From the NCBI GenBank assembly GCA_020160935.1, contig JAIUPL010000040.1, forward strand, positions 1 through 40,940: a DNA stretch of 40,940 nucleotides, in the 5' to 3' direction. Shown piece by piece: positions 1 to 40,940 of the stretch. The position numbers and the translations under genes were made by a program. A model generated the notes under the pieces. The model saw only the letters and a list, made by a program, of their open reading frames with translations, was not told the origin of the DNA and ran no database searches. Positions within the stretch are counted from its first letter, which is position 1. Each line of letters starts with the position of its first letter. Source of the DNA: Bacteroidota bacterium (lineage in GTDB: Bacteria > Bacteroidota > Bacteroidia > Chitinophagales > Saprospiraceae).

Positions 1-268
1 GAGAAGTTGAGGGGTTGAGAAGTTGAGGGGTTGAGAAGTTGAGGGGTTGAAAGGTTGAGATTTAGCCACTCACATGATGCAAAAAAACCTCTTATGCTAC
101 TGAGTGCAGAATCTCAACCTTTCAACCCCTCAACCTTTCAACCCCTCAACTTCTCAACCCCTCAACTTCTCAACCCCTCAACTTCTCAACCTTTCCCGAG
201 CCGCCAGCCTGAAAAACCCATCACCCCTTACCCGCGCTAATAACCAATAACTTAATAACCGATAACTA
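1..268. repeat. Composite inverted-repeat element E1 (TTGAGGGG arms), cut by window start
   Basis: A purine-rich arm of TTGAGGGG/TTGAGAAG units (1-60) is followed by a 51-nt core (61-111) beginning TTTAGCCACTCACATG. A complementary CTCAACCCC arm follows (112-198), then an outer block with CCCGAGCCGCCAGCCTG (about 199-235) and an AT-rich outermost block of TAACCAATAAC type (237-268). Read on the minus strand the outermost block begins TAGTTATCGG, and its TAG is the stop codon of the DUF1460 gene. The left outer layers lie beyond the window. The core is identical to that of the element at 20223-20525. Confidence 0.9.
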
Positions 269-1126
269 TTTCAGTCTCGCCACCATAATTCCCGTCTGCC
301 CTTTCTGGCTGATGACGTAGGTGGACAAGGGTTGTTTGGAAACAATTACCCGGTGAGAAAGGGAGGAGGCGTGCATGAGGTGGGTGCGGCCGTTGATTTT
401 CACGGCAAAGCCCTGGTGCGCAATATCCAGATCGCCTTTGGCGGAAGTGAGCGACACAATATCACCTTCCTGAATCAGGTGTTCCATTTGGGCGATACGG
501 TTCTGTGGTATAAAGTACCACTTGTGCGCATTGAGCCGCTGTTCGGCGGCTTGCAGATCGCGTAGGGCTTTCGGGTCTTTTATTTTGGGAAATTTGGCAG
601 GCCGTGCAGAAATGTACCCGATGGTTTTGCGGTACGGAATACCGCCCATTTTCTGGGTAAGGTCTTCCAGAATGCCATTTTTTTCGGCCTGCAACAACCA
701 GCCGGTGAAATAGTGAATCCGCGAACCATATCCATTGATATGACCACCCCAGTAGCGCAGTTTTTGCAGATGCTCCTGGTAATCTTCAAAATCGCCCTGC
801 TCCGTTTGGGCAATAGCCAGGCTGTTTTCCACAAAAGTCCAGCAATCGAGTTCGCGCAGGTTGACGGTCAGCAATTCTTCCTGATAAGAATCCAGACGTC
901 CTTTTACATATGGCGCACCCAAAAACGAGCGTGCAATAGCCAGCGTACGCGCAGCAATAGGTGCATGATCGACCGCAATCTTTTGTTTTTCCTGAAAAAT
1001 CACGGAATCCCGATCGGATTTGATGACCAGCGGGCCGCCCTTCATCAGGTCCGACAGGTCAGTAGTCGGCGGCAAGGGGATCATGCCGCTGAGCAGAAAA
1101 CAGAGTAGAAAACCAAATGATCTCAT
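266..1126 (-). CDS. DUF1460 family protein, probable secreted N-acetylmuramoyl-L-alanine amidase-like hydrolase
   Basis: 286 aa. An N-terminal hydrophobic stretch (residues 1-20) looks like a signal peptide, so the protein is probably exported. Motifs typical of the DUF1460 family, a papain/NlpC-like fold, are visible: LDCWTFVE with the presumed nucleophile Cys95, RIHYFTGW near residue 137, DIAHQGFA with a candidate catalytic His at 237, and LMHASS after it. Proteins of this family are thought to act on peptidoglycan peptides or amide bonds; activity here is inferred. It lies downstream of nupC on the same strand, but a long palindrome fills the 156-bp gap, so co-transcription is doubtful. 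Its stop TAG is the first triplet of a repeat element. The ATG at 1126 gives a good signal peptide and is preferred. Confidence 0.85.
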   Translation of the reverse strand: MRSFGFLLCFLLSGMIPLPPTTDLSDLMKGGPLVIKSDRDSVIFQEKQKIAVDHAPIAARTLAIARSFLGAPYVKGRLDSYQEELLTVNLRELDCWTFVENSLAIAQTEQGDFEDYQEHLQKLRYWGGHINGYGSRIHYFTGWLLQAEKNGILEDLTQKMGGIPYRKTIGYISARPAKFPKIKDPKALRDLQAAEQRLNAHKWYFIPQNRIAQMEHLIQEGDIVSLTSAKGDLDIAHQGFAVKINGRTHLMHASSLSHRVIVSKQPLSTYVISQKGQTGIMVARLK

Positions 1127-1130
1127 AATA

Positions 1131-1285
1131 TAAGTCGTAAGTCCTGAGTCCTGAGTCCTGAGTCCTGAGTCCTGAGTCCGTAGAGTACACCTGATTACCC
1201 TTGACTTAAGTTATTAGTAAAAGACAAGGGTAATCAGGTGTACTCTACGGACTCAGGACTCAGGACTTACGACTCAGGACTCTTA
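1131..1285. repeat. Composite inverted-repeat element E2 (GAGTCCT arms)
   Basis: The left arm is a GTCCTGA tandem array (1131-1175). A perfect 28-bp stem follows: 1176-1203 pairs with 1225-1252 around a 21-nt loop, and it contains GTAGAGTACACC. The right arm returns as GGACTCA units and ends at the nupC stop (1283-1285). Read in the nupC sense direction the element begins GAGTCCTGAGTCGTAAGTCC directly after TAA. The left array has more units than the right, which suggests slippage. It sits between nupC and the DUF1460 gene and might act as a strong terminator hairpin, although there is no clear U tract. Confidence 0.9.
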
Positions 1286-2527
1286 AAAAAGAATCCCTGC
1301 TAATGCAGCAGACAAATAACTTGCCAAAGTACCCGCAATCAGCGCCCGGAAACCCAGGCGCGCCAGGTCTTCACGGCGGCTTGGCTCCAGGGCTGAAATG
1401 CCGCCGATCTGAATACCTACCGAACCGAAGTTGGCAAAACCGCACAAGGCAAAACTCACGATTGCGATGGTTTTGGGAGAGAGAGTGGCTTGATCGATAA
1501 AAGGTTTCAATTGCAGGTAGGCCACAAATTCGTTGGCCACCAGTTTGGTGCCCATCAGTGCGCCTGCCTGCGGGGCTTCATGCCAGGGCACACCCATCGT
1601 CCAGGCGAAGGCTGCAAAAAGGCCGCCAAGAATGGTATTCAGACCAAATTCCGGATGACCGGCCAGGCCGCCGAGGGCTCCAAGAATGTAATTGATCAGC
1701 GCGATCAGTGCCAGAAAACCCACGAGCATGGCCAGTACATTGAGGCCCACTTTCAGGCCGTCGGAGCAGCCGGCGGAAATGGCATCCACGATATTGGAGT
1801 GTTGCTTGCCCACTTTGAGTTTCACACTTCCCTGTGTTTCAGGCTCTTCCGTTTCAGGGTGCATGATTTTGGCAATGGCCAGCGCGCCCGGCGCCGCCAT
1901 GATACTGGCCGCAATCAGGTACTCGGCTTTTACACCAAACAGGATATACGTAGCCATCACACCGCCTGCGATACAGGCAAAACTGCCGGTCATGGATGCC
2001 ATGAGTTCCGATTTGGTCATACCTTTCAGGTAAGGTTTGATCATGATCTGCGCCTCTACCTGTCCCACAAATGCGCTGGAAATATTGCTCAATGCTTCGG
2101 CGCCGCTCACTTTCATGAAGTAGTTCATGCCCTTGGCAAGTTTTTCCACGATCCACTGCATGAGTCCGATGTGGTAGAAAATATTGACCAGACAGGCTAC
2201 AAAAATGATGGTAGGAATAATGCGGAAGAAAAAGATAAAACTGTTTTCCGGGCCGAAGTACTGTCCGAGTTTGGGGCTGTCGGCCAGGATGCCGAATACG
2301 AATTTGGCCCCCTCGTCGGAAAAACTCAGCACCTTGGTAACGGCTTTTCCCAGCCATTCGAAAATGGATTTGCCCACCGGCGTTTTCAAAATGAACACCG
2401 CCAGAAGCGCTTGTATGAGCAAGCCCATACCGACAGTCCGGTAATTGATTTTCTTGCGGTTATTTGATAACAAATAAGCCGTACCTAAAATGAGCACAAT
2501 ACCCAGGATACCGATCAGTCGCTCCAT
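1283..2527 (-). CDS. nupC: Concentrative nucleoside transporter, NupC/CNT family
   Basis: 414 aa polytopic inner-membrane protein that should import nucleosides by cation symport. CNT signatures are present: GTKLVANEFVAY (residues 326-337) and a GQVEAQ segment near residue 155 that matches the GQ-x-E nucleoside-binding loop of the family. The re-entrant and core helices carry many Gly and Ala residues, and the C-terminal block CGFANFGSVGIQIGG (362-376) is typical. Length is normal for the family. Val stands where characterised CNTs often have Thr or Ser in the GQ-x-E loop; this may reflect lineage or substrate preference. It is transcribed divergently from uridine kinase, a sensible uptake-and-trapping pair. 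The stop is followed at once by a GAGTCC palindrome. Confidence 0.93.
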   Translation of the reverse strand: MERLIGILGIVLILGTAYLLSNNRKKINYRTVGMGLLIQALLAVFILKTPVGKSIFEWLGKAVTKVLSFSDEGAKFVFGILADSPKLGQYFGPENSFIFFFRIIPTIIFVACLVNIFYHIGLMQWIVEKLAKGMNYFMKVSGAEALSNISSAFVGQVEAQIMIKPYLKGMTKSELMASMTGSFACIAGGVMATYILFGVKAEYLIAASIMAAPGALAIAKIMHPETEEPETQGSVKLKVGKQHSNIVDAISAGCSDGLKVGLNVLAMLVGFLALIALINYILGALGGLAGHPEFGLNTILGGLFAAFAWTMGVPWHEAPQAGALMGTKLVANEFVAYLQLKPFIDQATLSPKTIAIVSFALCGFANFGSVGIQIGGISALEPSRREDLARLGFRALIAGTLASYLSAALAGILF

Positions 2528-2839
2528 GTTTTGGACAGAAAAGTGAAAAGTGTGAAAAACGTTTGCGTGGAGTTTGCAGACGAACCTATTTGAAAATATT
2601 TACAACTTACTGAAAATCAATTTTTTAAGAAAAAACTGATCGAGTAAATAATTCTAAACACGTTCGTTTTGCAGTTCAATTGCAGCCGAAATGTACGCTT
2701 CACGTTCGGTTCTCAAAAATTTCTGACGCGAAAGCCTAATTTTGCTGCGTTTTTTTCCATTCGGTATTTTTGCATTTCGGGTAAGTGATCCAAGCCTTGC
2801 CCCTGCATCAAGCCGCAAACTCATACACACCTGATCGGC
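2528..2839. other. Divergent intergenic region nupC/udk
   Basis: A 312-bp stretch without a credible gene. The left half (about 2570-2660) is AT-rich and should hold the nupC promoter, but no clear TAnnTTTG was found on the minus strand. The right half holds the udk promoter at 2741-2772. No composite palindrome is present, in line with these elements lying mostly at gene 3' ends. Confidence 0.6.
2741..2772 (+). promoter_or_regulatory. Bacteroidota sigma-A promoter for udk
   Basis: A TTTG -33 box (2741-2744) and a perfect TAnnTTTG -7 box, TATTTTTG (2765-2772), are separated by 20 bp. This matches the known Bacteroidota consensus. The predicted leader is about 60 nt. Confidence 0.75.
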
Positions 2840-3463
2840 ATGAAACCATTCGTAATCGGCATCTGCGGCGGCAGCGGCAGCGGAAAAACGACCTTCATCA
2901 AAAGGTTGCGCGAGCGCTTCAACACCACGGAAGTCTGCATTGTGTCGCAAGACGATTATTACCTACCCCGCGACCAGCAGCACAAGGACCACAACGACGA
3001 GTACAACTTCGACCTGCCCAAGTCGTTCGATAAAAAGAAATTCCGCAGCGACCTGCAAAAACTGATGCACGGACAAACCGTTACCATCGAGGAATACACC
3101 TTCAACAACCCCAATGCGAAACCAAAATTATTGGTGTTCGAACCTGCTCCGATTATCATCATCGAGGGTTTGTTTGTTTTCCACTATAAAAAAATTGCTC
3201 CCCTGCTCGACCTCAAGGTTTTTATCAATGCCAAGGAAAACCTGAAAGTCATCCGCCGCATCCACCGCGACCAGGTGGAGCGCGGCTACCCGATCGAAGA
3301 TGTGTTGTACAAATATGAACACCATGTGCTGCCTTCCTTCGAGCGTTTCATCCAGCCCTACAAGGAAGAGGCCGATATTGTGGTGAACAACAACTACGAT
3401 CTGGAACGTGGCCTGCAGGTGGTGGAAGGATTCCTTCGCAGTAGATTATCAGTTATCAGTTAA
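2840..3463 (+). CDS. udk: Uridine kinase
   Basis: 207 aa cytosolic kinase of the nucleoside salvage pathway; it phosphorylates uridine and cytidine with a nucleoside triphosphate. A Walker A loop, GGSGSGKT (residues 10-17), sits at the N-terminus. SQDDYY near residue 36 matches the conserved substrate Asp region of uridine kinases. IIIEGLFVFHY (about 110-120) is the conserved EG(I/L) block, and RRIHRDQVERGYP forms the lid with its arginines. Length is normal. The last residues (SVIS) and the stop TAA are encoded by TTATCAG repeat sequence, so the C-terminus has been reshaped by the adjoining element. It is divergent from nupC and has a strong promoter upstream. Confidence 0.95.
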   Translation: MKPFVIGICGGSGSGKTTFIKRLRERFNTTEVCIVSQDDYYLPRDQQHKDHNDEYNFDLPKSFDKKKFRSDLQKLMHGQTVTIEEYTFNNPNAKPKLLVFEPAPIIIIEGLFVFHYKKIAPLLDLKVFINAKENLKVIRRIHRDQVERGYPIEDVLYKYEHHVLPSFERFIQPYKEEADIVVNNNYDLERGLQVVEGFLRSRLSVIS

Positions 3464-3609
3464 CTGTTATCGGGGAAAAGGGCGCCATCTGTGGTTATGT
3501 ATGGGTAGCCAAACACCTGAATACTCCTTCGCTTCCTGCCCGAGTTATCAAGAAATGGCAGCAATGTACCCCAACCACCCTGATAACCAATAACCAATAA
3601 CTGATAACT
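3446..3609. repeat. Inverted-repeat element E3 (TTATCAG / GATAACCAATAAC arms)
   Basis: The left arm consists of TTATCAG units (3446-3475), overlaps the udk C-terminal codons and supplies the udk stop. The right arm is CCCTGATAACCAATAACC-like (about 3578-3609) and ends just before the next start codon. The arms are only roughly complementary. They correspond to the outermost AT layer of the elements at 1-268, 20223-20525 and 28395-28721, but the inner layers are absent. The middle (3476-3577) shows no recognisable feature. Confidence 0.7.
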
Positions 3610-3612
3610 AAA

Positions 3613-3960
3613 ATGGAGGACTGGCAACTCGATTTCGAATGGCTTCAGGTACAACACAAAATAAAAGAAGCCATGCAGCGGGAAACACTTCCCGATCTGA
3701 ATACCGTGCTGTTCCTGATCGGAATTCAGGAATTGGGGCGCTGGAAAAAAAGTTTTACCAAAGAGGAAAAGCAGGACCTGATGCACATCGGCGTGTGCAG
3801 GCTGCTGGAAGGAGAAGGTTTTTTTGAATTTGTCGGCCGCGACGAAGACGGCTGGCCGCACTACCGGCAGGTGGCTGAAATGCAAAAACAATCCACCATG
3901 GAACAAGAAAAAGTCCTGAAAATGGCGGCAGTGCGCTATTTCCAGGACTTGGAATTGTAG
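3613..3960 (+). CDS. Conserved hypothetical protein
   Basis: 115 aa, predicted soluble and mainly helical, with no signal peptide or membrane segment. The central part reads LNTVLFLIGIQELG (about residues 29-42), followed by a charged stretch, EEKQDLMHIGVC, and DEDGWPHY near residue 83. I recall similar small proteins in other Bacteroidota genomes, without a known function. The ATG at 3613 directly follows a repeat arm. The gene may be co-transcribed with udk if the repeat between them does not terminate transcription. It converges on the ECF sigma factor gene, with 78 bp between the two stops. No function is assigned. Confidence 0.75.
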   Translation: MEDWQLDFEWLQVQHKIKEAMQRETLPDLNTVLFLIGIQELGRWKKSFTKEEKQDLMHIGVCRLLEGEGFFEFVGRDEDGWPHYRQVAEMQKQSTMEQEKVLKMAAVRYFQDLEL

Positions 3961-4038
3961 TGTTATTGTGTTTGGGTGCTTTGGGTTCTTGCGGCCAGAT
4001 GAGAATGCAAAACCCCGTGGCCGAAGTCCAAAACGCTC

Positions 4039-4623
4039 TTATTGCAGGGCGATTTCGCGCTCTGCCATCATTTTGCGGATGTTGATGAGTGCATAACGCA
4101 TACGGCCCAGCGCAGTATTGATGCTGACACGTGTGAGCGATGCAATTTCTTTGAAACTCATATCGGCGTAGTGGCGCAGAATGACCACTTCGCGCTGTTC
4201 TTCCGGCAAGGAATCTACCAGGCGGCGGATGCGGTTGTGCGTTTCGCTGCGCATGATGAGGGTGTCGGCAGCATCGTCGCCTACGCGCAGCACGTCGAAG
4301 ATGTCGAACTCTTCGGTCGGGTTGATGTGCGAGCGGCGTTTGTTGCGGCGGTGGTAATCCACACACATGTTGTAGGAAATACGCATAGCCCACTGCACGA
4401 ATTTACCTTCGTGGTTGTACTTGCCTTTGCGGAGGGTGTCGATAATTTTGATAAACACTTCCTGGAAAATGTCTTCAGCCAAAGCCCTGTCTTTGACGAA
4501 AAGATAGATGGAGGTGTAAATTTTACCTTTATAACGCTGGAGCAGCGTTTCGAAGGCTTGTTCATCGCCGCCAGTGTAGCGTGCGATCAATTCTTGATCA
4601 CTGAGAATCGGCATAACTTGCAT
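4039..4623 (-). CDS. RNA polymerase sigma-70 factor, ECF subfamily
   Basis: 194 aa from the ATG at 4623. A longer reading opens with TTG at 4629; the ATG is preferred, and the inner ATG at 4614 (MPILSDQEL) is also possible. It directs RNA polymerase to a specific promoter set. Region 2 holds LAEDIFQEVFIKI and the -10 recognition helix FVQWAMRISYNMCVDYHRR (about residues 50-95). Region 4 holds LPEEQREVVILRHYADMSF and a helix-turn-helix ending in TALGRMRYAL (about 138-180). No anti-sigma gene lies next to it, so the signal that controls it is unknown. Length is normal for the ECF group. Confidence 0.93.
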   Translation of the reverse strand: MQVMPILSDQELIARYTGGDEQAFETLLQRYKGKIYTSIYLFVKDRALAEDIFQEVFIKIIDTLRKGKYNHEGKFVQWAMRISYNMCVDYHRRNKRRSHINPTEEFDIFDVLRVGDDAADTLIMRSETHNRIRRLVDSLPEEQREVVILRHYADMSFKEIASLTRVSINTALGRMRYALINIRKMMAEREIALQ

Positions 4624-5006
4624 GAGCAAAGTAGGTTTTGCTGTTTAACCGCTTAAATTGAAGGAAATTTAAATGGTGTACAAGTTTGATCCGATAAGCA
4701 GAATAAGTTGGTGAGAAAACGTTTAAAGATCGAATTGACTTCCCAAATGTAGGAACTTCTCTTTCGGTACCAAAAACTTTTTAATAATTTTAACATTTCG
4801 GACGCAATTTTTCAGGGTTTTCACGGAAACGAATTTCTTAAACCCGGCGTTTTCAGTACTTTTGCAGCCAGATTTCCGGCATTATTCTCTGTGTATCCTG
4901 TCATCTTATTCAATCACCAACCCCCGCTGCGCCGCGGGAGTGGCCGTTGCAGGCCATTCCGAGGGTACACACGCCATGCTGACTGTGCGGTAGCAGCTGT
5001 TTTTTC
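4624..5006. other. Divergent promoter region sigma factor / CNNM gene
   Basis: 383 bp without a credible gene. It is AT-rich between about 4660 and 4860 and contains the CNNM promoter at 4834-4864. The following 140-nt leader, 4865-5006, is G+C richer and has no known riboswitch motif that I can recognise. No composite palindrome occurs here. Confidence 0.6.
4834..4864 (+). promoter_or_regulatory. Bacteroidota-type promoter for the CNNM/CorC gene
   Basis: TTTC (4834-4837) lies 19 bp upstream of TACTTTTG (4857-4864), a perfect TAnnTTTG -7 box. The leader is long (about 135 nt). Confidence 0.65.
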
Positions 5007-6308
5007 ATGGAAATATTTATAGTACTCGTACTTATTGTATTGCACGGTTTTCTCGTTCTGGGAGAAATTGCCCTGCTGACCGCCAAACGCTCCCGGCTGG
5101 AAGGCGAAAAACTGAAAGGCAATCAGAATGCCGTCATTGCGGTACGCCTGCTCGACAATATCGACAACTACCTGTCGGCCATGCAAATCGGCATTACCCT
5201 GATTAGTATCGTAGAGGGCGCCTATGCTGGTGTGAGTATCGGGCACCGGCTGGAACCCGTAGTAGCCATGGTGCCTGCACTGGCGCCGTATGCCGAGCAG
5301 ATTTCTATTTCCATCGTCGTTACGCTGATTACCTACCTCTCGCTGATCATCGGCGAACTGGCGCCCAAATACATCGCCATTCAGTATGCCGATGCACTGG
5401 CCATCGCCTGTGCGCCGGTGATGAACATCATTACGCGCATCACTGGCCCGATTTCGGCTTTTTTGAGTTGGTCGACCAAAATGTTTATGCGCCTGCTGTT
5501 TATCAAACCCAACGATCAGCAAAGCATTTCTGAAGACGAGATCAAACACATGGTCGAAATGGCCAACCAGCAAGGGGTGCTGGAACAGAAGGAAAGTGAA
5601 TTTATTCAGAATATCCTGCGTTTTGCCGACCGCGATGCCTATACCCTGATGACGCACCGCAACAACATCGAATGGCTCGACATAGAAGCCGAAAAAGGTG
5701 AAAATGAACGAATTATACGGGAAAGCGGCTATACCAAATTTCTGGTGTGCGAAGGCACCATCGAAAATATTCTCGGCGTCATCAAACTGCGCGATTACTT
5801 TGATAATTGCGACAAACCGGGTTTCAACCTGCGCGAAATCCTCACGCAGCCGCTGTACATCCCGGAAACGATGAATGCCCTGAAAATCCTCGAACGTTTC
5901 CGCAAGGAGCGCAATTACTTTGCCGTGGTGGTAGACGAATACGGCTCTACCCAGGGTATTATCACGCTGCACGACCTGACGGAAAATATTTTTGGCACCC
6001 TGCCCGACCTCGACGATGTGGAAGAACCCTCCATTGTGGTGCGCGAAGACGGCAGTTTGCTGGTCGACGGTGTAATCCCGATCGACGAACTGCGCGGGTC
6101 GGTGAACCTGAAAGAATTCGATTTCGAAGATGCCGATTATTCGACGCTGGCAGGATTTATTCTGTATAAACTAAGTGAAATACCGAAGGCCGGCGATGTG
6201 CTGAAAACGGAAGGCTACCGTTTCGAAATCATCGATATGGATAAAAGCAAGATCGACAAGGTGCTGGTGTCGAAGGTGTTGGTAGGGGAAAAGGAAGAGG
6301 CGGAGTAA
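5007..6308 (+). CDS. CNNM/CorC-HlyC family membrane protein (hemolysin-like, DUF21 plus CBS pair)
   Basis: 433 aa. The N-terminal DUF21/CNNM domain (about residues 1-180) has four hydrophobic segments and the family motif GEIALLTAKRSRLE near residue 19. Two CBS domains follow (about 205-325), with TLMTHRNNIEWLDIE and the usual VVVDEYGSTQGIITLHDL. A C-terminal CorC_HlyC domain ends the protein (about 345-425). Members are linked to Mg2+ or Co2+ export and metal homeostasis; the older name hemolysin is often misleading. Length and order are normal. The gene converges on the lipoprotein at 6317 with only 8 bp between stops, so no repeat element fits there. The ATG at 5007 opens directly into the first membrane helix. 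Confidence 0.92.
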   Translation: MEIFIVLVLIVLHGFLVLGEIALLTAKRSRLEGEKLKGNQNAVIAVRLLDNIDNYLSAMQIGITLISIVEGAYAGVSIGHRLEPVVAMVPALAPYAEQISISIVVTLITYLSLIIGELAPKYIAIQYADALAIACAPVMNIITRITGPISAFLSWSTKMFMRLLFIKPNDQQSISEDEIKHMVEMANQQGVLEQKESEFIQNILRFADRDAYTLMTHRNNIEWLDIEAEKGENERIIRESGYTKFLVCEGTIENILGVIKLRDYFDNCDKPGFNLREILTQPLYIPETMNALKILERFRKERNYFAVVVDEYGSTQGIITLHDLTENIFGTLPDLDDVEEPSIVVREDGSLLVDGVIPIDELRGSVNLKEFDFEDADYSTLAGFILYKLSEIPKAGDVLKTEGYRFEIIDMDKSKIDKVLVSKVLVGEKEEAE

Positions 6309-6316
6309 CGTAGTAA

Positions 6317-6985
6317 CTAAAAAACGATAGTATAATCCAATGTATCACCAACACTGAAAAAAAGTGAATCCTGAAATGGTGCTGCACTGTAAGGCGAAAA
6401 ACTATTGCTTCCCCAGTAAAATGTGGTGTATTCGTGTCCTATCGTTTCGTAATGGAAAACTTGCTCTTCGCCTAGTCCAATAATTAATGGGAACATTGTT
6501 ATGGCTCCCCACGAAGTGCGCGCTTCTGCCAACTCGGTGGGATTGGATACAACTAAATATACGGCTTTATCCTGCTCTGTTTCATTCTTCACATGCAGGT
6601 TGATGAAAGCATCAAAATGAATTAGAGGAATGGTAAAATTATTGGCTTCTTCCATCACAATATTAAAAGGGTGATAGCCTAAACGTTTTTTTACGTAATG
6701 ATCTGCAGTAATACTATAAATGGATGCACTGATGGCATCCGAAGGCAGTGTATACATAAAATTGCCTTCTGAATCAGTTACGGTTGTTTCAGTTACAGTT
6801 ATGGATGGAAGATCATTCTTGTCAAGAATAGTATTATAAAATTCAACAACAGCGCCTGCTATGGGAGCCGCGGTTTTACCATCCACGACGGTACCTTTTA
6901 CTGTTGTAGGAAGGGATTTAGTTGTATTTTCACAGGCAAACAAGCCGCCAATCAGAACAAGGCAAACAAGGCAAGAATGTTTCAT
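6317..6985 (-). CDS. Lipoprotein with carboxypeptidase-regulatory-like beta-sandwich domain
   Basis: 222 aa from the ATG at 6985; an upstream ATG at 7018 would bury the signal peptide. Residues 1-18 form a lipoprotein signal with the lipobox LFAC. The region after it (about 25-105) reads TVVDGKTAAPIAGAVVEFYNT and ends with a segment of SEGNFMYTLPSDA type. This pattern is typical of CarboxypepD_reg-like domains, which occur as stalk or sugar-binding modules in Bacteroidota. The remainder (about 110-222) is beta-rich with no recognised motif. A+T content is higher than in the neighbours, so this may be a less conserved or acquired gene. The cellular role is unknown. Confidence 0.75.
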   Translation of the reverse strand: MKHSCLVCLVLIGGLFACENTTKSLPTTVKGTVVDGKTAAPIAGAVVEFYNTILDKNDLPSITVTETTVTDSEGNFMYTLPSDAISASIYSITADHYVKKRLGYHPFNIVMEEANNFTIPLIHFDAFINLHVKNETEQDKAVYLVVSNPTELAEARTSWGAITMFPLIIGLGEEQVFHYETIGHEYTTFYWGSNSFSPYSAAPFQDSLFFSVGDTLDYTIVF

Positions 6986-7019
6986 AGGGCATGAATGATG
7001 AGTGATTAATAAATCCATA

Positions 7020-7051
7020 CAAATGTTCAGGTTGTTTTTCTAAAAAGCAAA
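7020..7051 (-). promoter_or_regulatory. Promoter for the lipoprotein gene
   Basis: On the minus strand TTTG (7051-7048) lies 20 bp before AACATTTG (7027-7020), which differs from TAnnTTTG at one position. It lies 35 bp upstream of the ATG at 6985. Confidence 0.5.
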
Positions 7052-7158
7052 CAGTAGTGTCCAATGTCAGAATCGTATCAGTAGCGCGATGAACGCTACC
7101 GACCTTGAAACTAATTAAACAAAATACCCGATATTCGCGCCTCAAACCTACCCGAACC

Positions 7159-9252
7159 ATGCCCGCGCCTGATTTCTCCCGCATCGACTTCGACCCGAAC
7201 CTTCGCCCCACTGGCAGTCCCGACACTGCACCTGTTTTATCCCCTTTTCGTCGCTACGTAGCCGGTATTCCGCCATTTCTCGGTGGCCCATACTCGGCCA
7301 TGTACGTCACCCAGCCCTGGACGATCCGGCAGTACGCAGGTTTTTCCACCGCCGAAGCCAGCAATGCTTTTTACCGCCGCAACCTGGCCGCAGGGCAAAA
7401 AGGCCTCTCCGTCGCCTTCGACCTGGCTACCCACCGCGGCTACGACTCCGACCACCCGCGTGTGCAGGGCGACGTAGGCAAAGCGGGCGTTGCTATCGAC
7501 TCGGTGGAGGATATGAAAATCCTGTTCGACCAGATACCACTCGATCAGATGTCGGTATCTATGACCATGAACGGCGGGGTTATTCCCGTGATGGCCTTCT
7601 ATATCGTGGCCGCCGAAGAGCAGGGCGTGACGCCGGAAAAACTCTCTGGCACCATCCAGAACGACATTCTTAAGGAGTTCATGGTGCGCAACACCTATAT
7701 CTATCCGCCCGGGCCGAGCATGCGCATCATCAGCGATATTTTTGCTTACTGTGCCCGGAAAATGCCGAAATTCAACTCCATTTCCATTTCCGGATACCAC
7801 ATGCACGAGGCCGGGGCGCCTGCGGAAATAGAACTGGCGTACACCCTGGCCGACGGGCTGGAATACATCCGCGCCGGACTGGCTGCCGGGCTCGACATCG
7901 ACGATTTTGCGCCGCGCCTGTCGTTTTTCTGGGGTATCGGTATGAACCATTTCACGGAAATTGCCAAAATGCGCGCCGCCCGCCTGCTTTGGGCCAAACT
8001 GGTGCGGCAATTCAACCCCAAAAGCAACAAATCGCTGGCCCTGCGCACGCACTGCCAAACTTCCGGCTGGTCGCTCACCGAGCAGGATCCGTTCAACAAC
8101 GTGGCCCGTACCTGCATCGAAGCCATGGCGGCCGTGCTGGGCGGCACGCAAAGTCTGCACACCAATTCCTTCGATGAAGCAATTGCCCTGCCCACCGATT
8201 TTTCGGCGAAAATTGCCCGCGATACGCAGATTTTTATCCAGAAAGAAACCGATGTTACCCGCGCCACCGACCCATGGGCAGGTTCTTATTTTGTAGAACA
8301 GCGCACGCAGCAACTCGTGGAAGCCGCCTGGGCGCTTATTCAGGAAGTGGAACAAATGGGCGGCATGGCCAAAGCCATCGAAGAAGGACTGCCCAAACTC
8401 CGCATCGAGGAAGCAGCCGCGCGCAAACAGGCGCGCATCGACTCGGGCGAGGAGAAAATCATTGGCGTCAATATTTTTCAGGTATCCGACAGCGAAGCCT
8501 TTGAAATCCTGGAAGTGGACAACACAGCCGTTCGGGAAGCGCAAATACGGCGCTTGCAGGACATCCGGCAACGCCGCGACGAAGCCGCCGTACAACAAGC
8601 CTTGCAGGCTATCCGCACGCTGGCGGCCAGCGCGCCTATTCCCGGGGATGCCGACAATATGGAGCGCAACCTGCTGGCGCTGGCCGTTGAGGCCGCCCGC
8701 TTGCGCGCTACGCTGGGCGAAATTTCCTCGGCGATGGAAGATGCCTTCGGAAGATATGTAGCCACAACTCGCACCATTTCAGGCGTTTATGCTGCCAGTA
8801 TGAGCCACAACGAAGATTTTGAACAGGCCCGCGCCCTGGCCGACGAATTTGCAGAAGCAGAGGGCCGCCGCCCACGTATCATGATTGCCAAACTGGGGCA
8901 GGACGGCCACGACCGCGGCGCCAAGATCATCGCCACGGCCTTTGCCGACCTCGGCTTTGATGTCGACATCGGCCCGATGTTCCAAACGCCACAGGAAGCA
9001 GCGCGGCAGGCTGCTGAAAATGACGTACATATTCTCGGCATTTCTTCCCTGGCAGCAGGCCATAAAACGTTGGTGCCGCAAACCATCGCTGCCCTGCGCG
9101 ACCTCGGCCGTGAGGATATTCTGGTGGTGGTCGGCGGCGTGATTCCACAGCAGGACTACGATTATCTGTTCGAAGCAGGCGCAGCGGCAGTGTTTGGCCC
9201 GGGCACGGTGGTAGCGAAAGCGGCGACAGAGTTGTTGAAAAAATTGATGTAA
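7159..9252 (+). CDS. scpA: Methylmalonyl-CoA mutase, full-length catalytic subunit
   Basis: 697 aa from the ATG at 7159; a longer TTG reading at 7105 is less likely. It interconverts methylmalonyl-CoA and succinyl-CoA using adenosylcobalamin. The N-terminal TIM barrel holds the substrate Tyr region [27 protein letters not shown] and SGYHMHEAG with catalytic His214. The C-terminal B12 domain shows DGHDRG (Asp582, His584, Gly587) for base-off cobalamin binding, then GISSLAAGH and VVGGVIP. Sequence around the active site fits methylmalonyl-CoA rather than isobutyryl-CoA mutases. The usual small partner subunit is absent from the window. rsgA follows 44 bp later. It likely serves propionate and odd-chain or branched amino-acid breakdown. 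Confidence 0.95.
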
Positions 9253-9296
9253 ATGATGCTCGGAACCAAATCAATTTCAACCTCGTTTACAGCCGC

Positions 9297-10247
9297 ATGA
9301 CAGAAACTGGAACTGTAGTGAAATCAACCGGCAGTTGGTACAATGTGCTGCTCGACACGGGTGTGGCTGTTTCCTGCCGTATTGTTGGAAAATTCAGGCT
9401 CGACGATATACCGCTGACCAATCCTGTTGCCGTGGGCGACCGGGTGGAGATTGCCCTCGAGGGCGACGGACAAGGTTTGATCAAAAAAATTCTGCCGCGT
9501 ACCAATTGTGTCGTGCGCCAGTCGCCCCGCCGCAAGCACGACCTGCATTTGCTGGCATCCAACATCGATCAGGCTATTCTGATCGTCACCATCGTACACC
9601 CTACCATCAAACCCGGCTTTATAGATCGCTTTCTGGTGATGACCGAGCGCGATGAAATTCCCGTGACGATCATTTTTAATAAATGCGATTTGTACGATGC
9701 CGAGGATATGGAGCGCTACGAGGAGTTAAAATCGATTTACACCAAAATCGGGTATGGCGCGCTGCTTACCTCTGTGCTGCAAAACGTTGGTTTGGAAGAC
9801 TTTAAACACTTGTTGAAAGATAAAACTACGCTCATCAGCGGACAATCGGGTGTGGGTAAAAGCAGCCTTGTCAACGCTATTCAGTCGCAACTGGAACTGC
9901 GTACCGGTGAAATCAGCGATTATTCCGGCAAAGGGCAGCATACCACCACTTTTGCCGAAATGTTCGAACTCGACTTCGGCGGCCGACTCATCGACACGCC
10001 GGGCATCAAAACCCTGGGCTTCAACGATAAAGACAAGGCCAATATCGCTCATAGTTTCCGCGAATTTTTTGCCCTTTCCGACGATTGCAAATTTGGCGGC
10101 GCCTGCCTCCACCGCAACGAACCCGGCTGCGCCGTACACGAAGCCCTACGCCAGGGCGAAGTGAGCGAACAACGCTATATGAGTTATCTGAGTTTGCTGG
10201 AAGAAGCGGAAGACCAGAATTATTGGGAAAGGAATAAGGAATTTTGA
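9297..10247 (+). CDS. rsgA: Ribosome small-subunit-dependent GTPase A
   Basis: 316 aa GTPase that aids late 30S ribosome maturation. The circularly permuted GTPase order is evident: NKCD (residues 128-131, G4) comes before GQSGVGKSS (182-190, G1), a threonine-rich G2 loop with GQHTTT, and DTPG (233-236, G3). An OB-fold domain precedes it (about 1-75). A C-terminal zinc knuckle uses Cys264, Cys270, His272 and Cys278. It lies close behind the mutase gene and is probably co-transcribed. Its TGA overlaps the first GAGTCC unit of the following palindrome. Length is normal. Confidence 0.96.
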   Translation: MTETGTVVKSTGSWYNVLLDTGVAVSCRIVGKFRLDDIPLTNPVAVGDRVEIALEGDGQGLIKKILPRTNCVVRQSPRRKHDLHLLASNIDQAILIVTIVHPTIKPGFIDRFLVMTERDEIPVTIIFNKCDLYDAEDMERYEELKSIYTKIGYGALLTSVLQNVGLEDFKHLLKDKTTLISGQSGVGKSSLVNAIQSQLELRTGEISDYSGKGQHTTTFAEMFELDFGGRLIDTPGIKTLGFNDKDKANIAHSFREFFALSDDCKFGGACLHRNEPGCAVHEALRQGEVSEQRYMSYLSLLEEAEDQNYWERNKEF

Positions 10248-10424
10248 GTCCTGAGTCGTAAGTCCTGAGTCCTGAGTCCTGAGTCCTGAGTCCTGAGTCC
10301 TAAGTCCTGAGTCCTAAGTCTGTAGAGTACACCTTGTTACGCTCGGTGCCCTGTTGGGTAAAGCCGAGCGTAACAAGGTGTACTCTACAGACTTAGGACT
10401 CAGGACTTACGACTCAGGACTCAG
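10245..10424. repeat. Composite inverted-repeat element E4 (GAGTCCT arms)
   Basis: It lies between the convergent rsgA and ABC ATPase genes and overlaps the end of both. The left arm begins at the rsgA stop with GAGTCCTGAGTCGTAAGTCC and runs through tandem TGAGTCC units. A perfect 36-bp stem (10311-10346 with 10364-10399) encloses a 17-nt loop and contains TGTAGAGTACACC. The right arm (to 10424) encodes the last ATPase residues SPES and its TAA on the minus strand. The left array is longer than the right. Confidence 0.92.
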
Positions 10425-11090
10425 TATACTGTCTACTTTTCCCCCCTTAATCTTCAGCACCCTGCGGGTGCGTTTGGCCAGTTCCAGGTCGTGTGTTACC
10501 AGTACCAATGTCGTATTGGCAGTGCGATTGAGGTCGAAAATGAGGTCGACGATACCGGCGGCATTTTCCGAATCCAGGTTTCCGGTAGGTTCGTCGGCAA
10601 AAAGTATTTTCGGATTGTTGGAAAACGCACGGGCGATGCACACCCGTTGTTGTTCGCCGCCAGAGAGTTGTGCAGGATAGTGGTGCAGTCGGTTGGCGAG
10701 CCCTACTTTGCCCAGCCATTCGCGGGCAGTATTTTCTGCGCCGGCTTCGCCGCGCAGTTCGAGCGGCACCATTACATTTTCGAGCGCGGTGAGCGTGGGT
10801 ATCAGTTGAAAATTCTGGAATACAAAACCTACATAGCGGTTGCGCACCTCGGCGCGTTCGTCTTCCGAGAGATTGTCCAGCAATACATCGTTCAGGGTTA
10901 CCGAACCGCTGGTGGCACGGTCGAGGCCGGCGCAAAGGCCGAGCAAAGTTGTTTTGCCCGAACCCGAAGGGCCGACGATGGAAAATGTATCGCCTGCCTG
11001 GAGGTCGAAAGAAACATCGTCGAGTACGGTCAAGGCATGGTCTTTACTGGCCGATTGGTATTGTTTGGTGAGTCTGGAGACGTTCAGCAT
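10407..11090 (-). CDS. ABC transporter ATP-binding protein, LolD/MacB-like
   Basis: 227 aa cytosolic ATPase. The Walker A loop GPSGSGKTT lies near residue 39, the signature LSGGEQQRV near 142 and the Walker B region ILFADEPTGNLDS near 163, with the switch His in LVTHDLELA near 200. The sequence resembles the LolD/MacB branch, which powers lipoprotein release or peptide and macrolide export with a FtsX-like permease. No permease gene is adjacent, so the partner is elsewhere and the substrate is unknown. The final residues SPES and the stop TAA come from the repeat at 10245-10424, an example of an element shaping the C-terminus. Confidence 0.92.
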   Translation of the reverse strand: MLNVSRLTKQYQSASKDHALTVLDDVSFDLQAGDTFSIVGPSGSGKTTLLGLCAGLDRATSGSVTLNDVLLDNLSEDERAEVRNRYVGFVFQNFQLIPTLTALENVMVPLELRGEAGAENTAREWLGKVGLANRLHHYPAQLSGGEQQRVCIARAFSNNPKILFADEPTGNLDSENAAGIVDLIFDLNRTANTTLVLVTHDLELAKRTRRVLKIKGGKVDSILSPES

Positions 11091-11258
11091 GAGTCTTGTT
11101 TTTTACATGGGCGAAAACGCCGGGAAGGCAAAGTTGGTTTAAAAAAACCGACTGGCGGCGCAATTAGCCCGATAAGCGGATGTTTTCTCTCAATTTTTAC
11201 CAAACACTGACTGCTATTAGCCAGGCTTGCCCTATCCTTGCGATAAAAATTAGAAAAT

Positions 11259-12329
11259 ATGCGCCTGACCATTTCCACCCTCTTGATTTTGCTTTCTTTT
11301 TCTTCTCTTTTCGCCCAGCCGGAGAAGCCGGCGCCCATGCCTGAAAAACACCTGAAGAACATTAGACAGGTAACTTTTGGCGGCGATAATGCTGAAGCAT
11401 ACTGGAGTCCCGACAGCAAACGGCTTACATTTCAGAGCAACAACAAAGCCTGGGGGCTGGAGTGCGACCAGATTTTTGCCATGGAGGTACAAAAAGCAGC
11501 CGGCGATTCTACCTATCGGCCGCAACTCATCAGCACGGGCAAAGGCCGCACCACTTGTTCCTTTTTTATGCCGGATGGCAAGCACATTCTGTACGCCAGC
11601 ACCCATCTGGGTGGCGAACCTTGCCCTGAAATGCCCGATTTGCGGGCCGGCGGCAAATACCTGTGGCCGATTTTTGATACCTACGACATTTTTGTAGCCG
11701 ATTTGAAAGGCAAGGTGGTGAAACAACTGACCAACAGCAAGGGCTACGACGCCGAGGCGGTGTTGAGCCCCAAAGGCGATAAAATACTGTTTACCAGCGA
11801 TCGCTCGGGCGACCTGGAGTTGTGGACGATGAACCTCGACGGTTCCAATCCGCAACAAATTACGTTTGACCTGGGCTACGACGGCGGCGCGTTTTTCAAT
11901 GCCGACGGTTCCAAAATTGTGTTTCGTGCCAGCCGCCCCAAAACGGAGGCCGAAATCAAAGAGTACCAGGATTATCTTGCTCAAGGGCTGGTGGCGCCGA
12001 CCAATATGGAAATTTTCGTTTGCAATGCCGACGGCTCCAACCTGCACCAGGTGACCCATCTGGGCAAGGCCAACTGGGCGCCCTACTTTCATCCTTCCGG
12101 TAAAAAAATTATTTTCAGCAGCAACCACCACTCCTCGCGGGGTTATGATTTCCAGTTGTATATGATCAATGAAGATGGCACCGGCCTGGAAGCCATCACT
12201 TCGCAAAGCATTTTCAATTCGTTTGCCATGTTTTCCCCTGATGGGAAAAAACTGGCGTTTTCTTCCAACCGCAACAACAAACCCGGTAGCCGCGATACGA
12301 ATGTATTTGTGGCAGATTGGGTGGATTGA
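11259..12329 (+). CDS. Secreted TolB-like / WD40-like (PD40) beta-propeller protein
   Basis: 356 aa. The N-terminus (about residues 1-20, ending LFAQ) is a standard signal peptide, so the protein is periplasmic or secreted. The rest is made of PD40 repeats with the hallmark SPDSKRLTFQS, SPKGDKILFTSDRSGD, NADGSKIVFRAS, HPSGKKIIFSSN and SPDGKKLAFSSNR, each about 40-50 residues apart. Such propellers resemble the C-terminal part of TolB and act in binding; no enzymatic motif is visible. An intergenic array of GGCAAG units follows the stop within about 20 bp. The specific role is unknown. Confidence 0.85.
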   Translation: MRLTISTLLILLSFSSLFAQPEKPAPMPEKHLKNIRQVTFGGDNAEAYWSPDSKRLTFQSNNKAWGLECDQIFAMEVQKAAGDSTYRPQLISTGKGRTTCSFFMPDGKHILYASTHLGGEPCPEMPDLRAGGKYLWPIFDTYDIFVADLKGKVVKQLTNSKGYDAEAVLSPKGDKILFTSDRSGDLELWTMNLDGSNPQQITFDLGYDGGAFFNADGSKIVFRASRPKTEAEIKEYQDYLAQGLVAPTNMEIFVCNADGSNLHQVTHLGKANWAPYFHPSGKKIIFSSNHHSSRGYDFQLYMINEDGTGLEAITSQSIFNSFAMFSPDGKKLAFSSNRNNKPGSRDTNVFVADWVD

Positions 12330-12330
12330 A

Positions 12331-12417
12331 GGGCACGGGGGAAGGGACAAGAGGCAAGGGGCAAAGAGCAAGGGGCAAGGGACAAGAGGCAAAGAGCAAA
12401 GAGCAAGAGGCAAATTG
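12331..12417 (+). repeat. Single-arm purine-rich array (GGGCAAGAGGCAAG units)
   Basis: Tandem, imperfect GGGCAAG/AGGCAAAGAGC units follow the stop of the PD40 gene on its coding strand. No complementary arm is found nearby. A CTCAACCCTCATCAAC array of a different family follows at 12453-12525. Similar single arms lie at 14344-14432 and 37882-37922, always purine-rich in the sense of the gene just ended. Confidence 0.8.
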
Positions 12418-12452
12418 GACAATTCATCGCAATTCCGGGGCACATGGGTTCT

Positions 12453-12525
12453 CCTCAACGCTCAACCCCTCAACCCTCATCAACTCTATCAACCTCATCA
12501 ACCCTATCAACTTTCATCAACCCCT
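12453..12525 (+). repeat. Single-arm CAACCCTCATCAAC array
   Basis: Tandem CTCAACCCC, CTCATCAAC and CTATCAAC units. They match the pyrimidine-rich right arm of the GTTGATGAGG elements at 23564-23689, 25838-25983 and 40043-40283. The matching left arm is missing. It ends just upstream of the DUF3467 promoter. Confidence 0.75.
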
Positions 12526-12545
12526 TTCGGCCCATAAAAAAACCC

Positions 12546-12553
12546 TACTTTTG
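12546..12553 (+). promoter_or_regulatory. -7 element for the DUF3467 operon
   Basis: TACTTTTG is a perfect TAnnTTTG box 46 bp upstream of the ATG. The -33 box is imperfect (TTTC at 12525-12528, 17 bp upstream), at the very edge of the repeat array. Confidence 0.55.
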
Positions 12554-12599
12554 CAGCGCTCAATAGGCCCCCGTTCTTACTCACTATATTTTTTGAAAA

Positions 12600-12920
12600 A
12601 TGTCCGATACTAAAAATCAGAACCAGCAATCTGCGATCAATATTGAAATTTCGGAAGAGGTGGCAGAAGGTGTATACGCCAACCTGGCGATTATATCTCA
12701 TTCCAATGCCGAATTTGTGGTCGATTTCATTCGCATGATGCCCAATGTGCCTAAAGCAAAAGTGAAATCGCGCATCATACTTACCCCTCAACACGCCAAA
12801 CGTCTGCTCATGGCCCTGAAAGACAATGTGCAGAAATACGAAATGCAGTTTGGCAAAATTGAAGACCAGGAGCAGCAGATGCCGCCCATGAATTTTGGTA
12901 CGCCTACCGCCCAGGCATAA
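12600..12920 (+). CDS. DUF3467 domain-containing protein
   Basis: 106 aa soluble protein. The core reads EGVYANLAIISHSNAEFVVDF (residues 23-43, given in parts: EGVYANLAI then HSNAEFVVDF), and ILTPQHAKRLLMALKDNVQKYE follows (seen as LTPQHAKRLL and DNVQKYE). These are typical of DUF3467 proteins, small factors found in Bacteroidota and archaea with no established role. The C-terminus is rich in Gln, Met and Pro. The ATG has a perfect -7 box upstream. The membrane protein gene starts 10 bp after this stop, so the two probably form an operon. Confidence 0.88.
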   Translation: MSDTKNQNQQSAINIEISEEVAEGVYANLAIISHSNAEFVVDFIRMMPNVPKAKVKSRIILTPQHAKRLLMALKDNVQKYEMQFGKIEDQEQQMPPMNFGTPTAQA

Positions 12921-12930
12921 AAGCAGCACC

Positions 12931-13401
12931 ATGAACAAGCGAGTAGCGTTGATGCTGCAAATGGAAGCAGTGTGGTGGATTATTACGGCCATTGTCGTAT
13001 TCGCCGTGCTCTACCCTATTCATCAAGCCATGTATATCTGGCCATTTCAGAGCTGGAACATTGGTTTCGTCATTGCGCTCATTACCCTAACCCGCTACAT
13101 ATTTTTGCTCCCGCACACGGTTATCGCCCGGCAGCAGGTAGTAAAAATTGGTCTGCTCCTGCTGATGTTTCCGCTTACATTTGCTTTTATCAGCGGGCTC
13201 AACGGTTTTCTTACCTACATAGAAGAGCACACCTGGGATGGGCTGACCGGCCACTTGCCCGGTGAAACCAAACTGTCGACGGAGCGCTACATTTGGAGTG
13301 AAATGATTTTTTTCGGTTCGGGCAGTATCATTGCAGCGCCCCTTTTTGCAGCGCGGCTGATGTGGTCGATCTGGACTTTCCGAAACCGGGGCGAAGCCTG
13401 A
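12931..13401 (+). CDS. Four-helix membrane protein of unknown function
   Basis: 156 aa from the ATG at 12931; an upstream TTG reading overlaps the DUF3467 gene and is rejected. Four hydrophobic segments are visible: about residues 11-28 (VWWIITAIVVFAVLY), 36-58, 70-92 and 128-150. The loop between helices 3 and 4 contains HTWDGLTGHLPGETKL. No catalytic motif was recognised. It is probably co-transcribed with the DUF3467 gene. The function is unknown. Confidence 0.75.
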   Translation: MNKRVALMLQMEAVWWIITAIVVFAVLYPIHQAMYIWPFQSWNIGFVIALITLTRYIFLLPHTVIARQQVVKIGLLLLMFPLTFAFISGLNGFLTYIEEHTWDGLTGHLPGETKLSTERYIWSEMIFFGSGSIIAAPLFAARLMWSIWTFRNRGEA

Positions 13402-13460
13402 GGTGAAAAGAGACAACATTTAAGAAAGCAAAAGGCAATATTAAATACCCAACCACAAAC

Positions 13461-14345
13461 ATGAGGATTCAAATTCCATTCCTTACGCTTCTGGCAGCAT
13501 TGTCGCTGGCGTCCTGTGCGGTCAAACCAGTAGCCAATTTTACCACGCCAAGCGGCAAACTGGTGGCCCCTGCGGAGGTCACTTTTACCAATACTTCCCT
13601 GAAAGCCGAAACTTACGCCTGGGATTTCGGCGACGGCGGCACCTCTACCGAGGCCAGCCCTGTGCACCGATACACCCATTCCGGCAATTACACGGTGGTG
13701 CTCAAAGCCACCAAAGGCTCTAAAACTGTCACTCGCAAACAAATGATCCAGGTTACTGCTCCTGAACGCTGCCTTGTGGAAATCGAAACTGATTTCGGTA
13801 CCATGACAGCCGAACTTTACAATGCCACGCCCAAACACCGCGACAATTTCATCAAACTCGCCGAAGAAGGGTACTACAATGACCTGCTCTTCCACCGCGT
13901 CATCAACGGGTTTATGATTCAGGGCGGCGACCCCAATTCGCGCAATGCGCCGGCCGGCCAGGCACTTGGTTTTGGCGGCCCTTCGCACCTGATTCCTGCC
14001 GAATTTGTCGATTCGCTGGCCCACTTCAAGGGCGCCATCTGTGCAGCACGCACCAACAACCCGGAGAAAAAATCCTCGGGCTCGCAGTTTTACATCGTGC
14101 AGGGCGGTCCGGTTACAGACGAAACGCTCAATCAGATCGAAACCATGAAACGTTTCCACTACACGCCCGAACAGCGTGCGGAATACAAGGCAGTTGGCGG
14201 AACGCCGCACCTCGACCGCGATTACACCGTGTTCGGCCGCGTAATCAAAGGCCTGGATGTGATCGATAAAATTGCAACCACCGAAACAGCAGCCGGCGAC
14301 AGGCCTAAGAAAGATGTGAAAATGAAGGTACGGGTGATTAAGTAG
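13461..14345 (+). CDS. Lipoprotein with PKD domain fused to cyclophilin-type peptidyl-prolyl isomerase
   Basis: 294 aa. The lipobox LASC puts the acylated Cys at residue 19. A PKD-like beta-sandwich follows (about 25-105), with the marks AYAWDFGDGGTS-like (YAWDFGDGGTS) and VHRYTHSGNYTVVLKA. A cyclophilin domain then runs from about 108 to 294: FHRVINGFMIQGGDP holds the catalytic Arg, Phe and Gln positions, and SGSQFYIV is a further family block. It should isomerise prolyl bonds at the cell envelope while anchored to a membrane. A long insertion near 235-260 (MKRFHYTPEQRAEYK) is common in Bacteroidota cyclophilins. The PKD-cyclophilin combination is uncommon. The stop TAG runs into a GGCAAG array and then a terminator. 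Confidence 0.92.
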   Translation: MRIQIPFLTLLAALSLASCAVKPVANFTTPSGKLVAPAEVTFTNTSLKAETYAWDFGDGGTSTEASPVHRYTHSGNYTVVLKATKGSKTVTRKQMIQVTAPERCLVEIETDFGTMTAELYNATPKHRDNFIKLAEEGYYNDLLFHRVINGFMIQGGDPNSRNAPAGQALGFGGPSHLIPAEFVDSLAHFKGAICAARTNNPEKKSSGSQFYIVQGGPVTDETLNQIETMKRFHYTPEQRAEYKAVGGTPHLDRDYTVFGRVIKGLDVIDKIATTETAAGDRPKKDVKMKVRVIK

Positions 14346-14432
14346 GCAAGGGGCAAGAGGCAAGAGGCAAGAAGCAAGAAGCAAAAGGCAAGGGGCAAGA
14401 AGCAAGAAGCAAAAGGCAAGAAGCAATTGCCT
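14344..14432 (+). repeat. Single-arm purine-rich array (GGCAAGAAGCAAG units)
   Basis: Units of GGCAAGG, AGGCAAG and AAGCAAG start at the TAG of the PKD-cyclophilin gene and run for nearly 90 bp on its coding strand. No reverse-complementary arm follows. It ends 10 bp before the terminator at 14442-14480. Confidence 0.85.
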
Positions 14433-14441
14433 GAATATTTC

Positions 14442-14480
14442 ATCCCGAATACTGGTGGAAGCCGGTATTCGGGATTTTTT
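14442..14480 (+). terminator. Rho-independent terminator after the PKD-cyclophilin gene
   Basis: The 11-bp stem ATCCCGAATAC (14442-14452) pairs with 14465-14475 and extends inward by three pairs. A T tract (14475-14480) follows. The same ATCCCGAA stem start recurs in a hairpin at 24697-24730. Confidence 0.8.
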
Positions 14481-14582
14481 ATAAATGGAGGCTGTTTTTA
14501 AAAAAGGGACTGGCGCTTTCGTTCGACTTTTGAGAAACTGTTTTAAAACCCCTTTTATATAATGGTTATATTACCAAAAACA

Positions 14583-14614
14583 AAAGCAGCGGTACACGTT
14601 TGTACCGCTGCTTT
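14583..14614 (-). terminator. Terminator hairpin for the T9SS gene, possibly bidirectional
   Basis: A perfect 14-bp stem (AAAGCAGCGGTACA with its complement) surrounds a 4-nt loop. Read on the minus strand the hairpin is followed by TTTTGTTTTT, so it suits the minus-strand gene ending at 14738. On the plus strand only a short T run follows. Confidence 0.7.
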
Positions 14615-14690
14615 CCTGGTTATGTTTCATGAATGTAATCCTTGTTGGGATGGCCTCGTAGTGCTCGGTGGGATTGTCAAGGGATTAGTA

Positions 14691-14720
14691 TCTGTCCGAA
14701 ACCGGAAAGTTTCGGACAGA
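14691..14720. repeat. Perfect 12-bp inverted repeat
   Basis: TCTGTCCGAAAC (14691-14702) and its complement (14709-14720) enclose 6 nt. It has no T tract on either side. It lies 18 bp downstream of the T9SS gene stop and may help shape its 3' end. Confidence 0.65.
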
Positions 14721-14737
14721 CAACGTTGGGATGTCGG

Positions 14738-17620
14738 TCATCGGACAAGCAGTTTCCCGGAGGCTACTGGCTTGCCATCGGCGGCAAGCCAGTAGAATAA
14801 GGTTCCAGCCGGGAGCTGAGGTCTGACTAATCGGAAAGTGGGTTGATTAAAAGTTTGATTCACAAGTAATCGGCCTTGGATATCGTATACCTGCAGGGTG
14901 TATTGCCGGGCATCTACCCCTGACAGTTCAAAATTCACCACATCTTTTGCCGGATTGGGATACACGCGTAAATCGGCGTTCGGCAAAAAGACTTCCTTGC
15001 TTTTTACAATCACAAAGGAGTCCTGTTCGCAAACAGTGTGGAGTGTCTGATTAGAAACTTCGGGCGCACCGAAATCAAAATAGATAGCAGCGCTGTTGAG
15101 GATTTGCGTGTGACAAGGCAGGTTGGGACGCTGCTTGACACGGAATTTCACATACCCTTCACCTGCGCTGCTACCCGGCGCAAGATTAATGTTGGAAAGA
15201 GTAAACTGCACAATGCCTTCTCCGTAGATGTCGAATTGGTAGGGATGGCTGGCAGCACCCGGAAACACTGTTGCCGGGTCGAGTGCGGAAGAAAGCGTGT
15301 CGATAATGACTACTTCGTGCACTGCATCGGTTCCGGTGTTTTCAAACTGGATTAAAAATTCTAAATCGGTGTCAGGTGTTACAAAGTGTTCGACGTTGTA
15401 ACCTTTGGGATGACCTCTTTTTAATACTATGGGATGGTAATCGGTTTCAAAACTTTCCTGGCAATCGGATTCTACAAAGGCGTCCTGATCCCCTTCCGGG
15501 AACATCGTATAGAAGCCTGTAGAAATAATAGAGGTACTCGTATCTGATTGACAGCCTTCTACAGCGGCTGTCGGTATATTCAAGCCCGGATAACCTGGGC
15601 TTTGTTGGGCAATAATGCGATAGGTGCTACCATTGGCAATCGTACTCCACACGAGGGTATCTTTGCCTGCATCCAGCTTGAAACGATAGTTGTCGTCGCC
15701 AGGCGCTGTCAGCATGATTACATCTTCGGTAATCACATAGTCGAGTGTGGTACCCATTCCTCCCGGGCCAATATTGGCCAGGATCATTTTCACAGAGTCG
15801 TTTTCGCACACCCCCTGGGCCACGATGATGGCGCCGTCCCATTCGCTGGTATTAACATCGCAGAACGTATCAGGGTAAATATGTGCCGTTACACAGTATG
15901 TACCTCCGGGAATGGTATTGTCGCAACCCAAAAATGCTTTCACCTCGAAACTGCCGCAGTTACCATTTTGCAGGGTGCCCACATCGAAGCGGTACTTGTT
16001 GTCGCCCATGGGCGTAGCACCGGTAACCGAAGTGAAGGCCGGATCGAAATCCATTTCCACCCAGGTGTTCGACGAGGTCACTGTGCCGGAGTTGCAATAG
16101 CGAACCGTGTAGGTATTTTCCGTACAACGACGCAAAAGGGGCGTCGAAATATCAATTTCATTGCGTGGACAGGCCGATTTTACCTGTACCGGGATTTCGG
16201 TGACTACCGTGTCATAAAATTCCGGAATGGTTACCGTAATGGCATCTTCGCAGGTTTGCCAGTAGTTATTGGGCGTAATCAGCGTGATGTCGTACACCCC
16301 GGTATCTACAGCCATGGAAAACGAACCATCTTCTCGTGCAACAGCATACCGTACAAAACCGCCGCTTTCCACTTTTACGATCCAGTTTTCCTGGTTGCTT
16401 TCGTTGCCGTCTTTCAGGCAGTTCTGGTTGTCGTCCTTAAAAATGCGTCCTTCCAGATAACTGGTGAAGATGAGGCCGTCAGCATCTATTTTTACCAGAT
16501 AAACACTGGACAGTGCGGTAGGGCCGATAAACAATTCGCTGCGTCCTGCTACGGCTGCGCCACCGTCGGCAGTGGCCACCACACCCAGGCCGGAATCGAA
16601 ACCACCTTTACCAATGCGTGGTTCCCAGATCACCACCCCGTCTGCATCGGTATGTACGACATACACATCGTCCAGCCCGTTTACACTTTTGTTGCCGCAA
16701 ACGAAGAGGCTATTGCTGGCGCCATTGGTAATATCGTTGAAATCGGCATTCGGGAAAATCCGCGTCCACAAAGGATCGCTGGCGCCGCTGCCGTCAATTT
16801 TCATGATGAATCCTGCGCCACCAATCACTGAACTGGTAAATCCGGTCAGCACCAGATCGCCGGCAGAAGTAGATACCACGCCGCGAGGAATTTCTGTGGA
16901 TGGATCTCCATTGATGTCGGTGAGTCCGTAGGTATTGCTCCACAATTGCGTGCCATCTGTATCCGTGATACGCAGCACGAAGATGTTTTTGTCGTCGGAA
17001 ATGCTAACCTGCGATTCGGCGGCTACGATGATATTGCCATCACTGGTATGCGTCAGGCTCATACCTCTTTCACTCACGCCGGCCTCTCCATATGCCTGGT
17101 ACCATTGCTGTGCGCCATCGCTATCGAGTTTGAGCACCACTACATCTGCCTTGCCGTTGGGATTCACCTGATAACCGGAAATAACCAGACTACCATCAGC
17201 CAGTTCGAGAATGTCGGTTCCACGATCGTCGAAGCCGGTTCCAAATGGTTTTTTCCACAAAAGTGTACCTGCTGCATCGGTTTTCAGGACATAGATGTTG
17301 TCGCCAGCGGGGCCTTCCCCTTTTACATAACCGACAACTGCATAACCGCCGTCTTGTGTTACAATGACTTTGTTGCCAGCGGCAAGCGGAGAACCGAAGT
17401 AGGTTTTAGACCATTGCAATTCTCCATTGGCATCTGTCTTCAACAGGTACACCCGCGTATCGGCATTATAACTACCCGTCATAATGTAGCCGCCGTCGGG
17501 CGTTTGCGTTACTCCGTTGGCTGCATCCTGACCGCTTCCACCGTACACACGTTCCCAGCCCTGACCTGATGCCAGGCCGGCGAAAAGCATGATCAAAAAG
17601 GTGAAAAGGTACTTGTACAT
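14738..17620 (-). CDS. Large secreted T9SS cargo protein with beta-propeller-like repeats
   Basis: 960 aa from the ATG at 17620, chosen because it opens the signal peptide MYKYLFTFLIMLFAG; an upstream reading to 17755 would bury it. Residues about 20-390 contain repeats of about 45-55 residues with DGGYIMTG, DANGELQW and similar blocks. These resemble delta-60/Kelch-like propeller blades found in many secreted Bacteroidota proteins. An SdrD-like region (about 390-465) starts GRIFKDDNQNCLKDG. Beta-sandwich modules follow, one with FLIQFENTGTDAVHEVVI. The last 80 residues (881-960) are a type A T9SS sorting domain, with VYPNPAKDVVNFELSG and VYDIQGRLL. The protein should be exported through Sec, carried by T9SS and fixed to the surface or released. 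The ligand is unknown. Confidence 0.9.
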   Translation of the reverse strand: MYKYLFTFLIMLFAGLASGQGWERVYGGSGQDAANGVTQTPDGGYIMTGSYNADTRVYLLKTDANGELQWSKTYFGSPLAAGNKVIVTQDGGYAVVGYVKGEGPAGDNIYVLKTDAAGTLLWKKPFGTGFDDRGTDILELADGSLVISGYQVNPNGKADVVVLKLDSDGAQQWYQAYGEAGVSERGMSLTHTSDGNIIVAAESQVSISDDKNIFVLRITDTDGTQLWSNTYGLTDINGDPSTEIPRGVVSTSAGDLVLTGFTSSVIGGAGFIMKIDGSGASDPLWTRIFPNADFNDITNGASNSLFVCGNKSVNGLDDVYVVHTDADGVVIWEPRIGKGGFDSGLGVVATADGGAAVAGRSELFIGPTALSSVYLVKIDADGLIFTSYLEGRIFKDDNQNCLKDGNESNQENWIVKVESGGFVRYAVAREDGSFSMAVDTGVYDITLITPNNYWQTCEDAITVTIPEFYDTVVTEIPVQVKSACPRNEIDISTPLLRRCTENTYTVRYCNSGTVTSSNTWVEMDFDPAFTSVTGATPMGDNKYRFDVGTLQNGNCGSFEVKAFLGCDNTIPGGTYCVTAHIYPDTFCDVNTSEWDGAIIVAQGVCENDSVKMILANIGPGGMGTTLDYVITEDVIMLTAPGDDNYRFKLDAGKDTLVWSTIANGSTYRIIAQQSPGYPGLNIPTAAVEGCQSDTSTSIISTGFYTMFPEGDQDAFVESDCQESFETDYHPIVLKRGHPKGYNVEHFVTPDTDLEFLIQFENTGTDAVHEVVIIDTLSSALDPATVFPGAASHPYQFDIYGEGIVQFTLSNINLAPGSSAGEGYVKFRVKQRPNLPCHTQILNSAAIYFDFGAPEVSNQTLHTVCEQDSFVIVKSKEVFLPNADLRVYPNPAKDVVNFELSGVDARQYTLQVYDIQGRLLVNQTFNQPTFRLVRPQLPAGTLFYWLAADGKPVASGKLLVR
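14764..14795. repeat. 13-bp inverted repeat inside the T9SS gene
   Basis: CTACTGGCTTGCC (14764-14776) and its complement (14783-14795) enclose 6 nt, all within the codons for the end of the sorting domain. A perfect stem this long within a coding region is unusual; it lies 27 bp from the stop codon. Confidence 0.7.
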
Positions 17621-17666
17621 GAGTTTTCGGATTATTAACTGTTCCTGTGAATTAATATTGACAGTA

Positions 17667-17697
17667 CAAAAGTGCGGTGGTACTTGTCGAGTTGTAA
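17667..17697 (-). promoter_or_regulatory. Possible promoter for the T9SS gene
   Basis: On the minus strand TTTA (17697-17694) lies 19 bp before CACTTTTG (17674-17667), which has one mismatch to TAnnTTTG. It sits about 47 bp upstream of the ATG at 17620. Confidence 0.45.
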
Positions 17698-17861
17698 AGA
17701 CAAAAAATCGCATTTGTTGAATATTTTTTTGAGCGTTCATTTTTGTAAAAAACAATCAAATTCATTGGTTTTATGAAATTTTAATCGAAATTCTTTTCAA
17801 ACCACCATAACACTTTGCTGCATTCGTCGTTACTTTGTTGAATAAATAAGCAATAACGTCT

Positions 17862-19271
17862 ATGCAAAAAAGTGTATTGCTGGAACTCATTCGCGCCCTT
17901 GGCAAAAAAGAGATTCGAGATCTGCATAAATGGTTGCAATCTCCCTCCCACAATCAACGGCAGGATGTAATAAGATTGTTTGATTACCTGACCAAAAACC
18001 TCCAGCAAGGTGATGAATCGGTAGAAAAAGCACGCGCCTGGGCGGCCGTCTTTAAAGGTGAAGAATATGACGATGCATTTATGCGACAGGTGATGTATTT
18101 TTTGTTGAAAGCCGTGGAGGATTACATGGTTTTTACAGAAATCAACAATGAAAAAATACAGTACCAACTCACCCTGATGCGTATTTACAGGCAACGGAAA
18201 CTGGACAAAGCCTATCGACAAGCCCTTAGAATCGCAAAAGACCTGCTCGAAAACCAGCCGCTGCGCGACAACCGATACCTCCGTTACAAGTTTTTGATCG
18301 AGTACGATTACGGCCAGCAGTCCAATATCGTACAAAATGCTTCCGCCAACCTGCAAGAGACCTCTTCGGCTATGGAACGTTGGTTTTTTGCTGAAAAATT
18401 ACACATTTCTTACGCCATGAAGGCGCATCAGACAGTGTATAAAACAGCAAAATACGATGAAGGGATTCTGGAAGAAGTGCTACGACAGTGCGAACAGCAA
18501 AATCTGCTGGAAGAGCCTGCCATTGCTGTGTACTACTATGCCTATATGGTGATTACCAACCCGCAGGAGGAAAAGTACTATTTTGAGTTTGAAGACCTGA
18601 TTCAGAAAAATACGCACCTGTTCGACCCCTATGAGATGCGCACCTTGTATGTGGCAGCCATTAATTATTGTGTGCCCAAAGTGAACCAGGGACGGCCCGA
18701 ATTTGCCCAGCGGGTATTCGATCTGTACCGTCGGGGTCTGGAAACAGGGTACCTCATGGAAAACAACCAACTCTCGCGCTATACTTTTGGCAATGCTGTA
18801 GGCGCCGCACTGCGCAACAAGGAGTTTGCCTGGGCAGAGCATTTTATCGAGGATTTCAGGAAATACCTGCTCGAAAAAGAGGAAGACAGCATCGTCAATT
18901 TCAACCTTTCGCGCCTGTATTTTGAAAAAGGCGACTACAGCAAGGCCCAGCAACTGCTCACCCGCTTTGAATACGACGACATGCTGTTCAATATCATCGC
19001 CAAAACCATGTTGTTGAAAATTTACTACGAACGCGGCGACCTCGATGCTTTCGAATCACTCGTAGAAAGCCTGCGCATTTACCTGCAGCGCAAGGAAGCG
19101 CTCGACCCGGCCCGCAAAGCATCGTACAAAAACCTCGTCAGCCTGATGAAAAAACTGCTGCACCTGAATATTTACTCCAAACAACAAAAAGAAAAATTCC
19201 GCGAACTGGTGATGTCTACCAACCCGCTCAGCGAACGCGAGTGGTTTCTCAAACAACTCGACGGCAAATAA
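17862..19271 (+). CDS. Uncharacterised helical-repeat (TPR-like) protein
   Basis: 469 aa, predicted soluble and almost wholly alpha-helical, with no signal peptide or membrane segment. The N-terminus, VLLELIRALGKKEIRDLHKWL, is seen as LLELIRALGKKEIRDL and a short linker follows. The C-terminal half has paired-helix units of TPR character, such as SRLYFEKGDYSKAQQLLTRF (about 346-365) and MLLKIYYERGDLDAFESLVE. There is no enzyme motif. Start ATG 17862 is the only good choice. I know proteins of this layout only as hypothetical entries in Saprospiria-like genomes. It is followed by lspA 96 bp later. A scaffold or protein-binding role would be a guess. Confidence 0.7.
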   Translation: MQKSVLLELIRALGKKEIRDLHKWLQSPSHNQRQDVIRLFDYLTKNLQQGDESVEKARAWAAVFKGEEYDDAFMRQVMYFLLKAVEDYMVFTEINNEKIQYQLTLMRIYRQRKLDKAYRQALRIAKDLLENQPLRDNRYLRYKFLIEYDYGQQSNIVQNASANLQETSSAMERWFFAEKLHISYAMKAHQTVYKTAKYDEGILEEVLRQCEQQNLLEEPAIAVYYYAYMVITNPQEEKYYFEFEDLIQKNTHLFDPYEMRTLYVAAINYCVPKVNQGRPEFAQRVFDLYRRGLETGYLMENNQLSRYTFGNAVGAALRNKEFAWAEHFIEDFRKYLLEKEEDSIVNFNLSRLYFEKGDYSKAQQLLTRFEYDDMLFNIIAKTMLLKIYYERGDLDAFESLVESLRIYLQRKEALDPARKASYKNLVSLMKKLLHLNIYSKQQKEKFRELVMSTNPLSEREWFLKQLDGK

Positions 19272-19367
19272 TTTTCCTGATTTTTCCGCTGAAATGCGCC
19301 CGAAACACAACCCGTTTGCCGTAAATGGCGTTTCTTTGCAAACTTTTTCACACAAATACCTTTACCC

Positions 19368-20225
19368 TTGAAAAAAGGATATATCGTCGCGCTGCTGATT
19401 TTTGTGGTGCTGCTGATCGACCAGGCTTCCAAATTTTATATCAAAACCCACTTCGAATACAATGAGGACGTCCTCATGGGCGGACTCGAATGGGCGCGCC
19501 TGCACTTCGTGGAAAATGAAGGCATGGCATTCGGCATTACGTTCGACTGGGAATACGGCAAACTGCTGCTGAGTTTGTTTCGAGTACTTATGGTGGCAGG
19601 TCTGATCTGGTACCTGCGGGTTTTGCTGGCTGCTGAAGTGGCTTTTGGCTTTACACTCAGCATCGGACTGATCACAGCCGGCGCACTGGGCAATATCATC
19701 GACAGCGCTTTTTATGCCCTGATTTTTTCCGCTTCCGGATACCACGGCGGTGTGGCCGAACTGACGGCTTTCGGACAAGGGTATGGCATGACACAGGAAC
19801 TTCCTTTCAACGGTTTTATGCACGGCCGCGTGGTGGATATGTTGTACTTCCCGATGACCTGGGTAAATATTCCCGACTGGGTGCCCGTTCTCGGTGGCGG
19901 GCAATACCTCTTTTTCAGCCCTATTTTCAATGTAGCCGACGCTTCCATTACGATTGGCGTACTGTGCATCGTGTTGTTCCAGCGTCGTTTTTTCCGCGAT
20001 GGTTTTGTACAAAATGAGACACCAGAACCAGCAACCCTGAACTGGGAAGACGCAGAAAAGCAGGACGAAGACGAAGCGCCGGCTTCTTCCGATTCGGATA
20101 TGGAAATTCAGGAGGATACTACGCCGGAGGAAAAACAGGCGGAACAAAACCCGGAAGACCTTCCACGATACAGCGACCAGCCTTCAGAAAGCGCACCGAA
20201 GCCGAACAACCATAACCTGCTTTAG
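19368..20225 (+). CDS. lspA: Lipoprotein signal peptidase with extended C-terminus
   Basis: 285 aa inner-membrane aspartyl peptidase that cleaves prolipoprotein signal peptides after diacylglyceryl transfer. The family blocks are in order: IDQASKFYI (about 17-25), VENEGMAFG (48-56), GNIID (108-112), GRVVD with catalytic Asp157, and FNVAD with catalytic Asp191. The probable start is TTG at 19368, since it opens the first helix directly and no ATG is in frame nearby. A Bacteroidota-type insertion (about 121-185) separates the third and fourth helices. Residues 215-285 form a Glu/Asp/Pro-rich tail beyond the usual 160-210 aa of the family. The window holds several lipoprotein clients. The stop TAG is the first triplet of a palindrome. 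Confidence 0.93.
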   Translation: MKKGYIVALLIFVVLLIDQASKFYIKTHFEYNEDVLMGGLEWARLHFVENEGMAFGITFDWEYGKLLLSLFRVLMVAGLIWYLRVLLAAEVAFGFTLSIGLITAGALGNIIDSAFYALIFSASGYHGGVAELTAFGQGYGMTQELPFNGFMHGRVVDMLYFPMTWVNIPDWVPVLGGGQYLFFSPIFNVADASITIGVLCIVLFQRRFFRDGFVQNETPEPATLNWEDAEKQDEDEAPASSDSDMEIQEDTTPEEKQAEQNPEDLPRYSDQPSESAPKPNNHNLL

Positions 20226-20525
20226 TTATCGGTTATTAGTTATTGGTTATCAGGGTGGTAAGGGGTGATGGGTTTTTCAGGCTGCGGCTCGGGAAAGGTT
20301 GAGGGGTTGAAAGGTTGAGGGGTTGAGGGGTTGAGGGGTTGAGGAGTTGAGGGGTTGAGATTTAGCCACTCACATGATGCAAAAAAACCTCTTATGCTAC
20401 TGAGTGCAGAATCTCAACCTTTCAACTTCTCAACCTTTCAACTTCTCAACCCCTCAACCTTTCCCGAGCCGCCAGCCTGAAAAACCCATCACCCCTTCCC
20501 CCCTGATAACCGATAACTATACTCA
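20223..20525. repeat. Composite inverted-repeat element E7 (TTGAGGGG arms), complete copy
   Basis: Nested layers are visible from the outside in: an AT block TAGTTATCGGTTATTAG (from 20223), a GC block with GGGTTTTTCAGGCTG and GGCTCGGG (20252-20296), TTGAGGGG units (20297-20360) and a 51-nt core (20361-20411). The complements then follow in reverse order (20412-20520). The core is identical to that at 61-111. The element fills the space between the convergent lspA and prfA genes. Its left edge contains the lspA stop, and its right edge, read as TAGTTATCGG on the minus strand, lies 3 bp from the prfA stop. Confidence 0.95.
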
Positions 20526-21590
20526 TTCCTGCATTTTCGCCGCATTGTCCGCAATCGTCAGGGCTTCGATCAGGCCTTCGAGGTCGCCTTCAATTACTTT
20601 ATCCAGGTTGAAATTTTTATTATCGCCTTCGAGGCGGTGGTCGGTCACGCGGTTTTGCGGCCAGTTGTAGGTGCGTATTTTTTCGGAGCGGTCGCCGGAG
20701 CCGACAATACTTTTTCGTGCAGACGCCAGCGCGGAGGCTTCTTTCTGGAGTTGCGCTTCCTGAATCTGCTGCACGAGGCGTCCCATGGCAATTTCCCGGT
20801 TTTTATGCTGCGAGCGGCTTTCTGTACTTTCCGCTACAGCGCCTGTGGGCAAGTGGGTAAAACGCACACCCGATTCGGTACGGTTAACGTGCTGTCCACC
20901 TGCGCCAGACGCCCGAAACACATCAGTACGGATGTCTTCCTTACGGATATTGATGTCTTCCGCTTCCATTTTGGGCAAAACGGCTACAGTTGCCGCAGAA
21001 GTGTGTACGCGGCCTTTGGCCTCGGTTTCGGGGATGCGTTGCACGCGGTGAGCGCCCGATTCGTATTTGAGTTTGCCGTACACGTGGTCGCCCGATACTT
21101 CCAGCACCAGTTTGGCATAGCCGCCGGCCGTACCAGGGCTTTCATCCAGCACTTCTACTTCCCAGCCCTGCGTATTGAAATAGCGGCTATACATCCGGTA
21201 GAGGTCGCCGGCGAAAAGCGCCGCTTCGTCACCACCCGTACCCGAGCGGATTTCAAAAATTACATCCTTCTCGTCCTCCGGGTCTTTGGGTGTGAGCAGC
21301 GTTTTCAGTTCTTCTTCCAGCGCAGTACATACGGGTTCGAGTTCGGCGATTTCTTCTTTCGCCAGATCGCGCATATCGGCGTCGCTTTCCATGGCCAGTA
21401 CGGAGCGGGCACTGTCCAGATCAGCCAGGGCTTTTTCGTAGCGATTGGCGGTTTCCACCAGAGGCTGGAGTTTCTTGTATTCCTTGTTCACCCGCTTGGA
21501 TTTTTCCACGTCGGATGCAGTGGAAGGGTCCGATAGTTGTTCTTCCAGGTGAATATATTTTTCCCGTATCGCTTGCAGTTTATCGAGCAT
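20523..21590 (-). CDS. prfA: Peptide chain release factor 1
   Basis: 355 aa, reading from the ATG at 21590 (MLDKLQAIREKY); a longer reading starting at 21620 has no support. It ends translation at UAA and UAG. The GGQ loop GAGGQHVNRTESGV (about residues 225-238) triggers peptide release. The stop-recognition loop carries Pro-Glu-Thr in IPETEAKGRVHTS, the RF1 class form (P-x-T) rather than the SPF of RF2. The N-terminal coiled-coil (about 1-95) is typical. Length is normal. The gene converges on lspA across a palindrome. Confidence 0.96.
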   Translation of the reverse strand: MLDKLQAIREKYIHLEEQLSDPSTASDVEKSKRVNKEYKKLQPLVETANRYEKALADLDSARSVLAMESDADMRDLAKEEIAELEPVCTALEEELKTLLTPKDPEDEKDVIFEIRSGTGGDEAALFAGDLYRMYSRYFNTQGWEVEVLDESPGTAGGYAKLVLEVSGDHVYGKLKYESGAHRVQRIPETEAKGRVHTSAATVAVLPKMEAEDINIRKEDIRTDVFRASGAGGQHVNRTESGVRFTHLPTGAVAESTESRSQHKNREIAMGRLVQQIQEAQLQKEASALASARKSIVGSGDRSEKIRTYNWPQNRVTDHRLEGDNKNFNLDKVIEGDLEGLIEALTIADNAAKMQE

Positions 21591-21617
21591 AATGTGGCTG
21601 TTTTGAAAAGCCGGCCG

Positions 21618-21625
21618 CAAAAATA
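21618..21625 (-). promoter_or_regulatory. -7 element for prfA
   Basis: TATTTTTG on the minus strand, a perfect TAnnTTTG box 27 bp upstream of the ATG at 21590. No convincing -33 box was seen. Confidence 0.5.
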
Positions 21626-21659
21626 GGTCAATTGTAGCACATCTAGAGTATGTTGTGTT

Positions 21660-23546
21660 TTACCGCACGATCAACACGGGGATATTTACCGCGTGTCGGA
21701 CGGCCCCGACGGTGGTGCCGAAAATCAGGTCTTTCAAGGCCCGGTGACCGTGAGCGCCCATGACAAGCAGGTCGGCATTTTTTTCCATCACCAGTTTGGG
21801 AATAGCCTGTTTGGCCGGGCCGTAGCCGATCACCGATTCACATTGATAGCCGAGATCGATCAATGCGAGGCGGTATTCTTCCAGGTATTTAAAGTCGGCA
21901 TGGGTTTCATAATCCTGGATATCGCTGCCCATGACCCAGGCGCCGGCTGTTTCGACGGCATGAATCAGAAAATAGCGGGCATTTTTTCCTCCGATATGAA
22001 CGGCGTGTTGGAGGGTTTTCTGATCGGCGGTGGAGAAGTCGACGGCTACGGCGATTTCCTTGAATTCCGGTTCCTGTGAAGGTGTAAAAGATTTAAAATT
22101 CACGTGTGGCACGGGCGTTTTGGTGCGCGGCAAATTGATCAGAAGTGGCCGGAGTACGATATATGCTAGCATACCTGCAATGCCCAATAACAAGGGAATG
22201 ACAATCCATTCTACCATCCAGCGATATTCGCCGCTGCCAGCCAGCCAAATAAGCACCTGCTCATACACCAGTCTGACATTCAGGGCAACAATGACTATGG
22301 CGCTCAGCCATCCGCCCGCTTTTGCCCAGAACCCGATGGCATAATCGCCCATACGGCTACGGCTGCTGACGTAATGCAACAGTGGAATAATGGCAAAACC
22401 GAGTTGCATACTCAAAATAACCTGGCTCATCACCAGCATGTTGCCGGTAGAAGATTCTCCAAATACGGAAATGACAATGATGGCGGGCACCACTGCCAGC
22501 AGGCGGGTGATCAGCCTGCGTAGCCAGGGAGCAATGCGCAGATGGAGGTATCCCTCCATGACGATCTGCCCGGCCAGCGTACCCGTTACTGTGCTGCTTT
22601 GTCCGGCAGCAATCAGTGCAATGGCAAACAGAGCCGGCGCATAACTTTTTCCCAGCAATGGTTCCAGCAGTCGGTGTGCATCCTGTATTTCCGACACGCC
22701 ATTGTAGCCGTTTTTATGAAAAACGGCAGCAGCCAGTATCAAAATGGCGGCATTGACGAACAAGGCCAGGTTGAGCGCAATGGCGGAATCGATCACATTG
22801 AATCGAATGGCACGACGCAACCCTTGTGGCGTTCTTTCTACTTTTCGGGATTGTACCAGCGCCGAATGCAAATACAGGTTGTGGGGCATCACGGTGGCGC
22901 CGATGATGCCAATAGCAATAAAAAGTGCTTCCGTATTGGGAATTCCGGGCACAAACCCAAATGCGACTTCACTCAGATCAGGTTTGGCTAGCACCATTTG
23001 AACGGCAAATGCGCCGCCGATGATCATAATCAGGGCCAGAATAATGGCTTCCAGCCGCCTGATGCCCAGTTGCATCAAAAACAGAATCAGAAAGGCGTCG
23101 AGTACGCTCAGGCCCACACCCCAGATGAGGGGGATGTGAAAAAGCAATTGCAAGCCGATGGCCATGCCCAATACTTCGGCCAGGTCGCAGGAAGCAATGG
23201 CAATTTCCGCCAGCACATAATTGAATATGTTGGCTGCCGGGTGGTACAGTTCGCGGGAGGCCTGCGCCAGGTCGCGCTGGGCTACCACGCCGAGCCGGGC
23301 ACACATGCTTTGCAGCAGCAGCGCAATGAGGTTCGACATGAGCAAAACCCACAGCAACGAATACCCAAACCGACTGCCGCCTGCCAGGTCGGTGGCCCAG
23401 TTGCCGGGGTCCATATAGCCGACGCTTACCAGATATGCCGGGCCTAAAAAAACGAATAAGCGCCTCCAGAAACCACCTTTTACATTGGTTTCCACGGTAC
23501 TATGTACTTCGGAGAGCGAACGCTCGGGATGTATGTTTGGATGCAT
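21660..23546 (-). CDS. Nramp-family divalent metal transporter fused to a UspA domain
   Basis: 628 aa. Residues about 30-465 are an Nramp/MntH transporter with 11 or more helices. DPGNW (46-50, helix 1) and VMPHNLYLHS (219-228, helix 6) supply the Asp, Asn and Met metal ligands typical of Mn2+/Fe2+ proton symporters. Residues about 485-628 form a universal stress protein domain: AVAVDFSTADQKTL opens it, and GAHGHRALKDLIFGTTVG (597-614) is the ATP-binding G-x2-G-x9-G(T) loop. Nucleotide binding by this domain could tune uptake; that is inference. Normal MntH is about 410-450 aa. It lies downstream of an mntR-like gene on the same strand, with element E8 between them. Confidence 0.93.
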   Translation of the reverse strand: MHPNIHPERSLSEVHSTVETNVKGGFWRRLFVFLGPAYLVSVGYMDPGNWATDLAGGSRFGYSLLWVLLMSNLIALLLQSMCARLGVVAQRDLAQASRELYHPAANIFNYVLAEIAIASCDLAEVLGMAIGLQLLFHIPLIWGVGLSVLDAFLILFLMQLGIRRLEAIILALIMIIGGAFAVQMVLAKPDLSEVAFGFVPGIPNTEALFIAIGIIGATVMPHNLYLHSALVQSRKVERTPQGLRRAIRFNVIDSAIALNLALFVNAAILILAAAVFHKNGYNGVSEIQDAHRLLEPLLGKSYAPALFAIALIAAGQSSTVTGTLAGQIVMEGYLHLRIAPWLRRLITRLLAVVPAIIVISVFGESSTGNMLVMSQVILSMQLGFAIIPLLHYVSSRSRMGDYAIGFWAKAGGWLSAIVIVALNVRLVYEQVLIWLAGSGEYRWMVEWIVIPLLLGIAGMLAYIVLRPLLINLPRTKTPVPHVNFKSFTPSQEPEFKEIAVAVDFSTADQKTLQHAVHIGGKNARYFLIHAVETAGAWVMGSDIQDYETHADFKYLEEYRLALIDLGYQCESVIGYGPAKQAIPKLVMEKNADLLVMGAHGHRALKDLIFGTTVGAVRHAVNIPVLIVR

Positions 23547-23563
23547 AGATATGTGCTTTTTTT

Positions 23564-23689
23564 GGGTTGATGAGGGTTGATAAAGGTTGATGAGGGTTGA
23601 TATTCATCGGCTCGGTAGGGATCAATACTTTCTCATTTCGAGTGGCTGAATATCAACCCTCATCAACCTTTATCAACCCTCATCAACCC
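23564..23689. repeat. Composite inverted-repeat element E8 (GTTGATGAGG arms)
   Basis: A perfect 43-bp inverted repeat (23564-23606 and 23647-23689) encloses a 40-nt core with CTCGGTAGGGATCAAT. The right arm contains the last two codons and the TGA stop of the mntR-like gene. The core is related to those at 25883-25925 and 40106-40155, and read on the minus strand it opens with TTCAGCCACTCG. Confidence 0.93.
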
Positions 23690-24345
23690 TTTATCACCAA
23701 CAAATTCTGCGCAACCTTCTCGCTCAGTGTTACTTCTGTTTTTCCACTGATGCGTACCTGTACCGACTGATCATATTCGGTGCGGTCCAGTAACTGTATT
23801 TCTATACCGAGTGCCACACCAATTTGATCGAGGTATTGCAAAAAAGGTGTAGCATGGTCGTCGACGCCCGTTAAAATGCCTTTTTCGCCGGGTTGCAGCA
23901 GCGACACGCGCACTTGCTGCCGAAACGTCCAGCGGCCTTGCGCGTCAGGGATAGGATCGCCATGCGGGTCGAAACGCGGGTGTCCCAGGAAATTGTCGAG
24001 GCGATCGATCAGGGGCTCGCCTTGTACGTGTTCGAGTTGTTCGGCCAGGTCGTGTACTTCATCCCAGGCAAATCCGAGTTTTTCGACCAGAAAAACTTCC
24101 CAAAGCCGGTGTTTGCGGATCAGTGTAGTGGCAAGCCGGTTGCCATCTTCCGTGAGTTCCACTCCACGGTACTTTTCATACTTGATGAGTTGTTTTTCTG
24201 CCAGCCGTTTGAGCATGTCGGTCACCGAAGCAGCAGCCGTGTTCATAGCGGCGGCAATAGAATTGGTGAGTACTGCCTTGTCTTCTTTTTCGGCAATTTT
24301 GAAAATGGCTTTCAGGTAATTTTCTTCTGCAGTAGTGATGGTCAT
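23683..24345 (-). CDS. mntR: DtxR/MntR-family metal-dependent transcriptional regulator
   Basis: 220 aa from the ATG at 24345; the longer TTG reading at 24357 is rejected. It should bind Mn2+ or Fe2+ and repress metal uptake. The N-terminal winged helix (about 1-65) includes TTAEENYLKAI and YEKYRGVELTEDG. The dimer/metal domain has RKHRLWE and AEQLEHVQGE, matching the family His and Glu-x-x-Glu-His ligands. A FeoA-like C-terminal domain follows (about 145-220). At the position of the Asp8 of B. subtilis MntR there is Asn, a form I believe is common in Bacteroidota. The Nramp gene is immediately downstream and an operator-like palindrome lies upstream. Its final codons and stop are repeat sequence. 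Confidence 0.9.
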   Translation of the reverse strand: MTITTAEENYLKAIFKIAEKEDKAVLTNSIAAAMNTAAASVTDMLKRLAEKQLIKYEKYRGVELTEDGNRLATTLIRKHRLWEVFLVEKLGFAWDEVHDLAEQLEHVQGEPLIDRLDNFLGHPRFDPHGDPIPDAQGRWTFRQQVRVSLLQPGEKGILTGVDDHATPFLQYLDQIGVALGIEIQLLDRTEYDQSVQVRISGKTEVTLSEKVAQNLLVIKG

Positions 24346-24391
24346 GGCGGAAGGCAATCGCTGTATTTTTTCAGGAAAATTAATTTTAAGG

Positions 24392-24399
24392 CAAATGTA
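24392..24399 (-). promoter_or_regulatory. -7 element for mntR
   Basis: TACATTTG on the minus strand is a perfect TAnnTTTG box 46 bp upstream of the ATG at 24345. It is adjacent to the operator-like palindrome at 24401-24430. Confidence 0.6.
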
Positions 24400-24400
24400 T

Positions 24401-24430
24401 AATAATTTTTAGATTAACCTAAAAATTATT
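24401..24430. promoter_or_regulatory. Probable DtxR/MntR operator
   Basis: A perfect 12-bp inverted repeat, AATAATTTTTAG (24401-24412) with its complement (24419-24430), encloses 6 bp. The centre reads TTTTTAGATTAACCTAAAAA, close to the TTAGG...CCTAA form known for DtxR/IdeR/MntR boxes. It lies just upstream of the -7 box, where the -33 region would be, so a bound repressor would block RNA polymerase. This suggests autoregulation of mntR and the Nramp gene. Confidence 0.7.
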
Positions 24431-24512
24431 TAAAAAATAAAAAGACAGGTGCTGCCCTGAATTTATCAGCCCTGTTCAGTAAAAGCAGTTTCTGTATGGA
24501 TACAGATTTTTT

Positions 24513-24668
24513 CCGTAGAGTAGTTTCCCGCAGATGGCGCAGATTTTCCCGCAGATTTCCGCAGAACGTAGAGTACGCCATACAATCGTTTCAGAATATA
24601 CGGCGTACTCTACGTTCTGCGGAAATCTACGGGAAAATCTGCGCCATCTGCGGGAAACTACTCTACGG
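24513..24668. repeat. Inverted-repeat element E9 (CGCAGATTTTCC arms)
   Basis: A 67-bp arm (24513-24579) pairs with 24602-24668 with one mismatch around a 22-nt loop. The arm is built from CGCAGAT-TTTCC units and contains GTAGAGTA at its outer end and GTAGAGTACGCC next to the loop. It sits between the HTH gene and the mntR operator, about 100 bp from the HTH gene stop. Confidence 0.93.
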
Positions 24669-24696
24669 GCAAAAAAAATCTGCGGGAAACAGCCGA

Positions 24697-24730
24697 ATCC
24701 CGAACCCTGGCTGTGGCCAGAATTCGGGAT
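24697..24730. repeat. Hairpin downstream of the HTH gene
   Basis: ATCCCGAA (24697-24704) pairs with TTCGGGAT (24723-24730), and the inner CTGG/CCAG also pairs. No T tract follows on the minus strand. The same outer stem occurs in the terminator at 14442-14480. Confidence 0.55.
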
Positions 24731-24769
24731 GGCTCATTCTTCATACAAATACTTCAAAAAATGCAGCAA

Positions 24770-25792
24770 TTACATAGCATTCTCATCGATATGCAACAAA
24801 ATCCGCTGTTTTACCCGTTCAATTTTACGGGTGAGTTCGCGGAAAAACCAGTCGCGCGTCTTTTCAGAGGTCTGGGTAAGCGGGCTGGATTTGGCGATTA
24901 CATTCCGGAACCAGTCGTCGGTATAATCGCAAAGTTTGGGGTCGGTGCTTTTGATGTAGTTCGGGTTGCAAAAGGCCGCAAATACAAATTTTCCGATGTC
25001 GCTCGTCACGATAGCCGTGTTGTTGGTGTGCACCATTTCATTGTGATACACATGCAACTGGCCCAATCCGTGCTCCGGTTTTTCGCCCACGCGGAATTTT
25101 TTGCCAGCCCCGGCCAGTGCTTTCATGTGCGCTGCCCAGTCGACCAGCCGGTCGCAAAGGGTGACGGCCTCCTGCGGGTCGCGAAAACCACCTGAATATA
25201 CATGGTATTCGATCTGGGCCAGGGTATTGTCGACAATGTTGACGCTCCACAATTCCGTGCTGTCGAGCGCGATGTAGTGGTCGAGCAATTTCTGGCTGAG
25301 TTGTACCACGGGTTGCGTTACCAACTGAAAATCGAAGGGCCTGTCTCGTAAAAACTCCAGGTTCCAGGTCGTTCGGCCCCACACGTACAGTTTGAAACAG
25401 ATCAGTTCGGGGATGAAATTGTAGGTAAATACCGGGATTTCTACGGTAGCATAGTTGAAATGCACATTGGGTAGCCTGCGGATTTGCTCCAGCGTCGTGA
25501 TATAATCGGTGAGATATTGCGAGAAATCGGAAATTTTCTGCGAGAATGCATTGAAATTGCACATCACATTGTCGCTCGGCCCTACAATGAGCGTATCAAG
25601 GGAAATGCGGTAGTGCAATGCCAGGGTACTCAGTTCCTGTGGCGACAAAAAGGTGTCGCCGCGCAAACGGCGGTACACCGGGTCTTTTCCCAGGTGCAGG
25701 ATATTGGCCAAATCCTCCACAGCGTCGGCGCGGCGGGGATAGCGGGATAAAATCAATTCAAAAAGTTGGTCTTGCAAATTTTGTGGCGCCAT
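24770..25792 (-). CDS. Helix-turn-helix protein of unknown function
   Basis: 340 aa, soluble. The N-terminus (about residues 10-70) looks like an XRE/BetR-like helix-turn-helix: AVEDLANILHLGKDPVYRRL, seen as LANILHLGKDPVYRRLRG, then LSPQELSTLALHYRISLD. The remaining 270 residues are mixed alpha/beta with many aromatic residues and no known domain. No effector-binding or catalytic motif stands out. Proteins of this length and layout recur in Bacteroidota as presumed regulators. The final codons are followed by an ordinary TAA that is not part of a repeat. The gene stands alone, with repeat elements on both sides. Confidence 0.7.
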   Translation of the reverse strand: MAPQNLQDQLFELILSRYPRRADAVEDLANILHLGKDPVYRRLRGDTFLSPQELSTLALHYRISLDTLIVGPSDNVMCNFNAFSQKISDFSQYLTDYITTLEQIRRLPNVHFNYATVEIPVFTYNFIPELICFKLYVWGRTTWNLEFLRDRPFDFQLVTQPVVQLSQKLLDHYIALDSTELWSVNIVDNTLAQIEYHVYSGGFRDPQEAVTLCDRLVDWAAHMKALAGAGKKFRVGEKPEHGLGQLHVYHNEMVHTNNTAIVTSDIGKFVFAAFCNPNYIKSTDPKLCDYTDDWFRNVIAKSSPLTQTSEKTRDWFFRELTRKIERVKQRILLHIDENAM

Positions 25793-25837
25793 GAGATAGA
25801 AGGGTTACACAGGGCCGAAAATAGGCAAGATTTTTTA

Positions 25838-25983
25838 TTGAGGGTTGATGAGGGTTGATAAAGGTTGATGGGGGTTGATAATCAGCCACCCGGAATACGA
25901 AAGAATTGATCCCTACCGAGCCGATGATTATCAACCTTTATCAACCCTCATCAACTTTTTCATCAACCCTCATCAACCCTCAA
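25838..25983. repeat. Composite inverted-repeat element E10 (GTTGATGAGG arms)
   Basis: The left arm of TTGAGGGTTGATGAGGG units (25838-25882) and a longer right arm (25926-25983) surround a core beginning ATCAGCCACCC and ending CTACCGAGCCGATGAT. Compared with the elements at 23564-23689 and 40043-40283 the core is in the opposite orientation. The right edge contains the TGA of the lipoprotein gene (25980-25982). Confidence 0.88.
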
Positions 25984-26879
25984 GTATTTATCCCCTGCTC
26001 TTTCAACGTCTCCCGCAGCAAAGGTTCCAGCCCGCTTTTTTGCGCATCGGCTTTTATCCGTTTGGTGAGTTCGTCGTACAGCGTTTGGGAAGGAATTTTA
26101 TCGATCTGATAGGTGAGCAATCCCACCAGCCTTGCGTATCGCATGCGTTGATACCACACAAAAGCAATAATGCCGGCCGCCAACAAAGCAAGCAGTGTGA
26201 GGAGTTTGCCTGCCTGTTTTTGCACAAAAGGAACATCGCGGTGCACAATTTTGTCGACGCCGCGCAGGATGGTGTCGATGGTGGGTTGCAAAGCGCCCTG
26301 TATCAGTACCTGGGCCTGTTGCTGGGTTTGTTCGCCCAGCAGGTTGTCGATGATACTGCGGATTTTTTCTTTCGAGGAGGCCGTTCCCAAGGAGTCAAGC
26401 GAGGCTTGAATCATGTCGCTGAGCAAATAGCGCGTGTCCTTACGAAGGCGGCCGGTCATTTCTTCGATGGTCCCGATGAGGAATTTCTTCAGGTCTTCAT
26501 CCTTGATACTGTTCTTCAGACGGTCGAGCCGGTTTTCCAGCGTCTGGCCTAACTGGACGAGTTGCGCATCGGTCAGGTTACCGAGACTGTCGATGGTACG
26601 CATGATTTTTTGAATATCGGGGTCAAGTGTATCCGCCGCTCCTTTCAGTCCCTGAAGCAGGCTTTGGGATATTACATGCGCCCTGGAACCCGCGCCCATC
26701 GTAGCGCTTTGCCCGGCATAAAAAGCAATGGAATCGATTTCTGGTCGGGTTTTGAGCAGCAGGGATTTTACGTCTACCCGATCGACTTCGTTCTTGAGCA
26801 GACCGCAGGATACAATACCTGCCAGGGCGATGGCAAAAAAAAATGCCGACAGAGAAGAGGTAACTGTTTTCAGGTTCAT
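25980..26879 (-). CDS. Lipoprotein with C-terminal membrane helix, unknown function
   Basis: 299 aa from the ATG at 26879; an upstream reading to 26915 would precede the signal peptide. The lipobox GIVSC puts the acylated Cys at about residue 25. A long helical region follows, rich in Asp, Leu and Lys with coiled-coil character (DIQKIMRTIDSLGNLTDAQL and onward, given in part). A second hydrophobic stretch near residue 210-230 (LLTLLALLAAGIIAFVWY) could cross the membrane, which is unusual for a lipoprotein. The C-terminus is charged. The function is unknown. The stop TGA lies in a repeat arm. Confidence 0.7.
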   Translation of the reverse strand: MNLKTVTSSLSAFFFAIALAGIVSCGLLKNEVDRVDVKSLLLKTRPEIDSIAFYAGQSATMGAGSRAHVISQSLLQGLKGAADTLDPDIQKIMRTIDSLGNLTDAQLVQLGQTLENRLDRLKNSIKDEDLKKFLIGTIEEMTGRLRKDTRYLLSDMIQASLDSLGTASSKEKIRSIIDNLLGEQTQQQAQVLIQGALQPTIDTILRGVDKIVHRDVPFVQKQAGKLLTLLALLAAGIIAFVWYQRMRYARLVGLLTYQIDKIPSQTLYDELTKRIKADAQKSGLEPLLRETLKEQGINT

Positions 26880-27033
26880 GGTGTGAGTGGATTGGAGATT
26901 TGGAATGCCTGTCAATTGAAAATCAATTCATTATGCACGAGGGATTGCTACATCGAAAGTACATCCGCTTGCACAAACTTAATGTATTCGAACAGCCCAT
27001 GAGTGAACCAGAATAAAAAAATTACCAGCCCCC

Positions 27034-27063
27034 TTGTGCATATTCATTTTTCAAATAACTTTG
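27034..27063 (+). promoter_or_regulatory. Promoter for creD
   Basis: TTG (27034-27036) lies 19 bp before a perfect TAnnTTTG box, TAACTTTG (27056-27063). The leader to the ATG at 27096 is about 25 nt. Confidence 0.7.
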
Positions 27064-27095
27064 CATTTCAAAGTATTTTTAAAACCATCGAATCT

Positions 27096-28397
27096 ATGGA
27101 ATCCACCGAACCTTCTTTCTGGCAACGACAGGCCACCACCATCAAAGGCATATTGATATTTTTCCTGTTGCTGGTATTGCTCATCCCCACGTCTATGGTC
27201 GACAGTCTTATCAGCGAACGGCAGAGCAGGCAAGCAGAAGCCGTGGCCGAGGTAAGCAGCAAATGGGGGCAGAGCCAGACGCTGGCAGGCCCTGTTTTGA
27301 TCGTTCCCTATCAGGTCATACAACGCGCGGCTGACGGCAAGGAAATTGCCCGCGAAACCAAATACGCCTATTTTTTACCCGACGAACTCAACGTACAAAG
27401 TACGGTAAACCCCGAAAAACGCCACCGCGGCATTTTTGATGTCGTATTGTATTCCTCTCAAATTACGATGGAGGGCTCTTTTGCACAGCCCGTGCTGGCG
27501 TCGTTGGTGCCACCTGGCGCCGAAGTGCAGTGGAACAAAGCGGCGCTCGAATTCGGCATTCCCGACCTGCGGGGGCTCAAAGACCAGGTAACGCTTCAAT
27601 GGAATGAACAGCAGCGGGTATTCGAACCCGGCATTCCGATTCCGGGCGTGGCCGGCAGTGGTATACATGTGGCACTGGCACTCGACCCTGTGGGCACTGC
27701 CGCGCATCGTTTCCGCATCAATGTGGCCCTGAAAGGCTCGGGGTCGCTGTTTTTCACCCCGTTGGGCAAAGTAACGACCGTAAAAATGAACTCGCCCTGG
27801 GCTGATCCGAGTTTTACCGGTGCTTTTTTGCCCGATGAAAAAAATATTTCCGCATCCGGTTTCGACGCCTCCTGGAAAGTGCTCAACCTGAACCGGAATT
27901 ATCCGCAGCAGTGGAACAGCGACCAGACCGTTTCGATAGAGGAAAGCACCTTTGGTGTGGATTTTATCCTTCCGGTAGATAATTACCAGAAATCGACCCG
28001 CTCGGTGAAATATGCCATCCTGTTTATCGGCCTCACTTTCCTCACCGTCTTTTTTGTGGAAATGCGGCAGGAACGCCCGGTGCATCCGTTCCAGTATGCC
28101 CTCATTGGGCTGGCCCTGGTCATTTTTTACACCTTGCTGGTAGCGATTTCCGAGCAGGTGCCTTTCAATGCAGCCTACCTGATTTCGGCCCTCATGACGA
28201 TCGGGCTGACCGGCCTGTATGCCAAGGCCTTGTTTGAGTCGGGGCGCATGGCGCTGCTCGTCAGTGGTGCACTTACAGTGTTGTACGGTTTCCTTTTTGT
28301 GGTGCTGCAACAACAAGACTACGCGCTGCTGATCGGAAGCCTCGGCCTGTTCGTGATTCTGGGTGTAGTCATGTATTTCTCGCGAAGAATCGTTTAG
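27096..28397 (+). CDS. creD: CreD-like inner-membrane protein
   Basis: 433 aa from the ATG at 27096; a GTG reading at 27003 lies upstream of the promoter and is rejected. The first helix (about 18-36) is followed by a large periplasmic domain with WGQSQTLAGPVLIVPY, typical of CreD, and then a block of six helices from about residue 310 (ILFIGLTFLTVFFVE, onward). CreD is known from Enterobacteria and Stenotrophomonas as a target of the CreBC system with effects on envelope stress and beta-lactamase. Bacteroidota carry it without CreBC; the role here is uncertain. The stop TAG opens element E11. Confidence 0.9.
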   Translation: MESTEPSFWQRQATTIKGILIFFLLLVLLIPTSMVDSLISERQSRQAEAVAEVSSKWGQSQTLAGPVLIVPYQVIQRAADGKEIARETKYAYFLPDELNVQSTVNPEKRHRGIFDVVLYSSQITMEGSFAQPVLASLVPPGAEVQWNKAALEFGIPDLRGLKDQVTLQWNEQQRVFEPGIPIPGVAGSGIHVALALDPVGTAAHRFRINVALKGSGSLFFTPLGKVTTVKMNSPWADPSFTGAFLPDEKNISASGFDASWKVLNLNRNYPQQWNSDQTVSIEESTFGVDFILPVDNYQKSTRSVKYAILFIGLTFLTVFFVEMRQERPVHPFQYALIGLALVIFYTLLVAISEQVPFNAAYLISALMTIGLTGLYAKALFESGRMALLVSGALTVLYGFLFVVLQQQDYALLIGSLGLFVILGVVMYFSRRIV

Positions 28398-28721
28398 TTA
28401 TCGGGTGGTTATTGGTTATCTGTTATTGGTTATCAGGGGTGGGTAAGGGATGATGGGTGTTTCAGGCTGGAGGCTCGGGAAAGGTTGAGTTGGTTGAGAG
28501 GTTGAGTTGGTTGAGTTGGTTGAGAGGTTGAGTTGGTTGAGATGTTGATATTCAGCCACGCAGCAGCCGGAGTAAGGTTTTGGATCACATGAGTGGCCAA
28601 CCTCTCAACTCCTCAACTAACTCAACCTCTCAACCAACTCAACCTTTCCCGAGCCTCCAGCCTGAAACACCCATCATCCCTTACCCACCCCTGATAACCA
28701 ATAACCAATCACCAATAACTA
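28395..28721. repeat. Composite inverted-repeat element E11 (TTGAGTTGG arms), stop to stop
   Basis: It spans exactly from the creD stop (TAG, 28395-28397) to the mqnC stop (TAG on the minus strand, 28721-28719). Layers are an outer AT block TAGTTATCGG / TAGTTATTGG, a GC block (28439-28482 and 28645-28690) with GGGTGTTTCAGGCTGG, a TTGAGTTGG array (28483-28548 and 28599-28644) and a core (28549-28598) opening TTCAGCCACGC. Architecture equals that of 20223-20525, but the microsatellite unit and core differ. Confidence 0.95.
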
Positions 28722-29861
28722 ATCCACCACCATGCCCGCACCTTTCAACTCCTGCTGCAACATACCCTGCGGCAGTTCCCGGTATTCGTATTGCTGATTC
28801 CGCAATTGGGGCACAAAACCTGCTTCTTTGATGGCCTGCTGAATACCATCGGCGGTGAAGCGGAAGCGAGCGCCGGCGGCCGACACTACATTTTCCTCGA
28901 TCATGATACTGCCCCAGTCGTTGGCGCCGGCGTGCAGGCACACCTGGGCGATTTGTTTGCCCACCGTGAGCCAGGAAGCCTGGATATTGACAACATTGGG
29001 AAGCATAATGCGGCTCATGGCGATCATGCGCACATATTCGTCGCCCGTAACGGCATTGCGGGCGCGTTTGATCTTTTTCAGGATCGTGTCCTCATCCTGG
29101 AAAGGCCAGGGGATAAACGCCAGAAAACCTTTGGCATCGGCGGGTTTTTCCGACTGCACCTGCCGGAGTGCAGCGAAGTGTTCCATGCGTTCGAGGTTGG
29201 TTTCAATATGCCCGAACATCATGGTAGCCGAGGTGGTGAGGTGCAACTGATGTGCGGCGCGCATCACGTCAAGCCATTCCTCGCCGCCGCATTTTCCTTT
29301 GGAAATAAGGCGGCGCACCCGGTCGCTCAGGATTTCGGCGCCTGCGCCGGGTAGCGAATCGAGGCCGCTTTCCTGGAGCGCCTTGAGCACATCGTAGTGG
29401 CTCATTTTTTCCAGTTTGGCAATGTGCGCCACTTCCGGCGGCCCGAGCGCGTGCAACTTAAGGGAGGGGTACAGGTCTTTGAGTTGTCTGAACAAGTCGG
29501 TGTAAAATGCCAGGCCGAGATCGGGATGGTGGCCGCCTTGCAGCAGCAGTTGTTCACCACCAAAGCGAAATGTTTCCTCGATTTTCTGTTTGTATTCCTC
29601 GATGCTGGTGACGTAGGACTCCTCGTGGCCGGGGCGTCGGTAAAAATTGCAGAATTTGCAATTGGCAATGCACACGTTGGTCGTGTTCGAGTTGCGGTCG
29701 ATGATCCAGGTAACGGTGTTGCCGGGCACATGCTGGTAGCGCATGGCATTGCCCACATACATGAGTTCGGCGGTGGTGGCATTTTCAAATAAAAAAACAC
29801 CTTCTTCGGGGGTGAGCCATTCGTGGCGCAGGGCGCGGTGGAGCAGGTCGGAAATATTCAT
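28719..29861 (-). CDS. mqnC: Cyclic dehypoxanthinyl futalosine synthase
   Basis: 380 aa radical SAM enzyme of the futalosine menaquinone pathway; it cyclises dehypoxanthine futalosine. The [4Fe-4S] motif Cx3Cx2C is CIANCKFC (Cys64, Cys68, Cys71), preceded by DRNSNTTNV as in MqnC and followed by LLQGGHHPDLG (about 104-114). PWPFQDEDT and the C-terminal region ANDWGSIMIEENV match the family. MqnE, the other radical SAM enzyme of the pathway, has a different motif context. Length is normal. The other pathway genes are not in the window. It points to menaquinone as the respiratory quinone, consistent with the cytochrome c gene nearby. Confidence 0.94.
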   Translation of the reverse strand: MNISDLLHRALRHEWLTPEEGVFLFENATTAELMYVGNAMRYQHVPGNTVTWIIDRNSNTTNVCIANCKFCNFYRRPGHEESYVTSIEEYKQKIEETFRFGGEQLLLQGGHHPDLGLAFYTDLFRQLKDLYPSLKLHALGPPEVAHIAKLEKMSHYDVLKALQESGLDSLPGAGAEILSDRVRRLISKGKCGGEEWLDVMRAAHQLHLTTSATMMFGHIETNLERMEHFAALRQVQSEKPADAKGFLAFIPWPFQDEDTILKKIKRARNAVTGDEYVRMIAMSRIMLPNVVNIQASWLTVGKQIAQVCLHAGANDWGSIMIEENVVSAAGARFRFTADGIQQAIKEAGFVPQLRNQQYEYRELPQGMLQQELKGAGMVVD

Positions 29862-30211
29862 ATCAGGATGCGTTGGGGTGCCTGCAATATGCGGCTTGCA
29901 ACGCTTTCAATTTTTTCTGAAAACAAAATTACATCGGGAAGGTTGGGTAGCGGAACTCTTATGAGAAAATAAATGTTTCTTGCACGCATTTGCGTCTAAT
30001 TGCTGGCATAAAATGTGGGTGTTCAAAATATTAAACAGCCTCCTACATTACAGGTTAAATATTTTTTAAAGCAGCCGGTAGCATAGCACCCTCGAAAACG
30101 AAGTCGCCTAATTTGGACGTTTCTCCACCGGTGGCTTATTCATTTACCATAAAAAGGCAGGATCATTTGTCACCATGTATGGTCATCGACCTGTCACCCT
30201 TTTGCCCTAAT
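29862..30211. other. Divergent region mqnC/MATE gene
   Basis: 350 bp with no credible gene. A minus-strand -7 box TAATTTTG for mqnC is at 29931-29924. The middle (about 29960-30090) is AT-rich and may hold the MATE promoter, but no clean TAnnTTTG was found on the plus strand. No composite repeat is present. Confidence 0.55.
29924..29931 (-). promoter_or_regulatory. -7 element for mqnC
   Basis: TAATTTTG on the minus strand, a perfect TAnnTTTG box 62 bp upstream of the ATG. No -33 box was seen. Confidence 0.45.
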
Positions 30212-31627
30212 ATGTCTTATATCATTCAAAAAGAAACTGCTTTTCAGCGCATCCGGCGCATTTTCCTGCAATCGCTGAAAGGCGAAGAACAGGACTACAC
30301 CACCGGAAGTATCGACCGCGCTATTGTATTGCTTGCCATTCCGATGATTCTGGAAATGGCTATGGAATCTTTATTTGCCGTAGTAGATGCTTTTTTTGTA
30401 GCAAAAGTCGGCGTGGAAGCCGTTGCCACCGTAGGTCTTACCGAGTCGATGCTGACACTGGTGTATTCCATCGCCATCGGGCTGAGTGCGGCCGCAACAG
30501 CCATGGTAGCCCGGCGTATCGGCGAGGGCAATAAAGATGCAGCCGCAAAAGCCGGCGCACAGGTCATCTTGATCGCTTTGGCGCTGTCGGTTTTGATTGC
30601 GGTGCCGGGTTATTTCTATGCAGAAGACCTGTTGCGCCTGATGGCCCACGATACGAGTGTGTCGAGTACAGGCTTTCATTTTACGCGGCTGTTGCTGACG
30701 GCCAACCTGCCCATCTTGCTGCTCTGGATGCTCAACGGTATTTTTAGGGGTGCCGGCGATGCTGCCACAGCCATGCGAGCCTTGTGGATTGCCAATGCGG
30801 TGAATATCGTACTGTGCCCCTTGCTGATATTTGGCTGGGGGCCTATTCCGGCTATGGGTGTCATCGGTTCGGGTATCGCCACCACCATCGGGCGCTCGAG
30901 CGGGGTTATTTATCAGTTGTGGAACCTGTTTGAAGTGGGCAAAATTGTGCGTTTGCGCTGGAATATGCTGAAACCCAAATGGGACATTATCGGCAGCCTG
31001 CTGAAAATCGCTTCGGGCAGCACCGGCCAGTACCTGATCGCTTCGGCCAGTTGGATCTTCATGATTTTTATCCTGGGCCGCATCGGCAAGGAAGTGACCG
31101 CCGGTTACACTATTGCTATACGTATTGTAGTGTTTACCATTTTGCCTTCCTGGGGTATGGCCAATGCAGCCGCCACACTGGTTGGGCAAAACCTGGGCGC
31201 CGGCCATCCCGAACGGGCTGAAAAATCGGCCTGGCGGGCAGGTTTTTTCAATATGATTTTCATGGGAACGGTCGGCATCTGCTACCTGATTTTTGCCCCC
31301 TCCCTGATCCGCATATTTACGGACAACCCGCAGGCCATCCAGTCGGGCGCGCTTGCTTTGCGCATTATCGCCGGTGGTTATGTGTTCTATGGCTGGGGTA
31401 TGGTACTGACACAAGCCATCAATGGCGCCGGCGATACCCGCACCCCGACCCTTCTCAACTTCATCTTTTTCTGGATGGTCGGTATGCCGCTGGCCGTTTT
31501 GCTGGCCCTACACCTCGGCTGGGGCCAAACGGGCGTGTACTGGAGTATCTTCACCAGCGAATCGTGTATGGCCCTGGCAGCCATGTGGGTGTTCAGGAGA
31601 GGGCGGTGGAAGACGGTGAAAGTGTAG
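30212..31627 (+). CDS. MATE family efflux transporter
   Basis: 471 aa from the ATG at 30212 (MSYIIQKETAF). Starts at 30179 (ATG) or 30113 (TTG) are possible but would add residues with no family match. Twelve helices are visible; the first begins near AIVLLAIPMILEMAMESLFAVV (seen as IPMILEMAMESLF) with the family pattern, and the second half repeats it. MATE proteins export drugs or metabolites using Na+ or H+. Internal GVIGSGIATTIGRSSGVI (part of loop and helix 6) is in the usual place. The branch is not clear enough to name a substrate. It converges on the ogt-like gene, and both stops form the edges of element E12. Confidence 0.92.
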   Translation: MSYIIQKETAFQRIRRIFLQSLKGEEQDYTTGSIDRAIVLLAIPMILEMAMESLFAVVDAFFVAKVGVEAVATVGLTESMLTLVYSIAIGLSAAATAMVARRIGEGNKDAAAKAGAQVILIALALSVLIAVPGYFYAEDLLRLMAHDTSVSSTGFHFTRLLLTANLPILLLWMLNGIFRGAGDAATAMRALWIANAVNIVLCPLLIFGWGPIPAMGVIGSGIATTIGRSSGVIYQLWNLFEVGKIVRLRWNMLKPKWDIIGSLLKIASGSTGQYLIASASWIFMIFILGRIGKEVTAGYTIAIRIVVFTILPSWGMANAAATLVGQNLGAGHPERAEKSAWRAGFFNMIFMGTVGICYLIFAPSLIRIFTDNPQAIQSGALALRIIAGGYVFYGWGMVLTQAINGAGDTRTPTLLNFIFFWMVGMPLAVLLALHLGWGQTGVYWSIFTSESCMALAAMWVFRRGRWKTVKV

Positions 31628-31797
31628 TGGTGAGTAGTGAGTGGTGAGTGGTGAGTAGTGAGTAGTGAGTGGTGAGTAGTGGGTGGTGAGTAGTGTTGTT
31701 TTTAGCCACTCTTTTGAAGAAACCAAAAGCAACGTGAGTAAAACTCACCACTCACTACTCACCACTCACTACTCACCACTCACCACTCACCACTCTA
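31625..31797. repeat. Composite inverted-repeat element E12 (GTGAGTAGTGA arms), stop to stop
   Basis: It spans exactly from the MATE stop (TAG, 31625-31627) to the methyltransferase stop (TAG on the minus strand, 31797-31795). Arms are GTGAGTAGTGAGTGGTGAG arrays (31628-31695 and 31743-31794) of similar units. The core (31696-31742) opens GTTGTTTTTAGCCACTC and carries an inner GTTG/CAAC pairing. TTTAGCCACTC is shared with the cores at 61 and 20361, although the arms are unrelated. Confidence 0.93.
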
Positions 31798-32304
31798 AAA
31801 AAGTTTCCCCTGTGGCGTCGGCGCATGCTCCATTTCGTGTTTCAGCAGCCATTCCTTGCGCCACAGATCGCCGCCGTAGCCGACGAGTTTTCCATTGCTT
31901 CCGATAACCCGATGGCAGGGGATGATGATGGTAATCGGGTTGCTGCCATTGGCGGCGCCCACGGCCCGAATGGCTTTGGTATCGCCGTATCTTTTTGAAA
32001 TTTCCAGATAGGAAGTGGTGACACCATATGGAATATCGAGCAGCAAATTCCAGATATGTTGTTGAAATGCGGTGCCTTCCGGTTGCAAAGGAAGGTCGAA
32101 CCGCAGACGTTTTCCTTCAAAATACTCGTTTAGTTGGCGCGTAGCCTCCCGAATGGCAGCAGGTATGTCGCCCTCGGAGGCTGCATGGGTACGGGCAGGC
32201 CTGCGCTCGGTTTCCACAAAAAGAATGCTGTGCAACTGCGTGTCGGTGCCTGTAATCTGCAGCGTGCCAATCGGAGAATCGATGTAGGTAGTGTAGGCGG
32301 CCAT
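31795..32304 (-). CDS. ogt: Methylated-DNA--protein-cysteine methyltransferase
   Basis: 169 aa from the ATG at 32304 (MAAYTTYIDSPIG); a TTG reading at 32322 is not needed. It removes methyl groups from O6-alkylguanine to its own cysteine and is then spent. The active-site block IIIPCHRVIGSNG (Cys130) is intact, as is the DNA-binding helix-turn-helix region RAVGAANGSNP (about 113-123) with its conserved Asn. LVGYGGDLWRKEWLLKHE follows, as in other family members. Length is normal. A minus-strand -7-like box is present at 32315-32308, so close to the ATG that the message might be nearly leaderless. Confidence 0.95.
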   Translation of the reverse strand: MAAYTTYIDSPIGTLQITGTDTQLHSILFVETERRPARTHAASEGDIPAAIREATRQLNEYFEGKRLRFDLPLQPEGTAFQQHIWNLLLDIPYGVTTSYLEISKRYGDTKAIRAVGAANGSNPITIIIPCHRVIGSNGKLVGYGGDLWRKEWLLKHEMEHAPTPQGKLF

Positions 32305-32369
32305 GCTCAAAAGTACAAACAAGTTTATACTGAATTGAAGCCTTTTCCATCAGTACACATTATTTAACG

Positions 32370-32377
32370 TACCTTTG
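32370..32377 (+). promoter_or_regulatory. -7 element for lepA
   Basis: TACCTTTG is a perfect TAnnTTTG box 43 bp upstream of the ATG at 32421. The -33 box is weak (TTTT-like near 32343). Confidence 0.55.
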
Positions 32378-32420
32378 CGCCCTCAAAAGTAGCAGGGCGC
32401 CGCCCTTGTGTCAGATTTCT

Positions 32421-34217
32421 ATGAAAAACATTCGCAATTTCTGCATCATTGCGCACATCGACCACGGGAAAAGTACCCTGGCTGACCGTTTGCTGGAATA
32501 CACCAATACCATCAGCAAACGCGACATGCAAGACCAGGCACTCGACAATATGGACCTCGAGCGGGAGCGTGGTATTACCATCAAGAGCCACGCTATCCAG
32601 ATGGCATACAAACATCCTGCCGACGGACAGGAATACATTTTTAACCTCATCGACACACCCGGACACGTCGACTTCTCCTACGAAGTGAGCCGCTCCATTG
32701 CCGCCTGCGAAGGCGCGCTGTTGCTGGTGGATGCCACACAAGGCATTCAGGCACAAACGATTAGCAACCTGTACCTGGCCGTAGATCACAACCTGGAAAT
32801 CATCCCGATTGTGAACAAGGTGGATATGGACAGCGCTATGGTAGAGGAAGTGCAGGATCAGATCATGGACCTGATCGGTTGCGACCGCGAAGACATTATT
32901 TCAGCCTCCGGCCGCACTGGTATCGGTATTCCGGAAATCCTGGCAGCCGTAGTCGACCGAGTGCCAGCCCCGAAAGGCGACCCGGAAGCACCGCTGCAAA
33001 CCATGATTTTTGACTCCATGTTCAACTCCTACCGTGGTGTGATCGCCTATGTGCGGGTAATGAACGGATGCATGCGCAAGGGCGATAAAATCAAATTTTT
33101 AAATACCGGCAAGGAAGTCGTGGCCGAAGAAGTGGGCGTATTGAAACTCGGCCAGTTCGAAGCCGCCGAAATCAGCACCGGCGACGTAGGCTACGTCATC
33201 ACAGGCATCAAAGTGAGCCGCGAAATCAAGGTGGGTGATACGATTACCCACGTGGCGCGCCCCTGCCAGGAGGCCGTAAAAGGTTTTGAAGAGGTAAAAC
33301 CCATGGTATTTGCCGGGGTGTATCCGCTCGACAACGACGATTTTGAAGACCTGCGCGACTCCCTGGAAAAACTGCAACTCAATGATGCTTCGCTGGTGTT
33401 CGAACCCGAAACTTCCGTAGCGCTCGGCTTCGGTTTCCGCTGCGGCTTCCTGGGTATGCTGCACCTGGAAATTGTGCAGGAACGCCTGCAACGCGAATTC
33501 GACCAGGACATCATCACCACGGTACCAAACGTAACCTATTTCGCTACCAATATGAAAGGCGAGCGCTTCTCCGTGCGCCAACCCAGCGAACTGCCCGACC
33601 CCAACCACCTCGACAACGCGGAAGAACCCTATATCTACGCACAAATCATTACCAAACCCGACTACATCGGCGGTATTATGAAACTGTGCATGGACAAACG
33701 CGGTATCCTGCAAAAACAGCACTACCTCACGCCTACGCGTCTGGAAATGATTTTCCACATGCCGCTGGCAGAAATCGTATTCGATTTTTACGATCAGTTG
33801 AAATCGCTCACACGTGGCTATGCCTCGTTTGATTACCATATCCTCGACTACCGCATGACCGACCTCGTGCGCCTCGACATCAAACTCAATGGCGAACAGG
33901 TAGACGCACTCAGCGCACTCGTACACCGCACCAAAGCGGAATATATGGGACGCCGTATGTGCGAAAAACTCAAGGAACTCCTGCCACGCCAGCAATTCCA
34001 GATCGCTATTCAGGCTGCTATCGGGCAAAAAGTGATTGCGCGCGAAACGATTTCTGCCCTGCGGAAGGACGTTACAGCCAAGTGCTACGGTGGCGACATC
34101 TCCCGGAAACGTAAACTGCTGGAAAAACAGAAAGAGGGTAAGAAGAAAATGAAGCAGTTCGGTAATGTGGAAGTGCCGCAGGAGGCATTTTTGAAGGTGC
34201 TCAAATTAAATGATTAA
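32421..34217 (+). CDS. lepA: Elongation factor 4
   Basis: 598 aa from the ATG at 32421; a TTG reading from 32406 is not needed. It is a ribosome-bound GTPase that back-translocates or helps ribosome assembly under stress. GTPase motifs are AHIDHGKST (residues 11-19), RERGITI (switch 1), DTPGHVD and NKVD. Domain II and the LepA-specific C-terminal domain, ending near [22 protein letters not shown] (seen in parts: GKKKMKQFG and VPQEAF), are complete. Length is normal. The start follows a good -7 box. The stop TAA lies upstream of the nested palindrome at 34229-34560. Confidence 0.97.
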
Positions 34218-34228
34218 TGCGGGGTTGA

Positions 34229-34560
34229 TCAGACGCGCCTTACGGCGAAGATTAAGATAAGACGCGCCTTGCGGCGCTATGGGGTTTGGGATTGGGCGGA
34301 TAATGCGGATTAAATAGATTTATATTTCAATATTACTTTGGTATAACAGGTGTACGCTACGATTTGTGTCCTTTGTGCAACCTTTGTGGAATTCGTGGTA
34401 AAAAATTTAACCACAACGGACACAAAGGTTGCACAAAGGACACAAATCGTAGCGTACACCTGTTTCAATGGAATATCTCAAAACGAATAATCCAGCAAAA
34501 TCCATTTTATCCGCATTATCCGCCCAATCCAAAGCCCCATAGCGCCGCAAGGCGCGTCTC
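34229..34560. repeat. Nested inverted-repeat element E13 (GCGCCTTGCGGCG outer, TTTGTGTCC inner)
   Basis: The outer 55-bp arms (34261-34315 and 34504-34558) pair with about three mismatches; they begin GACGCGCCTTGCGGCGCTAT and contain GGATTGGGCGGATAATGC. The inner 44-bp arms (34345-34388 and 34421-34464) are perfect and hold AACAGGTGTACGCTACG and CCTTTGTGCAACC. An extra GACGCGCCTTACGGCG unit precedes it at 34231-34246. Outer-arm relatives form the truncated element at the window end. It lies between lepA and the lactonase-like gene, both on the plus strand, so here a 3' end and a 5' end share the space. Confidence 0.92.
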
Positions 34561-34591
34561 ATCCATCCCACAAGTAAAAATCAATTTTCCA

Positions 34592-35722
34592 ATGAAAAAA
34601 ATCCTCTTCCTCCTCTCCTGCCTGTACGCCTGCCAATCCAAACCCACCTCTCCGCCCGCTGCACAGCCCGACGAACGCCCTATCGTTTTTGCCGGCACGT
34701 ACACCCAGAAACTGGGCCACGTAGATGGCAAGGCTACCGGCATTTACACTTGCCGGTTTGATGCATCAACGGGTGCGCTCATTGTAACGGACACCGTCGG
34801 CGGCATCGACAATCCTTCGTTTGTATGTGTGTCGCCCGATAAAAAGTACCTGTATGCAGTGGCCGAAGCAGGTGGAACCCCTGATCGGGCAATGGGCGGC
34901 GTGGCAGCATTCCGTATTCTGGAAGGCGGTAAATTGCAGAAAATCAACGAAGTATCATCCTACGGCGTAGCGCCCTGTCATATTTCTACCGACAAATCGG
35001 GCAAATTCGTGCTGGTAGCGAATTACGTTACCGGCAATGTGGCTACCTATAGCGTACAAACAGATGGTACCCTGAGCGACTCACTCTGCGTGGTGCAGCA
35101 CCCTGGCAAAAGCCCCTGGGCGCACATGATTTTGCCTTCGCCCGACGGTGCCACGATCTGGTCGGTCGACAAAGGCATCGATCGCGTGTTTATGTACAGC
35201 CTGTCCGAAGAAGGAAAATTGAAAGAACAATTCAGTTTTTCCACCGCAAAAGGCGCCGGGCCGCGCCACCTCGATTTCAACCCCGTGCAGCCCGATCAGT
35301 TTGCCGTGATCAATGAAAACAGTTCAACCCTGAATTATTACCGAAAAGAAGGCGAGTTCGATATTCGCCGCCTCGACTCGCTGTCGACCTTGCCCGCCAG
35401 TTTCAAGGAAAACAACACTTGCGCCGACGTGCATTTCCACCCCAACGGCAAATTCCTGTATGGCTCCAATCGCGGGCACAACAGCATTGTGGTGTACGGT
35501 GTGGATACGCAGACGGGCAAATTGACACTCTTGCAGCACCAGTCGACCCTGGGGCTTATCCCCCGCAACTTCCTCGTCACGCCCGATGGCAAATGGCTGC
35601 TGGTAGCCAACCAGAATTCAAGTACGGTGGCTTCCTTCCGGATCGACCCGGCCACAGGACTTTTGAGTCCGGCAGGCCAGCCAAGTGCGGTGCCTACGCC
35701 GGTGTGTTTGAAGATGATGTAA
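34592..35722 (+). CDS. Lactonase-family seven-bladed beta-propeller lipoprotein
   Basis: 376 aa from the ATG at 34592; the open frame extends upstream through repeat sequence and that part is rejected. The lipobox LYAC puts the acylated Cys at about residue 14. The rest is a 6-phosphogluconolactonase/muconate-cyclase-like propeller (PF10282 type): FAGTYTQKLG, YLYAVAEAGG, GVAPCHISTDKSGKFVLVANY, WAHMILPSPDG, GPRHLDFNP, and HPNGKFLYGSNRGHNS each mark a blade (given in parts). Such lipoproteins are usually envelope-bound sugar-lactone hydrolases or binding proteins; the substrate is not known. Its 3' end overlaps that of the convergent kinase gene by 29 bp (35694-35722). Confidence 0.88.
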   Translation: MKKILFLLSCLYACQSKPTSPPAAQPDERPIVFAGTYTQKLGHVDGKATGIYTCRFDASTGALIVTDTVGGIDNPSFVCVSPDKKYLYAVAEAGGTPDRAMGGVAAFRILEGGKLQKINEVSSYGVAPCHISTDKSGKFVLVANYVTGNVATYSVQTDGTLSDSLCVVQHPGKSPWAHMILPSPDGATIWSVDKGIDRVFMYSLSEEGKLKEQFSFSTAKGAGPRHLDFNPVQPDQFAVINENSSTLNYYRKEGEFDIRRLDSLSTLPASFKENNTCADVHFHPNGKFLYGSNRGHNSIVVYGVDTQTGKLTLLQHQSTLGLIPRNFLVTPDGKWLLVANQNSSTVASFRIDPATGLLSPAGQPSAVPTPVCLKMM

Positions 35723-37706
35723 AAGGCAGTTGAATATGCGTGCGGGTGCCTTCGCCGGGGCGGCTATCGACGTGTATGCTGCCGCCGGACTGTTGCATTC
35801 GGCGTTGCATATTGGCGAGCCCGTTTCCGGCATCGGCAAGCGCCGCGGGGTCGAAACCCTGGCCGTTGTCGCGGATATTGATTTGCAGGCTGCCATTTTC
35901 CATCGAAAACTGGATGTTTATTTTGTCGGCCCGGGCGTGTTTGAGGGCATTGTGCAGGGTTTCCTTTACCACCAGAAATACATTACGCCGGAGTTCGCCG
36001 CTCAATGGTATGTCGGGCAAATCGGGAATATCGAAGTGGCAGGCGATGTCGGAGTCTTCAAAAAAACTCACCGCATAGCGTCGGATGTATCCTGCCAGGC
36101 TGCTGAGGGTGTCGTTGTGGTGATTCAAGGCCCACACGATTTCGCTCATTTTGAGCAGCAACTCCTTGGCTGCGCCGGAAATTTTATCCAGTTCACCCGT
36201 TGCGGCGGCTTTCTTTTTCGCCACTTCGCTGAGCAGCGAAATTTTGGATAGCCCCGAGCCAAAATCATCGTGCAGGTCTTCTGCGATGCGCAGGCGTTCG
36301 AGTTGCTGGCCTTCCAGCCGCGAGCGCAGGGCGACTACTTTTTGTTCGGCTTCGAGGCGCTCGATGGTATTGCGCTGGAGCTGTTCCTGCTGTTCGGCGA
36401 GGCGTTGTTTTTGTCGGTAAGCCCGGCGCATGAGATACAGTACGCCGAGCAATGCGAGGATGCCTGCCAGGGCGCCGTAGGTTTGTAAATTCTTGATTCT
36501 GTTGCGGTTTTCGAGGTCGCGGATCGCCAGTTCCTTCTTTTCGGTTTCGTATTTCGTTTCGGAATCGGCCACTTTTTCGGCCATTTTGGCATTAAAAACC
36601 GAGTCCATACTGGTGTTGTACAGGTCATCGAAACGGCGGGCTTCCTCAAAATTCCGTTGCAGCAGGTGCCAGTCGCGCAGCCGGGCATAATCTTCGATGA
36701 CGACCGTTTTTTGCTGCATTTTTTCGGCGCGTTCGAACGACTCGTACAGGTTTTGCCGGGCCGTTTGCATATCGCCCATTTCCATGTAGGCGCGGCCCAG
36801 GTCGCCCTGATTTTGAGCAATCATAAAATCATCCTGGTTTTCGCGGGAAAGGGCCAGCGATTTTTGCAGGTACAGGAGTTGTTCGGAACGTTTGCCCAGC
36901 GCTCCGTACAATTTTCCCATGATGCCGTAGATATAACCGAGGTGGAGGTTATTGCCCGCGGCAATGAGGAGTTTTTCGGCTTTTTGGGCAGTTGCAAGGG
37001 CTTCATCGTATTTTTTCTGGTTGCGAAGCACCTCTGTGATATTGATATAAGAGGCGCCGATGCCTGCCGACATCTGGATTTTTTCAAAGGCTTGAAGGGC
37101 AATATTGAAATAACGCAGCGCTTCGTCGTAGCGTTTCAGGTCCATGTAGGTGAGGCCCAGGTTCAGGTTGGCCACGCCGGTAACCTCGGGTTTGTTCATT
37201 TTTTCGGCTTCCCTCTGTACCTCCAGTTGGTACACGAGGGCAGCATCGAAACGTCCCTTGCGGTATTCAATGGTTCCAAGGCGGGTGAGTGCGCCCAGCA
37301 GGTTTTTTTTAGCGGCGATAGCACGGGCGTATGGCAATTCTTCTTGCGTAATTTTTTCGGCTTTTTCATAATCGCCGAAGTTGAGCCAGGTTTCCGAAAT
37401 GCTGTTGAGTGCGCTGGCAATGACAGCCGTATCATTGAGTTGGCGTGCCAGTTGGAGCGATTCATCCCCATACTGAAGTGCTTTATCTTTATTGGAAAAG
37501 CGGTATTCCCAACTGAGTACAAACAGGAGTGTGGCACGTTCAATACCTTTTGCCCCCGTTAGTACCTTTTCAAGGCTATCGACCCTGGACTGTGCAACTG
37601 CCCCGGCGTTCAGGCAACACCATAGCAGGCAAACAAGCATGATGGAAATTGCCCGGCAAAAAAGGTAGCGGGCTGCAGACACAGCAAGGAAGAAGGATGT
37701 ATTCAT
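35694..37706 (-). CDS. TPR-containing sensor histidine kinase (HisKA_3 type)
   Basis: 670 aa from the ATG at 37706; an inner ATG at 37640 would give a shorter signal peptide. Residues 1-40 hold a signal-like hydrophobic stretch ending VAQS, so the sensor part is probably periplasmic. About 45-390 contains six or so TPR repeats, such as ARAIAAKKNLLGALTRLGTI and YDEALRYFNIALQAF (given in parts). A helix near 412-432 (LAGILALLGVLYLMRRA) crosses the membrane. The HisKA_3 H-box IAEDLHDDFGSGLSKI (from 474, phospho-acceptor His479) and the HATPase domain with ETLHNALKHAR, DNGQGFD and GNGLANM complete it. The response regulator gene is 217 bp upstream on the same strand. The signal is unknown. Confidence 0.93.
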   Translation of the reverse strand: MNTSFFLAVSAARYLFCRAISIMLVCLLWCCLNAGAVAQSRVDSLEKVLTGAKGIERATLLFVLSWEYRFSNKDKALQYGDESLQLARQLNDTAVIASALNSISETWLNFGDYEKAEKITQEELPYARAIAAKKNLLGALTRLGTIEYRKGRFDAALVYQLEVQREAEKMNKPEVTGVANLNLGLTYMDLKRYDEALRYFNIALQAFEKIQMSAGIGASYINITEVLRNQKKYDEALATAQKAEKLLIAAGNNLHLGYIYGIMGKLYGALGKRSEQLLYLQKSLALSRENQDDFMIAQNQGDLGRAYMEMGDMQTARQNLYESFERAEKMQQKTVVIEDYARLRDWHLLQRNFEEARRFDDLYNTSMDSVFNAKMAEKVADSETKYETEKKELAIRDLENRNRIKNLQTYGALAGILALLGVLYLMRRAYRQKQRLAEQQEQLQRNTIERLEAEQKVVALRSRLEGQQLERLRIAEDLHDDFGSGLSKISLLSEVAKKKAAATGELDKISGAAKELLLKMSEIVWALNHHNDTLSSLAGYIRRYAVSFFEDSDIACHFDIPDLPDIPLSGELRRNVFLVVKETLHNALKHARADKINIQFSMENGSLQINIRDNGQGFDPAALADAGNGLANMQRRMQQSGGSIHVDSRPGEGTRTHIQLPFTSSSNTPA

Positions 37707-37881
37707 ATCTGAAAATTAACTGTACAACAATCGTTTCCATTCCAGGAAAACAATTTCAGACATAAAAAATGTGGTGTTTTGCGCAGTGAAAGTATTTTTT
37801 ATTTTGAATATTTATTGTTTTATAAACACTTAATTCATTTTTTATTTTTTCAATGAAATTTAATTACACCACCAATCCATT

Positions 37882-37922
37882 GTTGCCCCTTGTCTCTTGC
37901 CCCTTGCTCTTTGCCCCTTCTC
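37882..37922 (-). repeat. Single-arm purine-rich array (GGGGCAAGAG units)
   Basis: Read on the minus strand, GGGGCAAAGAGC and GGGGCAAGAG units follow the response regulator stop (37924-37926) within a few bases. No complementary arm is present. It has the same polarity relative to the ended gene as the arrays at 12331 and 14344. Confidence 0.8.
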
Positions 37923-37923
37923 A

Positions 37924-38556
37924 CTATCTCTCCCCTCTCATTTTATTCAACGCTTCCGTCCTCGTCTGCACATGCAGTTTTTCATAAATGTTGTGGATAT
38001 GTCTCTTTACCGTTTCGATGCTGATAAATAGTTCGGCGGCAATTTCTTTGTACAGATAACCTTTTGCCAGCAGGTCGAGAATTTCTTTTTCCCGCGCTGT
38101 GAGTACGGCCAGTTCAGGAACAGGTTCCGGTTTTTTTTGAAATGAGGCTACGACGCGGCGAGCGATTTCGCTGTTCATCGGAGAGCCGCCCTGATGCAGA
38201 TCGTGCAGGGCTTCCAGCAGTTTTTCCGGCGAAGTGCGCTTTAGCAGGTATCCATTGGCGCCTGCCTTGAGGGCATTGAAAATGTGTTCGTCGTCTTCAT
38301 ACACGGTACACATAGTGATTTGCAAGGCAGGCAATTGCTCTTTGAGTATTCTCACCGCATCAATACCGCTCATGCCCGGCAGGTGAATATCCATGATCAC
38401 CACATCCGGTTGGACCGCAACAATTCCTGTCAGGGCAGCCTCTGCATTGTCATAAGATGGCAGGCATTCAAATTCGGGCACACTGCCGATAATGGTTTCA
38501 AATGACTGCCGGATATCAGCGTCATCTTCAACTATGGTCACTCGGATAGGCTTCAT
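37924..38556 (-). CDS. NarL/FixJ-type response regulator
   Basis: 210 aa DNA-binding regulator. The receiver (about 1-120) has the acidic pair in EDDADIRQSF (Asp11, Asp12), the phospho-acceptor Asp56 in IMDIHLPGMSG and the conserved Lys in YLLKR. A LuxR-type helix-turn-helix follows (about 145-205): LTAREKEILDLLAKGYLYKEIA, shown as LTAREKEILDLLAKG, and ISIETVKRHIHNIYEKLHV, typical of the family. It should pair with the TPR kinase whose gene lies just downstream. A perfect -7 box is upstream, and next to it begins the 66-bp palindrome shared with the divergent cytochrome operon. Confidence 0.95.
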   Translation of the reverse strand: MKPIRVTIVEDDADIRQSFETIIGSVPEFECLPSYDNAEAALTGIVAVQPDVVIMDIHLPGMSGIDAVRILKEQLPALQITMCTVYEDDEHIFNALKAGANGYLLKRTSPEKLLEALHDLHQGGSPMNSEIARRVVASFQKKPEPVPELAVLTAREKEILDLLAKGYLYKEIAAELFISIETVKRHIHNIYEKLHVQTRTEALNKMRGER

Positions 38557-38590
38557 TGTGGAGGATTTGGACGTGAATGGTTTGTGGTGT

Positions 38591-38598
38591 CAAATGTA
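38591..38598 (-). promoter_or_regulatory. -7 element for the response regulator gene
   Basis: TACATTTG on the minus strand is a perfect TAnnTTTG box about 35 bp upstream of the ATG at 38556. The -33 position falls at the edge of the palindrome at 38621 and has no clear TTTG. Confidence 0.55.
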
Positions 38599-38620
38599 CA
38601 CAGCGCCGGGCGAGTGAGGG

Positions 38621-38806
38621 AATCACCCGTTTGTTGTATTTGACGGAGTCCTGAGTCGTAAGTCCTGAGTCCTGAGTCTGTAGAGTACACCTACTCATGT
38701 TTAGCCATGCTAAATAAGGATGCCTAAAGTAGAACGGTCAACTCTACAGACTCAGGACTCAGGACTTACGACTCAGGACTCCGTCAAATACAACAAACGG
38801 GTGATT
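38621..38806. repeat. Composite inverted-repeat element E15 (GAGTCCT arms), perfect 66-bp stem
   Basis: The 66-bp arm 38621-38686 is exactly complementary to 38741-38806. Its outer 26 bp (AATCACCCGTTTGTTGTATT and six more) are not microsatellite and are not seen elsewhere in the window. The inner part is GAGTCCTGAGTCGTAAGTCC and related units, ending TGTAGAGT. The 54-nt middle holds TTTAGCCATGCTAAA. Unlike the other elements it lies between two divergent genes, reaching close to both promoters. Confidence 0.95.
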
Positions 38807-38836
38807 GTCTACCCCTTTCCCGCACCCCCACCTTTG
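38805..38836 (+). promoter_or_regulatory. Possible promoter for the small membrane protein / cytochrome c operon
   Basis: TTG (38805-38807) lies 21 bp before CACCTTTG (38829-38836), one mismatch from TAnnTTTG. The -33 box overlaps the end of the palindrome arm. Confidence 0.4.
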
Positions 38837-38873
38837 TCCTGTTCAAATTTCACCACCAAATCAATCTTTCAAC

Positions 38874-39065
38874 ATGAAAACGATCGAACAACGGGACACC
38901 ATGATTCACAACTGCTTTATGATCGGCATGCTTGCTTTTTTCACCTGCCTATGGTGTGCAATGGACCACGAAGCCTTGTCGACACTGATCCAGTCCATGC
39001 AAAATGCCTGGGTCAATTTCGGGGAATGGACTTCTTCCGGCATGATGAGTCCACATAAAATTTAA
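38874..39065 (+). CDS. Small membrane protein preceding cytochrome c
   Basis: 63 aa from the ATG at 38874; a longer TTG reading would start inside the palindrome. One hydrophobic segment (about residues 13-30, NCFMIGMLAFFTCLWCAM) may be a membrane helix, followed by a short polar tail with WVNFGEWTSSG. It contains three cysteines but no CxxCH heme motif. The cytochrome c gene starts 27 bp after the stop, so an operon is likely. It may be an accessory subunit or an assembly factor of that cytochrome; this is a guess. Similar short proteins are easily missed by annotation. Confidence 0.6.
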   Translation: MKTIEQRDTMIHNCFMIGMLAFFTCLWCAMDHEALSTLIQSMQNAWVNFGEWTSSGMMSPHKI

Positions 39066-39092
39066 TGACAACAGCCTAAATCTGAAACACTT

Positions 39093-40040
39093 ATGAAAAA
39101 GGTACTCAAAGTGCTCGGTTATACACTGGGAAGTCTGCTGTTGGTCGTGTTGTTGTTTGCAGCATATATTCAATTCACGCCGCTGCCTGTTTATAAAGTA
39201 CAAGCCCCTGAACTGCATATTCAACCCGACAGTGCGCTCATTGCAGAAGGCGGCAGAATCGTGATGACGATGTGTGCAGAATGCCACCGCAGCGAAGACG
39301 GCCAATTGGGGGGCAAACTCTGGGCCGACAACGATATGTTCGGCAAACTATGGTCGGCCAATCTGAGCAAACACCCCGAAGCAGGTATTGGTCAGTACAC
39401 CGACGGTGAACTGGCATATATGATTCGGACAGGCGTAAAACGAGACGGACATTATGCCGGGCCGTTTATGGCGCATCCACTTATGGCAGATGAGGATATT
39501 GCGGCCATCATCGCTTTCCTGCGCTCCGATGCGCCTGCTGTGCAGCCCATCGATCGCCGCCCGCCACCGCCAGAATACCATTTTGTAGGAAAATTGGTGT
39601 ACAAACTGATATTCAAGCCACTGCCCTACCCCTCTGAGCCTGTGCACCCGCCACCTGCTTCCGATCAAATCGCCTGGGGGAAATACCTCGCCACCGACAA
39701 ATGGCAATGCTATCGCTGTCATTCGGCCAGTTTTGAAACGAACGACGACCTGAATCCCGAAAAATCAGTCGGTTTTTTTGCTGGCGGGAATCCAATGCCC
39801 GACCCCGATCACAACATCATCCTGACAGCAAACCTCACACCCGATCCTGAAACAGGTATCGGCAACTGGACACAGGCACAATTTATGGAGGCCATCCGTT
39901 CCAGAAAACGCCCCGACGGCACATCCGTCCGCCTGCCTATGCCGCCTTTAACCGCCCTCTCCGATGCTGAACTGATGGCCATATGGGCATACTTGCGCAC
40001 CATTCCCGCCGTCAAAAGCCCTGCGCGCGCGCCCTCCTAA
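39093..40040 (+). CDS. Membrane-anchored diheme cytochrome c
   Basis: 315 aa. One N-terminal helix (about 5-27) anchors the protein with its bulk in the periplasm. Two heme-binding sites are seen: CAECH (Cys61, Cys64, His65) and CYRCH (Cys206, Cys209, His210). Each is followed by a cytochrome c fold, the first with FMAHPLMADEDIAAIIAFLR and the second ending MPPLTALSDAELMAIWAYLR (both given in part). Met residues in these stretches may be the sixth iron ligands. It should pass electrons between a dehydrogenase and an oxidase; no partner enzyme is in the window. It follows a small membrane protein gene by 27 bp. Its TAA lies 2-3 bp ahead of a GTTGATGAGGG array. Confidence 0.93.
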   Translation: MKKVLKVLGYTLGSLLLVVLLFAAYIQFTPLPVYKVQAPELHIQPDSALIAEGGRIVMTMCAECHRSEDGQLGGKLWADNDMFGKLWSANLSKHPEAGIGQYTDGELAYMIRTGVKRDGHYAGPFMAHPLMADEDIAAIIAFLRSDAPAVQPIDRRPPPPEYHFVGKLVYKLIFKPLPYPSEPVHPPPASDQIAWGKYLATDKWQCYRCHSASFETNDDLNPEKSVGFFAGGNPMPDPDHNIILTANLTPDPETGIGNWTQAQFMEAIRSRKRPDGTSVRLPMPPLTALSDAELMAIWAYLRTIPAVKSPARAPS

Positions 40041-40042
40041 AT

Positions 40043-40283
40043 GTTGATGAGGGTTGATGAGGGTTGATGAGGGTTGATAAGGTTGATAAGGTTGATGAGG
40101 TTGATATTCATCAGCTCGGTAGGGATCAATTCTTTCGTATTTCGAGTGGCTGATTATCAACCCTTATCAACTCTTATCAACCCTCATCAACTCTTATCAA
40201 CCCTCATCAACTCTATCAACCCTCATCAACTCTATCAACCTCATCAACTCTATCAACCCCATCAACTCTTATCAACCCATTTC
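40043..40283. repeat. Composite inverted-repeat element E16 (GTTGATGAGG arms)
   Basis: The left arm consists of GTTGATGAGG and GTTGATAAGG units (40043-40105). The core (40106-40155) contains CTCGGTAGGGATCAATTC and is close to that at 23607-23646. The long right arm (40156-40283) contains CTTATCAACTC, CTCATCAAC and CTATCAAC units. The right arm is about twice as long as the left. It fills the gap between the cytochrome c stop and the NTF2-like gene. Confidence 0.9.
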
Positions 40284-40309
40284 ACTCACTTTCAATTTTT
40301 TTTCAACCA

Positions 40310-40783
40310 ATGAAAAACACTTTCTTTCACCTGCTTGCTTGCTGCGCATTCGCGCTGTTCACCCAAAACTCCTATGCTCAAACCGCCAAAGACGAAGCCG
40401 ATTTGAAAGGCTACTGGAAAGATGTTTGGGAGTCTTACGAATCCGGAAATACGGAAGCCATGTGGGCTGCCTACACCGAAGATGCCGCTGAAATCGGACC
40501 CGACGGTAGTTATGTTCAAGGTAAAAAAGCGCTTCGCGAAAACTGGGACATGATCATGAAAATGGTGGATGCACCCCCGAAATTCACCTACGAAAACCCT
40601 TCCGTTCGTTTCATCACGCCTGATGTGGCCATTCTCGTTTGGGATTCCAGTGCCGACATCAAAATAAAAGGACAGCAGGTAGGCGGGAAAACCAAGGGTA
40701 TGGCCTTAGCACACCGAACTGCCGGCAAATGGCTGATCGAATTTGATTCCATTACACCCGTGATCAGCATGCCCGGGAACTGA
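40310..40783 (+). CDS. Secreted NTF2-like (SnoaL/DUF4440) protein
   Basis: 157 aa. The first 23 residues, ending NSYAQ, are a signal peptide. The mature part starts with DLKGYWKDVWESYESGNTEA (about 30-50, given in part) and matches the SnoaL/DUF4440 cone fold: a first helix, then WAAYTEDAAEIGPDGSYVQGKKAL, and a later beta-sheet with AILVWDSSADIKIKGQQV (both given in part). The family includes isomerases, hydrolases and binding proteins; the pocket residues seen here do not decide among them. It stands alone after the cytochrome operon, and a repeat element separates them. The function is unknown. Confidence 0.82.
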   Translation: MKNTFFHLLACCAFALFTQNSYAQTAKDEADLKGYWKDVWESYESGNTEAMWAAYTEDAAEIGPDGSYVQGKKALRENWDMIMKMVDAPPKFTYENPSVRFITPDVAILVWDSSADIKIKGQQVGGKTKGMALAHRTAGKWLIEFDSITPVISMPGN

Positions 40784-40835
40784 TGAAGAGGGTGTTTTTG
40801 TGTGCTTCGCACTTGGGGTTGAGATGTTGGATGAG

Positions 40836-40940
40836 ACACGCCTTACGGTGCTGATAAAACGCGCCTTACGGCGCTATGGGGTTTGGGATTGGGCGGATGA
40901 TGCGGATTAAATGGATTTTGCTGAATTATTCGTTTTGAGA
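40836..40940. repeat. Inverted-repeat element E17 (GCGCCTTACGGCG family), cut by window end
   Basis: Short GACACGCCTTACGGTG and ACGCGCCTTACGGCGC units are followed by a stretch (40859-40940) that equals the reverse complement of the right outer arm of the element at 34229-34560 with few changes, up to CGTTTTGAGA at the window edge. The second arm must lie outside the window. Confidence 0.85.

What the first reader, a model, noticed from the sequence alone, without database searches (positions are those of the whole stretch)
1..40940. A family of composite inverted-repeat elements fills at least 13 of the intergenic spaces
Elements at 1-268, 1131-1285, 3446-3609, 10245-10424, 20223-20525, 23564-23689, 24513-24668, 25838-25983, 28395-28721, 31625-31797, 34229-34560, 38621-38806 and 40043-40283 share a plan: purine-rich microsatellite arm, short core, complementary pyrimidine-rich arm. 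A further truncated copy lies at 40836-40940, and single arms at 12331, 14344 and 37882. Arm units differ between loci but agree within a locus. Known REP/BIME or ERIC elements are shorter and have one conserved sequence, so this looks like a different class. No transposase or RAYT gene is in the window.
Basis: partly seen in the sequence, partly recalled or inferred. Interest (0 to 1): 0.9.

Follow-up and report, generated by a model that had tools for sequence, protein, structure and literature searches.

The report
Hairpin repeats filling gene ends
A group of related bacteria carries large numbers of long DNA hairpins, built from short repeated words, wedged right behind the ends of its genes; neighbouring species often hold a different hairpin at the same spot, which makes this a good natural system for studying how repeated DNA spreads and why the two halves of a hairpin keep matching.

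Summary
12 of the 13 listed elements pass a strict inverted-repeat test; the 13th is weak. In 841 kb of the same genome there are 154 such elements against 3 in each of five nulls. They sit at gene 3' ends (median 3 bp from the stop codon) and, relative to spacer numbers, are commonest between convergent genes. 128 of 154 sort into 15 families by unit. One GTAG-tagged palindromic module carries three different outer satellite arms here and a fourth in relative G006, so cores and arms are exchangeable. Arm pairs covary strongly. At orthologous spacers filled in both, relative G016 has an unrelated element in 15 of 17 cases, 4 of them with related units. Elements are dense in four close relatives, patchy in the rest of the genus, and not found in six genomes of other families. 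The closest known kind is the REPIN/BIME, but no Y1 (RAYT-like) gene examined has satellite-armed elements beside it, so membership fails there. Intrinsic termination is not supported. Best reading: dispersed REPIN-like hairpins with exchangeable arms kept complementary by arm-to-arm copying; dispersal enzyme unknown. New variant of a known kind.

The parts
1..268 (.). Composite: GGTTGAG arms around an AGCCACTC core (1-191) plus the right-hand TTATC-type outer arm (to 268); cut by the contig start
1133..1282 (.). Family A: GAGTCCT arms, GTAGAGTACACC inverted module, variable inner stem
3446..3609 (.). Family D (GGTTATC/TTATCAG arms), degenerate; between two + genes
   Evidence: not in the strict list
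10245..10424 (.). Family A between convergent genes (RsgA-like and ABC transporter ATPase-like)
12331..12523 (.). Lone G-rich GGCAAG array (12331-12413) followed by a C-rich array of another type (12462-12523); arms do not match each other
14344..14426 (+). Lone GGCAAG array starting at the stop codon of the + gene ending at 14345
20223..20525 (.). Composite: TTATC outer arms, GATGGGTTTTTCAGGCTG segment, GGTTGAG inner arms; fills the convergent spacer stop to stop
23564..23689 (.). Family B: GTTGATGAGG arms, AGCCACTC/GGCTCGG-type core
24513..24668 (.). Family J: CGCAGATT arms with CGTAGAGTACGCC module; same family at the same place in G028 with rearranged arms
25838..25983 (.). Family B
   Evidence: strict core 25844-25955
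28395..28721 (.). Composite D + C; fills the convergent spacer between a CreD-like and a CofH-like gene from stop to stop
31625..31797 (.). Family G: AGTGGTG arms; orthologous site holds family A in G028 and family B in G016
34229..34563 (.). Composite: outer CGGATT-type arms around an inner CACAAAGG-type palindrome (34345-34464) with the GTGTACGCTACG module
37883..37919 (-). Lone GGCAAG-type array just downstream of the - gene 37924-38541
38621..38806 (.). Family A inside an outer palindrome; three outer-arm changes are mirrored between own genome and G028
40043..40283 (.). Family B with unequal arms (about 60 and 125 nt)
40836..40940 (.). Truncated copy of the outer arm seen at 34256; cut by the contig end

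Best explanation
They are dispersed, non-coding hairpin repeats of REPIN/MITE type. A palindromic core (in several families tagged GTAG) is extended outwards by arms of 7-10 nt tandem units. Copies have accumulated right behind stop codons, where insertion does least harm. Several of the arm types stop translation in all three frames, because the unit length is not a multiple of three and the unit holds a stop triplet. The two arms of a copy stay complementary because one is copied from the other, most likely by template switching at the hairpin during replication. Arm arrays also grow by slippage and are exchanged or homogenised between loci, so species come to differ in arm type. Shown: dispersal in many copies, position, covariation, different arms on one core, site occupancy with family turnover. 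Inferred: copying by template switching, slippage, exchange of arms. Least certain: a single-strand (Y1/HUH) transposase as the disperser.
For: 154 elements in 841 kb against 3 in each null; median 3 bp to the stop codon and 67 bp to a start codon; 59 convergent elements in a sample with 84 convergent spacers of 60 bp or more, 69 tandem (241), 20 divergent (122), 4 in genes. Covariation on 25 family-A cores: 14 of 28 pairs with both-side changes, 57 cells against 21.8 +/- 4.0 shuffled, none of 500 as high, and 7-18 when the pairing is slid. Arm changes between own and G028 at the 3 orthologous A loci that could be compared: 8 mirrored of 84 positions, 2.1 expected (small). The GTAGAGT(A/G)(C/T)ACC module has GAGTCCT (44), GTGAGAG (6) and CGCAGA (4) arms outside it in the own sample and lies outside the CACAAAG repeats in 6; 1 other, 61 in all; GCGAAGT arms in 20 of 30 G006 occurrences, with intermediate units. 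Filled/empty orthologous pairs exist, e.g. own 3 bp against 165 bp in G028 at C43:108287 and own 44 bp against 207 bp in G016 at window 9253. 57 of 154 outer 5' arms stop all three frames, 11 of 154 3' arms.
Against: In 8 Y1 regions of the clade no satellite-armed family lies within 350 bp of the gene; 6 of the 8 have other palindromes there. No consistent target-site duplication; one possible case (G016 at C43:119518) was read by eye. Covariation alone cannot separate copying from selection on pairing, and related sequences inflate it. The inner stem at the 3 orthologous loci changes on both sides little more than chance (7 against 5.4, of which 3 mirror-paired). In the G016 sample the module occurs 4 times, never with GCGAAGT arms; GCGAAGT-armed elements there have other centres.
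Confidence: 0.5

Rival explanations
1. Selected 3'-end signals: the hairpins insulate convergent genes or protect mRNA 3' ends, so occupancy is kept while sequence turns over.
For: Convergent orthologous spacers: own filled 16, other filled in 16 of 16; own empty 16, other filled in 5 (p = 7e-5, two-sided). At permissive spacers in G016, leaving out same-family pairs: filled in 14 of 16 where own is filled against 3 of 16 where own is empty (one-sided p = 1.2e-4); also without the GAGTCCT-to-GCGAAGT cases 10 of 12 against 3 of 16 (one-sided p = 1.0e-3).
Against: No T-run after the elements (mean 2.5 T in 8 nt), and canonical terminators are about as frequent with an element (14 of 164 gene ends) as without (34 of 342). 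74 of 131 convergent pairs have no element. Permissive-site saturation would give the same conserved occupancy.
Confidence: 0.27
2. Pure mutation: slippage makes the arrays and template switching copies them in inverted form, without any mobility.
For: Lone arrays exist beside stops (35 array-stop pairs, 23 G-rich in sense, 12 C-rich); template switching can create and maintain hairpins (PMC8794818, abstract and outline read).
Against: Cores are shared and dispersed: 231 GTAGAGTACACC sites in the own genome against 0 for the reversed control.
Confidence: 0.12
3. Ordinary MITEs of one or more DDE transposases, with satellite arms as terminal inverted repeats.
For: Terminal inverted repeats, filled/empty sites, one possible direct repeat of the target.
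Against: No consistent target-site duplication; arms vary between copies, which terminal repeats recognised by a DDE enzyme should not; no transposase other than Y1 was searched for.
Confidence: 0.09
4. Chance or assembly artefact.
For: The window is a fragment whose two ends both lie in elements.
Against: Null gives 3 against 154; separate assemblies G028, G016 and G006 hold many and orthologous copies.
Confidence: 0.01

Closest known systems
REPIN / BIME (inverted REP doublets, Bertels and Rainey 2011, PMC3116915, passages read)
   Same: Conserved inverted ends around a variable, paired spacer; about 70 nt (71 bp in Pseudomonas; 66-69 nt in the family-A core here); compensatory changes; extragenic; high copy number.
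   Different: Satellite arms of 7-10 nt units outside the core; several arm types on one module; no RAYT found flanked by them; abut stop codons; stems up to 108 bp.
GTAG-tagged REPs (Di Nocera 2013, PMC3733652, passages read)
   Same: GTAG beside a palindrome; the own genome's Y1 gene at C29:2332 lies between two composite palindromes carrying GTAGTTGGCGAGGACGCCAACTAC.
   Different: GTAG REPs have stems of 5-13 bp and were reported in Proteobacteria, Cyanobacteria, Chloroflexi and the PVC group; only CGTC repeats were listed for Bacteroidetes.
Heptamer direct repeats such as TAACTGA (MacGregor 2015, PMC4679880, passages read) and, from memory, cyanobacterial STRRs
   Same: Heptamer units; the TTATCAG unit here is the complement of TAACTGA in another phase; intergenic; stops in three frames in one reading; reported in five Bacteroidetes.
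   Different: Those are direct arrays (170 sets, one of them inverted), mostly before start codons in that genome; here arms are paired around a core and follow stop codons.
Palindromic A/T microsatellites of Fusarium mitochondria (PMC7218506, passages read)
   Same: Microsatellite arms in palindromic order, optional between species, argued to be mobile.
   Different: Mononucleotide arms of 7-12 nt, organelle, 14-16 copies.

Membership tests
REPIN/BIME | Conserved sequence repeated in inverted orientation around a variable spacer | tested here: met
   25 family-A cores, outer 13 nt nearly invariant, inner stem variable; the cores were picked by a pattern for the module, so its conservation is partly by construction, the inverted order and 231 exact sites are not
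REPIN/BIME | Spacer pairs, with compensatory changes | tested here: met
   57 both-side-changed cells against 21.8 shuffled
REPIN/BIME | RAYT (Y1) gene present in the genome | tested here: met
   Two PF01797 matches over cut-off
REPIN/BIME | RAYT gene flanked by the same repeats | tested here: not met
   8 of the 9 Y1 matches of own, G028, G016 and G006 examined: none has a satellite-armed family within 350 bp, 6 have other palindromes there
REPIN/BIME | Extragenic, tens to hundreds of copies | tested here: met
   4 of 154 inside genes; 231 module sites genome-wide
GTAG REP | GTAG next to a local stem of 5-13 bp | tested here: inconclusive
   GTAG borders the core, but it was part of the search pattern, and the pairing is between distant arms, not a local hairpin
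MITE | Target-site duplication | tested here: inconclusive
   One possible case by eye; none evident in the other filled/empty pairs printed
MITE | Terminal inverted repeats shared with an autonomous transposon | not tested
   Only Y1 genes were searched
Intrinsic terminator | T-run directly after the stem | tested here: not met
   Mean 2.5 T in 8 nt; 14 of 137 ends with 5 or more
Rfam families | Score at or above a curated gathering threshold | tested here: not met
   0 matches in the window
STRR (cyanobacteria, definition recalled) | Direct tandem heptamers as the whole element | tested here: not met
   154 elements have paired arms; lone arrays also occur

The most novel reading that the evidence does not exclude
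A modular hairpin system: one palindromic core that changes its satellite arms between loci and species, holds particular gene ends as permanent addresses where families replace one another, and keeps the two arms identical by copying one from the other, so that a whole genome's gene ends evolve in concert. It may have become the host's way of separating convergent genes.
Probability: 0.3. Interest if true: 0.82.

Novelty: new variant of a known kind. Interest (0 to 1): 0.64.

Why it matters
Long palindromes are expected to be unstable in bacteria (recalled), yet here they make up about 3% of the DNA examined, and the count extrapolates to about a thousand copies per genome. Orthologous sites with different families, and one module with several arm types, give many natural replicates for two open questions: how non-autonomous hairpin repeats spread and are replaced, and whether complementarity is kept by selection or by template switching. 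They also warn that covariation by itself does not prove a functional RNA.

Tried and rejected
Stop codons of convergent pairs as a matched part of the palindrome: suggested by three species at window 31628, rejected by counting (22 of 57 same type, 19.7 expected; 24 of 74 in pairs without an element). Intrinsic terminators: rejected as above. RAYT dispersal: genus members without a Y1 match have 4 elements in 257 kb (7 genomes) and those with one, outside this clade, 18 in 380 kb (10 genomes); suggestive only, and the flank test failed. Loss of SbcCD as the permissive cause: own genome has no TIGR00619 match and 11 of 60 genomes are over the cut-off; G008 and G012, over the cut-off, have 1 element in 120 kb, but several genomes under the cut-off also have none, so it could be necessary at most. 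Insertion duplications: not consistent. One search assumed an orientation that many of its loci did not have and was replaced by the flank mapping. Literature: searches in the open library listed no description of these elements in Saprospiraceae; subscription papers are not covered. PMC8049555 was looked at in passages and not used.

Limits: gene calls are from my own hexamer scorer. The 841 kb sample is 14% of the genome and comes from four contigs known to be long, plus the window. Family labels come from hand-written patterns, and 26 of 154 elements got none. Family-A cores were picked by a pattern for the module (2 of 27 hits without GAGTC arms were dropped), so variants outside it are missed. 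'Unrelated' at 15 of 17 G016 sites is my reading of labels and local alignment; 4 of the 15 are GAGTCCT to GCGAAGT, which one search shows to be related units, so the test is also given without them; at one (window 34218) a label is shared although the alignment score is 8. Of the 4 unrelated G028 sites, C24:85791 (no labels) and C43:200383 (weak repeat in G028) are the less certain. The species comparisons share own sites and are not independent. The numbers of the last Fisher test were entered by hand.
Full report
What is there. The window is a whole contig (C16) of a 5.84 Mb genome in 51 contigs. Its nearest relative by the one protein compared, G028, has contigs of the same lengths as a named record, Saprospiraceae MAG-362, so the host is taken to be a member of that family (inference). 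12 of the 13 listed elements pass a strict inverted-repeat test; the 13th (3446-3609) is weak. The arms range from perfect heptamer arrays to long mixed stems up to 108 nt. Both ends of the contig lie inside elements.

Scale. I took 800 kb of the same genome in 20 kb stretches and added the window. With arms of at least 24 nt and 85% complementarity there are 154 merged elements, about 3% of the DNA, against 3 in each of five nulls in which intergenic DNA was resampled. Extrapolated, that is about a thousand per genome (inference). G028, G016 and G006 have 56 in 291 kb, 10 in 58 kb and 11 in 32 kb (the last two, and 51 kb of G028, chosen because they match the window). In 17 other genus members the pooled figure is lower, 22 in 637 kb, but uneven: G005, G022 and G023 have 3 in 20 kb each, eight have none in 20-60 kb. 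Six genomes of other families of the order have 0 in 160 kb.

Position. Element edges lie a median 3 bp from the stop codon and 67 bp from a start codon. By spacer class there are 59 elements against 84 convergent, 69 against 241 tandem and 20 against 122 divergent spacers of 60 bp or more; 4 lie inside genes and 2 were not classed. Convergent spacers without an element have a median of 28.5 bp (n = 74); with one, the DNA left outside the element has a median of 5 bp (n = 55), often negative because the arm runs into the coding end.

Anatomy. Hand-made unit patterns label 128 of 154 elements in 15 families; a sixteenth, GCGAAGT, has no exact match in the own genome and 183 and 88 in G016 and G006 (G028 not among the 40 genomes searched). 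Ten families (72 of 72 elements) have a G-rich, C-poor 5' arm; GAGTCCT, CACAAAG, CGCAGA and two small families do not show this. The commonest tandem period in spacers is 7 (138 of 326), and 53 of 326 are multiples of three. The outer 35 nt of the 5' arm stops all three reading frames in 57 of 154 elements, the 3' arm in 11; AGTGGTG, GTGAGAG, GAGTCCT and GTTATGAG arms do this best, GGCAAG and GTGTTTT arms hardly (0.25 frames on average).

Core and arms are modules. The module GTAGAGT(A/G)(C/T)ACC, inverted around a centre, has GAGTCCT arms outside it 44 times, GTGAGAG 6 and CGCAGA 4 in the own sample; in 6 more it lies outside CACAAAG repeats, the order being reversed (61 in all, 1 other). In G006, 20 of 30 examined carry GCGAAGT arms; 7 are labelled GAGTCCT by pattern, and the three of these printed show intermediate units such as AGTCCGAAGTC (20 loci picked because they hold the module, plus two others). 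In the G016 sample it occurs 4 times, never with GCGAAGT arms. Genome-wide, GTAGAGTACACC occurs 231 times in the own genome, 53 in G016, 41 in G006 and 0-7 in the other 22 genus members searched. The B unit is wider: 369 sites in the own genome, 220 in G016, 156 in G007, 81 in G006, 68 in G009, 26 in G022, 11 in G010. A longer family-A string was found in the 84,980-species collection only in MAG-362, with the note that the own genome may be left out.

Arms agree. In 25 family-A cores, 14 of 28 pairs show both-side changes, 57 cells against 21.8 +/- 4.0 in shuffles. Idiosyncrasies are mirrored: the base next to GTAG matches across the element in 23 of 25, and the rarer module variants occur on both sides in 6 of 8 cells where either side differs. 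At window 38542-38873 three neighbouring arm changes between own and G028 are all compensated. At the 3 orthologous A loci that could be compared, 8 of 84 arm positions changed in mirror fashion, 2.1 expected; the inner stem shows no clear excess (7 against 5.4).

Same place, different element. I mapped 168 orthologous spacers in G028 (107), G016 (58) and G006 (3) (here arms of 18 nt or more count as filled). Occupancy is shared: convergent 16/0/5/11 (both/own only/other only/neither; p = 7e-5), tandem 22/6/6/64 (p = 2e-11), divergent 3/2/7/26 (p = 0.10). Family identity is often not shared. Of 23 sites filled in own and G028, 4 hold unrelated elements (window 20226, 31628; less surely C24:85791 and C43:200383); of 17 filled in own and G016, 15 do. 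At window 31628 three species have three families with the coding sequence conserved up to the stop. For permissive spacers, without the same-family pairs, G016 is filled in 14 of 16 cases where own is filled against 3 of 16 where own is empty (one-sided p = 1.2e-4); without the related GAGTCCT/GCGAAGT pairs, 10 of 12 against 3 of 16 (one-sided p = 1.0e-3). This is expected if elements saturate the few harmless places, and also if the place needs a hairpin; the data do not decide.

Enzyme. Two Y1 (RAYT-like) genes exist in the genome. One (C29:2332) lies between two composite palindromes with a GTAG-tagged hairpin; the other has a different palindrome upstream. In 8 of the 9 Y1 regions of the four dense genomes none has a satellite-armed family within 350 bp; 6 have other palindromes there. 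A REPIN-like mode of spread is therefore plausible by anatomy (PMC3116915, passages; PMC6006769, passages, notes atypical structures for a Bacteroidetes subclass) but unproven.

Function. Intrinsic termination is not supported. E. coli REPs within 15 nt of a stop codon are reported to stall ribosomes (PMC12306157, passages), so an effect on translation or mRNA decay is open. Template switching can create and maintain hairpins (PMC8794818, abstract and outline), which is the basis for the copying step; it has not been shown here.

Verdict. The interpretation as a wholly different class is too strong: the core looks and evolves like a REPIN, while the exchangeable satellite arms, the family turnover at fixed gene ends and the lack of a matching RAYT are new as far as the searches named above show. 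New variant of a known kind, interest 0.64.

Noticed in passing
G000:C29:1898-3045: A Y1 transposase-like gene between two direct copies of a roughly 140 bp composite palindrome carrying GTAGTTGGCGAGGACGCCAACTAC: a REPtron-like arrangement.
   Followed up: partly
genome G000: No match to the SbcD model TIGR00619; most genus members searched have only a partial, sub-cut-off match to the N-terminal part.
   Followed up: partly
window 12331-12523: A G-rich GGCAAG array and a C-rich array of another type flank a short unique stretch: a non-complementary hybrid of two families.
   Followed up: no
window 14441-14482: A textbook intrinsic terminator next to a lone GGCAAG array; such terminators were found at only about one gene end in ten (48 of 506).
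   Followed up: partly
G016 at sites orthologous to C43:119518, C24:107822 and window 20226: Near-perfect hairpins sharing a tip GATGACT...AGTCATC but with site-specific lower stems, as if flanking sequence had been copied into both arms.
   Followed up: no
own 841 kb sample: All 72 elements of ten families have a G-rich 5' arm; the cause of this polarity is unexplained.
   Followed up: partly
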